This document shows positions 1-64,000 of a DNA stretch of 64,000 nt, piece after piece (the stretch's first letter is position 1; every line of letters begins with the position of its first letter). Both the position numbers and the translations under genes were made by a program. The stretch spans positions 74,994,948 to 75,058,947 of the forward strand of contig OY754464.1 of the NCBI GenBank assembly GCA_963575645.1, read 5' to 3'. This DNA comes from Xanthostigma xanthostigma. Taxonomy: Eukaryota > Arthropoda > Insecta > Raphidioptera > Raphidiidae. The notes beneath the pieces were generated by a model that saw nothing but the letters and a program-made list of their open reading frames with translations, did no database searches and was not told where the DNA came from.

Positions 1-171
1 ATAATTAATATTTAATCTAATTCGCTTTTAATAAAATCTTTCAAAATTATTAATAATTATCAAAATAATGGAAAAATAATAAATAATAAATTATTTTTTC
101 ATTATTTTGATAATCATTTATAATTTTGAAAGATTTTATAAAAAGCGAATTAGATTTTAAATATTAATTAT
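1..171. repeat. AT-rich inverted repeat at window edge
   Basis: The two arms (about 1-80 and 95-171) are near-perfect reverse complements; both contain a GCGAATTAGAT-type block and an ATATTAATTA block. The left arm may continue outside the window. It sits directly upstream of a hammerhead-like motif (198-236), an arrangement repeated at other loci here, so I read the two as parts of one element. Confidence 0.75.
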
Positions 172-197
172 TTTTTATATTTTTTAGATCAGTTCTG

Positions 198-236
198 ACT
201 TCTGAAGAAGGTCCAAATCCGGATTGAAACGTTAAT
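198..236 (+). ncRNA. hammerhead ribozyme-like motif (type I)
   Basis: CTGAAGA (202-208) is followed by a stem II candidate GGTCC/GGATT closed by a short A/T loop, then GAAAC and GTT. This is the order of the hammerhead core, with ACGT as a minimal self-complementary stem III. Stem I is weak (about 2 bp), so activity as a monomer is doubtful. The flanking TTTTTTATATTTTTTAGAT block is shared with the copy at 44094-44133 (minus strand), placing both in one family. Such motifs are known from Penelope-like elements and retrozymes; no protein of such an element is seen here. Confidence 0.6.
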
Positions 237-239
237 GTA

Positions 240-983
240 TTAATTATATATTTTTTTGTTAATATATTGTTTGAAAAATTGGTCAATTATTTTATTTGTT
301 GAAAATAATATAATTGTTACAAGATACAATACTTTACTTCAACAAGAACAAAATACAGGTCTAGCGTTTTGACTTAAAAAGTCGGTGTATCATTTGTCTG
401 CAAGTGAAGGAACAAAATGGTATCCGCTTTGAAAAGTATTTATATAGGGCCGTATTTGAGCATTAATACAAAATAAGAAAAACATAAACGAAATGTTATC
501 GAAAATATATATTATTATTCCAGACAGAAAATTGAATTCGACGTCGTCTTGTAAATAAGCATAAAGCTCAGAGAAAACTGCATATTTCCTGTATGTAGAG
601 TGGAGAGATATAAAGAATAAAATGAGCTCTATCAAACAAGTGTTTTGGGTATAAGAGTTGTCACTCACAAGAACTGTTCAGTCTGCCAGCTGTTGAATTC
701 GTAGTATAGTCTGCCCTCGCTGTGTAAAAGTGCCACCCCAAAACCCTCCTGTTTACCATAATATTCCAATTCGTCGGTCGTTGCGAAAAAGAAATCTGAA
801 TAATTCTTCCACTGCGGTATTCACATGTCTCTGTGACCGTATGGCAAAGTGGCCTGTGGTTGAATCGAGTTCATTTGCTTCGATTTTTTTTGTGCAGTGT
901 AAACAGGCTGTAAATAATTCCAGTCAAAGCATATATTTAAATCTTCTTTTATTAAACGAGTGTCATGATCGATTAATTGCAAA
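240..983. other. no recognisable gene
   Basis: AT-rich sequence without convincing coding content or inverted repeats. Open frames on both strands are short, of low complexity, and match no family I know. Confidence 0.6.
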
Positions 984-1371
984 TCTATATATATAAAATT
1001 CCCGTGTCACAATTTTGGCCGCGCTAATCTTCGAAACCACTGAACCGATTTTAATGAAATTTTGTAAATGTCTTGCTTGATGCAACTTACGCTATAGGAT
1101 AGTTTTTATTAAATATTTTGTACAAAATTACGATGTTTTCTCAAAAAAACTGTTTTAGTTACACGTAAGGACATCTGATAGAATTTACTCAAAGCATTAG
1201 TTCAGAAGCAAACAAAAAAAACTTTTAATATCTAATAGCGACATCTGTTGGAATTCGCTCAAAGCTAATAGTTCAGAAGCAAATCTGATAGAATTTGCTC
1301 AAAGCTATTAGTTCAGACGCTAGGCCGCAAACGAAATACATTTTGCAGAATTATACCTATCGCACCCGGGT
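984..1371 (+). mobile_element. Helitron fragment (TCTATATATATAAAATTC type)
   Basis: It begins TCTATATATATAAAATTC after an A and continues with the GAACCGATTTTAATGAAATT block typical of an abundant insect Helitron family. Three tandem units of about 40 bp (TATTAGTTCAGAAGCAAA cores, about 1190-1320) precede CGCACCCGGGT, where this copy leaves the family consensus about 20 bp before the expected CTAG end. The same tandem block plus an intact end lies at 35131-35437, and an interrupted copy is at 23140-23560. Confidence 0.75.
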
Positions 1372-1439
1372 ATATAATAAACACACGTATTTCTCTCTAT
1401 TAACTGTAAGAAAACAATTTTTTAATGCGCGAGCTGAGA

Positions 1440-1625
1440 GTTGAGACAAAACCATCCGCAATAGCCCGCGCGATAGGCAGCCTTTGTGATATTAAGTCGT
1501 TGGAGGGGGAAGCGGTGAGTGGAAGTTTCGGGTTTAAATCTCGACAGTGACATTGTTAGAAAGTAAATTTTTCTTATATAGTATTGTAATTGTAACAATG
1601 TGAAATCTAATTATTGACACCAATT
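1440..1625 (+). repeat. tRNA-like SINE fragment (family 2)
   Basis: A degenerate Pol III B box (CGGGTTTAAATCTCGACAG) is followed by GACATTGTTnGAAA and a GTAACAATG tail block. The same order recurs at 3515-3645, so this is a dispersed family rather than a tRNA gene. The A box is not clear. Confidence 0.5.
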
Positions 1626-1877
1626 TTTTTTTTATTCAATACAAATGTATTTTAACGAACTACAGTTTTTAATAGCCTAACTTACTCCTATCTGCAGTAA
1701 AAATCCCGTCAAAATCGGTCCAGCAGTCTAGGAGATTAGCCGGAACAAACACACAAAAACAAAAATGTTTTTTGTTTTAAGTACCGTATGTACTTTCATA
1801 TTATGCATTTAGTAAAATTTTGACATTACAAACACTTCAATTTTAGATAGGTATGTGCCTAATTATGTATTTAGTTT

Positions 1878-2543
1878 ATACGGAATGTTTCAAAACATGT
1901 ATTGGAAAATATAGGTTGTGATTTCTTCACTAATTCTAAGAAAAAAAGTTCCTATTTACATGGGTTCGGAAACGAACCGTTTTCAAGATAAAGGGTGTCA
2001 AAGAATTTTTTTTTTATTTTGTTTGTGCTACTTACAAAATTTAGCTTTTGTACACATTTTATAATAAATATTAGCTGCTTTTTAATTGCTTACCCAATTT
2101 TTTTCATATGCCAGTGACGCAGATTTTAGGGTTGCGTAAGGTTTTTTTGCCCCTAATTTCTATGACACTGAGGAAATTAGCATTCTGAAAACACATTTTG
2201 AACCGCCAAAAAACAGCTACTCTTAGTCAAAAGCTGTAACGTGTTGGAGAAAAACACCATTTTATGATAAAAAACACGAAAGAAGTAGCAACTTGATCAC
2301 AAAACTTTTAGTTTACAAAACTAAGCAAATAACATAATAAATAAGAAAAGTCACAACAATTGTTGAAAATGGCCTTCTCCAATTCGAGAAGGCCTGAAGT
2401 TTTGCGTATCGTATTGCATTTTTTGACATCCTGTATCATGAAAACTATGCAGCTTTTGTGGACTTAATAGGAACCGTTTTTCTTAGAATTAGTCAAGGAA
2501 TCATACCCTTTATTTTCCGACATGTTTTAAAACATCCTGTATA
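1878..2543. mobile_element. TIR element, about 670 bp, non-coding
   Basis: The ends are imperfect inverted repeats of about 110 bp. The left contains CGGAATGTTTCAAAACATGT; the right, read in reverse, contains ACAGGATGTTTTAAAACATG. Both carry CTAATTCTAAGAAAAA followed by GGTTC/GTTCC blocks. No transposase is visible. It is probably a MITE; superfamily not assigned. Confidence 0.7.
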
Positions 2544-2899
2544 ATTGATAAGGAGTTAATTTTATTCGAATCGTTGTTCACGATACTCGTGAATCAATGT
2601 TTTTGATATTATTTTACAAAAATTTGACATCAGCCACTTTGCTTTACACTCCCAGATATAAGACATCGGCTTACACATATCGTAGGTAGGATAAAGAATA
2701 ATGACTGGCATAACTTAATTAATAATAATGAATATGTATTCATTAAAATATGTCCTTAAATTTCAAATTTTGTTCGATAGATGCTACAGTAAAATTAATA
2801 CAATTTGTCTTATTTTGCTACAGCAGTTAATTTAATAATCCTTAGTTTTATGCACGGTTTTATCGGACCGGTTTTATCAAAATTTAACCAGCACATTTT

Positions 2900-3148
2900 G
2901 ATCTTCAGTAAGGCTATAGGCTATATAATATCACTCTACGACCAATAGGAGCGGAGCATCAATGAAAAATGTTGCAAAATATAACTCAAAATTTATCCGT
3001 CGCGACAAAAACTTTTGAACGGTAACTACGATCATCATGAAATTTGGACACAACGTTCATCTCGGTAATCTAAGATGAACGTACGTACTTATGTCCCTAC
3101 CTCCCATTCGTAATTTTGGACCCGGGTGAAACCGGGCGGGACTGCTAG
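2900..3148 (+). mobile_element. Helitron 3' end
   Basis: This stretch matches the 3' halves of the Helitrons at 55492-56198 and 61644-62233 (GGAGCGGAGCATCAATGAAAA block, GGTAACTACGATCATCATGA block). It ends CCGGGCGGGACTGCTAG followed by T, the expected CTAG^T terminus. The 5' end is missing. Confidence 0.85.
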
Positions 3149-3428
3149 TATAGTATTAGTATAGATTAAGGTTATTTAGATGAGTTTAGTTACAGTTAGT
3201 AATTATAATATATTGTTTATAGTAGCTACTGTTTTTCCACTATTATTTCCTGACGATATAGAAAAGACGTCTATGACTTGGGATTATTTAATGTAAGGAA
3301 ACAATTTCACCTTTGATTCACTCATAGCTCTCTCTACCTTAGACAAGGAAAGTCTATGCTCTCTACTGTATTGGTTCATATCTAGCGTTAACTAATATAA
3401 TTGGCTCTCGCATGATGTGAAAAAAATC

Positions 3429-3498
3429 AGTTACCAATGCTATAAAATTTATAGCATTGGTAACTATCATTCTAATATTTAATATTAGAATGATAGTT
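3429..3498. repeat. two abutting near-perfect palindromes
   Basis: The first (3429-3465) has 18 bp arms around one base, core CTATAAAATTTATAG. The second (3462-3498) has 18 bp arms around one base, core CTAATATTTAATATTAG. They share 4 bp at the junction, so the strand could form two back-to-back cruciforms. Confidence 0.9.
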
Positions 3499-3514
3499 TG
3501 ATAGTTGTGACACT

Positions 3515-3645
3515 GTAGTGTAATGTAACACAGTCCGCCGCGATAGTGGAAAGATTCGGGGTTCGTATCCCGACGGTGACATTGTTTGAAAAAATAAACT
3601 AATTTTTCTATGTTGATGGCATTGTAACAATGGGTGTTTCTTAAC
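3515..3645 (+). repeat. tRNA-like SINE fragment (family 2)
   Basis: A B-box-like GGGGTTCGTATCCCGAC is followed by GGTGACATTGTTTGAAAA and GGCATTGTAACAATG, matching the fragment at 1440-1625. The 5' half of the tRNA-like head is not clear. Confidence 0.5.
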
Positions 3646-4261
3646 AATTGTAGCAAACAGTAGCTACTATAAACAATTAAGGTTATTCATACCTGACGCA
3701 TGGTAGTTCTGAATCTAGTATAAAAGCCATATAAAGCATCGGTTCACCAAACAGAAATGTACGCGTGATTCATTCAGACAGAAAGTGTACAAATCGAATA
3801 AATGACGTTACGTTCGAACACATCTCGCGTCATTACCGGCGTGTTGGAACGCGCATGCGCATACGAGGATGTGTGAAACGCTACGATAATTACGAATTGG
3901 TGCTGTAGATTAGAACGAGAAACTTCCTGGCGGTAAAAAAGTTTCACTCGCCGTGAAGAATCCATTATTCGTTAGTGATTGGTTTCAATTTCTTGAAAGA
4001 GATCAAAATAACACTAACTTTTCTTCCTCTATTTTCGTGTTCTCAATTTAAAAAACCAATCTAGAAAATATCGGTTCCAGATTTAAATTGTGCATTTTTA
4101 CATAAAATTAAATAGTTGGCAAAACCAAAAGTGCACATCCCGCAAGTTTTCCACTGTACATATTATAATGAAAAAAAATTGAGAAAATAGATTTAAAAAA
4201 AAAACATTAAAAATAGACAAAAAATTAAGAATAAAATGGAATAGAAAAATAATTATTACTT

Positions 4262-4336
4262 GTGTCAGCGGGAATCGAACCCGGCACCTTGCTATTACTG
4301 GACTAACGCTTTAACCGCTCGGCCATATCGATATCG
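4262..4336 (-). pseudogene. tRNA-like pseudogene (class II-looking head)
   Basis: On the minus strand an A box (TGGCCGAGCGGTTAAAGCG) and B box (GGGTTCGATTCCC) are well kept and correctly spaced. The acceptor ends do not pair and the anticodon stem is weak, so it is a decayed tRNA or the head of a SINE, not a working tRNA. The A-rich stretch downstream on the minus strand could be a decayed SINE body. Confidence 0.65.
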
Positions 4337-4938
4337 CAGCTTGCGTTGTTATTGTGACATAGGAATGTAGCAGTTATTCTACGTAATATACTACATTTAC
4401 AATAACAGTAACATGTATTTTTTTGTTTGTTTTTTTTATTTTAACTATTAGCTGTCAAAAATAATAAAATAAAACTGTTTATAAAAATAAAACTACTGAA
4501 CACATTAATGTAAATTTAAATAGGGTTCTGGTCTGATACTAAACAAAGTGAATAAACTGTAACCCAAGGCCATCCGACCAAAATTGCGATCTGTAGAGTC
4601 GTGACGTACATACGTACAGACCAACCGACAACTGTACAGTTGTTTGTGATTTTCAATTACAATTTTAATAGTATTTATGAACTCGAATTGATTTAAAAAT
4701 GGTTCTGTTTAATAGATCAGAATCTCCTCTTTTCAAAAAGCTTCAATTTGAATGGATTTCGTGTAAAATTAACTAAGATATAACTTCTTATATGAACGAA
4801 AGTCAGCTCTGACGCACAAAGCGATAATAAAGCACACACCGCTAGTTTAGCGGTATGTGCAATAATTTTAATGGCAAGGATTATCTGAAACTTTTAAAAA
4901 TGTTTACCAGCAAAATAATAGAGACATTTCAAAGCACA

Positions 4939-5585
4939 AAAATTATGAAAAAGCTGGATTTTTGCATGAACCTTCCATTTGTTATTCTAAACAATATATC
5001 AAAAGTCCCCACCGATACATGTGCTGCTAAAACGTTACGCGGGATGAAAAGTCACAAAAGACTATTTTTTTGCGAAAATCTCGTTGACGGCGACTTTTAT
5101 AGAAAAAATAGTGGTCATCAAATTTGTAGCTCAGAAAATTGCCTACAAAAAACATAATATTACTTTTTTTCGTAAGACAACCGGTTTTTGATAAAATTTG
5201 ATTTAAAAAGTTGTAACGTTTATGTTTCTTGTTAGTTCGATTCGTTTGATGCGGTTAGACGTACGAACACAACGCATCATACGACATATATCATGTGGAT
5301 GCGTGAACTGGAACGGTTCACTAAGCGATTGAATGAATGCGAGGTGAAAGAACGAGCATCATTTTACTCTTACAGAAAAAAATTAATACTATGTTTCTGT
5401 ACTAAACTACAGAGGTAACCACTATAAAAGTCACCGTTAACGAGATTTTCGCAAAAAAACGTTTTTTGTGACCTTTGACCCGCGTAACATTTTTAGCGGC
5501 ACATGTATCGGTGGGGACATTTGGTATCTTGTTTAGAATCACGAAAGAAGGTTCATGCTAAAATCCAGCTTTCCCCTAATTTTTC
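4939..5585. mobile_element. foldback element with about 180 bp arms
   Basis: Left arm 4939-5120 and right arm 5408-5585 are imperfect reverse complements. Shared blocks include CACCGATACATGTGC, CGAAAATCTCGTTGACGG and GACTTTTATAG (read in opposite senses). The interior of about 290 bp is unique. The 100-codon open frame over the left arm has no recognisable domain and probably reflects the repeat. Confidence 0.75.
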
Positions 5586-5600
5586 CGTAGTTCGACTTAT

Positions 5601-6090
5601 TGAAGTAAAACTTCTTTACGCACGCTTGACTTGGGGAGTAAGCTGGTAAATGCGTGACGAGAGATTTACGGAAACTGTGATCGGGCGAGGCGAACGGAAG
5701 TTGAGAGGGAGATATAAGTTAGTGAAGATAGAAAGAGGATGACAAATACTTCACTGGGTAGTGACGCCATCAGGTGGCCGAAATAAATACTTCACTGGCT
5801 AGTGGCGCCATCAGGTAGCCGAAACAAATACTTCACTGACTAGTGGCGACATCAGGTGGCCGAAAATATAAGCAGTACTAACAATAGAATGACACATACT
5901 TTGCTTGCCAGTGGCGCTATCGGGTGACAAAAAAAAGTAATATTTTGTTCAATACATTAACTATTCTACGTTTAAAATGAATAAAATTGTAAATTCATTT
6001 TAAAGTTCATATTTTGTGAATTTTCGGGTGAATAATAACAAATTATGGCAGGAAGAAGTCTTACTTCAGTCGTGTGGTCTAACTCGTTTT
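5601..6090 (+). mobile_element. repeat family B, copy 1
   Basis: The left end is TGAAGTAAAACTTCTTTACG, followed by CACGCTTGACTTGGGGAG. Four minisatellite units of about 50 bp (CTAGTGGCGCCATCAGGTGG variants, 5745-5935) follow. The right end, GGCAGGAAGAAGTCTTACTT, runs into the hairpin remnant CGTGTGGTCTAA. Other copies lie at 17870-18012, 49226-51075 and 57298-57768. There is no coding capacity; the transposon class is unknown. Confidence 0.75.
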
Positions 6091-6971
6091 TTTTTGTTTT
6101 TATTCCCTGGATTAAAAATATTTTAATTTTAATTTAGAGTTCTTATGATAAAGCAACATTGAAAATTAAAACATATTTTAATGAAATATTTTTGTTTGTT
6201 ATGTGAAACATCTATTTTTTTCAAAGGACTAATATCAGTTTTTATTTTTTTACAGGTCAACGAATTTACCTATGGATGTTATATATGAAAAATGAAAAAA
6301 ACGTTTAGTGTAAAAATACTGTTACAGTAGATGAATAATGTCGCAGTGAAAAAAAATAAAATATGTTCGGTGATAATAGCGGACCTGACTAAAATTAAAC
6401 TAATTATATAATTAATGTACGGATAAATGTTACATTTGTGAGGGAATAAAATTGTAATATAGTAATATTTATATCTTTAAAAAATACTAACGCGTCAGTG
6501 GTGATTTATTTTCCGTAGAATAATATTATACGAAATGTACAAAAATTCCATCACGTAAAAAGTAAGCACATATAATAATAATAAAATCATTAGTAAAAAT
6601 ATGCTAATTACGACAGCAAAGTGCAAAAAATACGTGTATGTGAAATGATCTTTGCATTAGTGAATAAAAAAAAACAACAAAATAATAGAATGCCAAAAAC
6701 AAACAGTCAAATATTTTATAAGCTGAAGCATTAATGTACAGTAGAGTGCAAAAAAGTTAAAATATGATAATACATTCTATTATAGTACAGTAAAGTGCAA
6801 AACGAGAAAAAAACGTCTTGCTAAAAGGAGGTATCGTTGAATGCATTAGCATTAGCAAGGTTGCATCGTCGTTAATGTAAAATAATAATAATAATCTGAC
6901 TTTGGAGATACATTGAGTGCGTGTAAGTAGTGTGTGATCTTCAAGAGGAGAGTTAGTGAGTGATAGGCGAT
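6091..6971 (+). promoter_or_regulatory. 5' flank and untranslated leader of the signal-peptide exon (tentative)
   Basis: No TE ends are recognisable here, unlike most of the window. A motif of the form ACAGnAnAGTGCAAAA occurs three times (about 6613, 6738, 6789). The last 80 bases before the ATG are less AT-rich. I cannot place a transcription start or core promoter. Confidence 0.3.
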
Positions 6972-7059
6972 ATGGGGAAGAACACCTGTGCCATTGCAGC
7001 CGTCGTGTTGGTCCTACTGATGGTGAACGACGGGGCGACGTCAGTGCAAGCATTCCAAG
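6972..7059 (+). CDS. first coding exon of a secreted or membrane protein (partial)
   Basis: ATG at 6972 opens 29 codons: a short polar start (MGKNTC), a hydrophobic core (AIAAVVLVLLM) and a small-residue region ending SVQA before FQ. This is a textbook signal peptide with likely cleavage after the final Ala. The frame then reaches CAAG|GTAAAATG, a good splice donor with GT at 7060-7061, leaving phase 1. Codons are GC-richer than the surroundings (GCC GTC GTG TTG GTC CTA CTG), the only such island in the window. Reading past the donor gives low-complexity sequence, so I stop at the splice site. No later exon is recognised in this window, and the mature protein is unknown. I chose this ATG because the only codon upstream that could start the frame is a non-ATG at 6960. 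Confidence 0.65.
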
Positions 7060-7279
7060 GTAAAATGAAGATTGTATTATTAATCTTAGTTTATCTGTGT
7101 GCTAAAGACGGTATCTTTAGGTACTACCAGACATATAGTTATTCGTATGTTCGTACACCTGCATGCCGCCGAGTGGTATTGATCATTCGGGACATACCAG
7201 TGCTGACGAAACATACGTCCCTCTTACCAACGATAGAGTTTATCGAAAAACACCACTGTTATCACTTAGGGAATGTAAT

Positions 7280-7819
7280 CCCGCAAGATAATTTCAATCC
7301 CGGTATTTGCGGGACTGAACCATCTAATACTAATACGTGGTGGAAATTATTTATTTACAATAATACACGTTTAACAAAAAAATGTAAACACACAAACGAA
7401 AGCGTACTTCTCAAATAGTAATAATAACAGAAACAGAAATAAAATAACGACAGTTCTAAATAACAAAATAAAAAGTAAGTAACAGAGAATATAGAGTCAC
7501 TAAATTATGTATACAAAATATTTACAACACAAACACAACAAAGTTTATCTAGTACACTTGTTCACACTTGTCTATTAACTATATTCACACGATTATTTAC
7601 AAAAAGTCATTTACGTAAAACCAGATTTATATAATTGCACTCAATGGCTTACTCACACCAAAGTAGATTTATCTTCACAGTATAACTGAATGATTTATGT
7701 CGCAACGCCAGAGCACTTGTATCAATACATGAACAACTCACGAACAACTGACTGACTGACTTGCCAACCACTCCACTCGCATTTTATAGCTTCGTCCCCC
7801 GCCTGTCGAATGTTCTAGA
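7280..7819. other. AT-rich stretch next to a retroelement fossil
   Basis: No coding content. It may be the long-terminal-repeat side of the neighbouring BEL/Pao fossil, since AATCCCGCAA and CCCGGTATT-like blocks appear both near 7280-7310 and near 8495-8535. I cannot define terminal repeats with confidence. Confidence 0.35.
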
Positions 7820-8490
7820 AGCCTTTAGAAACCTTTCTCTACATGCATACCTTCTCCAGGCAATTCTATGAAGGTCGGGTTTTTACCTGTTTTCAATGTT
7901 GTTGTTGTCGTGGTCTCTGGAACATTATCGTCCCAACAGGGAGCACGTAACAATACTTTTAGACATAAATTAACATAAAATTGACCAAAAAATGTTGCTG
8001 TATACGCTGCCATCGGGGCAGCTTGTTTTCTTTGACTTCTGTAAGATTTGTCTTCAAAAAGGTGCTGGGTGAGTCGCCCATAAGGAAATGACCAGGAGTT
8101 AAGGCGTTCCAGTCAGAAGATTTGTCGGATATTGGAATTAAAGGTCGCGAATTCAAACAAGCTTCAATTTGGTTTAGAAATGTATACATTTCTTTAAACG
8201 TAAACAATGCATTTTTTTTACTCGACGTAAATGACACAACTCTTTATAGCCGCCTCCCACAAACCACCGAAATAGGGTGCGCGAGGCAGAATAAATGCCA
8301 GGAAATTGAACTATCAGATATAAAGTTTGAAATTTTTGAATTTTGGGTTATTTGTTTGAAAAACTGTTTTTCTAATTTTGTAAGCTCATGATTAGCGCCA
8401 ATAAAATATCGATCGCTTGCTAAAATGCCAGTCCACGCGCCGCCGCGCGTCGAGTACACGTATGAACCACGCTTCCCTATAATCACGCCA
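7820..8490 (-). mobile_element. BEL/Pao LTR retrotransposon fossil (integrase-region fragment)
   Basis: The minus strand encodes fragments typical of the end of the BEL/Pao pol gene, including the QIEACLNSRPL and LTPGHFLMG blocks and the LPRWQRIQQHF block. It is an old fragment, broken in several places, with no gag or reverse transcriptase nearby. Confidence 0.85.
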
Positions 8491-9476
8491 GTCTAGCGGG
8501 ATCCCGCAAAATGTATACGGGATCCCGGTATTGCATTTCCTATAATATCAGTCTTTTGTTACCATATGACAGGCGTTTGCCGCATTTGACAGGCATTTTA
8601 AGGTTTAGACAGGCGTGCGGCCGGCAATGGTCTGAGACAGGAATTTTCAAATTTCGCGCCTATTGAAAAAAATAATGTCCTCTAATAAATATCAGTAATA
8701 TCCTTCTTCATTATTATCTGTTGTCTTTTACTTATTACCTATACAGCGTTTTGCTTTAGACAGGCATTTTTCTGAAAAATCAGGCTTTTTAGGTACCATA
8801 GACAGGCGTCCCTCTACTTACATATGGTAACCCTAATCGCGATTGGTTTCCTGGCTTGTAGTCCATATAGTCCAGTCACTCTAGGGTTTCACCTCGGAAT
8901 GAGACGAAATAAGCTGAATATTTGTATAAACCTTTATTTTGGCTTTCTAAATGTTGTCTCCTAAGTCTCATAAGGGCACGTGTGAGCGTTCTTAGATATT
9001 CAAGGTCAAAAGTTGCGATAATCAGTTTTTTGGAAATAACTCGCTTCCTTTGCCTCAAATCGTATTTTCATTTACTATAAAAGTTATAGAGTATAAGATT
9101 CTCTACAAATTTTGTATTAACTAATTTTTTATATGTTTAACCGTTTTTGAGATATCGGAATGTCAATCGCGAATCCCAATCCATATAAATATGAATTATA
9201 TAATTACACTTATAAATATAATGTATTAAATAGTTAATCAACTAATATTTAACGAATAATTAAGTTAAAAAACCGTATTGTGGACGGGGATACGTGATTG
9301 ACCTTGGCATGTAAGGCTGAGCGCTCCACATTCTTCGCGCTCTATCTCAAAACGGTTAAAATTGTTTGACACGAAATTTGTAGAAAATTTTATACTCTCC
9401 GCGACCCATTTGCAATTTATCAATGAATATATTATTTAATATATAATCTTTGTCATCATCAAATAACAGAGGAGAG
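8491..9476. other. no gene; dispersed ACAGGC motifs
   Basis: Between about 8565 and 8815 the motif (G)ACAGGC recurs at least seven times with irregular spacing, often as GACAGGCGT or GACAGGCATTTT. The rest shows nothing I can support. Confidence 0.5.
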
Positions 9477-9480
9477 TATA

Positions 9481-10285
9481 TGTTACGCTCAAAGATCGAA
9501 AACGCTCAGTGAGCGGAAAAATAGCTCGCAACGCGTTGTGGTCACAGTAAAACATCCACATGGCGAAATTCGTGTTATGGCTCTAATGAAAACGCGCACG
9601 ACGCATTGTGGCAATCACAGAAAGACCAAATAGCGAAATTCGTGTCGTGGCTGACATGCTATTCGATCTCAACGCGTTGTGGCAATGAAGAAAAGCCATG
9701 ACGCGTATGGAATATTATTTGATTACGACGCACACTACTTTCCTGTATTTTTTCATCATATATTGCCATGTTTCTTGATTCTTCTATAACGTCAGTAATA
9801 ATTTTCACGTTTAAATTCTGTAATTTGTTTAACTGTTCGTCATTTTCTATATTCTTCTCGTTGTTTTGAACATCATTTCATTTTGGTCTTAGAATAGTAA
9901 ATTTAGTCAAGTGATCTTGATAATTCATAATAAATTTATAATTTTTGTCTGGTTCAGACTGCATATCGATTAAATCAACTTGACATCTAGAATTCATGCA
10001 GTCGGATAGAATAGGTTTCACTACTAAATGTGATATGGTTAAAACAATGAATGCTCAGAACGCGTCATGGCTTTTATTCATTGCCACAACGCGTTGAGAT
10101 CGAATAGCATGTCAGCCACGACACGAATTTCGCTATTTGGTCTTTCTGTGATTGCCACAACGCGTCGTGCGCGTTTTCATTAGAGCCATAACACGAATTT
10201 CGCAATGTGGATGTTTTACTGTGACCACAACGCGCTGTGAGCCATTTTTCCGCTCACTGAGCGTTTTCGATCTTTGAGTGTAACA
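9481..10285. mobile_element. TIR element, 805 bp, with about 230 bp terminal repeats
   Basis: It starts TGTTACGCTCAAAGATCG and ends with the inverse (CGATCTTTGAGTGTAACA). The arms stay complementary for about 230 bp and repeat CAACGCGTTG-like and CGAAATTCGTGT blocks. TATA on both sides (9477-9480 and 10286-10289) fits a 4 bp target duplication, though in AT-rich DNA this is weak. The interior (9720-10060) has no open frame of note. The arms are CpG-rich against an AT-rich background. Confidence 0.85.
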
Positions 10286-10289
10286 TATA

Positions 10290-10618
10290 TATTTCTAATA
10301 CCGGATCTAACACTATAAAATGTGACAATAATTCCAAATATCCAAGAGAGTCGGTGACCTTTAAAAACGTATAATTTTCAACCTTTTGTATTTAAAAATA
10401 TGAAGATTTTAATTTTATCTCTTTCTGTAAAAAATTCTTTGATGCTTTTATATTTTTTTTCAAGTCGTACATCTTCTACGATAAAGATATTGTACTTTAT
10501 TGTCAATGCATGATATTATATCCCAAGTAATTATTTTCTCTTGCTTTATTTTCATCGCTTTCTCTTGTTATGTGAATGAAAAACCAGCACACGAATAATG
10601 TTCCATGTCAACTAGGTT
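10290..10618. other. no recognisable feature
   Basis: AT-rich sequence with nothing I can identify. Confidence 0.6.
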
Positions 10619-11340
10619 ATTAGGCGCGAATAGCGTAAGCTAAAGCGCCTATATGTACTCGCTTTGTCTGTACGTCTGTGAATCTGTGAATCTGTACGTC
10701 CCACTTTTTTGTGTCACGCGTACAGCCCAAACGCCTTAACCGATTTTAAAAAACTTTTTTTTGATCGATTCGTCTCCGGGTAACTTAGATCCTAACGTCG
10801 CCCGATTTTTGAATTTTGGCCCCAGAGGGGAGAAATTTAGGAAAAACGAAGTTTTTTGCTTATAGCTCGCTCATTTTAAATCGGATCGGCTCGAAACCTG
10901 TCTTAAACGAAAGAGGAGAAAATTTTACATAAGTTTCGTACAACAGAAAATGCCCAAACAGTTTTTTTATACACATTTATATAGAAATAAATTCAATTTG
11001 ATATAACCGATGGCAAACATCTTTCGGTTATCTCTCTCTGTTGCACGGCTTAACATGGCAATTTAAAAATTGCGTATGTTCTGTCTTCAAATAAAATTGG
11101 TCGATAATATTATTTATTACAATAATGAAATTAAAAGATAGCATTTGTTCAAAAACGGATGCCGTTTCGAATATTTGTGAAATGCAATGCCTTCTGAGTT
11201 AATAATTTGAATAACTAATTATTAGAACATAATACTTTGACAATGCAAACGTCACTTTTGACATTTCTTATCATTCCGACACCAAGGATGAGCGGATTGA
11301 AACCAAATTTTGGGAGGATGTTTGATATGCAAATATGAAG
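10619..11340 (+). mobile_element. interspersed repeat family C (body)
   Basis: It contains TAGGCGCGAATAGCGTAAGC, a CTGTGAATCTGTGAATCTG duplication and a CCTTAACCGATTTTAAAAAAC block. The TAAACGAAAGAGGAGAA and GATGAGCGGATTGAAACC blocks recur inside the two largest family A copies (37209-37857, 62738-63706). It leads directly into the minisatellite at 11340-11790. No protein is visible. Confidence 0.65.
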
Positions 11341-11790
11341 TGGCCTATTGTTTTTGGGGAACATCGGCGCATGCGTAAAAGAATATATCTCTTATAATGT
11401 TGTTTTATATAATAATAATATAGTTTTTAAAACGGTTTATACTTCTATCTATTTTTACTAGAAATTTTTGTAAATTTTTTGGGGAAAATCGGCGCATGCG
11501 CAAGAGATATATGCCGTCGTCGTTGTTTTTTTTTTTTTAATAATAGCGGTGTACTTTTAATAATAGTTTTTTATTCTATTTTACAAGAAAGTTTTGTAAA
11601 ATGTTTTTTTTTGAGGGAAAGTCGGCGCATGCGCAGAAGAGGTATAAGTTATAAAGTCGTTTGTATATAAGAATGGTATACTTTTCATAACGGTTTTTTA
11701 TTCGATCTATTTTTACAAGAGTTTTGTATAATTTTTGGGAAAAATCGGCGCATGCGCAAAAGAGATACATGCCATAGTTGTTTTTTATAG
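11340..11790. repeat. minisatellite, about 130 bp period, four units
   Basis: Each unit carries GGnGAAAnTCGGCGCATGCG (about 11354, 11483, 11614, 11738), then a T-rich stretch with TAATAATA and CATAACGGTTT. Single units or pairs recur at 46975-47060 and 62880-63105 in the opposite sense. Confidence 0.8.
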
Positions 11791-12029
11791 GGGAATTATA
11801 AAACGATCGAATAAAAAAAAACTTGGTGACTGATGATGAGAGACTGTTTTAATAACTTGAGATATTAAAATAATAGTTGGGTGACTAAATTAATAAGTAA
11901 GCGACTGAATTACTAAGTGACTGACTAGAATGCCTTCGGTAATTTTGAAGCAGATATCTTCAACCGATTGAGATGAAAATTTGTATACACGTTTAGTTTG
12001 GATGACAATGCATGGTTAGCTGTGTGACG

Positions 12030-12785
12030 TCACTCTAAATCCAATATGGCGGACTTCTAAATATGGCGGACAAATTTTATTATGCTTTCCTACAATATGG
12101 GTATCAAATGAAAGGGCTTGCTGAGAATAACTCGAAAAATAAAGTGACGTTACTCTAAATCCAATATGGCGGGCTTCTAAAGATGGCGGACTAATTTTAT
12201 TATGTTTTCCTACAATATGGGTATAAATGAAAGGGCTTGCTGAGAATAACTCGAAAAATAAAGTGACGTCAGTTTAAATCCAATATGGCGGACTTCTAAA
12301 GATGGCGGACTAAGTTTATTATGCTTTCCTACAATATGGGTATCAAATGAAAGGGCTTGCTGAGAATAACTCGAAAAATAAAATGACGTCAGTCTAAATC
12401 CAATATGGCGGACTTCTAAAGATGGCGGATTAAGTTTATTATGCTTTCCTACAATATGGGTATCAAATGAAAGGGCTTGCTGAGAATAACTCGAAAAATA
12501 AAGTGACGTCACTCTAAATCCAATATGGCGGACTTCTAAAGATGACGGACTAAGTTTTTTATGCTTTCCTACAATATGGGTATCAAATAAAAAGGAAAAC
12601 TGAAAACAACTCGAAATAAAAGTGACGTTACTCTAAATTCAATATGGCGGACTAAGTTTTTTATGCTTTCCTACAATATGGGTATCAAATGAAAGGGCTT
12701 GCTGAGAACAACTCGAAAAATACGATGACGTCATTCTAAATTCAATATGGCGGACTTCTAAAGATGGTGGACTTAGTTTTTTACC
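12030..12785. repeat. minisatellite, about 119 bp period, seven units
   Basis: Units begin GTGACGTCAnTCTAAATCCA and contain ATATGGCGGACTTCTAAAGA and CCTACAATATGGGTATCAAA. Units start near 12031, 12151, 12261, 12381, 12501, 12621 and 12725. Most are highly similar; the last two are shorter or divergent. Long open frames on the minus strand here are only read-through of the repeat. Confidence 0.9.
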
Positions 12786-13045
12786 CCGGAATTGTTTTTT
12801 TAAAAACTCCACATTTGCCCCTTCCCGTTTCACTGCGAGACAATTCGCATACCCGTTTATCGTTCACCCCGGAATTGTTTTCTTAAAAACTCCACATTTG
12901 CCCCTTCCCGTTTAAGTGCGAGTCAATTCGCATACCTACCCCTTTATCGTTCACCCCGGAATTACAATTCGCATACCCGTTTATCGTTCACCCCGGAATT
13001 ATTTTTTTAAAAACTCCACCTCTGCCCCATCGCGTTTCACTGCAT
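12786..13045. repeat. minisatellite, about 90 bp period, three units
   Basis: Units contain CACCCCGGAATTGTTTT, TAAAAACTCCACATTTGCCC and CAATTCGCATACCC. Related sequence in inverse sense is duplicated at 53262-53410. Confidence 0.8.
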
Positions 13046-13375
13046 ATATGCTATAAAGTTGTTTTTATATAATAATTGGGTAGTTTTCATAACGGTTTAT
13101 TTTTCTGTTTTTTACAAGAAAGTTATGAATTTTTTTTCTAAACTCATAATTTCAGAACTATTTTGAAAAAAAAATCTGTTGTTCATTTGTTCTGAAGATG
13201 TTAGTTAGGTAGTTCTTTGTTTAATTTTTGCATGACATAATAACATATTACATAGAGAACCATGAAATTATTAAAATTATTTTTTTCCTTTCTGTGTTTC
13301 ATTATTTTCAACTGTTATTTTTTTCTTAGATTAAGTAAATTAAGTTATATTATTAAGCTCCAAGTGTCGTTAAAT

Positions 13376-13515
13376 ATATATGTTACCGGCCAAACCCGAT
13401 TTTAGGACAAACTAGTTTGGCCTAGGCCAAACTAATTCTACATACTAGTTTGTCCTAGTATGAATAGTAGGCCAAACTAGTTTGTCCTGAAATCGGGTTT
13501 GGCCGGTAACATATA
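13376..13515. mobile_element. palindromic MITE-like element, about 140 bp
   Basis: Arms of about 48 bp run from GTTACCGGCCAAACCCG to the inverse, ending GGCCGGTAAC. The interior repeats the self-complementary CAAACTAGTTTG at least three times. There is no coding content. Confidence 0.85.
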
Positions 13516-13865
13516 CACCGATTTTCAAACAAAACACCGGGGTATATGCTGTAAAATTTCGCGCCTTGTAATTCTTGAATTACTTGATCATATACTCCCA
13601 CTGGTTTTATACCTGGATTTAAAATTTAAATGTACCATTATAAAAATGACTGCTCATATTTTTATATATATTTTAAATTTCACAACATACCATTCTCCGT
13701 GATCTGCTTATGACGGGCTCCCGATCGTCAACCATAAAAAATATATCAAATTAATTATCCTGGTGTAATTTATATTTGCGTTAAATTTAATTTCTCTAAT
13801 GTTTGGTATTAAAATAAATTCCTGCATATTATTAAAGTTTTTGAACATCATGTGAGATAATATAA

Positions 13866-13941
13866 TAATAATGCGTCCTTTTCTCGACTTTATGTCATAA
13901 CAGACGTCATTCGCACCATTACTATTTTCCATTTAGCACAC
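13866..13941 (-). mobile_element. SINE A, 3' fragment
   Basis: It matches the 3' body of the full SINE at 60310-60735 (TTCTCGACTTTATGTCATAA, GCACCATTACTATTTTCCAT). It is truncated where it abuts the Helitron end at 13942. Confidence 0.75.
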
Positions 13942-14166
13942 TTACCGTTCAAAAGTTTTCGTCGGACGGACAAATTTTGAGTTGCTTTTTTCATTGATGC
14001 TCCACTCCTTCTCGTTGTAGCGTGATATTATATAGTCTATAGCCTTCCTCGATAAATGGACTATCCAACAAACATTTTTTTTTTCAATTCAAACCAGTAG
14101 TTCCTGAGAATAGCGCGTTCAACCAAAAAACAAACTCTTCAGCTTTATATATTATTAGTATTTAGA
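13942..14166 (-). mobile_element. Helitron 5' end fragment
   Basis: On the minus strand it begins near 14166 with TCTAAATACTAATAATATAT, followed by AAAGCTGAAGAG and GAACGCGCTATTCTCAGGA. It runs to the GGTAAGTGTGC block and stops against a SINE fragment. The 3' CTAG end is missing. Confidence 0.8.
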
Positions 14167-14463
14167 TAGTATATGCAGATAGAAGATGGGTACAAAAAAG
14201 TATAAACAAGAACAAGTGATGAAAACTGAAAATTCGCTCTGGGAATCTTTAAAACTGTTCAATTACAGACTAAGTTGCGATTTTATTTATTTGCATTAAT
14301 TGAGCTAAAGTCTGTATAATTCATTAAAAAAACAACTCTCACAGTATGTGGATTTTGTAATCCGTTATTATATATACAGACACCGGACAACCATACGATA
14401 TTATATGTAAAATATATTATATGTAAACTAACTTCTCAGCTTTATTTATTAGTAGATAGAGAT

Positions 14464-14632
14464 TACTGAGGGAAACCATGGAAAACCTCAACAAGATGGC
14501 CGGTACAGGAATTACCGTTTCTCGGAGCGAGGCAGCAGGAAAAAGTTCCAGCCACATCTGCCCCCGCCGAGATTCGAACCCGGTACCTCCTAAATTTCAG
14601 TCTAGTGCTCTCACTACTACGCTACACCGCTC
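14464..14632 (-). mobile_element. SINE A, head plus central domain only
   Basis: On the minus strand a tRNA-like head (A box TGTAGCGTAGTAGTGAGAGC, B box GGGTTCGAATCTC) is followed by the conserved GGCCATCTTGTTGAGGTTTT domain, and it stops at GTTTCCCTCAG. Unlike the copy at 60310-60735 it lacks the 250 bp 3' body. Confidence 0.85.
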
Positions 14633-14639
14633 GGTATCA

Positions 14640-15270
14640 TGTGAGATAAATGACAACACATTTCATTAAAAAAAATCAGCTTTATGATAACCGATTTACT
14701 TACAAAGTACCGGAGTCCGTTAAATAATTAGAAAACAGTTCGTGGGGTGTATAGTGTATTATAGTCCAAGAGCTATCAACATTTTTGAGTAGGTGTTTGT
14801 GTAACACAAAATCGAAGATCTGGCAGAAGGATTATGGGACCAAGCTAAACCTTTTTTGTAACATTACGAAATTTTTAACTTTGTGAAATTTTATTAGCAA
14901 AAAAAGTCCTTAAGGCATTTTTAAATTTTAATACCTTCAAATTTAGTATTTGATAAAATAAAAAATAAATAAGCCAGATCATTTAGTCGAATCTATATGT
15001 TTGCTAGGCGGTTTCAAAACCAAAACCATACTTACACAATAAACAAGACCAAGTCAAAGCCAAGACCAGAAGCAAGAACAAGACCAAGACCGATACCAAG
15101 CCTATCTCAGTCTTGGTCTTAGTCTTGTTTTGCTCATCACTGCTTAAAAAACACTTTTTTGGAGTCTTTCTGTTTAAACAACAAAACGGTTGAACTGTGT
15201 TTCTTAAAATTTCGTTCGAATATTATTACACTTCGATTGATATTCTAACAATCAACAAGTCAAAATGTAT
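14640..15270. other. no gene; CAAGAC-rich patch
   Basis: At 15045-15125 there is a CAAGACCAAG-type simple repeat followed by its inverse (CTTGGTCTTAGTCTTG), which could fold as a short hairpin. Nothing else is supported. Confidence 0.55.
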
Positions 15271-15277
15271 AGTTTAA

Positions 15278-15711
15278 GCTCCCATGACACAAAAAGTTAC
15301 CCCAAAGAACACCTCAAAATTATAAAGTGAAAATGGCTGAAAAACATGTCAGAAACATGTTGCGCCTGCCAGACAAGTAAAAATATGTTAATTGTTATTT
15401 TTTATGAATTTTTGAAATTTAAAAAAAAAACATGATTTTACTTTCCAAAACACCTGCTTGAAATTTATACAATTTGTAGTAAATAATGTACCATTTTTGA
15501 AAAAATTGGTCTGGCTGACAATTTTTGTTAATAAGCTAGCCAGACTTCATTTGTTATAAACTATTTTTTTTATGAAAATACATTTCATAAAACCTCCTTG
15601 ATTTTTTTTTTTTAAATAAAGTTTAAGGTCTCTTCTATCTAATACAACTGGTCTGGCTGACCTTTATAATTTTGAGGTGTTCTTTGGGGTAACTGTTTGT
15701 GTCATGGGAGC
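15278..15711. mobile_element. TTAA-flanked MITE, 434 bp
   Basis: The TIR GCTCCCATGACAC is flanked by TTAA on both sides (15274-15277, 15712-15715), and the arms extend about 50 bp (GGTGTTCTTTGGGGTAAC block). TTAA is the piggyBac-type target. A second, larger copy (right end at 28812, again TTAA) is interrupted by the element at 28113-28632. No transposase. Confidence 0.85.
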
Positions 15712-16063
15712 TTAAACTATTATTATAGAAAAGTATCTGTTAATTCAGTAATATTTTTCTACATCAAAATGCTGTTTGAAAAATGAAAAGTTTTTTTAGA
15801 TGCTGCCTTCTAATATTCAATGTCAGGGAACATGATTTTCATTTTCTGAAATTGGTGTAAATTAGGGAAATTTAATGTTAAAATGATTTCAGACAATACA
15901 ACTCTTCATACAGCTTCCGTCAGTTTTAGTTTGTGAAATAGAGTGACAGCTGTTGATTGATTTCTCGAAGCTTTTGTCTTCAGTGGGATAATTAATTAAG
16001 CATAAAGCGGTATGATTTCAATCTCTATACAGCAATCGCGAAGCTCTCTACTGAAATAAACAA

Positions 16064-16081
16064 CGAGAGAGAGAGAGAGAA
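16064..16081. repeat. GA microsatellite
   Basis: A run of about eight GA units beside an otherwise unremarkable stretch. Confidence 0.9.
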
Positions 16082-16180
16082 ATCTGAATGCGAATTAATT
16101 TTGAAATGTTATGGTCAGTTACGTTAAATAAATGTAGATGTTTAAAATGGTAATTATCTTACAACATAATATTACATAGG

Positions 16181-16580
16181 AGACCGGTAATTGCTGGTAT
16201 TCCTCTCGGGAGAAGACACTATGATTAATTTGGAATGAAATATAACCTTATCACTTGGGGGTCAGAAATGCATCTTTTTTATGATAATGACACCTCTAGG
16301 AAGAGTTTTTTTTATTTATTGTAAGTTTTAACACACAACATAATCATTTCTTGATTTTTTTTAGCTTTAGAAAGGTTGGCCGTTTAGTTAGCTATCAGAT
16401 CATGGAAAAAATCAGGCTTAAAAGTGAGAATATTTATTTTGTTAATTTTGAACTCCCAAAATTCGGATTTAAAAAAAAAACGAAATAGATTTTCTAGAAA
16501 ATGACGCATTTCCGACCCCTATGTGATAGAGGTTAAATCATTTCAAATTAATCATAGTTTCTTACGAGCTATTACCGTTT
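16181..16580. mobile_element. TIR element, about 400 bp
   Basis: The left end AGACCGGTAATTGCTGGTAT is paired with an imperfect inverse at the right (CGAGCTATTACCGTTTACC). Subterminal CACTTGGGGGTCAGAAATGC and its inverse form also pair. A related element, enlarged by a nested insertion, is at 62445-63825. Confidence 0.75.
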
Positions 16581-17074
16581 ACCCTGTATACAGTATGTTC
16601 ACCGATAGTGGTAACAGCGAAAAACCTAATCGATTTTAAAATTAATAATTTAATTAATAAATCGATCACGCTTTCCTCGAATATTTTCTTATGTAACCTT
16701 AAGATAATCTTATACGAATTTATAGAAACAAAACAGATATTCTGAAAATGTTAAAAAACATAATATGTTGCCATTTGCATTTCTCGGCCGGATTGGCTAA
16801 GTGGAAGTGGGACAATAGTGTAAGTGCCACTTTAAATTTCACAAATCCTCACCGAATAATTGCCAAGCCAAGTCATTTGGAAATAGCGCGTACTGAGTAG
16901 CCGGCTTAATATAAAATATTTTTCAATTTAGCAAAAAAAGCGAGTGTGCTTTAGAATTTAGATCACACGACTGAAGTAATAGTATATTGTGCGACTAGTG
17001 AGAGAAGGAGAAGATTCCATGAGCGTAAAACACACGCGAGTGGAATATTCTCCTTCGATCAATAGTCGCACATA

Positions 17075-17470
17075 ATACTTTATTCAACTAGCAGGAGTAA
17101 TATGTAATCGGGGCCCTGATAAAAGAGGGAAAAATAATAAATCACTTCATTGATTGACGTACCACCGTCAGTGTATACACAAGATTGCCATGATTTCGCT
17201 GAATTGCGATGCTGTTTTCATATAAGTATACAATACCGCCTACCACGTTCCTATTGGTCCAGAAGCTACTTGCAGTTTTTTTCATTATTTAGCGCTTGGG
17301 CTTGCTACTGAGTTTCTATTGGTCCAGAAAATTCATTATTACACTAGTGAAGTAATATATGATTTCTCCCACGCCAGAAAATTCATTATTACACTATAGT
17401 GAAGTAATATATTATTTCTCCCACGTTTAGCAGGGCCCCGAAATTACATATTACTCACGCGTGTTGAATA
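17075..17470. mobile_element. TIR element with GGGGCCCTG arms
   Basis: TTTATTCAAC opens and GTTGAATAAA closes the element. Inner arms AGTAATATGTAATCGGGGCC and the inverse (GGCCCCGAAATTACATATTA) pair. A duplicated TTCATTATTACACTA block lies at 17328-17400. The TTTATTCAAC ends are shared with the direct repeats at 39597 and 48137. Confidence 0.7.
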
Positions 17471-17869
17471 AAACTTCTTCCTGCCATAATTATTTTAAAT
17501 ATATTATTAAGAATAATGCGTAAATACCTCAAATTTGCTCATGTTATTCATAAACGAACAATAATGTGCAGTCGGTTCGTCTCAAAGTTTATCGAACACA
17601 ATATAACCTCACTCTGTAGCACATATCTACAAAGACGAAATGTTTAATATAATTTTTGATTAATTAATAGGCAAAATATGTATATACATTTATAAGTATA
17701 ATTTATAATACATTTAAAAGGATTTATTAACTAATCTACATTATTTCCCGTTACAAATTCGATGAAATGTAGGTATTTTTGTTTTTTTCTTTAAAAAAAA
17801 AAAGAATTTCGATTAATGCTTCGTCTTTGCCGCATTAACTAACTTATATAACTTCCAATATACGAAACC

Positions 17870-18012
17870 TAACTCTCTCTCTCGTACTAACTTATATCTC
17901 CCTCTCAACTACCGTTCGCCTCTTCCGATGATGCACTTTCGTAAACGCTTTCGTTAGGCATTTGCCAGTTTATTCCACAAGTAAAGCGTGCCTAAAGAAG
18001 TTTTACTTCAAA
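17870..18012 (-). mobile_element. repeat family B fragment
   Basis: Matches the left end of family B in inverse sense: CTTATATCTCCCTCTCAACT, CGTTCGCCTC, then AAAGAAGTTTTACTTCA. Confidence 0.75.
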
Positions 18013-18282
18013 AATAAAAATATTATATCATCGCAGGTAAGCATTGTGCTGAGTAATTTAATACCGCTGGTCTCGAGACGGTTTGTGACTCTCTGAAATA
18101 TACATCTAATCTGATAGAGAGCGGCAATGAACGCGGTATGGCAAGTTGATTCACTATGATGTATTCTGACTTTTGAATTTAACATAAGGCGCAATGCCTC
18201 CACTTCTGTTTACGATCGAATTATTTCTATTCAACCAACATAATTGCTCATATACATTGATAAACCTTATACAATTCACTTA

Positions 18283-18475
18283 TGGCCATATTCACCGAAC
18301 GTACCTAAGTAGTTATTTATTCGATTCATTTGTTCTTCAGGTAACTACTTCTCCGAATAAATGACGAAAATTAATTCATCAACCATAATTATGTTTACTG
18401 CAGCTATAAATCTATTCTGTCTTACTTCCAGGGTATAAATATTTATTCGCCTGAAAAAATAATAATGGCCACCAC
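18283..18475 (+). repeat. dispersed repeat, one of an inverted pair
   Basis: GGCCATATTCACCGAACGTA, TAGTTATTTATTCG and CATAATTATGTTTACTGCAG appear in the opposite sense at 45695-45835. No coding content. Confidence 0.65.
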
Positions 18476-18966
18476 ATAGATCAAAATACCTAACCTATAA
18501 ACGTGGAGTATTATATCTACACTTTGCTCTTGCGAATTTGTTTATTAACCTTTCTTGAAGTGTATAGATGTGAAACATTGAAGTTAGTGGAAGGTTTGTG
18601 TGCAATTGGGTTAGGATTAAACATTATTATTTCGAGAAACTTTTTTTTGACGCTTACGCCATAGGTCGGATTTTTGGTTGAACGTCAAAATATTCAACAA
18701 AAAGGACAAGGTGTATAGTGCAGTGTATATTTATTCTTTAACTAACTTTTCTACTGTAATTTTGCTTGGTGAATTGAAAGTAAATTTTATTCTAACGAAT
18801 AAATTGTTCCAATCTAAGATCATTGTCAAATCAAAAATTTTCTGACAATCCTTTTTGCAACCCAGCATTAGTAGATCACGCAAAAAAGCCACATTATTTT
18901 GTTCGTAACACCAACTGACCGAGTAGCCCCTTTACAAAACGCGTCTGAAGAAGTTTTACGTAAAAA

Positions 18967-19173
18967 ATTGGTTGTCTGTAAAGTCGGTTTACGGACGATA
19001 GTTTTACGTGATAACGTATCATATTTAATAATACATAACCTAAATTTTAGTAGCTGTCAAACTTGGGCCGAAGCATACTGCGCTCTCGCTTGCACGCACA
19101 GGGTCAGGCGGAACGTTACACTTTTTCGTGCGTGCAGCTGGTGTTTCATCAATTTATAAGACGTTATCACGTC
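18967..19173 (-). mobile_element. repeat family A, short copy
   Basis: Bounded by TTGGTTGTCTGTAAAGTCGG and the inverse of GACGTGATAACGTCTTATAA. It keeps both ends and the TCAGGCGGAACGTTACAC core but little interior. A-runs flank both sides. Confidence 0.85.
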
Positions 19174-19735
19174 AAAAACATATACTTTTGGGAGTTCGAA
19201 TGGTGAAAATAAAAACACTATCGTCATAAGCACCTTTGTCTTGTGGTCACTAATATTTTACTCATCAAATAAGCACGTTATTAATTAATAATCTAAGTGC
19301 ACACATAATGTAACTAAATGACAAAGTTTAAAATGATACTTGGCGAGAAAGTTTCGCGCGATTTCTTTGAACCGCGTTATTATGCTGTGTTGCCAACTTT
19401 AATTTAGTTATTAAATTTTCCGAGCTTGCATAAGGAGCACCTTATATTATAATATATTATACATGCACGACTAGCTTAACGACGTTTTTTTATGCAACCG
19501 AACATCTCTAAGTGTCTAGACTTTGGTAATATAGTAAACAATACTGAAACATTATGAATTGACTAAAATACTAAAACCATTTTTACAATTCCAACACCAT
19601 GAGTGGGCAATGGCACTAACTTAGGTCAAATTTTATAATATTTTTTGTTTTAAGGTTATCCGAACTCAAAAAACATATTTTTGGTAAAAGCCAGCTCCCA
19701 ATAAAGAGTCATGTGGACACATCACTAACAATACC

Positions 19736-19802
19736 TGCTTACGCTTACGCTGTAAAGAAACCATTGAATATAAATTAGATACCGATGAGTCAGATAATAA
19801 TG
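19736..19802 (+). repeat. direct repeat, left copy
   Basis: CTGTAAAGAAACCATTGA and ACCGATGAGTCAGATAAT recur at 20425-20490, on the other side of a hAT element and about 690 bp away. The pair is too long to be a target duplication. Confidence 0.8.
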
Positions 19803-19810
19803 TATTATAG

Positions 19811-20301
19811 TAGGGTTGGGTAACTCAGATCTGAACCGGTTCAAAGAGCCGGCTCCGACAGAAGATCCGTGAGAGCCGACTCACTTTTTTTATGAGCCGA
19901 CGGCTCAACGGATCCGCGTAACTCAGTGACACACTTAACACACAGAAGCACTGTCAGCTCAAATGTCTGGCTATGGTACACATTATACGCACAGGCGCTA
20001 CAGCTTATTACAATGTTTTACTTAAGTCACAACTATTTAAGCTATTGTATTGCATATTGCAATATGCTTTCTGTAACATAGCAAGTAGCAACCTGTAAAA
20101 CCCCGCCTTATAATATGTGAGTCAGTCACTGGCATAATATTATTAGGTGATATGATTGACTCAACTAACTCAGTGGCTCAGTTGACTCGAATAACCTATT
20201 CAGAACTCGGCTCTTTTTGAACCGGTTCAGGGAGCCGGCTCACATATGGGATCCAGATGCAAAGATGCAGATCACTAAAAAGACCCGTTTTCTCATCTCT
20301 A
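19811..20301. mobile_element. hAT MITE, 491 bp, with perfect 8 bp target duplication
   Basis: TATTATAG flanks both sides (19803-19810, 20302-20309). The ends TAGGGTTGGG and, in inverse, TAGAGATGAG are of hAT type. Subterminal AGCCGGCTC motifs recur six or more times in both senses, as expected for hAT transposase binding sites. Non-autonomous. Confidence 0.9.
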
Positions 20302-20424
20302 TATTATAGTTGTACGAACTATACTGTAAAAGAACTCATCTATTAATGATATTAATCACCTTCTCAATATTGTCAAGAATTTTTCACTTATGGAACATTG
20401 TTACCTAAATGTAAGCAGGTACAA

Positions 20425-20490
20425 TATCTGCTTACGCTGTAAAGAAACCATTGAGTTTTAATTAGATACCGATGAGTCAGATAATACAAT
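20425..20490 (+). repeat. direct repeat, right copy
   Basis: Partner of 19736-19802; the two share TAGATACCGATGAGTCAGAT in the same orientation. Confidence 0.8.
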
Positions 20491-20807
20491 AGTGCAGTTG
20501 ACACGTTTGGGGGAGTCGGGTCACGACATAATAAATCATTGATGTGAATAAACAAAGCGTCTTAGCTAATTGGATAACGGATAAGAAGATTATCCTTACT
20601 TGACCCCGCGTCAGGCATCAAGTAATTTAATAAATACTATATTCTCCTTAGAGGGTTTAATAGCAAGAACAATATTAAACCGGCTTAACTTACTATCTTA
20701 TTTACTTATAGGTATAGGAAATACGGGGGCTCCTGTAATATCGTTATGATGTCAAACTATTATCGTATTACGTATAGCGGATATACAGTGAAGAAATATG
20801 CCTTAAG

Positions 20808-21001
20808 GCCTAGTTTATATGAGAGGCGTTCAACGCGCGTTGGCCCAACGCGCGTTTACAGTTTCTATACAATTGTATAGAACTGTTTATATGATAACGC
20901 GCGTTGGTGGCGCGTTGAACGCGCGTTATCATATAAACAGTTCTATACAATTGTATAGAAATTGTAAACGCGCGTTGAACGCTCTTCATGTGTGCTAGGC
21001 C
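20808..21001. mobile_element. CpG-rich palindromic element built of AACGCGCGTT
   Basis: Ends AAGGCCTAG and CTAGGCCTT are inverted. Inside, three palindromes abut: about 20862-20889 (TCTATACAATTGTATAGA), 20883-20940 (GTTTATATGATAACGCGCGTT arms) and about 20937-20965 (again TCTATACAATTGTATAGA). AACGCGCGTT or its variants occur about seven times. No coding content. The GGCC ends recall PIF/Harbinger, but I cannot confirm a 3 bp target duplication. Confidence 0.85.
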
Positions 21002-21025
21002 TTACTGTAACACGAAGGTTAAAGA

Positions 21026-21229
21026 ATGTTTGTTTCATTTTTTATTACAATGCCCACTTTATACTATGTATGTAGAAACCAATACTTTAAAAAATATCTA
21101 GTAACAAATAAATATGACACAAACTTTTTTCAACGTTTGTTGATAGTCAGTACTCTGGAAAAAAGAAATGACATATTTTACTATATTATAAACTCATTAA
21201 AACTTAGTGCTTTTCATCTGTCAGAATAA
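21026..21229 (+). pseudogene. non-LTR retrotransposon C-terminal fragment (HFLLQCPLY type)
   Basis: Two adjacent frames give HFLLQCPLYTMY and then RNQYFKKYLVTNKY...LEKRNDIFYYIINSLKL. The order H-F-x3-C-P-x-Y-x2-R-x2-Y is the zinc-finger-like tail after the reverse transcriptase of Jockey/CR1-like LINEs. One frameshift, near 21065, separates the two parts. 5' truncated. Confidence 0.6.
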
Positions 21230-21310
21230 ACTGAGGTACTTATATACTATATAGTGTATATATTTTTCCTTTTTGATTGATTATATAAATTATTACATAA
21301 TCATATTGAC

Positions 21311-21590
21311 AACCAAGAGTTTTTAAATATGTTACCTTTTCATATACCTAAATACTTTAGCCGGAATCACCAATTGTTTTATTTACCAACCCCAAGAACC
21401 TGTCACTTTGCTAATTCGCCTCTGTACAAGACGTGTGGACCTGTAAATAACATTAACTGTAGTAGTATAGACATTTTCAACTGCACATTCAGTGAACTTA
21501 AACTTGCATATAAACGTTCTTGATTTTCTGTAATTGGGCTATGCCTGTATGAAAATTACTAAATAAATAAATAAATTTACACCTTGATAT
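21311..21590 (+). pseudogene. LINE ORF2 C-terminus with (AAAT)n tail
   Basis: The frame ending at 21523 reads FHIPKYFSRNHQLFYLPTPRT, then SPLYKTC and IDIFNCTFSELKL. This is the usual extreme C-terminus of Jockey/CR1-like LINE polyproteins (IPFxVPRxxSR...FxxPxxRTxxxxxSPLxRM...DIF). The 3' UTR is about 50 bp and ends in four AAAT units, so this is a retrotransposed 5'-truncated copy. Confidence 0.75.
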
Positions 21591-21735
21591 GGACTTTATT
21601 ATTAATGTTTACTGTTAGTAAATTGTTTTAACTATTGTATAAAAAAAATTGTGAATCTATGTATTGTCAATCCCCCCTGTAATGGTTACTTATCGAAATA
21701 CAGTACATTTATTATTATTATTATTATAGCGGATA
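21591..21735 (+). repeat. LINE-like 3' tail with (TTA)n
   Basis: GTATTGTCAATCC, TGTAATGGTTACTTATCGAA and a run of TTA units resemble a LINE 3' end. No coding part is visible. Confidence 0.45.
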
Positions 21736-21856
21736 TACAAAACATTTTTTAGTGTTTCAAAGGTTTTCGACCTTTCAAGCTTCGAATTAAAGAAGTTCTA
21801 CTGCATAAAAACAACGTTACAGCATATATCTTTTTTGCGCCGATTTACCTCGAAAA

Positions 21857-22442
21857 TAGTGATGTGTCGCTCCTGAACGAGTCGTTCATAATAAACGACT
21901 CCTTTCTCGGAGCGGAGCGAGTCGCTCTTTTTTATGTGAATGACTCACTCCGAGCACCATTGCTCTGTGCTGAGCTATTCTGTACTGTTGCATTCGCACA
22001 TTTACAGAGCGCGCACAGCACAGGCCACAGAGGCACTAGTATAGTGAATTTTGCACGTACGGAGTCATTTAATGTTGAATGACACACTCTAAGTGTAATA
22101 GTACTAAGCTTACAGTGACTTAAACCATTCACATTGACGTCGTTGACAAAGGTAGATTTAAAATAGTGTACCTAACAATAAACATTATTATTGTTAAACT
22201 TTTATTATACTTTCTAGTTTATCCGAAATGCGAATAATATAAGATCAGAATAATTTTAAAATGAGCTCAGAGCTGAGTGTGTGTATTGTGCTGTGCAATG
22301 CTACGTGACTCTTGAGCATGCATAATGACAGTTCACACCTCTGCAGTCTGCACTCTTGTGTAGTGCTTACTGTCTAGTGCCGCTCCTTTAAACGACTCGC
22401 TCCGAGCGACTTTTTTTAGTGAGTCATGTGGACACATCACTA
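21857..22442. mobile_element. hAT MITE, 586 bp
   Basis: Ends TAGTGATGTGTC (both arms) with 8 bp flanks CTCGAAAA and CCCGAAAA (one mismatch). Subterminal GAGCGACTCGCTC-type repeats occur in both senses. The copy at 32625-33206 is the same family in opposite orientation; part of a third is at 27340-27560. It is inserted in a family C-related repeat. Confidence 0.9.
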
Positions 22443-22450
22443 CCCGAAAA

Positions 22451-23135
22451 CAATAAAGCTGTTCAATTATACACCCGAAAATTTGGTTTCAATCCGTTCA
22501 TTCGTTTGTCCTGTATGCTGTATAATGTTCACAGACAAACAGACGCAAAATTAAGTTTTTTTTTTAGTTTCGGGAACCTCAAAACGAAAAAATTTTTAAA
22601 ACTGATTTTTGACTTAAACTTGTACCAATCCCGACTTGTGGAGTTATAGTACGCAGGTTTTGGACGACCCTACAGTTTGTAAATCACTCTGTTAGGGCAC
22701 CAGCTGTAAAATACTTTTCTATCATAATTGTTCAAAACTGAAATGTTCACACTGAGCGCTAATGTACATAGAAAAGAGAGAGGGAGGGAGAGAGACAACT
22801 GTGGTGGTAATTCTCAATGCGCGACGTGTTATCAATCATTATTACCTACAACTGCATCCTGGTGTGTGTCTCGTTCAGAACTGTCCCATGGCGAAACTGG
22901 AGTGTCGATGGAATCGGTAATCAATTATACTTACAAACTCATATTACTCTATATGTTTTGCGACAGAAGAGCGATTAACCTCTGCGGAATACTATATTAT
23001 AATAAAATATCTCCCAAATGTTTTGCTTTTGACTAAGAAAGATTGAAGGGTTTTATTTGGAATTTTCTTTTTAAAGTGATGAAATATGCATAATATTTGA
23101 GTGCAAATGTTATTTTAAATAATATTTCAAATTTT
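22451..23135. other. family C remnant, then no recognisable feature
   Basis: 22475-22560 carries the TTTGGTTTCAATCCG block of family C, continuing the sequence split by the hAT at 21857-22442. The remainder, including an open frame near 22728-23036, shows no domain. Confidence 0.5.
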
Positions 23136-23139
23136 TTTA

Positions 23140-23560
23140 ATCTCTGAAACCACTCAATCAATTTTAATGAAATTTTGTAAATGTATCTTGCTTGATTCAA
23201 CTTACGGTATAGGATAGTTTTTGACGTGATAACGTCTTATAAATTGATGAAACACCAGCTGCACGCACGAAAAAGTGTAACGTTCGTAACGTTCCGCCTG
23301 ACCCTGTGCGTGCAAGCGAGAGCGCAGTATAAGCGATAGAGAGTCGGTAAAAATATAGTTTGACAGCTACTAAAATTTAGGTTATGTATTATTAAATATG
23401 ATATTCGAGCGGAATACGTTATCACGTAAAACTATCGTCCGTAAACCGACTTTACAGACAACCAATTTTATTAAAAATTACGGTTTTTTCTCAAAAAAAA
23501 AAATTGTTAGTACCAAGTACCTAGCTAAACTAGCTAAAAAAACATTAAAAAGTGCATTAT
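23140..23560 (+). mobile_element. Helitron fragment interrupted by family A
   Basis: 23140-23222 and 23466-23510 are contiguous in the Helitron at 984 (CTTACGnTATAGGATAGTTT then ATTAAA...TTACG). The family A element at 23223-23465 sits between them. Confidence 0.8.
23223..23465 (+). mobile_element. repeat family A, copy with empty-site evidence
   Basis: Starts GACGTGATAACGTCTTATAA and ends GACTTTACAGACAACCAA. Comparison with 1081-1120 (GATAGTTTTTATTAAA, uninterrupted) shows insertion into a T-run and duplication of about 4 T. Confidence 0.85.
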
Positions 23561-24176
23561 TCGGGCACAGGCGAGATTATTGTTGGAATCGCTTCGTTTT
23601 AGGATGTAGTTCAACCCCCTAAGTTTGCTTACAAATTGTTGGTGTGCTTGATTTTATAATTGACAATAGTTAGTTAATATCTCCGTTCCTCTTGACTTTT
23701 AGTATAGCATATGCATTGAGAAAGTTGTTCCTTATATAGCCAGAAAAATCACAAATCCATTCAACTTTAGTATCCCGTTGGAATTTTTGGAAAAAATTAA
23801 TTCTAACCGATTTTATAACGATTTCTTTAGCGATACCAATTTTAGACAAACGTATAAAACCATATAACTTTTCCAATATTCAATCGTTATAAAATCGGTT
23901 AGAATTAATTTTTTCCAAAAATTCCAACGGGATACTAAAGTTGAATAGATTTGTGATTTTTCTGGCTATATAAGGAACAACTTTCTCAATGCATAAGTAT
24001 GCTATACTAAAAGTCAAGAGGAACAGAGATATTAAAAGAAATAGAGAAAAAAGTACTATTTTCGTCACTATTGTCAATTATAAAATCAAGCATACCAACA
24101 ATTTGTAAGCAAACTTAGGGGGTTGAACTACACCCTAAAACGAAGCGATTCCAACAATAATCTCGCCTGTGCCCGA
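23561..24176. mobile_element. long hairpin (foldback) element, 616 bp
   Basis: Left arm 23561-23828 and right arm 23881-24176 are reverse complements with few mismatches, separated by about 52 bp. The ends are TCGGGCACAGGCGAGATT and its inverse. The right arm has about 30 bp extra (around 24030-24060). Open frames within the arms mirror each other and are not genes. A transcript across it would form a duplex of about 265 bp. Confidence 0.9.
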
Positions 24177-24465
24177 AAAATACACCCAAAACTCCTCGCC
24201 GTCTTGCCTACTAGTTCAGAAGCTAATCTGGCAACTTGATTAACATTAAGAATTTTGATAGAAAAAATAAATTTTAACTTCAAACTGAAAATACATTTTG
24301 ATAGGTGACTATTATTAGGTTAGGAACTTACTTGTTGCAATAAAGTAATGTTCAATTAATATATTTGCAACTTTTTTTTTGTTTTCACGTCCATTATAAT
24401 GATGTTTGTAAATGATAGCGGGAAAGTGGACAGGTACACAAATCAAACACCTTATTTAATTAGCT

Positions 24466-24505
24466 GTGTATAACGTTTTGCTGGTGATCCCAGCTTCTTA
24501 AGATA
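24466..24505 (-). ncRNA. hammerhead ribozyme-like motif, left arm
   Basis: On the minus strand GTAT, a CTTAAGA core, stem II GCTGG/CCAGC, then AAAACGTT and ATAC. Stem I (GTAT/ATAC) and stem II (5 bp) pair perfectly, but the core departs from consensus at two positions, so catalysis is unlikely. Confidence 0.55.
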
Positions 24506-24760
24506 CTAAAAATATAGGTATTTTAAAAAAAGTTTAGTTTTACAATAATGTACAATTAGTTTCTAGGTTATTTACCTTAGTTGAAAGATGTTATTGTTGT
24601 TAACAATAACAACAATAACATCTTATTGTTGTTAACAATAACAACAATACCATCTTATTGTTGTTAACAATAACAACAATACCATCTTTCAGCTAAGGTA
24701 AATAACCTAGAAACTAATTGTACATTATTGTAAAACTAAACTTTTTTTTTAATATTTTCA

Positions 24761-24797
24761 GTATCTGAAGAAGCTAGGATCACCAGCGGAACGTTAT
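24761..24797 (+). ncRNA. hammerhead ribozyme-like motif, right arm
   Basis: GTAT, CTGAAGA (24765-24771), stem II GCT/AGC, GGAACGTT, ATAC. The first core block matches consensus; the second differs by one base. ACGT forms the minimal stem III. Confidence 0.6.
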
Positions 24798-24869
24798 ACA
24801 CAGCTAAATAAGGTGTTTGATTTGTGTTCCTGTTCACTTTCCCGCTATCATTTACAAATATATTTGCAA

Positions 24870-25300
24870 CGTTCATGAACACTGCATTGATATAATATCT
24901 CTATTTATACCTTTTATTTCATGTGTATTACTCTTTAAATCAGAAGTTTGTGTACAAAAACAGTAAAATTCACCTTACTTGAAGGTTCTGTTTGAGATGA
25001 ATTTTTTCCTATTTTAATAATATGACAGCCATTAAATACACGTTCCCCTCAAGAAAATTCCTTTTTCGATGATTTGTATCAGCCCAATCACATATTGTGC
25101 TAATACATATCATTTTATTGCATTTCAAAAAATTCACAATTGCACTGTATACTTTAGGGACTATGGGAAATTATACCCCATCGTCGCCATGCTTTTAAAG
25201 CTCAGCTTATTTAACGGATCCCTATATATAAAATATTTTGCTAAAAATTCGATTCAAATTCGTGATAGTTCTTAAGCATACCATTAATAATACAATGTAG
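24870..25300. other. no recognisable feature
   Basis: AT-rich, with a 68-codon open frame lacking any domain. Confidence 0.6.
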
Positions 25301-25786
25301 ATAGTCCGGTGACCAAAGCTGTATTATCCTATCGCAGTGAACTATCTGCTGTTTCTACCGCCGCACCGTTAGAACTGTACGTGTATACCTATACAGCGGC
25401 GTGGCTTGATTTGATTCGGCTATATATTGTAATTACAGTCTTGCACCAAACTATGAATATCGCATTATGTACTGTATGTACATTGTACTGTTGGATTTTT
25501 AAAAGAAGACCGGTCTATGGAATGTAGTCCTATGACCTTATTGCAGAAGAGCGCCCATGTATTTTATATTGGTAAAAGGTAATGATCCTGGAACCGCTTC
25601 TATGCAATAAGGGAGTCCAGTCGACCAAACGTGTCGAAATTGTCGTATCGCGATAATTGTACTATTGCCATAGCTGTACGACTACACAGCGACACTTGCT
25701 AACAGTACAAAAAAATCATACACCAGACAGTACATAGGTGTGCGTTCACGGACTAAGTTGAGGGGTGTTGTCTGAATATCATCAAA

Positions 25787-25945
25787 ATGGAAAGTAAAAA
25801 GGGAAAAACAGTTAGAAGTGGCGCTAGGGAGGTCATAGCGAATGTAATTAAAATGTGCGAGTTAGAGGCTCAAAATAATGCCTTAAAATTTAAAGCTATA
25901 CATTGTTTGCATGCCTTGCTATGCGCCGCCTATGAATTCCGATAA
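25787..25945 (+). pseudogene. N-terminal fragment resembling a DDE_3-type transposase
   Basis: ATG at 25787 in the context ATCAAAATGG opens 52 codons starting MESKKGKTVRSGAREVIANV, then stops at 25943. The basic start and SGAREVIANVIKMCELEA block resemble the N-termini of insect Tc1/mariner-like DDE_3 transposases. Upstream, AGTCCGGTGACCAAA (about 25306) and AGTCCAGTCGACCAAA (about 25615) look like related ends. The protein is far too short to be active. A C-terminal piece of the same kind of transposase lies at 32261-32407. Confidence 0.4.
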
Positions 25946-26152
25946 TTTGGGAACACATCAACGACTTCTTGCCCTTTCCCCACCGGTCTTCTTTCGCCGA
26001 TCGCACAGTACATCCTGGTCTTTAAACTGCAAATATCACAACTGACTATCTATGTATTATTAGACTACTTGTCTAGCAAAGTAATTATATAATACCTCAA
26101 CAAATGCGTCATTAATAGATTTAACCAAATGTTCGTCATAGTACATCATGCC

Positions 26153-26662
26153 GGCACTTCACATGGCTATTAATTGTACTTGTGTATTTGGCATATTTAG
26201 CAAACAGTTACCAAGTGTGGACAGTCTATTTGAAAAAGTGTTGGCCTTATTTGCCTATTTGACAAATAAGGCCAATAACAAATACGCGTTACCGTGCACT
26301 TGTCGGTTTTTCGAGGCACATCACAGGAATCAAATACGCAAATAAACCGTCCACACAATGACCATATTCAGAAGGGCACGCGCCGTGAACCTGTACGGAC
26401 GTGCGCAGTATTTTTGTGTCTGTGCTGTGAGCGAGAACTGGAACAATTACTATTGAAAATGAATTGGGACAATGAAACAGTGCTAAAATTCCTGGAATTT
26501 TGAACCTTGCGTTCTGCTGCTAAATGTTTGTGTGTTTACTATTTGACTGCCATGTGTGGATGGTCGTATTTGCCTCTATTTGCATGTTTGTTTTGAACGT
26601 CATATATTTTGCTAAATACAACAAACACCCAATAGCGAACACAAATAGCCATGTGAAGTGCC
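26153..26662. mobile_element. TIR element, 510 bp
   Basis: GGCACTTCACATGGCTATT at the left and its inverse at the right are followed by a second paired block (ATATTTAGCAAA / TTTGCTAAAT). A short palindrome (TTGGCCTTATTTGCC...GGCCAA) lies inside. Target duplication not clear; class unassigned. Confidence 0.75.
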
Positions 26663-27064
26663 ACCTTCATAGTACACAAACCATTTCTAACCATTTTCGA
26701 CCCCCTTCTCTAACTCCGAGGCTAGTTACAGTACAGGACGGTCAGGTTATCACAAAAAAGCATTATTCTAAATTTCATGGAATAGTTTCCAAGATACGAG
26801 TGTTCAAAAATTACAATTTTCGGTATTCAATGACTGAACTGACATCATAATTCATAACCATCTATCCGGTGCTGAGAGCATCGATCCGAATGCATCAACC
26901 GATCGTCTGAAGACTATTCGCGTCTAGTCGGTGTGACATAATGAAGTGTGGTATATAACTATGATTTAAAGAAGACGGTATATAACTATAATGTTATGTG
27001 TCTCGATAATATTTAATTCAAGTAAGTAAGATTATAAATTCACAAAAAATGTTGAAATTTCACC

Positions 27065-27255
27065 AAAAACATAAACCAAGTTTGATACAAAGAACAAGTG
27101 GGTTTGTCGGTTTTGTCGCAAAAAAGAAGTGAGATCTAAGGTGTTAAGTTTTTACTTGGCAAGTTTCTTCTAAGATCTAACCTACTTCTTTCATCAAAGC
27201 CGAAAAATTCACTCGTTCTTTGTATCAAACTCGGTCTCTTTTTCACATTTATGTT
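27065..27255. repeat. imperfect hairpin, about 190 bp
   Basis: ACATAAACCAAGTTTGATAC and the inverse (GTATCAAACTCGGTCTC) pair, as do the CAAAGAAC/GTTCTTTG and GTGAGATCTAAG/TAAGATCTAAC blocks. No coding content. Confidence 0.6.
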
Positions 27256-27339
27256 TAGAGTGGGATGTCATACAAACGATAGAAGTTGATTTGGCTCTCT
27301 AATGTTGGGTTGCAGAAATTATTGTCAGAAATTATATCT

Positions 27340-27560
27340 TTGTCAACGACGTCAATGTGAATGGTTTAAGTCACTGTTAAGCTTAGTAGGTACTATTACA
27401 CTTACATTGTGTCATTTAACATTAAATGACTCAGCAAAGATAACTCCGTACGTGCAAAATTCACTGGTGCCTCTGTGGCCTGTGCTGTGTGCGCTCTGTA
27501 AATGTGCGAATGCAACAGTATAGAACAGCCCAGCACAGAGCAATGGCGCTCGGAGTATAT
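27340..27560. mobile_element. hAT MITE fragment
   Basis: Closely matches the middle of the hAT copies at 21857 and 32625 (CTCCGTACGTGCAAAATTCA, GCACAGAGCAATGGCGCTCG), but both termini are missing. Confidence 0.8.
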
Positions 27561-27719
27561 TTTTTCATTAAATGCGACCACATATTTTAATGAAAAAATA
27601 TGGTATAATCGTTGCTAACTAGAAATTTTTTTTTTATTCTTAATTAATACGGTAGATCCTTTTTATAGGTATACTTTAATACATTTTTCATCAAAATATT
27701 GTTTTTTACCATGCCAGAT

Positions 27720-28812
27720 TCAATTTTTAAGCGCCGTGACAGCGTTTTTTCATAAACAAATCAGCTTTTACAAGGGCCGTGTCAAAACACCACTTTAATT
27801 TTTTTCTGAAAGAAGGTTTGACATCTATTTTATGCATAAAAATTGGTCTGTCAGCGAAAAAATGTTTTTTACTATGACAGACTTCATAAAAAAAAATTAT
27901 AACAACCAATTTATTATTAACAAAAATTGTCAGCCAGACAAGTTGTATTAGATAGAAGAGATCTTAAACTGTATTTAAAAAAAAATTCAAGGAGGTGTTA
28001 TGAAATGTATTTTCATAAAAAAATAATTTATAACAAATGAAGTCTGACAAAAATTTGTCAGCCAGACAATTTTTTTCAAAAATGGTACATTATTTACTAC
28101 AAATTGTATAAAGGACCCCGCACGGAACATATGGGAATCGGCCCTCGGTTAAAATCTTCCATACTCGGGGATATTATCCAAAAATCGACGCTGATCAAAA
28201 GTCCCCATGGGCACGAAGTTCGGAAATGCGATCCCGGGGAGTTATTATTATTTTGATTGCAATAAAAGTATACTTTTATTGCAATCAAAATTGACAAAGA
28301 TTCGTGATACCTATTATAATTTCACTAAGTGAAATTATAATATCACGGGTTTGACAATATCCCGGCGACATATATACTGTATATATGTGATGTAGATATG
28401 TCTATAATAGAATATCACAAGGAGACGGGTGCATTTGCTCATTTTCCCTATTTTGATTGCAATAAAAGTATACTTTTATTGCAATCAAAATAATAATAAC
28501 TCCCCGGGATCGCATTTCCGGACTTCGTGCCCATGGGGACTTTTGATCAGCGTCGATTTTTGGATAATATCCCCGAGTATGGAAGATTTTAACCGAGCGA
28601 GGGCCGATTCCCATATGTTCCGTGCGGGGTCCTTTCAAGCACGTGTTTTGGAAAGTAAAATCATGTTTTTTTTTAAATTCAAAAATTCAGAAAAAATAAC
28701 AACAAATTTTTACTAATCTGGCGGGCGTAACATGTTTCTGACATGTTTTTCAGCCATTTTCACTTTATAATTTTGAGGTGTTCTTTGGGGTAACTTTTTC
28801 TGTCATGGGAGC
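27720..28812. mobile_element. larger copy of the TTAA MITE, interrupted
   Basis: 28633-28812 and 27940-28112 match the MITE at 15278-15711 in inverse order. The right end is GTCATGGGAGC followed by TTAA (28813-28816). Between them lies the palindromic element 28113-28632. The left end extends beyond the small copy and I could not fix it; repeated GTCAGCCAGACAA blocks suggest a longer parent. Confidence 0.75.
28113..28632. mobile_element. palindrome-built element inserted between AAA and TTT without target duplication (Spy-like)
   Basis: TIRs of about 180 bp start GGACCCCGCACGGAACATAT. The flanks are ...GTATAAA and TTTCAAGC..., and the uninterrupted MITE at 15278-15711 (inverse strand) reads GTATAAATTTCAAGC at this point, so no base was gained or lost. 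Precise AAA/TTT insertion without duplication is the hallmark described for Spy transposons. Inside, two identical 42 bp perfect palindromes (28250-28291, 28450-28491; centre AAAAGTATACTTTT) and two central ones (about 28307-28348, 28368-28388) make up most of the middle. No transposase; the family assignment is inference. Confidence 0.85.
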
Positions 28813-29129
28813 TTAATCTATATGGAGGACGGAACGTCAGTAAGGTATGATTTGTTTAGTACTTACGGTAGTAAAGTATCGGACCGTCCGAGCAGCGAAC
28901 GCGCGTGTGTGTGTGTGTACCCTGGTCATTAAATTGCTATCACGGTGAACTCTGGCCATCCGCTATCCCGCGCCTGCAGTTATATCGGGATCTATGAAAC
29001 CGGGCGACTGTGCCGCCTGACTGCTACATGCAGGAATAACAAGACTCTCTATGCCTGACCACATCGGACCAGACCAACTGTATTTATTTAAGGTTGATGA
29101 AGGTTCTGTGTATAAATGATTAAAATTTC

Positions 29130-29520
29130 AAAGCACGTTCTCCTGTTGGTCGATTGTGTGTGCAATAGACAGTGTTTCTCTTCTCCCTGTGTGTGCATTA
29201 CGATTAAAACTGTTTAAAGAATCATTTTGTGACGTGCGCGTATTTAAAAGCGAATCATATCTACAATGTTCGCTTGGCGAATTAAAAATGAAAATATAGA
29301 GGTTTTGTGAAACTGAAAATTTGTAATTGTAAGCAGAATTCCCTATTCGCATAATTACGTTTTTTGTTTTAAATGTTACAAACTTGTAGCGTGTATTTAA
29401 ATGCGAATCATATTTGCGACGTTGCGCGTTGCTTTGAATTCAAAACCAGAACGGAATAAGACTGAACATTTGCAACAAACAGAATTCTTTACTATTCATT
29501 ATTAGCGTCTAATTCTTAAA
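29130..29520. repeat. diverged direct duplication, about 150 bp
   Basis: GCGTATTTAAAAGCGAATCA (about 29239) and GTGTATTTAAATGCGAATCA (about 29391) start two units that also share GAATTC, then CTATTC, then CAT(A)ATTA at matching distances. No coding content. Confidence 0.55.
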
Positions 29521-29564
29521 TTATAGGATTTTTTACAGGTATGTGGACAAATTTAAAGCTTTCA

Positions 29565-31672
29565 CTACACAAGTGGCCAGCACCGCCACTCAAATAAGTG
29601 CCTATCATCGCCGCGATGATTGCCTAGCCCTCCACTGCCGGTCCGATTGTGTGTACGGGCGCACCAGAGACATTTAATATAAGGAGACACAACATCCCAT
29701 TCATAAAACACGATTTGTTTATAATCATACATAGTTTCACAGTTTTAAATAAGTTGGAAAGAGATGGCTTTAAAAAGGCAACGTTGTAACGGAAACTTCT
29801 TCAGCATTATCTTAACCAGGGGCGTATGGTTTTTTCGGGATTATTAAAAACAAGAATTTTTAACGTAAATTAAAAATATATTTTGTGTTAATGGAATATT
29901 CATATAACATTAGAACATACCTAACAATTGTAAAGCCAGGTTTTACAATATTTATTTAATAAAAGGAGCAAAATTTACTTGAATATCAGTTAGAAGTAAT
30001 TAATACTGGAGAGGTTCTAGATGCAATAGAAACTGATTTTACGTTTTATTAAAATAATTTACTCTAGAAGATAAAATTTGGTATGTAATTTGAATCATAA
30101 AGATTTTAACGTGATTTGTTTTATTGCATATAATCTGGTGGTCAAAGCATTTTAATTGCCAAACGTCACTGTGTAGTAAAGTGGCATTTTACTAAACGAT
30201 TTTAAATGCAATAATGTGCCTTTACTAACAAATGAGAATAATAAACTGGCCACGTGCGAGTAGAACTTGCGAGGAGAGGGTATGTACCATTCCGTTTTTT
30301 GTGAAAACTTTAATACTTAAGATTTTCGTTTTAGTTTTCCTGTAAACTATAAGAGGGGGCCCTATATTCGCTATTTTTTCCAAATTTTAGATTCAGTAGT
30401 TTTGGAGTGAAGGATTTCGGTACATATTAAATATTTATTCTTTCTTTTGTACCTGACCGCTAAGGTAGGGCAATTTCCGTATCTATATATTTTTTAGTTA
30501 TTTTGAGTAGGTAATAAAAGACAACATCGGATTTTTCTTATATTATTTATTACATATTATCACAAGAAATTTTTAGACAATAATCAGTCTTAAATATAAT
30601 AATTATTAATGGCATAATATTATTAAAGACTACTGCAAATAAGTTGAGTTTATTTGTTTTACCTGTAAGATAAACGATCAGTAAAAACTGTGGTATTAAA
30701 TTGGGGATCAGCATCTGGTCTTATTTGCCTTCGTCCAGTTAGTTGAGTAGTCATAATATCGCTCCGATCAAAATAATCTGAACAAATTTGAGCAAACTTT
30801 TTGACATGCTGGTTTCGTAAATCCAAAATATCATCCATCTTTGTCTGCGCTCATGATTTACAGGAAAGCTACAACAATATAAATAAACATTAAAGTATAC
30901 TAAAATGTGCTGTAAAAGGTAAACGAAATGTTTACCTTCGAAAAATCTAGGTTTAGTAAATAAGTCCAACAAAATTATCTATTCAGCTTAAAGATGGGAA
31001 ATCTAGCTTAGAATTTAACAATAATTTTTTTAATCCTCCATCAAGATATTTTTTAAAGAAGTGCACATGTAAAATTGTTTTTGCAATAATTTAATAAAAA
31101 TAATTTTTAACTACGTCTACACCACTGCTTAACTTAAAAAAAACATATCTTACTTACCGCCGAAATATCAATCCGGGATTAGAATAATCCATTTTTTTGC
31201 AAACTACGCACTGCCGAACCATTGTAAATTGTCAATACTAATAAAAAAAAATGAAAAATACTTGATTTTCGCAAAATGTCACACAAAGCACATAGCAACA
31301 CTGCAACTTCCGTAATGACAATAAAAGGAATGCATTGAATGAAAAGTGAATCATGCGTTCATGCAGTGTTGTCACATGTATTTTCCAACAGATGCATTTA
31401 ATATAAGTTATATACCCTTCGTCTTCAGCTCGCCGAAGTTTGTCAACGTTGAATTCTGATAGAAACGGTGTATGATCAGGTTAAAATGTAAACAGTTGGA
31501 TCTGCTTATATTAAATATCTCTGGGGCGCACGATTCTGGCCACGCATTCCTTTGATGTACCGACAATCAACCGATTACTGCCGATTACAGGCGATTATGT
31601 CCACGCACCGACGAATATGCCCTCTACACAATCGTGAGTGCCTGTAAGTGGCGGTGCTGGCCACTTGTGTAG
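29565..31672. mobile_element. TIR element, 2.1 kb
   Basis: CTACACAAGTGGCCAGCACC and its inverse mark the ends. Imperfect pairing continues for about 120 bp, to TTTAATATAAG. Outside both ends lies ATGTGGACAAATTTAA in inverted orientation, so the flanks are themselves part of a larger inverted pair. The interior holds only short frames without domains. Class unassigned. Confidence 0.7.
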
Positions 31673-31703
31673 AGGAGCCATAACGCATTAAATGATTGTA
31701 AAT

Positions 31704-31744
31704 TTGCAACGTTTCGTATTTTTATTAATACATCTTCAGGCAAC
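31704..31744 (-). ncRNA. hammerhead ribozyme motif, consensus core
   Basis: On the minus strand: stem I TTGC, CTGAAGA, stem II GTAT/ATAC closed by TAATAAAA, GAAAC, GTT, stem I GCAA. Both conserved core blocks are intact. Stem III is the self-complementary ACGT, typical of hammerheads thought to work as dimers. The site after GTT would be the cut site. Confidence 0.75.
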
Positions 31745-31825
31745 TGAAATAATTACAGTGAAACATAGATTTTAATGTTTATAATTATTCATAATAATAT
31801 ACTATGTTTCATTGTAATTGTTTCA

Positions 31826-31866
31826 GTTGCCGGAAGATGTATCAATAAAAATACGAAACGTTGCAA
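31826..31866 (+). ncRNA. hammerhead ribozyme-like motif, decayed core
   Basis: Mirror of 31704-31744. Stem I TTGC/GCAA, stem II GTAT/ATAC and GAAACGTT are kept, but the first core block reads CGGAAGA, one base from consensus. Confidence 0.65.
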
Positions 31867-32260
31867 ATTTACAATCATTCAACGTGTTAAATTTGTCCAC
31901 ATACCCGTAAAAAATCCTATAAGAATTCTTTACTTTTCACGATTTAATTTTTAGTGAAAATCCCAAGCTCTTTTAATTGAGGAAAGTTATTTAGACAGTT
32001 CTAATCGTTTATTTACACAGTCGAATTTTTTTGACAAATCCCAAATTTATAATGAGCAATCAAAGCAAATAATTATTTTAAATTGGCGGACCCGTTGGCT
32101 ATTAGCCTATTTCTAAGATTTTAATTTTAAGATTAGAATTAGTGACTTTTTTTTCAAAACTCAAAAATGAAAGAGAAAGGTGCTCTGAAAGTTTTATTAA
32201 ATATCAAATTTTGAGATCGGTTCTGGCACTATAGAAATATGTTATGTCATTATAAAATAT

Positions 32261-32407
32261 TCACAGAAGTTCTTCGAAGTTGTCCCCGTTTTGTTGGACA
32301 CAAAGATGCGTGCGTCGTAGCCATGCTTTTGTAGTAGCGATAAGGGCCTTCCGCGAATTATTTGCAATGCATTTCTGATTCGTGCTATCATTTCTTCGCG
32401 TGTGTTA
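32261..32407 (-). pseudogene. C-terminal fragment of a DDE_3-type transposase
   Basis: The minus strand encodes TREEMIARIRNAL, then after a one-base frameshift TTKAWLRRTHLCVQQNGDNF, EELL and a stop at 32261. This is the usual C-terminus of a family of insect Tc1/mariner-like DDE_3 transposases (TREEMxxRIRxA...CxxxNGxxFExLL). Everything upstream of this last part is missing. Confidence 0.6.
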
Positions 32408-32624
32408 ACCGGGCTTTAGAATTAATTAAATAAAATTTTAAAAAATTCATTAAACTTTGAAAGACCGTTTCTCTCTTATTTTTGAGTATTACTAAAAAAG
32501 TTACTTGAAATATTTGTTCTTCTATTTGATTTATACACGCTGTTAAAAAAGAAGAATCGACTTAAAAATCACCTGTAGTATTTGATAAAACTTTTATTTT
32601 ATTTTCGCACAGAAGTGTGTCATC

Positions 32625-33206
32625 TAGTGATGTGTCCACATGACTCTTTATTGAAAGCTAGCTCCGTGCGCTCTGCTCACAAAAAAGAGTCGCTCAAGGG
32701 AGCGATACTAAACGGTACGCACGCATACTGCAGAGGTGTGAACTGTCATCATGCATGCTCAGGAGTCACGAAGCATTGCACAGCACAATACACACTCAGC
32801 TCTGAGCTCATTTCAATATGATTCTGATCTTATATTTTTCGCATTTCGGATAAACTATAAAGTATAATAAAAGCTTAACAATAATAATGTTTATTGTTAC
32901 ATAATTATATCTTTGTCAACGACGTCAATGTGAATGATTTAAGTCACTGTAAGCTTAGTACTTTACAGTGTGTCAGTCAACATTAAATGACTCAGCAAAG
33001 ATAACTCCGTACGTGCAAAATTCACTAGTACTTCTGTGGCCTGTGCTGTGAGCGATCTGTAAATGTGCGAATGCAACAGTACAGAACAGCTCAGCACAGA
33101 GCAATGGCGCTCGGAGTGAGTCATTCACAAAAAAAGAGCGACTCGCTCCGCTCCTAGAAAGGAGTCGTTCATTATGAACGACTCGCTCAGGAACAACACA
33201 TCACTA
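32625..33206. mobile_element. hAT MITE, 582 bp, with perfect 8 bp target duplication
   Basis: GTGTCATC flanks both ends (32617-32624, 33207-33214). The TIR is TAGTGATGTGT. Subterminal GAGCGACTCGCTCCG and AACGACTC repeats. Same family as 21857-22442, in opposite orientation. The clean target duplication suggests a fairly recent insertion. Confidence 0.93.
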
Positions 33207-33573
33207 GTGTCATCATAAATCGATTACATTATTCTGACAGAGTTGTGGAGTAAACAATATTTATATCAATATAATTTGCAATATTTTAAGAGTCGAAACA
33301 CTGTAAAATACAAAATAGTGAGGACACCTTGTATAACAAATACAGTCCAGTTTAGACATCTTATTTACGCATGCACATCAACTCTTACACAATAACCCAA
33401 CTTAAACTACGCTTCACTAAACTGTACAAATTTCAGAAATTCAAGTACACTTGGATAATGTACTCTGGAAGTCGCTCCGGGAGTACCTCTTTAGCCATGG
33501 ATGAGCAAACTATCAGTATTAAAGTTTGGTATTAACTTTTAACTGCAACTTGAAATTTAACGTAAAAAAAAAA

Positions 33574-34132
33574 TTGGTTGTCTGTAAAGTCGGTTTACGG
33601 ACGATAGTTTTACGTGATAACGTATTCCGTAATACATAACCTAAATTTATATAATAATTCGAATCTATGATATTGCATCTTTCGCTTCAAATTTAGGTTA
33701 ATTTTATTTATTAAATTACTCATCACCTACAAAAATAATTTTTTTTATTAACTTTCTTTCTTTCGTATTTATTTAAGTCTCAAAGATTAACTGTCATACT
33801 ATTTAAAAAACAATTGTTTCACTGTTTATATAAAATTCCAAAACCTACTTACAATATTTAAGTATTTTCATACGTCAAAAAATTGATTTTTATAATGATA
33901 AAATTTGTAAGAAAACGATTTTTTCGAGAGATGAGACCTAGCTAAAACGATTTTTTGCCCCCCAAAATCCCTTTTCAGTAAATTTCATCCAAATCGTTAG
34001 GGCCGTTTTCGAGAAAAGCACGCACAGGGTCAGGCGGAACGTTAGGAACGTTACACTTTTTCGTGCATGCAGCCGGTGTTTTATCAATTTATAAGATTGG
34101 TGATTCATCAATTTATAAGACGTTATCACGTC
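33574..34132 (-). mobile_element. repeat family A, 559 bp copy
   Basis: Ends TTGGTTGTCTGTAAAGTCGG and GACGTTATCACGTC. Its interior differs from the other copies (TAATTCGAATCTATGATATT block, shared with the left part of 62738-63706). TCAATTTATAAG is duplicated near the right end. Confidence 0.85.
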
Positions 34133-34282
34133 AAAATGTTGAGATAGAGCTGATATCTACGGTTAAAGAAAGATTAGCTGTTTAATTTTATTTAAAGTCA
34201 AAGTTTAAATATTTCTAAAAGAGGTCAATCTAACAAGGAAAATTATTTTACGATAGAAATATGTTTTCGAGTGCGCTGAATC

Positions 34283-34383
34283 CGAAAATAGTAGATAATG
34301 TTAGAAGGTGTCAGCCTGTATAAAATAATAATTATTTTATACAGGGTGACACCTTCCAACATTACCTAGTTTTCGACTATTTT
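34283..34383. repeat. palindrome, about 100 bp
   Basis: Arms share AATGTTnGAAGGTGTCA and a perfect central ATAAAATAATAATTATTTTAT. Confidence 0.85.
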
Positions 34384-34435
34384 TCTATTTCTAAAAAGAA
34401 ACACAAAAGTTGAACATTGAACATGTTTGTGAATT

Positions 34436-34545
34436 CAATGAATATACCTGTAATATAGGAATATCCATTGAATTTTATAATTTAATAATATTATCCATTG
34501 AATTTTATAACTTAATAATATCCATTGAATTTTATAATTTAAAGG
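34436..34545 (+). repeat. short tandem repeat, three units
   Basis: ATCCATTGAATTTTATAA is repeated three times at about 27-32 bp spacing, directly before the palindrome at 34532-34728. Confidence 0.8.
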
Positions 34546-34728
34546 TCGCTAAAAAAAAGTGTCCAGGGGCGCATAGTCTAGAAACCAATAGATTTTTAGC
34601 TAAAGATATATTTAGCGAGATTTTAGATATTATCTAAAATCTCGCTAAATATATCTGTAGCTAAAAGTTTATTGGTTTTTAGACTATGCGCCTATGGACA
34701 CTTTTTCTTAGCGACCTTTAAATTATAA
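34532..34728. mobile_element. near-perfect palindrome, 197 bp, no spacer
   Basis: Arms of about 98 bp meet at TTAGATATTATCTAA. The ends are TTATAATTTAAAGGTCGC and its inverse. The few mismatches lie in the outer half. Confidence 0.9.
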
Positions 34729-35130
34729 AATAAAACCATTTTCGATCAATTTAACAGAGAACCAAATCCCATAAGGTTTGTGCGAGGTACGCTGTAATTG
34801 TATGGAACCATTCATAAAAAGAATATTGATATTACCGAATTAAAATACATTTGAACTAAAAAATAACTGGAACACAAATTGTAATAATTATAGCCTAGAT
34901 TGCAAAAGAGTTACGAAATATTGAAAGTTGGTTCTGTGTAGAATGAAGGAAAATGAATTTCCGCTGCTATGTCGATAAGGCATTGAATTATACTACAATT
35001 TTACAAATACACATTAAATTATTATCAATTGACACGTCCATCATAAATTGGGGTACGTTTCCTGCTGTAGTTATATAGGTTATAATAATTGTAGGGTTTT
35101 AACCACATCCCTGTGCCAATACTCACGATA

Positions 35131-35437
35131 CAAAATTATAGGCTCGATTTAGAAAGATATTGTGCTCAAACTGAACTGAATTTACTCAGAGCTATTATTT
35201 CAGAAGCAAACAAAAAAAGAACTGTTTTAGTATCAAATAGAGACATCTGCAGATAGAATAAAATCAAACCTATTAGTTCAGAAACGAATCTGGTAGAATT
35301 TGCTCTAAGCTATTAGTTCAGAAGCAAATCTGGTTGCATTTGCTCAAAGCTATTAATTCAGACGCCGGGCCGCAAACGAAATACCTTGTGCAGAATTATA
35401 TCTATCGCACCCGGGTGAAACCAGGACGGACCGCTAG
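35131..35437 (+). mobile_element. Helitron 3' end with tandem block
   Basis: Three units of about 40 bp (CTATTAGTTCAGAAGCAAAT type) are followed by ATCGCACCCGGGTGAAACC and the terminus GACGGACCGCTAG^T. It is the intact form of the end missing at 1371. Confidence 0.85.
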
Positions 35438-35482
35438 TGTTCTCAAAATAATGCCTCTACAAAGCCACAGTCAGTCCAATGA

Positions 35483-35815
35483 ATGAATGAATAAATTAGG
35501 AGTTATGGCACGCTATCCTAGAAGAATTTTTGTGCTTCCCCTTGTCCCGGATCTAGTCCTCCAATAGTTTGGATCTTCTGATGAACTCCAGAAGATTGCT
35601 AACTAGATTGTCCTGAGGAATTACTCCGCTCTCGTCAATGTATCCAAAGATGGTTGTTCTCCTGTTGGCTAGGGGTTCGCATTCGAACAGTAAATGGTTG
35701 GCTGTTTCGTCCTCCATTTCGCAATATCGTAAACGTGATACAATGTAAATTTCTGCGATATGTTTTTTTAGTGTTTTCATATTTATCCGACAATGATGCC
35801 ATATAAACAGTGGCG
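35483..35815 (-). pseudogene. LINE RNase H / C-terminal fragment with (ATTC)n tail
   Basis: The minus strand reads ...RLRYCEMEDETANHLLFECE, PLANRRTTIFG and NLLEFIRRSKLL, then stops near 35553. The C...E-E/D-ET-x-HLL-x-C-x2-L...R order is the Cys/His tail after RNase H in I/R1/Jockey-type LINEs. A short 3' UTR ends in four ATTC units (35483-35495). 5' truncated at the hAT insertion. Confidence 0.7.
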
Positions 35816-36836
35816 TAGCTACCCAGGGGCTAGGCGGGGCAGTGCCCCGGGGCCCTCAAGCTCAAGGGGCCCTCGAATCCTTACCAGAAAATCTCGATAG
35901 AATTGAACTTTTGAAAATTTCTCCCATTTTCAAAATAAATATGACAGGTTGCAACCCGACTTTAATCATGGCAACTCAGTTGAGAGAAATTCGAAAGTTA
36001 TACCCAGGGAATTCCCCTAAATTCTTTCTGTGGGTTGGCAATGTTGTCAATTTGACGGATAGCGATATGTGCGTTTTATTATTCATCGATATGCGTTTTA
36101 TTGTGAATTAGAGTCAAGATTTGTTTTTGAGAACGGTTAAAAAATTAATGCTGTATCAGGAGTAAGTAAGTTAATGTCAAGAAACTTTTTAGTACTACTG
36201 GTCAATATAGTGGTTCAATTTTATTTGATTTTACCACATTATTTGAGTCAGTATCAATAGAAATATTTTATCCAGAAATACTTGCAGAAAGCTGACTAAA
36301 AAACTTGTCAATTTTGGGCAATTTTTGTTTACTATCTTCTCTTTCTTGGCGTTGTTTGCGTTTAAATGCACCACTGGGTTTCTTCTTTTTGTCCCTAATT
36401 TTAGTTTTCTAAATGTATAGATTTGACACGATTTATTGACTGAATTTAACCGAAGTCATTGATACTTTTGCAAAAACTAAAGCTAGAAAAAGATTGTAAA
36501 TATAAGTAATTGTTATTTAGTCAGTTGGTAGGTCCGACTTTTATATAATAAACCCTTGAATCTTTTCTATTTCGTATTATTGCCCAAATCTACACCAAGT
36601 ATTAATTGTAATTTATGTTGTTACTGTTTAATATTTTTATTACCTGCCCTGCAATGCACAAAAAAGAGCTGATCATATCAATAAGAGCTTTATCATCGAT
36701 GATAAAGTAGTTTAGCATTTTTAAAGTATTTGTATATTTAATATTTTTACTTGATAAAACCTGCCCAGTTTAGATAACAGTGGGGCCCCATTTTTTTATT
36801 TGCCCCAGGGCCCTTGGTTACCTAGCTACGCCACTG
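35808..36836. mobile_element. hAT element, 1029 bp, with perfect 8 bp target duplication
   Basis: CATATAAA flanks both ends. The TIR is CAGTGGCGTAGCTA; GC-rich subterminal GGGGCCC blocks (TGCCCCGGGGCCCTC / TGCCCCAGGGCCC) stand out from the AT-rich interior. The interior frames have no hAT domain, so it is non-autonomous. It separates two LINE pieces of opposite sense. Confidence 0.92.
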
Positions 36837-36837
36837 C

Positions 36838-37208
36838 ATATAAAGATCTAGTTAAAATGTTTGATGTGGACACATTGGAAAATAGACGTAATCATGCTGT
36901 AATACTCTCTTTTATAAACTTATTCATATTATGGTCAAGGACAATTATATATTAAGTAAAATTAATTTTAAAGTTTCAAGTGTACCAACTAGGCCAAAAC
37001 ATCAGCTTTTGTCACGTCCTCAAGCTTCAACACAACATTTTGACAATTCAGCATGGATGGTGACATTAGTGAATAGTCTGCAAGCTTACAAACGATTTTT
37101 AGACTTTTTACAGATTAGTTATAAGGCTTTAAGAAAATTAATAAGATCATGAACTTATGATTTAGATATTGGTAATATTTTTATAACGTGTTTTTCTTTT
37201 CTTTTTTT
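36838..37208 (+). pseudogene. LINE ORF2 C-terminal fragment
   Basis: The first frame reads DLVKMFDVDTLENRRNHAVI, then LSFINLFIL; after a frameshift near 36930 it continues LSKINFKVSSVPTRPKHQLL, with a stop at 37150. The TLENRR...INFxV...TR order is the usual Jockey/CR1-like LINE C-terminus. The 3' UTR continues to about 37960 (GGAAATAAATATTTATTATT) and is split by the family A element. Confidence 0.65.
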
Positions 37209-37857
37209 GACGTGATAACGTCTTATAAATTGATGAATCACCAATCTTATAAATTGATAAAACACCGGCTGCATGCACGAAAAAGTGTAACGTTCATAAA
37301 TCCTAACGTTCGTAACGCGTAACGTTCCGCCTGACCCTATGCGTGCTTTTTGCTAATTTCTCGCTCAATTTAAATCAGATCGGTTTGAAACCAGTCTTAA
37401 ACGAAAGAGGAGAACATTTTACATAGATTTCGTATAACAGAATTTGCCTAAACAGTTTTTTTATACAAATTTATATAGAAAAATAGCTGTATAAATGCAA
37501 TGTTGTCTAATGCATGGCGCGACGCGGTCGGTCGTCTTTGTTTGCCGTACATGAAAATTAGAAGATAACGTATGTCTTGTCTTAACATGAAAACGGCTGC
37601 ATTTCTAATGTTTAATTCAATTTTTTGACATTAGTATTTTGTGAAATGCAACGCCTTCTAAGTTAAGTATTGGAATAACTAATTATTATTAGAACATAAT
37701 ACTTTGACAGTTGCAAACGTCACTTTTGACATTTCTTATCATTCCGACACCAAGGATAAGCGGATTGAAACCAAATTTTGGGAGGTTTAGGTTATGTATT
37801 ACGGAATACGTTATCACGTAAAACTATCGTCCGTAAACCGACTTTACAGACAACCAA
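37209..37857 (+). mobile_element. repeat family A, 649 bp copy
   Basis: Starts GACGTGATAACGTC in a T-run and ends CAGACAACCAA before another T-run. The interior carries the family C blocks AACGAAAGAGGAGAACATTT and CGACACCAAGGATAAGCGGA, linking families A and C. It lies in a LINE 3' UTR. Confidence 0.85.
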
Positions 37858-37964
37858 TTTTTTTTTTTAACATGTATTCATTTTCTGTAATTTATAATTT
37901 CCCTGTTATTGGAGTTATATCTGTTGGGAAATAAATATTTATTATTTATTTATATCTACAGTGT

Positions 37965-39596
37965 GTCGATTCTTGACGTATCCTCGTCGTGTGTAGATGC
38001 TTTCTGAGGGATGCCAGATCCCAACCACTTTCCAGAGTTTAGGTCTACTGAGTTTGATCAAGTCCTCCTGTAAGCCTGTTTGAAGAGAGTCAGTCGAATA
38101 CCACCCCTAATAAGTTCAAGTAGGATGGCAAGTAGAGTTATCTACCTTACCGGCAATGTATGTGTGTACATGTTCTATTATGGGCAATCAGTAACTTGTA
38201 TTCTCGGAATTCCACTGCAAAGCCACACGCAGTCGAGAGCGGTGGCGTCGAAACGTATTGAATCCTCGCACATAGTTGTGTATAAGTTCAGTTTGGTTCA
38301 ACGTATCTAATAGGTCGGTGGAATATATGTACGTACGTAGTTGAACAAGCCACTTTATACCCTCTGAGCTCTCCACTTACGCCTTAATTAATCATTAAAT
38401 ATCCATTTAATCTCGAAATATCAAATAGATATTACAATGTTATATCAGAGAATGCTTAAGTACTTACATACCACACTGATTGTACTATATCTGCAGCAAC
38501 GCCATTTGCCTAGCACTAAACTTTGTCTTAATGCTTGAATTACGTAGACGAAATATTATCGTGCTCCCTCTCTCTCTCTCTCTCTCTCTATAAATATATT
38601 TACTTCTATAACAAATTATGGAAATTAGATTGCAAAATAATAAGCAATTTTTTTCACTACTCTCTAAAAATAAATCTTTATATAAGAGGTCTTAAACCAG
38701 ACCAGCGAATTTATTTTACAAAAAATATTCAACTTTGTATCATTAGTCGTTAAAAAGTTATGACGTATTAAGTTTTTCTCAAATAATATAAATAAATGTT
38801 CATATCTCTGAAACTAAAAGTGATACAGGGTTGCGGATTGTCGGAATCGATTCAGCTTGATTTTTTCTATAAGATAGGTTGATATAAAATGGGCCAAAAA
38901 TCACTAAGTGCCTTACAAAATTGCAGATTTGTAAAAAAAACCCATACTGCGATTTTAAAAAAATCTGAAATTTTTGCATTACTTTTTAACGTTGGAGTTA
39001 GGAGTAATTTTTCGGTTTTTTGTTAATATTGCATTGGCAAATTAATTTTTTTATTCGAAAAAATTACAGCTTATTTAGGGCATAGAAAGGTAAGTCCCCT
39101 GAAAATTTCATGACAAAAAAAACATTTTTGCAGGAGAAAAAAATTAAAAACGAAAAACGCGTTTTTTTCGATATTTCTCTGAATATTTAAGGTTATGTGA
39201 ATAAATTATATTCATAAAATTTGTAGATCCTTTTAATATCTACAATTGCCACGCAACATTTTTCGATTGGAGGTCAACTTTCGCCGGAAATAACGAAAAA
39301 CCGCGTTTGACCCCTAAAAAGCGCCCCCCGCAGCCCCCCGGCACTTTACGCATTAATTGAATTTTTGGTTTCTGTATTTCTGACGGCAGTTTATTTCCTT
39401 CCTCATCATTCGTTTCCTGCTATTAATTTTTTTCCTTGTCAAAAGCTAACTTCACTGGTCTATAATACTGATGAGTCTGATAGATAAAAGTACGCTGAAT
39501 CGTTAGGCCTAAGCGCAAATTCGTATCTCAATTAGCTGAGAAGTTATGACGGTTTGTAAATAAAGGTAGTTAGATAGAGTATCCCACTATATCGAA
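37965..39596. other. no TE ends or genes recognised
   Basis: This is the longest stretch without recognisable mobile DNA after the exon region. It holds a TC microsatellite (about 38566-38590) and a C-rich patch (AAGCGCCCCCCGCAGCCCCC, about 39318). Open frames are short and lack domains. Confidence 0.5.
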
Positions 39597-40076
39597 ATAG
39601 TTATTGGCGTAACTAGTAGTCTAAGTCATTCATGGCGTGTCATGACTTAGCCTACAAGTTACGCCCATAATTTTATTCAACAATTGTGCGTTATTCATGT
39701 TTTATTTATTGTTATTAATGAGATGTTGTAAATATCTATTTATTTCTTTATAAAAAAAACTGTCAATACTAACAGCACCAAAAAGCACGATTCAATGTTT
39801 TGGTTTGAGGTTAGCCGGTTATGAATAAACTCCATCTCGAAAACATTCGGCCTCTCAATTTTAGCCTCAATGGGTAACAACGGAGTTGTTGTTACCTACT
39901 ATTTCGTTACGACTCAGAAAATAGTTACGTTTATTTTCATTACTCCACAATGGCCGAGCTAGTAGGAATCTTCATTGAGTTATGACAAGTAATTGTCACC
40001 AGTCGGTAAATAGCTATTTAGGGTTCGGTTTTTAGGCATGATAAAACATGAATAGCACGCATGAGTTGAATAAAAT
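39597..40076 (+). repeat. about 480 bp dispersed element, copy 1
   Basis: It is nearly identical to 48137-48615 in the same orientation. It opens with a hairpin (GGCGTAACTAGTAGTCTAAG / inverse near 39665), then has ends TTTTATTCAAC...TTATTCATGTTTTA and the inverse (TAAAACATGAAT...GTTGAATAAAAT). No coding content. Confidence 0.9.
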
Positions 40077-40084
40077 GTATTTTC

Positions 40085-40715
40085 ACCATAAAAGCCTCAG
40101 GCAATTTAAAAGTCTTGAAGCCCTGATCATGAAAATATTTTTTTCTAAACGCTGGTCGTAAACAAAACATTGGTAAAGCTTCCTTTTAAATTGTTCCTCA
40201 GCCAATTTTCCCCCAATGTCCAAATAATATAAATTTTGAGTTATGCCGAAAGTTTATCAAGTTTCTTAATAAAATTAAGAATTCTATTTATTTTAAATTG
40301 CAGATTTATAATTTTGTGTACGTTTTTTATTTCCAAGAAAGACATTTTTATTAAGAGATAAATAACACGTATACAGCAGCAATAACTACATTATTTTATG
40401 TTGAACTTTTCAGTACGTTTTGCTTGCCGTTTTCTTTAAGTTTTCCCGAATAATGGAATTATAAATAACTCCCACTTTTAAAGGAGATATACTTTGATGT
40501 AAAAAGTACATTATTAAATTCCGGAGGATTTAAATAATATTTGTCCTCTCAATTCAATTAGAACCAATGAAAATATTCTAGATATCAAAATGGAATTATA
40601 TAATAAAAAATTGAATTTAAATGCAACGTTTTTTTTAATACCATGTTATTAATTACAAATAGAAACGAAAGGAGAGAATATGAAATAAAAATAATTTTTA
40701 TGTAAAAAATATTGT
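40085..40715. other. no recognisable feature
   Basis: AT-rich. A 131-codon frame on the minus strand (40585-40980) runs into the Tigger-like element and has no domain. Confidence 0.55.
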
Positions 40716-40720
40716 ATCTA

Positions 40721-41177
40721 CAGTAGAATCCGGATAAAGCGACTGTTAAGGGACCGGCTATATTACGCCGTACTAACCGGACGACGCACAAAACGGCATG
40801 AAATTTTATATAATAATATCTCATTTTGACGTGCGTTGACACGAAGTTAACGCAGTGATTCATCAAAAGGGGAAAAAATACTATGGAATTTACTCGGGAA
40901 TAAAACAGCGTGCATCTGGGAAGGAAGGGAGTGGGTGCATCGACATAATGCAAGTATTTGCCCTTGAAATTATGAATCATTTTGAGATGTGCGTCGTTCT
41001 AACCGAACAACTTTTAATAAATTAAGTCGCTGAAAGCGGTTGATCGCTTTAACCGGAGTCGTACTAAACGGATATACTTTCGCAGTATGTTTTATGAAAA
41101 TCAAACTTGAGGTTGCATTTACGTCGTTAAAAGCGGTTGGCCGTTATAAACGGAGTCGTACTATTCGGATTCTACTG
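40721..41177. mobile_element. Tigger/pogo-type MITE, 457 bp
   Basis: TIR CAGTAGAATCCGGATAA / CGGATTCTACTG, flanked by TA on both sides. Subterminal repeats of the CGTACTAACCGGAC / GGAGTCGTACT type occur. Non-autonomous. Confidence 0.85.
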
Positions 41178-41309
41178 TATATTTAGTTAATTTAGCAGTA
41201 TTTAGTATAATTACTTTTAAACAGAAGGATTATTAGTTAAATTTAAAAAAGAAAAAAATATAAAAAACAAATGAATCAGTAAATGCTTCTAAAAACATAT
41301 AATAACGAT

Positions 41310-41558
41310 AATAATGCGTTTAAGGTCCGTTTCTCGACTTTATGTCATGACAGACGCCATTCGCACCATTACTATTTTCCATCTATCACACTTCCCGTTA
41401 TTTTCTACTTTTTTATACTTCCGCTATATAAAAGCAATGGGCGAATGAAGGAATTTTAGAACATCAGGATAAGGTAGGCAAATTTTGAGCATAGGAGTTT
41501 GACAGGTAATCGGCCATGGCCTTGAATAAGGAACCATCTCAATATTTATCTCAAAGCC
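41310..41558 (-). mobile_element. SINE A, 3' body only
   Basis: Matches the 3' part of 60310-60735 from the AATAATGCGTTTAAGG tail to ATATTTATCTC, but lacks the tRNA head and the central domain. Confidence 0.8.
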
Positions 41559-41559
41559 T

Positions 41560-43115
41560 AAAACCTCCATTACTCAAAGCAAAAAACCTCGGTAACTTAA
41601 ACAAATATTTTGAGCGTAGGCCTCCGATAACTTAAGGATGTGTATAAGGTCAAATTGTGTAGTACATCTAATTAAATTTTCAAAATCATAAATATATAAA
41701 AATTTTTAATTTTAATAATTTTAATAATTTTTTATGGTAGATTTTCCAAAAATTTTCCTATAATTAAATATTATGAACAAATATTTAACATTTAATTTGA
41801 CTACTGTGACTTTAGTCAAAAACAATCAGGCAACATGGCTGTCCACGTGGTCTTCTGACACTTGGAAACATAACGTGGAGATAGAATTTCTGACCTCAAA
41901 AATTTGAAGCTATGGATACTATAAAAATAATAATAAATAAAAATGTCAAATCAAAATTCAAAGAAAGTTTTTTTATTATGAATTATTATCAAGCAATCAA
42001 AGTGGTGATTAAGAAATCAATTATCATTACGCAAAGTAATAAACTGATACATAAAGTCTGCAGTAATTAAAGTTTACTTTTGGCAGATTTTTGTTAAAGC
42101 AAAGTTTTTTCAAATTAATTGCAGATAATCTGTACGAACATTTTAGTTTTCCAAACAAAAATAAATATCTCAAATCTTTTACATACTTTTGTTACATTAC
42201 AGCGTTTATCCGACATATAAACGCATTTTGTGTTCTAAATGCACATAAATCTCAAAAATGACAGGTCCAGAATAATTGACAGTTGGTTCACGTGATATGA
42301 CATTTCATAAATGCGATTTTTATTATCGACATGCAGGAACGCGACGTTGCCTCATTGTCTCATTACATCCGCCATTAATTAAGATTAAGATTCGGAGAAT
42401 TGATTTCATCACTTTCAAAATAAAATATTTCCGTGAAATTGCCGGTAACCCCACGTTTTTTTGGGCTTGAAAAATCGCAAATTGTACAAAGAAACTGATA
42501 ATAAGTTTTTGAATCATAAATCATTGAAATAAAATGATAAATGTTTTAATCTTCTCAAAATTTTTAACACTTCCGGTAGAAATAACATTGAGTAAATGGT
42601 GATTTTAAAATGAATTTTTTCATAAAAAACGTCGGTAAGGTATCTATTTTTTGGTTTTAATCGATGCAGGAGGTCTAATTCTATAACATATTTTAAATTT
42701 AGGCAAAAATCTTCGAATTCAAAAATGTTATATACATCCTTAAAATACTATTTTGGTGATAACTTAAAGTATTGTCAGTGAGGCATCGTGAATAAGTATA
42801 CAAACAAAAGGGTTTGCCAAGAACTTTATTAATTTCACTTCAGTCTTTCACTAAATCACTTTACCCTATATAATGAAAAATGCATAAAACAGAAAAAAAA
42901 TACTGACTTTCTCGTTTAAATTTAATAAATATGTAATTGAATAAATAAATATATAGATACAAAATTTATTATCAATTTATTAGAACAATTGAACCTCGTT
43001 AAGTAAAAATTGAACTTCAAAACCTCTCTAACTTCAACTCTCGATAAGTAAAAAACTCGATAACTTAAATTTTTCAACGTTTCCCTTGAACTTTAACTTA
43101 TCGAGGTTCTACTGT
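41560..43115. mobile_element. pogo-like element, right end clear, left end uncertain
   Basis: The right terminus reads AACTTATCGAGGTTCTACTG followed by TA, a pogo/Tigger TIR. CCTCGGTAACTTAAA (about 41590) and CTCGATAAGTAAAA-like blocks (about 43038) are related. No transposase domain is visible; the interior is mostly anonymous. Confidence 0.45.
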
Positions 43116-43604
43116 ACTATGATATTTTGTTATTCGTTTGCATGGTTCAGTTGAAGGCCACAGATATTGAAATTATGTAGGTACTCAAAATACTGTATTA
43201 GAGATAAGATTTCTTAATCAGTAGATCACGAAAAACATGTTTAATATGGTAAAAATGGAGTAAATTTAAAAGCATGCAACTGTTTGAAACTTTATTTAAT
43301 TTACAAGATGGCAGTGATGATGAACCTAGAAATGAAATTAAAGATGATGCCAGAGGGTAAACGTAGATGATTTACAGCTGGCTTTAAGTTAATTTAATAA
43401 GTACAAGAGAACACGGTTCAAATCATTCTTCGGGTGGTTTTGAAACTTGAAAAACGGAAAGTTTTTCTTAATTTGTTTTGATGTGAACATACCGTTCATA
43501 TTTACAATTAGTTCAACAAAAACTAGCAATAGCTTTATAATAAGCATACTAGTGTTTGCATGTATCTTCATATTTATTAGATATCGTGTCCATCGATAAT
43601 AATT

Positions 43605-43740
43605 AATAAGAAAAAATTCGCAGGTTTGTGGACAATAGTTGTATTTATAAATGTACTTGAAAAAGTCTAAATTTATAGACGAAACGTCGTACATTTATAA
43701 ATACAACTATTGTCCACAAACCTGCGAATTTTTTCTTATT
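43605..43740. mobile_element. perfect 52 bp inverted repeat enclosing a hammerhead-like core
   Basis: Arms 43605-43655 and 43689-43740 are perfect reverse complements (TTGTGGACAATAGTTGTATT inside). The 33 nt between them is exactly the hammerhead-like core, so the arms form a greatly extended stem I. Confidence 0.9.
43651..43694 (+). ncRNA. hammerhead ribozyme-like motif with extended stem I
   Basis: Stem I GTAC/GTAC continues into the 52 bp arms. The first core block reads TTGAAAA (two changes from consensus), stem II is GTCT/AGAC, then GAAACGTC. Architecture is clear; the changed core makes catalysis unlikely. Confidence 0.65.
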
Positions 43741-43878
43741 ATTTATTATCTTCATATTGTTTTAAAAAAATCGATATTTTTACACAGACCTCCGACAATA
43801 ATTAATTTGATTTCTTTTGCAATAGTTTATATTTATTTATTTTTCTTTTGATTTAGCTTGATCCATCAAGTTGTCTAT

Positions 43879-44635
43879 ACAGGCTGTATCAGTGAAAACT
43901 GTACATAGGGAAAACTCCATTGTGCAAATTAGTTAGGGTCAACGATTACTTTGGCCACATATGAGAATGGGTACCATGGTAACGCTGACTAACCATTATT
44001 TAATAACAATAATTGCTAATCAAATAAATAAAATTATCGACCAATTTTTTCAGACTGTATATCGAAAAAAAAATTATAATTCAATAATTCAGTAGATGAC
44101 GTTTCGGTCCGGATTTAGATCTTTTTCAGAAATAATCTAAAAAATATAAAAAGGAATTAATATCTACTTATTTTCTAATAGAATTAAGATAATAATTTTA
44201 TTTATTTGAAGAGTTCTATTCAGACGTTAATCTAAGATTTGAATGATTGCTAATAATGAATAATTAGAAAAATCAGTTAAAATAAATTAAAAGAATTTAT
44301 TTTTATTAATGAAACATTTTTTTAATTAGAAAATATTTTTTTAATTAATAATTAAACCACACACAGTTTAAATAAAAAATTAATGCGAATGTTCAAATAA
44401 ACATCTATTTTGATTAAGCAGTGGCTTAAAAACTTTGTTTCACTTTGTGTAACATTACAGGAGTCACACTGAAACATACTTCGGCGATTTTGTCTTTAAG
44501 TTCATCCAGATTGTGCCACCATCTCGAAGTTTCATTATGGAAACCATGGTAACGACCTCTGAATAGAGGACAAAGCAATCTCTGATCTTAACTAATTTGT
44601 ACTGTGTACTTTTCCCTATGTACGGTTTCCTGTAT
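43879..44635. mobile_element. TIR element, 757 bp, hosting a hammerhead-bearing insertion
   Basis: ATACAGGCTGTATCAGTGAA and CTGTACATAGGGAAAA at the left pair imperfectly with the right end (CTTTTCCCTATGTACGG...CCTGTAT). CCATGGTAACG occurs near both ends. The middle (about 44030-44400) belongs to the hammerhead family also seen at 1-240. Confidence 0.65.
44094..44133 (-). ncRNA. hammerhead ribozyme-like motif
   Basis: On the minus strand: CTGAAAA (one change), a weak stem II around TAAATCCGGA, then GAAACGTC. The upstream TTTTTATATTTTTTAGAT matches the locus at 198-236. Confidence 0.55.
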
Positions 44636-44639
44636 ATTT

Positions 44640-45480
44640 ACATGGTTATAAATTATGTGAGATCTGTTTTTCGTTGTCGTGGTTAACCCGCATGAGCTGT
44701 CAGAATTAATGTTTAAAAAATCTAACCTCATTTGATACATTTACGATATTCACTATTTTTCTCTGATCTAAGACCACATTTTAGACTTGGTACAGTCTAA
44801 AAAAAACCTCTATTTTGGAGGCGCCACAAGCGACACGTATAAAACTAGGGGTATCACTATTCTGACTGTGAATTTTACTTGAATTCACTATTCCGCATGT
44901 CAATCAGTAATCACTATTTCAAATAATCACTTTTCAGAGACTAAATTAATTATTAAAAAGTTACTAATTTGTTGTAAAAATCACTGATTATCAACTGAAT
45001 ACAACTTCACTTAGACAATTAGTGAAAATTTCACTAATTCATGTTTAGAGAGTATAGTCACTTTTCTTTTGTGCTTTATTTAATTTTTGTGCAGTTCAAA
45101 CTTATTAGATCACTATTCTTATGTACCTACTTGAAATAAAATTCAGTAGCTGCCTGCCAAACCAACAATAAGGTACAAAATACACTCCTAGCCTGAGGAG
45201 AATTGAATATAGACTTGTATTTTTGTCGAAGTAAAAAAGTTCAAGCTAGCTTTTCCGTTTAGGAAAACTGTCTCGAAAATAGCTATTAAATTTATCCCAA
45301 CGCTTGAGGTAAATAAAAAAATAAAATGTAACTTCCTAGACAACCGTACAAACCTTATATCCCTACACTCTGTTAGTAGGTCCGGTCTACAAACAGAATA
45401 AACTGGACACAAAACTATATTGTGCCTGAATTTACATGGGCTTTATATTTTATTTTATTTATTATACTATTTAGCTGTAA
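44640..45480. other. no gene; repeated short TCACTA/TAGTGA motifs
   Basis: Between about 44850 and 45110, TCACTATTC, TCACTAATT, TTAGTGAAA and related words recur at least eight times in both senses, perhaps a decayed TIR element. Confidence 0.4.
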
Positions 45481-45489
45481 CCGACCGCG

Positions 45490-45660
45490 CGTTGCAGTGG
45501 CTCAGTCTGGTTTGCGTGTGTTGCCGTTACGTTCACCAGATGGCGCTCCCGTTGCGGTAAAATGTTTAGTAAAGCGTGTGTTGCTTTAACGTCCAACAAA
45601 TGGCGCTCTATTCAAGAGATTGCGCTCCCGTTACCATAAATAATTTGGTATAGTGTGTGT
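45490..45660 (+). repeat. diverged tandem repeat, three units
   Basis: GTGTGTTGC is followed by GTTACGTTCACCAGATGGCG- or TTAACGTCCAACAAATGGCG-like blocks at about 60 bp spacing. Confidence 0.65.
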
Positions 45661-45694
45661 TGCTTTTGGGTACTTAACTGATATCCAAATATAG

Positions 45695-45835
45695 AAAACA
45701 GAATAGATTTATACTTGCAGTAAACATAATTATGCTTGGTGAATTGAATTATCGGTATTTAATCGGAGGAATGAAACAAATGAACCGAATAAATAACTAC
45801 TTACGTTCGGTGAATATGGCCATTAAGATATTAAG
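45695..45835 (-). repeat. dispersed repeat, partner of 18283-18475
   Basis: Inverse copy with CTGCAGTAAACATAATTATG-like and CGTTCGGTGAATATGGCC blocks. Confidence 0.65.
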
Positions 45836-46079
45836 TTTCTCTCAAAACCTACATCAGCGTTTTCAGATTTAATGTTTTAGTTAGCAAATATTATGGTATG
45901 TTAACAACAGTATGAAATACTAGTGTGACCTGTGCGAAATATTCGCACTAAATAACTATAATAATTATCACTTTACATAATTATTTTTTAAATATGATTG
46001 CAGATATTTAATTCGTTTCTAATTTTGCATACTGCTTATAACGTTCTTCTTTTTGTTTACGAAAATTGTCATATAGAAG

Positions 46080-46270
46080 CTCAAGTAGCAAAAGCGTTGA
46101 GCTAAGCCGTCAGATGGCATCATGCAGCATTGCTGTGACGTTGTTCAGCGTTGCTCACTGTTTCGTCAGATGGCAGTATGCAGTATTTACAATATGAAGG
46201 TCAAATGACAGATCGAAGTGTTAACGTTTCAAAATTAAAGCCGTCAGATGGCAGACGTTGTTCAGCGTTG
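46080..46270 (+). repeat. diverged repeat of CCGTCAGATGGCA
   Basis: CGTCAGATGGCA occurs at about 46109, 46165 and 46240, each near GTTGTTCAGCGTTGC. No coding content. Confidence 0.65.
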
Positions 46271-46974
46271 CTGTATTTTAATTAATTTACAAAAACAAAA
46301 GCAATAATAAATTTTTTAGTTGTCGATGTCAGTAGAGCAAGCAATTATCTGTAAAATGGTATATAATTTATGTGGAGAAATTGTGTGGTTTTTTCTAAAA
46401 AGGGAGGCAAACATCTTAACCTTAACGTATTAATATAATTATATGATTTCCACACGAAAGTTCCACACCAACTAAGAACAACTTATATAGATTGCTGGAT
46501 GTTGTTACCAATAACATATGAAGATCACGTTCGTACTTCACTGTATGCGTATTGCAAAACTTGCTTGATCTCTGCTGCCTATTCGAACCGAACGGCACAA
46601 CTCGGAAATGGTGCAGTGTGGTCAAACTGCAAGAAAAAAATTCCAGCCAATTGGGCAACGGGGCCATTCCAACTTCAAAAATATTGACATTTGAATAGTA
46701 TAATAAAGAAAATAAAATTTCTGATATCGCGTTAGGTGACGCGGGTAATGGCTAGTATTCGATATGATATTTGCTATTCGTTGTCATGGTTACCTACATA
46801 ATATTATGTTCCACGTCATGTAAAAATAATCAAAGCATGCCGAACTAGTTTATTTCTGACAGATCCATAAAACAAAAGAGCGGCAGATTTTTTTAATTTT
46901 CAAAATATTTCCGAAACTATAAAGTTTAAAAAAAAATTTTAACGAAACTTTCTTGAAAAAATAAATAGAATAAT

Positions 46975-47500
46975 AAGCCGTTATGAAAAGTACACCATTA
47001 TTATATAAAAAGCACTTTTATAGCATATATCTCTTCTGCGCATGCGCCGATTTTCCCCAAAAACAATAGGGCTTTTCTTATTTGCATACCAAACGTCCTC
47101 CCAAAATTTGGTTTCAATCCGCTCATCCGTTTGACCTGTATTCTGCTCACAGATAAACAGACTAACAGATAAATAGGGAAGGTGGGTCATTTTTAACCGA
47201 CTTCAAAAAAGGAGGAGGTTCTATGTTCGACTGTACATATTTTTTTATATATTTTTTTTATGTACCTATGTTCACCAATTTCTCCGTCAATTATGAACCG
47301 ATTTTCAAAAATTTTTTTTTATTCGAAAGAGTGTACTTCCGAGGTGGTCCCATCGGAACCAAGTCAGGATCTGATGGTGGAATCCTGGGAAATCGAGGGA
47401 AACTCTCAAATTTCAAAGGCACGCATACTTGGCCTACCAATTGAAATACTTTATCTAACACTAATAAAAAGAGAAAAATAAAATTTTTTTTAACAAAAAA
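46975..47500. mobile_element. family C remnant joined to an ACCGACTTC repeat
   Basis: 46975-47165 has one inverse minisatellite unit (GCGCATGCGCCGATTTTCCC) and the TTTGGTTTCAATCCGCTCAT block. 47190-47330 begins TTAACCGACTTCAAAAAAGG, a repeat very common in lepidopteran and some other insect genomes. The overlapping frames here have no domain. Confidence 0.6.
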
Positions 47501-47760
47501 AATAGAACCGACCTCAAAAAATATGCACTTAAAAGAAAAAATAATAATTATTGTTATTTTTGGAGTCGGTGTCAGCCAAAATGAAATCAATGCCGATAAC
47601 TAGAGACATGTAAGATTTAAATTGCTACTTTCGATTTCCGATGTGAAAAATAAATATAAAATAATAATTATTATTTTTTACTTTTTAGTGCATATTTTTT
47701 GAAGTCAGTTCAATTTTTTTGTTAAAAATATTTTTTATTTTAATTTTCATTTGGTTACGG
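47480..47760. repeat. imperfect inverted repeat with AT-rich arms
   Basis: The GAACCGACCTCAAAAAATAT-GCACTT block and its inverse (AAGT/AGTGCATATTTTTTGAAG) pair, each next to AATAATAATTATT. Confidence 0.75.
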
Positions 47761-47764
47761 AACC

Positions 47765-48136
47765 CCAAAAATCGTCATCGCGCTTAATACAGTCACTCGG
47801 CTTATCCGGCGAACACCCTGTATATATTATGCGCAAAATATGATGAGGCTGTAAAATTAGTTCATAAATGCAAATTTTGCTTTTATGGTTTAATATTGGA
47901 AAGATGGTTGAGGTGTGCTAACCTACATAATATATGTAAATTTTGGAAATAAAATTAACATCTATACTATATATTATGCCATAACCTTTTCAAGTAAATA
48001 ACTGTATTGCAGTAGTAACTTGCGAAAATATATGAAGATGTTTCATTTTTCAAAATCAAAACATATTTTAAATTTGTATTTATATGGTAACAACATCGAA
48101 AACTTAAATTTAATTTTAAAAGTTATATATGTGTAT
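47765..48136. other. no recognisable feature
   Basis: AT-rich sequence with no inverted repeat or coding signal. Confidence 0.6.
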
Positions 48137-48615
48137 AATAGTTATTGGCATAACTAGTAGTCTAAGTCATTCATCGCGCTGACAGGTCATGACTTAGCCT
48201 ACAAGTTGCGCCAATAATTTTATTCAACAATTGCGCGTTATTCATGTTTTAATTATAATGAGATGTTGTAAATATCTATTTATTTCTTTATAAAAAAAAC
48301 TGTCAATACTAACAGCACCAAACAGCACGATTCAATGTTTTGGTTTGAGGTTAGCCGGTTATGAATAAATTCCATGTCGAAAACATTCGGCCTCTCAATT
48401 TTAGTCTCAATGGGTAACAACGGAGTTGTTGTTACCTACTATTTCGTTACGACTCAGAAAATAGTTACGTTTATTTTCATTACTCCACAATGCCCGAGCT
48501 AGTAGGTATCTTCATTGAGTTATGACAAATAATTGTCACCAGTCGGTAAATGGCTATTTAGGGTTCGGTTTTTAGGCATGATAAAACATGAATAACGCGC
48601 ATGAGTTGAATAGAA
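48137..48615 (+). repeat. about 480 bp dispersed element, copy 2
   Basis: Near-identical partner of 39597-40076, 8.5 kb away. The main differences are a few bases in the opening hairpin loop (CGCGCTGACAGG in place of GGCGTG) and a small deletion after TTCATGTTTTA. Confidence 0.9.
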
Positions 48616-48706
48616 TCTTATATTTTTTCCCCTTTTTTTTACGAGCCAGCGTGGAATATATTATCTCATTTTTTCAGTATTTTCAAAAGCCTGTTTTTAA
48701 GTACTT

Positions 48707-49031
48707 ATAATACGCGCCACGAATCTAAAAGGCTCGGAAGTTAGATGCGAATGCGGGCTCGCGCTGGTACAATCTATTAAAAAACTACAAACTCGCAACT
48801 CAACAAAACTAAAATAATAATAACAACTTGACAACAGCGTACTCGATTGTACTTTAAAGCAGGAAAGCGACAAGTGACAAAGGCAACGAGCGATAACGGC
48901 CAATCACCGACGAGCGCACGTTCCCTGCAGGTAGCTGGGAGATGCTGTGAGTATCAACGGTTCTAAAATGTGCTTTTACGACGCTGTTTGTGACTAACTT
49001 CCGAACCGTTTAGATCCGTGGCGCGTATTAT
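48707..49031. mobile_element. TIR element, 325 bp
   Basis: TIR of about 38 bp: ATAATACGCGCCACG...GAAGTTAG at the left and the inverse at the right. The interior is less AT-rich than its surroundings. A 68-codon frame on the minus strand has no domain. Confidence 0.85.
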
Positions 49032-49472
49032 ATTTAGGTATTGCAATTTATTACTTATATAATGATGTTAACTTACTATGTAACTATTACATTATTTAAC
49101 GATTCAACACACCCTCTCTCACACTTTAACCTACATATAGTGTCTTACTCGCACTCACGTATAATATTCCCGGCTCACCTGACAGGTAAAAAGTCCGACC
49201 GAAATGGTTAGTCCTTTAAAAAAAAACTTTATGAAGTAAAACTTCTTTACGCACGCTTGACTTGGGGAGTAAGCTGGTGAATGCCTGACGAGAGATTTAC
49301 GGAAGTGTGATCGGGCGAGGCGAACGGAAGTTGAGAAGGAGATATAAGTTAGTGAAGATAGATACTTCATTGGCTAGTGGCGCCATCAGGTGGCCGAAAC
49401 AAATACTTCACTGGCTAGTGGCGTCATTAGGTGGCCGAAAATATAAGCAGTACTAACAATAGAATATATAGA

Positions 49473-50708
49473 TGTCGTAGTCATAATGCAAAATTAGGCT
49501 TTTTACAAAATGTCTACGCATTTTATAAAAAGCCGGCAAAACGCGAGCGAACAATGCAGTTTCCGTTATGACTATACCAATTCAGGCAAATTGATAAAAT
49601 GCCGGCAAAATGTGAACAGAAGAACGTGTATCTCGTTCTGACGCATTATTTTCAGGCATTTTACAATTTACCAACAGCGATGTAGTCAAAACGCACAACA
49701 GTGATGGACCTGAAAAATGGTCTCTACAAATTAGGTACCTCTAAAGGAATTCTCAAAACTTGGTTTTCCAGAAATGATATTCAAGAATCCTTAGTCGGTT
49801 TTGAAGATGAAGTTCCTGATACACTAATAACCGTAAGAGAGGCAGTTGTACATCATTCACGATTTGGGGGTCAAGGGTTTCAAAAATGTTTCTGTAAGGC
49901 TAGTAGCAAACAGTGCAATTCAAAGAAATGTGCTTGCTTTAAAAATAACAATTTATGCTCGTCCAAATGTCATGGAAGTTCGACATGCAGTAATAAGTAG
50001 GTTGTGTTGACATCTCCATAAAATGTTAAAATATTTATATTTTTAACGATTGTTTATTATCTTATACTATTTTCTATATTTCATTTACCATTCCAACTCA
50101 TAAATGTGGAATGGTACTAGTTTAGGTCAAAATTCGGTTCAAATAATTATTTCGCTCATATGAGCTTATCTAGAAATTCTGAACTTGTTTATGATATAAA
50201 ATATTATTTATTCAAATTGAATTTTATATTAGGTATCGTAATATAACCTCAGCTGTTACTCTTAAACCGCCAAAAACTGGACCCTTTACCTTAGGTATTT
50301 ATTTAGGTAGTTACTTTATTTCGTGCATTACTTTAAGATTACCTAACTGAAAGTTTTTATAGGTATGAAGTGTTTATTTAGATTTATATAATAAAGAAGT
50401 TTATTGTTTTTTGTGTCATTGTGCCATTTTATGAAATACTTACCTAGTACCTATCTCCCTAATTTTATTATTTTTTTCTCCCGCTTACGTTATGACTACA
50501 TCGCTGTTGGTAAATTGTAAAATGCCTGAAAATAATGCGTCAGAACGAGATACACGTTCTTCTGTTCACATTTTGCCGGCATTTTATCAATTTGCCTGCA
50601 TTGGTATAGTCATAACGGAAACTGCATTGTTCGCTCGCGTTTTGCCGGCTTTTTATAAAATGCCTAGACATTTTGTAAAATGCCTAATTTTGCATTATGA
50701 CTACGACA
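49473..50708 (+). mobile_element. Ginger-like DNA transposon derivative, 1236 bp
   Basis: TIRs of 219 bp, about 97 percent alike by eye, start TGTCGTAGTCATAATGCAAA and end in the inverse (TG...CA). A 4 bp duplication TAGA flanks it (49469-49472, 50709-50712). Ends of TGT...ACA with 4 bp duplications fit Ginger elements, whose transposase is a retroviral-type integrase. The centre keeps only the tail of such a protein (49704-50000). Arms repeat GGCATTTTA and GCCGGCAAAA blocks. Confidence 0.85.
49704..50000 (+). pseudogene. C-terminal remnant of a KRBA2/Ginger-like integrase protein
   Basis: 98 codons from ATG 49704 to TAG 49998. The first half (LYKLGTSKGILKTWFSRNDI, then ESLVGFEDEVPDTLITVREA) looks like the region after an integrase core. 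The second half is a Cys-rich block: KCFCKASSKQCNSKKCACFK, then NNNLCSSKCHG and TCSNK. A C-x-C...C-x3-C-x-C-x6-C-x3-C-H tail of this kind closes KRBA2-like/Ginger-type proteins in many arthropods. The DDE catalytic core is absent, so this is an internal-deletion derivative. It is an open frame just inside the left TIR and may be translated, but it cannot transpose the element by itself. Confidence 0.6.
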
Positions 50709-51136
50709 TAGACACATACAATAGACACATACTTTACTTGCCAGTGGCGCTACCGGGTGATAGAAAAAAGTTTTGTAAATCTACTTTAAATAATAATTCA
50801 TAAAGATTTACACTTAAAATCCAACGAGAGCTAAGTAATTGCAATGTATTACTTTTGTTTTCATTATCTTTATGTTTATATTTCTTTCTTCTTACTGTTC
50901 ATTTCGCTCTTGAACAATTTTATAAATTATTATTTTGTTCAATACATTAAATATTCTACGTTTAAAGTGAATAAAATTGTAAGTTCATTTTAAAGTTCAT
51001 ATTTTATGAATTTTCGGGTGAATAATAACAAATTATTACCTACTTCAATCGTGTGGTCTAAAGCACACTCGTTTTTTTTTAGGTATAAATATTTTTCTGT
51101 CTTAATTTCAAATATCTAAAATCTAAAACTCAAATA

Positions 51137-51670
51137 CACCCATCCCCCGATTGACACGGTTATTGTTTTACACGTTTTCGCTTTTACACGGTTTTCCAAA
51201 TAAGTTTTTTTTTGTTTTTATCGCTATCTACTAAATGCTTTGAACACGTGCGCTGTGTACACATCTCACGGGGAATCCCGAGCTTATGTGCTGACTTGCT
51301 GCACACGCACACTGTGTCTGTATTTCTTCGCATAAAATTAAAGTTTTATCTACGGAAAATTGTATTTGAGTGAAAGTTTCACAGTTTCAGAAAGATTTAA
51401 TTTTCCATATTCGTAAATTACAAGTGAGTGCATAATTTAGATTATTATATATAATAAAACACCTTTTACATATTTTAACCTGTCAATGCATTTTATTTTT
51501 ATTTCTGTGTACACCTAAAAATATTGAAAAAAATCAAAACTGTTAAATAGCAAAATTATGCATTTTTTGCAAGCTTTTCGATTTACACGGTTTTGACTTG
51601 AAAATTTTTAATTTTCGATTTACACGTTTTTCTCAGGAACGTATCTACCGTGTAAATCGGGGGATAGGTG
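51137..51670. mobile_element. pogo/Tigger-type element, 534 bp
   Basis: TA-flanked. CACCCATCCCCCGATTGACA at the left and TTTACACGG...CGGGGGATAGGTG in inverse at the right. TTTACACGGTTTT-like blocks repeat inside both arms. Non-coding. Confidence 0.8.
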
Positions 51671-51674
51671 TATA

Positions 51675-52395
51675 CTTTTTAAATATTTATGATATTTTTG
51701 AACCTGCCTGGCAAACACTTACACCCGCCTAAATAATCTGGTAAGTATATTTATTTTTTATTTTATTAAATGTGTCAAAGATTTTTTTTGCAAAAAAATT
51801 TCGCAAAGTTAAAAATTAAAGAGCTAACTAGGCCTCACTACCCTTCAACCAGATCTTCAATTAAGGCATTACAAAAGCAGTTACGATGTCACAAATACCT
51901 ACCCAAAAATGTTTGAAAGCTCTAGAATACTAACGTTAAAATAAATGTGAGACTATTAAATCAAAACTTACATCAAAGAAGATTAGAAAACAACCTGAAT
52001 AATGATTATAACAAATTAAAATTAGCGCAAAGTGTTATTATACATATTACACCCAATGAAACACCAATGCTAATTCATCAAGGCATACACGACATCCCAA
52101 ACATATCATGTCAAATCTTAACTTGCATTGAAGTATAATACTACCAACATGTGTACATAATATCGTACATGTATACGACGTTAAATTAATAAACTTTATT
52201 AATTATATTAGAGGCTAACAGATGTCGCGCGCAAACAGAATTATTTATAAAGATTCCGTTGCATTACACACATGTTGTAGCTATGTTGTCTACCACACTA
52301 ACGAAGATGACGAAGGAGGATGATTTAGGACGGGGTTACATTGGATACAAGGAATAACATAACTGGAAGAGACGCGATATATAAAAGGAAGTACG
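51675..52395. other. no gene recognised
   Basis: A 63-codon frame at 51947-52138 has no domain. TATATAAAAGG at about 52377 resembles a TATA box 20 bp before a TIR insertion, but no transcript can be inferred. Confidence 0.4.
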
Positions 52396-52399
52396 TTAA

Positions 52400-53041
52400 G
52401 CGGCCTACACACCTTGATACAAGCTGCGATGCAGGCATCGACTCTATGTTTCATGAAACTTGCATCAGTTGCATAAACGCCTACTTAATAAATCGAAACC
52501 TATTGCGATGCCTGAATCGACTCCATGTTCATGCAACACAAGAACAGTAGCTTAAGGTACGTTTTGCCATCACCAGTTTATACTTTATACTCCATAAAAG
52601 AAAAAGGAAATGGTCAAAAAGATGGTTTATAGAAAGACAGCGTTATTCAAATGCTTTATTGGAAGAGCTAAAAGTACATATTTTGTAGTCCAAAGACACG
52701 TATGCAGATGATAAATGTTTATGAACTCTTCCCAAAATACACGATCACTTTCCATCATGGAATTTACACACACAAACAACAGAGTAACCTCTAAAATGGC
52801 GCGGGAAAATAAATTAATATCGTCTTGGCATCGACGCAATTCTACGCACGCTGAAACTTGCATCAGCATCGCCGACTCGGCGTCGTGGCTCGCCGACCAA
52901 AATGGGATTCCAGACTCTGCATCGCTGCAAGCCGCAACTGATGCCAAATACGTGATTCAGTACTACACACACTGCTACTTGCATCATGAAACATAAGAGT
53001 CGATGCCTGCATCGCAGCTTGTATCAAGGTGTGTAGGCCGC
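52400..53041. mobile_element. TTAA-flanked TIR element, 642 bp
   Basis: TIR of about 57 bp: GCGGCCTACACACCTTGATA, then CAAGCTGCGATGCAGGCATC. TTAA on both sides (52396-52399, 53042-53045). The two long overlapping frames are on opposite strands and show no transposase motif. Part of a second copy lies at 61319-61605. piggyBac-like by target; the GGCC-rich end also recalls Harbinger. Confidence 0.85.
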
Positions 53042-53261
53042 TTAAGGTCGCGTACCCTGCAACAAAGCCCTGTAACATAACTGTGTTACGTTACGTAATT
53101 TAAGGAGCGTAACGCCACAGTTCAATTCATTCGAACAGTAAAGTAGGTCATATTATGCCTAAGCAGCTGAACGAATTATAGAAAAACTTGATTTTGTTCG
53201 GTCAATTTGAATTTTGGTTCAAAGAGAGCAAAAAAAAAAGCACGGGTCCCCCTCATAGTTT

Positions 53262-53410
53262 AAAAGAGGATGGAGTTTGGGTGGGAGTTCTTTAAAAAAC
53301 AATTACGGGGTCGTGTCGATGCGATGGCGTTTCCTTTTTGTGCAGTGAAAAGGGGAAGGAGTCTGGGGGAGTTCTTTAAAAAACAATTACGGGGTCGTGT
53401 ATACAAAGTG
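53262..53410 (+). repeat. tandem duplication, about 88 bp
   Basis: GGAGTTCTTTAAAAAACAAT followed by TACGGGGTCGTGT occurs twice. It is related in inverse sense to the minisatellite at 12786-13045. Confidence 0.8.
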
Positions 53411-53419
53411 AGATTAGTA

Positions 53420-54190
53420 GGTAATATAGTAATTCTACACCAGTTGTTATGACGTGTATATGTTATTTCTGATTGGTTAGATTAAAAAAATGACAGTGAA
53501 AGACGAAAAGTTTTTAAGTATCTTTGAGAAAATTTGTGAATAATCCGCAAAGTTTTTTTTTTGGAACGTCAAAATTTAGCGTTTTCTACGACTTAAAAAA
53601 AAGTCAAAATTTATCGAACTGGCCCATAGATCAACCTGCCTCATTAATTTTAAAAAATCGCTAAAACATGTTTTATTAGACTCAAATTTTTATAACGTAG
53701 ATTTTTAAATTTTTAATTTTTTTATATGACGCAATTTACATTCTTTGGAATTTTACAAGGTTATATTATTATTATTAGATATCTGCGTTGTATGAATGGC
53801 AAGACATTATCTGTATCAGCAATTAGGTACACAATATCAATAATTTCTCACCATAATTAATACATGATTTTTTCTAAATTGGAAATATGAAATTATTGGC
53901 GTGGATAAAAACATATTGTCCTGTACATTTTCAGCAACGTAATCTCTTAATTAAAATACGCCCGGTAGTCATTATTAACAGATATAATCACCGTTCGAAA
54001 TACTGATTGAATTTCGCGGAATATCGCAATCAATCTGGACGTTTCTTTATGTAGATTGAAATAAATTGGTTGACACAGGTAAACAGCATTTAAAATCAAT
54101 GAACGTGATGATCGTTTTTCGATTATCTGTCAGCTTTTTTCTTAAATTATGACATTGACATTGTTGTTAGTATAGAAGTTTTGTTCCAAA
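53420..54190. other. no recognisable feature
   Basis: AT-rich, no coding or repeat signal that I can support. Confidence 0.6.
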
Positions 54191-54195
54191 AATAT

Positions 54196-54527
54196 GTATT
54201 GAAGGAGATTTATTTGATTGAGGAACATAGAGAAATAAGCTTTACCAGAGTATCGCTTATGGCCAACGTTTCGAAAAATATATTTTCATCATCAGGGCCC
54301 CAATGCAAGTTAAGATGGTTAATTGTGTAAATTATTGTAATATACTTACATGATCATTTATTATGAATTTCGACAGTTTTTTTTGAATTTAAAAATATCA
54401 TAAAACAGTTTTTTAATAAAATTGTTCTGTCCAATGTGCAAATAAATATCAGTACAATATTTATTTGCACATTGGACAGAACAATTTTATTAAAAAACTG
54501 TTTTATCTCCTTCAATTGACTTTATTA
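54196..54527. mobile_element. hammerhead-bearing element with a perfect 49 bp inverted repeat
   Basis: Short ends ATTGAAGGAGAT and its inverse (ATCTCCTTCAAT) bound the unit. It holds a consensus hammerhead (54258-54304) and, 100 bp on, an inverted repeat with perfect 49/49 arms (54401-54449, 54457-54505; 7 nt spacer). Confidence 0.8.
54258..54304 (-). ncRNA. hammerhead ribozyme, complete consensus core
   Basis: On the minus strand: stem I GGCC, CTGATGA, stem II GAAAA/TTTTC closed by ATAT, GAAAC, GTT, stem I GGCC. Every conserved core position matches, making this the best ribozyme candidate in the window. ACGT forms the self-complementary stem III, suggesting dimeric action. Both stem I strands are GGCC, itself palindromic. 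Confidence 0.8.
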
Positions 54528-54529
54528 GT

Positions 54530-55490
54530 ATATTTGCCACATGGCATATAGGTACATACATACATACATATATTTATTGTATAATCGGCCCAAGAGCCAT
54601 ACATAGTCACATCTAAAAAGGAGTACACTATGGCGTCTGTCGGATGGCGGGACCTAGGGGTCGGACCGAATTTTCTAGATGTTTCATAGACAATCTGCCA
54701 CCATTTTTTTAAAGATAATATGTTTTAGCACGATAAATCTCGACAAACGTATTCGATTAAAACTAAATTTGATCCACATCTTGGAATTCATCACCCCACA
54801 AAGTCTCTTCGAAATGGGCCTAATCGTTTGAAGAGTTGGTTTTAGGGATTGTAAAATGTTTTTGGGCTCAAAATTATCGAAATATTCTCAGATTCGTTTC
54901 AAAATTAAAATGTAACCCTTTAGTAACAATTTAAATGTGCCGCTAAAATTTTAAGAAAAGCAGCTAAACCGAACTTAAAAATTTTATGAAAAGGCTAGTT
55001 TGCGATACGACTTTACTTACATGAAGGGTGTATTTAAGTTTATGCAGATGTTGGATTGATAATAATACTATAATTAAGAACAGGTTGTGTTCATTTCTTT
55101 AGCGCAGCATTACCTACTGTGAAACAATTCCTGCTTATTTTGTTATGTACAATTTTGGAACATTCTGTATATTGTGCAACATTAACTTTTTTCAAACTGC
55201 TCTACTACCTTGATATTTATCTGAAACGGTTGAGCGAAAACGAGGGAAGAAATTAATAAATACGCTTGCATATTATATAAGGTGTATATTATGTGTGTGC
55301 CTTTGTGTTTCCTTGTGTTTGTGTGATGAGATATTATATATTTATGGAACCATAACTTCGCACAAAATAGATGGTTATGTAATTATTGAGGTCCAGTGAT
55401 GTAATTCAGAGGGAACGAAGAGCTACAGTTTAGATAGATAGATATTTATTTGGTCAGTTGAGACATACAACTGTTTGACACGGCAACGAA
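54530..55490. other. no gene recognised
   Basis: Contains a short (ATAC)n-like run at about 54553 and a GATA run at about 55434, with otherwise anonymous sequence. Confidence 0.55.
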
Positions 55491-55491
55491 A

Positions 55492-56198
55492 TCTATACTA
55501 ATATATAAAGCTGAAGAGTTTGTTTGTTTGTTTGGATGAACGCGCTAATCTCAGAAACTACTGGTTCGAATTGAAAAAAAATTGTTTTTGTTGGATAGCT
55601 CATTTATCGATGAACGCTACGATCAATTGGAGCGGAACATCAATGAAAAATGTTGCAAGATGTAATTTAAAATTAGTCCGTCCGACAAATATTATCAGGT
55701 GAAATGCCTTAACTAAATATTGCAATATTAGCGCGTCACGGTCACAAGCCCGGATAGCGCAGTCGGTAGAGCGTAAGTCTCTTAATGACAGGGTCTTGGG
55801 TTCAAGCCCCACGTCGGCGAATATATTTTTATTTTTTTTATTTTCTACATTGCTTTCTTCTAAAGCTTACATTTCAGTTTTTTAAAATTTCATTACGACT
55901 AATTAAAATTAAATAAATTTAATTAATAGCTCATTTGAAAACTGTTACAACTATAGGAACCTATATAAAAATAATTTTCCTACAGTGTTTTCAATTAAAT
56001 GTTATATTAAAAGAAATTTATTACTTAAAAAGAGTATAAATACTGCTTTTTAACGACATAAACTTTTGAACAGTAACTCCGATCATTATGAAGTTTCGAC
56101 ACAACATTCACGTCGGTAAACTAAGATGAACCTGCGTACTCATGTCCCTCCCCCCATTCGTTCTTTTGCACCCGGGGGAAACCGGGCGGGACCACTAG
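55492..56198 (+). mobile_element. non-autonomous Helitron, 707 bp, complete ends, tRNA-Lys-like passenger
   Basis: A^TCTATACTAATATATAAAGC at the 5' end and GGGCGGGACCACTAG^T at the 3' end give both Helitron termini and the A/T target. A GC-rich imperfect hairpin (CACCCGGGGGAAACCGGGCG) lies just before CTAG. The interior contains a tRNA-Lys-like sequence (55748-55819) and AT-rich filler. No Rep/helicase. Confidence 0.92.
55748..55819 (+). pseudogene. tRNA-Lys(CTT)-like sequence inside a Helitron
   Basis: GCCCGGATAGCGCAGTCGGT, AGAGC, a loop CTCTTAA (anticodon CTT) and GGGTTCAAGCCCCACG follow tRNA-Lys closely. The anticodon stem no longer pairs. The Helitron at 61644-62233 has a related insert at the equivalent place. 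Confidence 0.8.
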
Positions 56199-56204
56199 TA
56201 CCTA

Positions 56205-56925
56205 TAATAGATACGTGCAAAAAATATAGTACACGTAGAACGTAATGCTATTATACTCGTGTGATTGTGTGATTCGTTTTAACATAATGTCGTACATAAG
56301 AATTGTGTTTACATTCTAGATACCTACAATTTCATTATTAATACTATACGTCAAAATTAGAATATTGTATCATCGTCTGTATTTATTTTAAGACATTAGT
56401 AAATCACTTAGTTAAACAAATTGAATTGTCGTTGTGATAAAAAAAAATGTCGAGGTAAAATTTTAATCGTATCATCTTCGTCTGTATTTAACTACATTTA
56501 TACTTTTCACGTTATAGAACGCTTATATAATATTTACAATTCGCGTTGCTGTTCACCTTTCCTGCGGGTACGGCAGGAAAATGATCAAAAAGAGGTTTAA
56601 TGTGTTGTACATATTTTCCGCAGGGCATGTTAAAATTACTATGGAAAATGAAATGGAAAAAATATGTTAACAAATATTGCTCAGACATAAATGTAAACAA
56701 TTTCGGTTCACAGATTTTATTATTGTCATTGTTTCAATTTCATGTTCACAAACGAAAATACTTTTCAAAACTGAAAAAAGTTTTTTGTTTTTTTTTTACA
56801 AAAATCTAAGAAAATTGTACAGCAACACTTCGACGAAGTGTAACTTGTCATGGAATGCAAGAAGTGAAAATTATGCAAATTTGCATATGTTCGGTAAACA
56901 ATCTGAAACACTTGAGCCAAGATAT
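56205..56925. other. no gene recognised
   Basis: A pair of frames near 56600-56810 has no domain; a T-rich run lies at about 56780. Confidence 0.5.
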
Positions 56926-56929
56926 TATG

Positions 56930-57840
56930 AAGTCCGACAAACAGTGATAGGTACAATACACTACATACGAAAAAATCTACATCTAAATGCTATAGGTTTT
57001 TCAAAAATCGTAAAATTATAAAGTTTTAAGGCGTTTATAGTTTTCGGAAAATCATATAAACCTTCGAATGGCCGTAATTTCCAAAGAGATATAGTCGTTT
57101 GCTTACGCTCATTTTCTCAATTCTCATTCTCAATTTAAAAAGTATATTAAAGAATTCGATTTTTGCAGTTTTTTCAAGGCCCCCTTTAAAAAATGAGATT
57201 TTTGACGAGAACCAGAATCTGTCGGAACTTTTGCAAAATCAGCATGCTTATAGAAAAAAACAGTGATACACTACACACTCATATATACGAAAAAAGACAA
57301 GTGTGCTTTAGACCACACGACTAAAGTAAAACTTCTTCCTGCCATAATTTGTTATTATTCACCCGAAAATTCACAAAATATAAACTTTAAAATGAATTTA
57401 CAATTTTATTCACTTTAAACGTAGAATATTACATAAAGATAATGAAAACAAAAGTAATATTACGTTGCAACGTTGTCACTGGCACGTAAAGAGTAATGTT
57501 TATATTTTTGGCCACCTGATGGCGCCAAGTGTGTGTCATTCTATTGTTTATGCTGCTTATATTTTCGGCCGCCTGATGGCGCCAAGTATGTGTCATTCGA
57601 CTGTCTCTCTTTCTATCTTCACTAACTTATATCTCCCTCTCAACTTCCGTTCGCCTCGCCCGATCACGCACCGTTCGCCTCGTCCGATCACGCACCTTCC
57701 GTCAATGCTTTCGTCAGGCATACTCCCCAAGTCAAGCGTGCCTAAAGAAGTTTTACTTCAAAAATTTAGATCTTAATGCCATAGGTTTTTCAAAAAGCGT
57801 AAAATAATAACGTTTTGAGGTCAACGCCATTTTATTACAT
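56930..57840 (+). repeat. direct duplication interrupted by family B
   Basis: ATGCTATAGGTTTTTCAAAA (about 56988) and ATGCCATAGGTTTTTCAAAA (about 57775) start corresponding blocks, followed by CGTAAAAT and AAAGTTTTAAGG / AACGTTTTGAGG. The second block is split from its upstream CGAAAAA by the family B copy. Confidence 0.65.
57298..57768 (-). mobile_element. repeat family B, complete-looking copy
   Basis: Starts with the terminal hairpin GTGTGCTTTAGACCACAC, then AAGTAAAACTTCTTCCTGCC, the GGCCACCTGATGGCGCC minisatellite and a duplicated CCGTTCGCCTCG block. Ends AAAGAAGTTTTACTTCA. Confidence 0.8.
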
Positions 57841-57844
57841 GGTA

Positions 57845-58592
57845 CATAATTATTATTTTAAATTGACGTCGATATCAAAACTTTATTATTTTACACTTTT
57901 TGGTGGAGTTTTTTAAAGGAGGTTCGATTTTTGTCAAAGTTTTATTCTGTTATCGATATCGAACAGTGTCGAGGATAATATGCAGTGATGACGGTTCAAA
58001 TAACGTCTAGAGTTTTTACATTATTTTAGTAAAGGTACAGAAAGGAAATCCTACGACATTAGGGCGCGTTATTCAGTTAAAAAGGTAAGCTCTTGGGGAT
58101 TACCCGGGCTATCCTTGATTTGTTATTTTTGTTACCATATGTATGGTACAGAGCACGAACAAAAAGAAAATTTTATGAAAATTTTGGCTTTATTCAATTT
58201 TCTTACCGCGTACTTAAATTCGCCAAACTTATAAAAATATTGATGGCTTGGTGGATATCTGGAAATAGAATTTAACAAAAATCCTTCCAAGACTAGCATT
58301 TTATAGAATGCAAATTTATACGAATGAACTAAAAATGTGAAAAAATGGCGATTTTTTTGGAAATTTGATGACGCTACAACACATCGTCAAAATATCCTGC
58401 GCATTTTCGAATTGTTACATCTTATATGATTTCTCCAATTTCGAACCCCCGTTACATCCTTTTGGGTGTTTAATTGTAAAAAATGTGTTCATAACGACAC
58501 CTATACGTCATAATAACTATCTGTGTGCCAAATTTCAGCAAATCGGTCCAGTGGTTTGAGCTGTGCGTTGATAGATCAGTCAATCAATCACG
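57845..58592. other. no gene recognised
   Basis: Short frames without domains; AT-rich. Confidence 0.55.
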
Positions 58593-58600
58593 GTTTCAAC

Positions 58601-59281
58601 TAGCGATGCATCCGATACCGATATATCGGCGATACTTCGGGTTAGCCGATATATCGGTATCGACGATATTTTTATGATCGATTCAACGATACTTTTTAAT
58701 TTAAAAATGTAGTGTAAACGAGCGTGTTGTCTCGTCTATTTCGTTGCAAACGAGGCACGGACAATGCTCGGGGAAACCCCGTGTCTTGTTTCTCCCGCCG
58801 CTTTGGCCTCGCACTCGCATATCAGTAATATTTCGCTAGGTTGACATTTGACCGTTGTCGCGCTTAGAATTTGTCACACATTCGTTTTCTGGCGCAATGA
58901 CGTCTTATACCCAAACTTGAAAAAAATTGCGCCGAAGTACTTTAGTTTCCAAATGAGTTCTGTCGCATCTGAGAGACTATTTCCCAACGCAGGTCTTATG
59001 CAAACAGATTTGCGAAATCGCCCTTCTCCGCAAAACTTAAGATTACTTTGTTTTTTAAACAAAAGTCTTATCAATGTTAATTTTAATTACTAAAATTTTT
59101 AATTATCTAATATTAACCTATGTCTCTACTTTTTATATTAATAAAAAAAATCTGACTTGTGATTTATTTATTATACCTTCATTTTTGAATTCACAATAAG
59201 CGTATCGGTATCGGTATCGTCGATATTTTTCTAAGAGTATCGGTATCGTATCGGCGAAAAGGCGTATCGATTGCATCCCTA
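58601..59281 (+). mobile_element. hAT element, 681 bp, with perfect 8 bp target duplication
   Basis: GTTTCAAC flanks both ends (58593-58600, 59282-59289). TIR TAGCGATGCATCCGATAC / TAGGGATGCAATCGATAC in inverse. Subterminal TATCGGTATCG repeats occur in both arms. The interior keeps the C-terminal domain of its transposase (58908-59090), so it is a deletion derivative. Confidence 0.93.
58908..59093 (+). pseudogene. hAT transposase C-terminal dimerisation domain (hATC) remnant
   Basis: The frame reads YPNLKKIAPKYFSFQMSSVA, then SERLFPNAGLMQTDLRNRPS and LRLLCFLNKSL, ending in a stop at 59091. The S-S-x-x-S-E-R-x-F-x-x-A-G...R-x-R-x-x-x-x-N...L-x-F-L-x-K pattern is the hATC dimerisation region. 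The BED finger and catalytic core are absent. The frame begins without a convincing ATG, so it is not a functional gene. Confidence 0.85.
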
Positions 59282-59289
59282 GTTTCAAC

Positions 59290-59766
59290 TAAGAATATTT
59301 TTTTAAAGAAAAATCCCGTATTTTGATGCTAGATTATTATTGTATGTTATAATGTATAAAGAAAGATGCTATTTTGAATTGTCGGATTATGATATTGCGC
59401 CTGACGGAGACAGGCTTAACCATTAGTTCAGAAATAAAGTTGTAGATTTTTTATTGGGTATTTGATGGCGCTACAACACTGCTTTGTTAAGATTCTAGCG
59501 TTCACTATAACACCGCTCACTTTGATAAGATACCATCTATCGGGTTAAGAGCGGCATCAGCTGCACTTAAAACATTAACGCACTTCTAAACAGCCAATGG
59601 AAGCAAAGCCGCAATATATTGCATAACCCAGCCTTTCTTAATAAATATTGTATCCTAGCATTAATGTTAAAGTGCAGAATATATGATGAGAAATGTTTCT
59701 ACATTTTTCGTGTAATAATTTGTTTTCAATGGTAAAAAAAATAATTGATCCTTCTTCAAGAAAGAC
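59290..59766. other. no gene recognised
   Basis: No domain or repeat end that I can support. Confidence 0.55.
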
Positions 59767-59774
59767 CACTAAAA

Positions 59775-60097
59775 ATAATTTTTCTTCATACCTCGATCGA
59801 AAGTACATACTTTCGGCATCAATTGTAAGGCAGAAAGTCTAACATTTACGAATTGGTGGGATTACACGCACTGATGCGGGAGGTACGTACGTTCGAGCGG
59901 CAAAAATAGCCGATCAACTGTTGTTTAGATTTCGTTTCCATAGCAACCCTATTGCATTTTAGCTAATAGTCGCGAACAGCTCTCATTCGTGTTTTTACGT
60001 ATAATCTCAAAGATACTTGCTTGGAATTTATCTGTGTTTCTATGGAATTAATTAATGTATTTAATAAGCGTACTCACGACCGAGGTATGAAGAAAAA
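59775..60097. mobile_element. TIR element, about 320 bp
   Basis: TTTTTCTTCATACCTCGATC at the left and its inverse (CGACCGAGGTATGAAGAAAA) at the right. Non-coding. It abuts the hairpin at 60098-60200. Confidence 0.75.
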
Positions 60098-60200
60098 TAG
60101 TATACACCACAAGGGCCGAAAGTTTGATATTCTTGCACTGAGCGTCATGGCGCGCAGTGCAAGAATATCACACTTTCGGCCCTTGTGGTGTAATATACTA
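60098..60200. repeat. near-perfect hairpin, 103 bp
   Basis: Arms of about 47 bp (TACACCACAAGGGCCGAAAG, ATATTCTTGCACTG) flank a short GC-rich loop. Close to the size of a precursor hairpin, but nothing shows it is transcribed. Confidence 0.85.
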
Positions 60201-60309
60201 TTTATACCTTAATAAAAATTCTTGTCACGAAAAAATGTCAGTCATTAACTTTTTAAAATGGACATAGAAATTGGAATCGACTCACATGCATACCGATTTG
60301 TGAGATATT

Positions 60310-60735
60310 AATAATAATAATAATAATGCGTTTGACGTCCGTTTCTCGACTTTATGTCATAACAGACGCCATTCGCACCATTACTATTTTTTTTTCTACC
60401 ACACTTCCCGTTATTTTCTATAATTTTAAAACTTCAACTTAATTAATAGCAATGGGCCAATGAAGGAATTTTTAGAAAATTGGGATAAGGTAGGCAAATT
60501 TTAAGTTTGACAGGTAATCGACCATGGCCTTAAATAAGGAACCATCTCGATATTTATCTGGAATTGTTGAGGGAAACCATTGAAAACCTCAACAAGATGG
60601 CCGGTACAGGAATTACCGTTTCTCGGCGAGAGGCAGTGGGAAAAACTCCCAGCCACAACTGCCACCGCCGGGATTCGAACCCGATACCTTCCGAATGCGA
60701 GTCTAGTGCTCTCACCGCTACGCCACCCCGCTCGA
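60310..60735 (-). mobile_element. SINE A, full-length tRNA-derived SINE with perfect target duplication
   Basis: A 16 bp duplication (CGATTTGTGAGATATT) flanks it at 60294-60309 and 60736-60751. On the minus strand: tRNA-like head (A box TGGCGTAGCGGTGAGAGC, B box GGGTTCGAATCCC), the conserved GGCCATCTTGTTGAGGTTTT domain, a 250 bp 3' body, and an (ATT)n tail. The tail presumably serves recognition by a partner LINE. The clean duplication marks it as young. Confidence 0.93.
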
Positions 60736-60754
60736 CGATTTGTGAGATATTTTC

Positions 60755-61316
60755 ACATCGAAACTTTCCACATTTTCATAACTGACGTTTTTTAACGCAT
60801 CACTGCCTTAATATGCGTCATCCTGTACTTGTACCCGGTATCCTGTACCTAAACGTACCTAATATAATCTAGTTTTCCTTTGGGTACAACAGAAGTACGC
60901 TTTAAGCCACCTATCTGCGGGAATGACAATGTATCAACATAATCCTGCAACCGGTAGCCGCTGCACAGAAAGATTGTACAATACTATATAATCTCCATCT
61001 TTCTCTTTTACGCGCACAGGTATAAAAGCAACCGATAGTCGTCTCTGTCACTCTTATTCGATGACTGTACCCAAATCTAATCCCATACTAAACGTGAGCT
61101 AATCACGAACTGAGCTATCTATATACGTAGACGAAGAATGAACGATATTGGAACAACTTTATATTGTATAGTTGAATATGTTATTATGAAAGCATACTGA
61201 AAGAAGTGTCTTCAAAACTTTCGCGTCCTTATCTTTTTATTTTGTATGCTACATAACAAGGGATAACGTATGCAATTTGGGATATTTATATTTTTATGAT
61301 GCAGCAGACATGTATA
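60755..61316. other. no gene recognised
   Basis: A TATA-like GGTATAAAAGCAACC lies at about 61020, with TCTGTCACTC about 30 bp on. This is only suggestive of a promoter, and no open frame follows. Confidence 0.4.
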
Positions 61317-61318
61317 AA

Positions 61319-61605
61319 GCGGCCTACACACCTTGATGTTAGCTGCGATGCAGGCATCGACTCATATGTTTCATGATGCAAGTAGCAGTGTGTGTAGTAG
61401 TGAATCACGTATTTGGCATCAGTTGCAGCTTGCAGCAATTCAGAGTCTGAAAACCCATTTTGGTCGGCGAGCCACGACACCGGTGATGCTGATGCAAGTT
61501 TCAGCGTGTATAGAATTGCGTCGTTGCCAAGACGATATTAATTTATTCTCCCGCGCCATTTTAGAGGTTACTTTATTGTTTGTGTGTGTAAATTCCATGA
61601 TGGAA
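61319..61605. mobile_element. TTAA-type TIR element, left part of a second copy
   Basis: Starts GCGGCCTACACACCTTGAT, followed by GCTGCGATGCAGGCATCGAC. It matches the element at 52400-53041, in reverse order internally, up to ATTCCATGATGGAAA, where Helitron sequence replaces it. Confidence 0.8.
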
Positions 61606-62233
61606 AACAAACAAACAAACAAACTTTTCAGCTTTATAATATACTAGCGGTCCCGTCCGGTTTCACCCGGGTGTAAAAAAACGAATGGGGAAGGGAGGAG
61701 TATGAGTACACACATTCATTTAGTTTACCGAGATGAATGTTGTGTCCAAATTTCATGATGATCGGAGTTACCGTTCGAAAGCTTTTGTCGATAAAAAGCA
61801 GTATTTATACTTTTTTAAACTAATATATTTTTTTGTATTAATTAAATAAAATTTAAATGTAAGCCTTAGAAGAAAGCAATGTAGAAAATAAAAAAAAAAT
61901 ATAAAACATTTTCGCCCAACGTGTGGCTTGAACCCACGACCCTGATATCGACAGTCGCATGCTCTACTGATTGAGCCATCCGACAATGTGCACGCACAAC
62001 CCTGATATTTAGTTAGTGCATTTCACATGAATAGAAGCTTATTTTTGAGATACATTTTGCAACATTTTTCATTAATGCTCCGCTCCTAATGGTCGTAGCG
62101 TAATATTATATAGCCTATAGCCTTCCTCGATAAATGGGCTATCCAACAATTTTTTTTTTTAATTTGAACCTGTAGCTCCTGAGATTAGCGCGTTCAAACA
62201 AACAAACTCTTCAGCTTTATATATTAGTATAGA
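61606..62233 (-). mobile_element. Helitron, complete, followed head-to-tail by a second Helitron start
   Basis: On the minus strand TCTATACTAATATATAAAGC (from 62233) runs to CCGGACGGGACCGCTAG (61644-61647). It is followed at once by TATATTATAAAGCTGAAAAG and TTTGTTTGTTTG, a second 5' start lacking its first bases. The interior holds a tRNA-Lys-like piece (61913-61984). Confidence 0.88.
61913..61984 (-). pseudogene. tRNA-Lys-like sequence inside a Helitron
   Basis: On the minus strand GTCGGATGGCTCAATCAGTA, GAGCATGCGACT and GGGTTCAAGCCACACGTTGG follow tRNA-Lys. The anticodon loop is altered (GTCGATA region), so it is not a working tRNA. It sits at the same place as the insert at 55748-55819. 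Confidence 0.75.
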
Positions 62234-62444
62234 TTAGTATAGATATAAGAAAAAAATACTCTAATTTACATAAATAGCTTATGTGCCAAGCGGCCGAAAG
62301 TTGGGACGACATGGTTTTTTTACGCGCCAGCTTATTGAACTCATGTTTTAACTATGACTTTTTCACCAGGGAAAGGACAGAAAACATTTTTTCAATTATA
62401 TATAAATTACGGCTTTTATGTTTTTCTTATACAGGTGACCGGTA

Positions 62445-63825
62445 ATTGCTCGTATTCCTCTCGGGAGAAGACACTATGACTAATTTGGAATGATTTAACC
62501 TCTATCACTTGGGGGTCGGAAATGCGTCATTTTCAAGAAAATCAACTTCGATTTTATTTTTACAATAATCCGAATTTTGGGAGTTAAAAATTAAAAAAAA
62601 AATATTCTCACATTTTGGCCTGATTTTTTCCATGATATGATAGCTTACTAATTGACCAACCTTCCTAAAGCTAAAATCCACGAAATTTATTGTTGGATTT
62701 TATGTTGTGTGTTAAAACTTACAATAAATTAAAAAAATTGGTTGTCTGTAAAGTCGGTTTACGGACGATAGTTTTACGTGATAACGTATTCCGTAATACA
62801 TAACCTAAATTTATATAATAATTATAATAATTCGAATCTATGATATTGCATCTTTCGCTTCAAATTTAGGTAAATTTTATTTAGTAGAATAATAAAACAC
62901 TATAAAAAGTACACTATTATTATATAAAAAACAACTATGGCATGTATCTCTTTTGCGCATGCGCCGATTTTCCCCAAAAAATTTACAAAAATTTCTAGTA
63001 AAAATAGATAGAGTAAAAACCGTTTTAAAAACTATATTATTATTATATAAAACATCATTATAAGAGATATATTCTTTTACGCATGCGCCGATGTTCCCCA
63101 CAAACAATAGGCCACTTCATATTTGCATATCAAACATCTTCCCAAAATTTGGTTTCAAACCGCTTATCCTTGGTGTCGGAATGATAAGAAATGTCAAAAG
63201 TGACGTTTGCAACTGTCAAAGTATTATGTTCTAATAATAATTAGTTATTCCAATACTTAACTTAGAAGGCGTTGCATTTCACAAAATACTAATGTCAAAA
63301 AATGGAATTAAACATTAGAAATGCAGCCGTTTTCATGTTAAGACAAGACATACGTTATCTTCTAATTTCCATGTACGGCAAACAAAGACGACCGACCGCG
63401 TCGCGCCATGCATTAGACAACATTGCATTTATACAGCTATTTTTCTATATAAATTTGTATAAAAAAACTGTTTAGGCAAATTCTGTTATACGAAATCTAT
63501 GTAAAATGTTCTCCTCTTTCGTTTAAGACTGGTTTCAAACCGATCTGATTTACATTGAGCGAGAAATTAGCAAAAAGCACGCACAGGGTCAGGCGGAACG
63601 TTACGCGTTACGAACGTTAGGAACGTTACACTTTTTCGTGCATGCAGCCGGTGTTTCATCATTTATAAGATTGGTGATTCATCAATTTATAAGACGTTAT
63701 CACGTCAAAAAAAATAAAATAAAAATTCTTCACAGAAATGTCATCATAAAAAAATAACACATTTCCGACCCCATATTTTCTTCTCCCGAGAGAAATACGA
63801 GCAATTGCCGGTATTGTGTATTACG
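62445..63825. mobile_element. TIR element split by a family A insertion
   Basis: GACCGGTAATTGCTCGTATT at the left pairs with CGAGCAATTGCCGGTATTG in inverse at the right; CTCTCGGGAGAAGA / TTCTCCCGAGAG also pair. The family A element 62738-63706 lies inside. Same family as 16181-16580. Confidence 0.8.
62738..63706 (-). mobile_element. repeat family A, largest copy (969 bp) containing family C sequence
   Basis: Ends as in the other copies. The interior carries two minisatellite units (GCGCATGCGCCGATTTTCCC at about 62956, GCATGCGCCGATGTTCCCC at about 63081), the GGTGTCGGAATGATAAGAAA block and AAAACTGTTTAGGCAAATTC. This shows that the C body and minisatellite are the interior of a long A element. 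Confidence 0.85.
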
Positions 63826-64000
63826 AAAATATTAGGGAAAAAAATATTTTCTAATTTATCATAGTAAAGATAATACCTATGAAATGTGACCCAACTGTAC
63901 CATACGCCCTTTTGATAATAATATCAACTCTCATATCAAGACTATATCAGCTCCCCTACTCTTATAAATAACTCAATGATTATAATGACTGTTGCATTTG

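What the first reader, a model, noticed from the sequence alone, without database searches (positions are those of the whole stretch)
198..54304. Eight hammerhead-like motifs at six loci in 64 kb, all with ACGT stem III
Motifs at 198, 24466, 24761, 31704, 31826, 43651, 44094 and 54258 share CTGANGA-stem II-GAAACGTY order but have different stem II sequences, so they belong to several families. Known carriers are Penelope-like elements and retrozymes. Here no reverse transcriptase or GIY-YIG protein accompanies them, and the units are short, non-coding and foldback-shaped. This may be an undescribed group of hammerhead-bearing non-autonomous elements.
Basis: partly seen in the sequence, partly recalled or inferred. 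Interest (0 to 1): 0.85.

Follow-up and report, generated by a model that had tools for sequence, protein, structure and literature searches.

The report
Ribozyme-bearing foldback retroelement relics
Eight weathered copies of a small RNA-cutting motif in a 64-kb stretch of animal-like DNA sit in short insertions, several of them palindromes, that look like non-coding leftovers of Penelope-type jumping genes, which would give scattered motifs of this sort a probable origin.

Summary
All eight motifs are at the stated places. A covariance model built from five finds the other three (E 1.5e-5 to 2.7e-4); the next match in the window is at E 0.41. Both stems covary. They are minimal type I hammerheads with a palindromic ACGT in place of stem III and one extra base before stem II. 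Only three of eight keep the full CTGANGA/GAAAC core.

They form five sequence families at six loci, plus a seventh degenerate copy at 40123. The anatomy argues for Penelope-like (PLE) insertions rather than an unknown class: two head-to-head palindromes with outward ribozymes, one hairpin with the ribozyme at its tip, element ends 62-78 nt past the predicted cleavage site in four of five families, and, in three of five elements tested, direct repeats of 14, 12 and 9 bp with a 20-36-nt tail on one side only (0 of 18 other palindromes reach 9 bp). These are published PLE traits (PMC3846280, passages). No reverse-transcriptase or GIY-YIG domain was found near them.

Best reading: ORF-less inverted-pLTR insertions made by a PLE in trans, with self-priming; in one element the inverted repeat starts exactly at ribozyme stem I. 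New variant of a known kind. The host genome was not available.

The parts
1..171 (.). Palindrome of element A1, cut by the window start; upstream side of the ribozyme at 202
   Evidence: self-inverted match 90.2% over 173 columns
197..238 (+). Hammerhead-like motif A1 (core 202-233): CTGAAGA, stem II of 5 pairs with two G-U, GAAACGTT; stem I poor
   Evidence: 47.5 bits (in the model)
24358..24371 (+). Element B, left copy of 14-bp direct repeat AATATATTTGCAAC (candidate TSD)
   Evidence: random positions with this geometry at >=14 bp: 0.23%
24372..24401 (-). Element B one-sided tail, 30 nt
24402..24861 (.). Element B palindrome, 460 bp, two outward-pointing hammerhead motifs
   Evidence: halves 91.4% identical
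24467..24507 (-). Hammerhead-like motif B left (core from 24502): CTTAAGA...AAAACGTT, stem I 4 bp, stem II 5 bp
   Evidence: E 2.7e-4 (held out)
24591..24688 (.). Element B junction: about three 32-bp tandem units, near-palindromic (24585-24624 is 90% self-inverted)
24760..24800 (+). Hammerhead-like motif B right (core from 24765): CTGAAGA...GGAACGTT, stem I 4 bp
   Evidence: E 3.6e-5 (held out)
24857..24870 (+). Element B, right copy of the 14-bp direct repeat
29521..29590 (-). Paralogous repeat lacking element C (empty-site comparison)
31681..31889 (.). Element C palindrome, 209 bp, two outward-pointing hammerhead motifs
   Evidence: halves 88.3% identical
31703..31744 (-). Hammerhead motif C left (core 31739-31708), complete core, stem I 4 bp, stem II 5 bp
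31826..31867 (+). Hammerhead-like motif C right (core from 31831), CGGAAGA in place of CTGAAGA
40120..40200 (+). Element E2: degenerate second copy of family E; shared sequence starts 3 nt before the core (core at 40123)
   Evidence: 79% identity over 81 columns
43563..43574 (+). Element D, left copy of 12-bp direct repeat TATCTTCATATT (candidate TSD)
   Evidence: 0.38% of random positions
43575..43594 (-). Element D one-sided tail, 20 nt
43595..43750 (.). Element D palindrome: 62-bp arms, 61 of 62 identical, ending exactly at the ribozyme core
43652..43693 (+). Hammerhead-like motif D at the hairpin tip; core TTGAAAA (conserved C3 and G8 changed, so probably dead)
43747..43758 (+). Element D, right copy of the 12-bp direct repeat
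44012..44020 (+). Element A2, left copy of 9-bp direct repeat ATTGCTAAT (candidate TSD)
   Evidence: 1.8% of random positions
44020..44209 (.). Element A2, second copy of family A, bounded by 18-bp exact inverted repeats (44020-44037 / 44192-44209)
   Evidence: 3 of 300 random positions reach 18
44093..44134 (-). Hammerhead-like motif A2 (core 44129-44098): CTGAAAA...GAAACGTC; stem I poor
   Evidence: 48.5 bits (in the model)
44210..44245 (+). Element A2 one-sided tail, 36 nt
44246..44254 (+). Element A2, right copy of the 9-bp direct repeat
54198..54516 (.). Element E1, tentative limits from a 12-bp inverted repeat (54198-54209 / 54505-54516); contains hairpin 54400-54506
   Evidence: 26 of 300 random positions reach 12, so weak
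54260..54300 (-). Hammerhead motif E1 (core 54295-54265), complete core, stem I GGCC/GGCC, stem II 5 bp
   Evidence: E 1.5e-5 (held out)

Best explanation
The eight motifs are minimal type I hammerhead ribozymes of the Penelope-like (PLE) kind, in different states of decay. They lie in short, ORF-less insertions that look like solo or inverted PLE pseudo-LTRs. Proposed working: a transcript carrying the ribozyme is copied by a PLE reverse transcriptase-endonuclease supplied in trans, starting some 25-80 nt past the ribozyme's cleavage site; the copy (or an antisense RNA) folds back and primes on itself, giving a head-to-head inverted repeat with a tail on one side, joined to the genome with a 9-14-bp target duplication or none. 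The ribozyme would cut transcripts as a dimer, two ACGU stem III halves pairing with each other. Shown here: the motif, its covariation, the foldback anatomy, the direct repeats with one-sided tails, and the absence of recognisable coding nearby. Inferred: ribozyme activity, dimer cleavage, trans-mobilisation by a PLE, and self-priming (in element D at ribozyme stem I itself).
For: Motif beyond chance and one class. Cores matching one fixed pattern elsewhere rarely have stems: 2 of 121 matches in 120 viral-collection stretches have both stems >=3 bp, while the two window motifs that fit that pattern (31739-, 54295-, read from the sequences) both do. Outward-pointing ribozymes in both arms of B and C, a single ribozyme at the tip of D. 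Element ends lie 62-78 nt past the predicted cleavage site in families A, B, D and E, 27 in C (E's end is tentative). Direct repeat touching one end with a 20-36-nt tail at the other: B 14 bp, D 12 bp, A2 9 bp, that is 3 of 5 elements tested; 0 of 18 other palindromes reach 9 bp, the best being 8. A paralogous copy of the flanks lacks C. Published PLE anatomy: inverted pLTR, 31-bp tail optional on one inverted pLTR, TSD 8-10 bp or none, palindromes at head-to-head junctions read as self-priming (PMC3846280, passages). In one PLE the ORF starts at stem II and the cut is 26 bp past the start codon (PMC11167929, passages); family E has an ATG at about that place with 25 nt to the predicted cut.
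Against: No PLE protein remnant was found, so PLE kinship rests on anatomy and ribozyme type. No direct tandem pLTR: the nearest same-strand motifs are 7066 and 7237 bases apart. A review holds that eukaryotic dimer hammerheads need a tandem arrangement (PMC6466107, passages); in B and C the two copies are inverted, so a dimer would have to form between two transcripts. In the one PLE studied in vitro, ribozyme cleavage was not needed for insertion and no reads ended at the cleavage site (PMC11167929, passages). C shows no TSD and E no convincing one. The tail geometry was defined after seeing B and D, so only A2 and the controls test it. The tails do not resemble each other beyond chance (P 0.12, 0.52, 0.16). 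Foldbacks without ribozymes are common in this window. Five of eight cores are mutated.
Confidence: 0.6

Rival explanations
1. They are decayed fragments of ordinary autonomous PLEs: only the inverted pLTR ends survive, the ORF having been lost by truncation or deletion. Nothing non-autonomous ever moved.
For: Same anatomy as for the main reading; PLEs are 5'-truncated on insertion (PMC8969392, passages); solo pLTRs without other PLE sequence or TSDs are reported (PMC3846280, passages).
Against: Elements B, D and A2 have both ends with direct repeats and no recognised coding near them, which suggests that they inserted at about this size rather than eroding to it.
Confidence: 0.25
2. They are MITE-like DNA transposons (foldback elements) that captured a ribozyme motif.
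For: Inverted-repeat shape; many other foldbacks in the window without ribozymes.
Against: Direct repeats of 14, 12 and 9 bp, of unequal length and separated from one end by a tail, do not suit a cut-and-paste transposase; five families all carry the same ribozyme architecture.
Confidence: 0.1
3. Retrozymes: non-autonomous elements spreading through circular RNAs cut out by type I hammerheads.
For: Short, non-coding and hammerhead-bearing; animal retrozymes use type I hammerheads (PMC7229834, passages).
Against: Those are direct tandem repeats with canonical hammerheads; here no second same-strand motif lies within 7 kb of any motif, and helix III is minimal.
Confidence: 0.04
4. Chance matches to a short consensus in AT-rich palindromic DNA.
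For: The core is short; viral and bacterial sequences match it by chance.
Against: Shuffles, held-out recovery and covariation.
Confidence: 0.01

Closest known systems
Penelope-like elements with inverted pLTRs (for example Pen2a and Pen3a of Adineta vaga, PMC3846280, passages)
   Same: Head-to-head inverted ends, palindromes at the junction, one-sided tail (31 bp there, 20-36 here), TSD 8-10 bp or none there, 9-14 bp or none here; arms of 62 to about 230 bp here against pLTRs of 181-218 bp there
   Different: No ORF, no reverse transcriptase, no GIY-YIG, no direct tandem pLTR; whole insertions of about 180-490 bp
Minimal type I hammerheads of PLEs and Terminons (Cervera and de la Pena 2014; Lunse et al. 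2017; neither paper held, seen only as cited in PMC7761336, PMC6466107, PMC6155905)
   Same: Stems I and II, no real stem III, here a palindromic ACGT that could pair between two copies
   Different: Whether the extra base before stem II and the CTTAAGA, TTGAAAA or CTGAAAA core variants occur there I could not check
Metazoan non-LTR retrozymes (PMC7229834, passages)
   Same: Short non-coding carriers of type I hammerheads, PLEs suspected as helper
   Different: Direct tandem repeats (RNA circles of ~170-400 nt) with canonical hammerheads, against inverted repeats with minimal ones here

Membership tests
Minimal type I hammerhead ribozyme | CUGANGA and GAAA core with stems I and II in the right order | tested here: met
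   Architecture recovered in 8 of 8 by the model, full core in 3 of 8; stem I absent or poor in 202+ and 44129-; covariation
Minimal type I hammerhead ribozyme | Self-cleavage, alone or as a dimer | not testable with these tools
   No biochemical test; D lacks C3 and G8
Penelope-like element (autonomous) | ORF with PLE reverse transcriptase and, in most, GIY-YIG endonuclease | tested here: not met
   Pfam at E<=0.1: neither in 111 ORFs >=68 aa of the window, of which 46 near the motifs rescanned, nor in 150 of 249 shorter ORFs near motifs, the 150 being >=44 aa; so not filed as an autonomous PLE
Penelope-like element (insertion anatomy) | Inverted pLTR head to head with palindromic junction | tested here: met
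   B and C; D with junction at stem I; A1 cut by window start; not clear in A2 and E
Penelope-like element (insertion anatomy) | One-sided tail with TSD | tested here: met
   3 of 5 elements tested (B, D, A2); C and E1 not; A1 and E2 not tested
Penelope-like element (insertion anatomy) | Direct tandem pLTRs | tested here: not met
   No second same-strand motif within 7 kb
Penelope-like element (insertion anatomy) | Autonomous partner with matching ends in the same genome | not testable with these tools
   No genome held for the window
MITE / DNA transposon | TSD of constant length abutting both terminal inverted repeats | tested here: not met
   Best direct repeat of >=5 bp abutting both ends: 5 bp in E1, none in the other 4 tested
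Retrozyme | Direct tandem repeats each with a hammerhead | tested here: not met
   tandem-repeat scan shows none around the motifs except the junction array of B
Retrozyme | Circular RNA of unit length | not testable with these tools
   No RNA data

The most novel reading that the evidence does not exclude
The foldback is itself the mobile unit: a class of ORF-less, PLE-dependent elements, many families per genome, in which the hammerhead's own stem I is the hairpin that primes second-strand synthesis. The ribozyme sequence would then serve twice, as an RNA cutter and as a snap-back primer, which would explain why element D's 62-bp arms stop exactly at the core, why E1 and E2 share sequence only from stem I onward, and why minimal hammerheads lie scattered by the thousand in animal non-coding DNA.
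Probability: 0.18. Interest if true: 0.75.

Novelty: new variant of a known kind. Interest (0 to 1): 0.5.

Why it matters
The role of minimal hammerheads in PLEs is called unknown, and most such motifs are said to lie dispersed in non-coding DNA (PMC7761336, passages). Here dispersed motifs get a testable identity: short inverted-pLTR insertions with tails and target duplications. If general, a simple scan (ribozyme plus foldback plus tailed TSD) would tell inserted units from debris, and the stem I junction of element D points to a test of how PLE copies become inverted repeats.

Tried and rejected
Rfam at gathering and E<=10: no hammerhead family; I take the microRNA-family matches as what long hairpins give. 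Host genome search: none held. L072 (two copies within a long repetitive ORF) and L001 (phage-like, about 300 nt from an ORF that looks GIY-YIG-like to me, on recall and no call) were looked at and taken as chance; L085 was not followed. The covariance model was run on 80 of these 120 stretches. Exact-family patterns for C and E in the viral collection: 0 matches each; A, B and D were not tried. Prokaryote genome scan: 12 stretches; the best by the model (L122, E 7e-5) lies inside a coding gene, which shows that an E of that size on stretches picked for the core is no proof. Tail similarity between families: not above chance. Splice-acceptor-like YAG shortly upstream of the core: 5 of 9 sites reach a threshold met by 5.9% of random positions, but these are only three families and no donor site was sought. 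12-bp inverted repeat of E: 26 of 300 random positions do as well. Alignment A3 of all eight had the stem II gap misplaced, so the model was built from the five equal-length motifs. For the palindrome controls I picked 18 by hand from the list, leaving out nested ones, the smallest and some loosely paired ones; one of the 18 (54400-54506) lies inside element E1. The 'tight' set behind P=0.007 (3 of 7 loci inside palindromes covering 6.2% of the window) was also picked by hand. A first, pre-check version of this report was held back; on checking I corrected counts, located the zf-RVT hit, and lowered the main reading from 0.70 to 0.60 and the first three rivals from 0.35, 0.12 and 0.06 to 0.25, 0.10 and 0.04, because results against dimer action and ribozyme need had been left out and the odds did not add up.
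Full report
Setting. The window is 33% GC, has no complete ORF above 152 aa by the bacterial start rule and no genome is held for it; it reads like intergenic DNA of an animal, which is inference. It is rich in dispersed repeats and foldbacks.

The observation. The eight motifs are present. In ribozyme sense each runs: stem I (4 bp or more in six, poor in 202+ and 44129-), CTGANGA or a variant, one extra A or T, stem II starting with G, GAAACGTH or a variant, stem I. Exact cores with both stems occur twice (31739-, 54295-) against none in 60 dinucleotide-preserving shuffles; with one mismatch allowed per half there are 5 against a mean of 0.15. The five motifs of equal length were aligned without gaps. 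Their nine pairs form in 86.7% of cells against 59.4% in shuffles (0 of 500 as high), with 7 pairs changed on both sides (19 of 500 shuffles as high), and sliding the partner by 1-3 columns drops pairing to 26-44%; five sequences from three families (A, C, D) are a thin basis, but the direction is clear. The covariance model from these five, run without filters, returns them plus the three left out (54295- E 1.5e-5, 24765+ E 3.6e-5, 24502- E 2.7e-4) and then nothing better than E 0.41.

Families and decay. A: 202+ and 44129- (75% over 152 columns, positions 158-300 against 44166-44023). B: 24502- and 24765+. C: 31739- and 31831+. D: 43657+. E: 54295- and a degenerate 40123+ (79% over 81 columns; missed by the model). 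Full core: 202+, 31739-, 54295-, 3 of 8. The rest carry CTTAAGA with AAAAC (24502-), GGAAC (24765+), CGGAAGA (31831+), TTGAAAA (43657+), CTGAAAA (44129-). Predicted monomer folds show just stems I and II in 4 of 8 (31739-, 24765+, 24502-, 43657+); 54295- keeps both stems but pairs part of the core as well; 31831+, 202+ and 44129- fold otherwise.

Anatomy. B (24402-24861) and C (31681-31889) are palindromes with a ribozyme in each arm pointing outward. D (43595-43750) is a hairpin whose 62-bp arms, 61 of 62 identical, stop exactly at the ribozyme core, so that the arms are a hugely extended stem I. A1 has a palindrome (1-171) upstream, cut by the window edge. A2 has 18-bp exact inverted repeats at 44020-44037 and 44192-44209; 3 of 300 random positions do as well. 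E1 has only a weak 12-bp inverted repeat (26 of 300). From the predicted cleavage site to the element end the distance is 66 and 70 (B), 62 (D), 67 (E1, tentative end), 78 (A2), 67 (A1, end of homology with A2), and 27 in both arms of C.

Target duplications and tails. A search for direct repeats around the ends of five elements gave, for B, AATATATTTGCAAC (14 bp), for D, TATCTTCATATT (12 bp), and for A2, ATTGCTAAT (9 bp). In all three, one copy touches one end of the element and the other lies 20-36 nt beyond the opposite end, leaving a one-sided tail. Random positions with that geometry reach 14, 12 and 9 bp in 0.23%, 0.38% and 1.8% of 6000 draws; of 18 hand-picked palindromes none reaches 9 bp, two reach 8; C and E1 do not show it. 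I defined the geometry after seeing B and D, so its support comes mainly from A2 and the controls. For C a paralogous repeat at 29521-29590 lacks the insert: 26 of 26 and 35 of 36 flanking bases match, with 8 bases between them in the empty copy, so C is most simply an insertion without clear TSD; with two copies a deletion in the other cannot be excluded.

What it is. In Adineta vaga, Penelope copies carry an inverted pLTR, an optional 31-bp tail at the 3' end of one inverted pLTR, TSDs of 8-10 bp or none, and palindromes at head-to-head junctions, which the authors read as self-priming on an antisense template; they also report solo pLTRs and unrelated sequences carried between pLTRs (PMC3846280, passages). 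In an Anolis PLE the ORF starts at stem II of the hammerhead and the cut is 26 bp past the start codon (PMC11167929, passages); in family E an ATG lies at about that place, 25 nt before the predicted cut, though the frame stops after 10 codons in E1 (read). That paper also found that cleavage was not needed for insertion in vitro and saw no reads ending at the site, which speaks against a needed role. PLE hammerheads lack helix III and may cleave as dimers (PMC7761336, PMC6466107, passages; the primary papers were not held). The same set of traits here makes PLE-mediated insertion the best account.

Coding. Of 111 ORFs of >=68 aa over the window, Pfam at E<=0.1 gave 18 families: hAT dimerisation (8.9e-10), YnhH-like in three ORFs (best 4.5e-4), a zf-RVT hit (0.0084) and weaker ones, no RT domain proper and no GIY-YIG. 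The zf-RVT hit is at 35556-35855 minus, 17.2 bits against a cut-off of 27.5, 3.7 kb from the nearest element. The 46 of these ORFs nearest the motifs gave five weak matches (E 0.02 or worse), none to a mobile element. 150 of 249 shorter ORFs near the motifs gave 15 weak families, the only mobile-element one being rve_2 at 0.051. Old, frameshifted remnants under about 44 aa would be missed.

Mechanism. Shown: motif, covariation, insertion anatomy, tailed repeats. Inferred: a PLE enzyme in trans copies a ribozyme-bearing RNA from a start site past the ribozyme, the product folds back and primes itself, and the insertion is sealed with or without TSD. D suggests that stem I itself can be the priming hairpin, since its arms begin at the stem I pair next to the core; E1 and E2 also share sequence only from 3 nt before the core. 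Dimer cleavage through ACGU is expected from the literature, not tested; because B and C carry their copies inverted and no same-strand neighbour lies within 7 kb, it would need two transcripts.

Novelty. Seven searches of the paper library bear on this. Their listings, which for searches show only part of the papers found, name no paper on ribozyme-bearing foldbacks of this sort; 'palindrom' was searched as a whole word and so tested nothing. The library lacks most subscription papers, the two key PLE-hammerhead papers among them. I file it as a new variant of a known kind.

Noticed in passing
24502-, 24765+, 31739-, 31831+, 202+, 44129- (families A, B, C): A T-rich stretch ending in TAG or CAG lies 3-14 nt upstream of the ribozyme core, like a 3' splice site; 5 of 9 sites pass a threshold met by 5.9% of random positions (24502- just misses it).
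   Followed up: partly
window, for example 9477-10289, 23552-24185, 28110-28635, 34529-34731, 49472-50709, 54400-54506: Many foldbacks without any hammerhead motif; inverted-repeat arms of all kinds cover 11.5% of the window.
   Followed up: partly
37301-37783 and 63140-63622: Inverted repeat of 483 nt at 99%, 25 kb apart, suggesting a recently moved family.
   Followed up: no
12024-12783: Tandem array of a 120-bp unit containing ATATGGCGGAC.
   Followed up: no
window, one of the 111 ORFs, not among the 46 nearest the motifs nor the 10: hAT transposase dimerisation domain, E 8.9e-10; the ORF was not pinned down.
   Followed up: partly
L001 3005-3046 (- strand): Hammerhead-like match (E 2.5e-5) in a phage-like contig, about 300 nt from an ORF at 3347-3883 that looks GIY-YIG-like on recall; the contig was picked for the core, so this may be chance.
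   Followed up: partly
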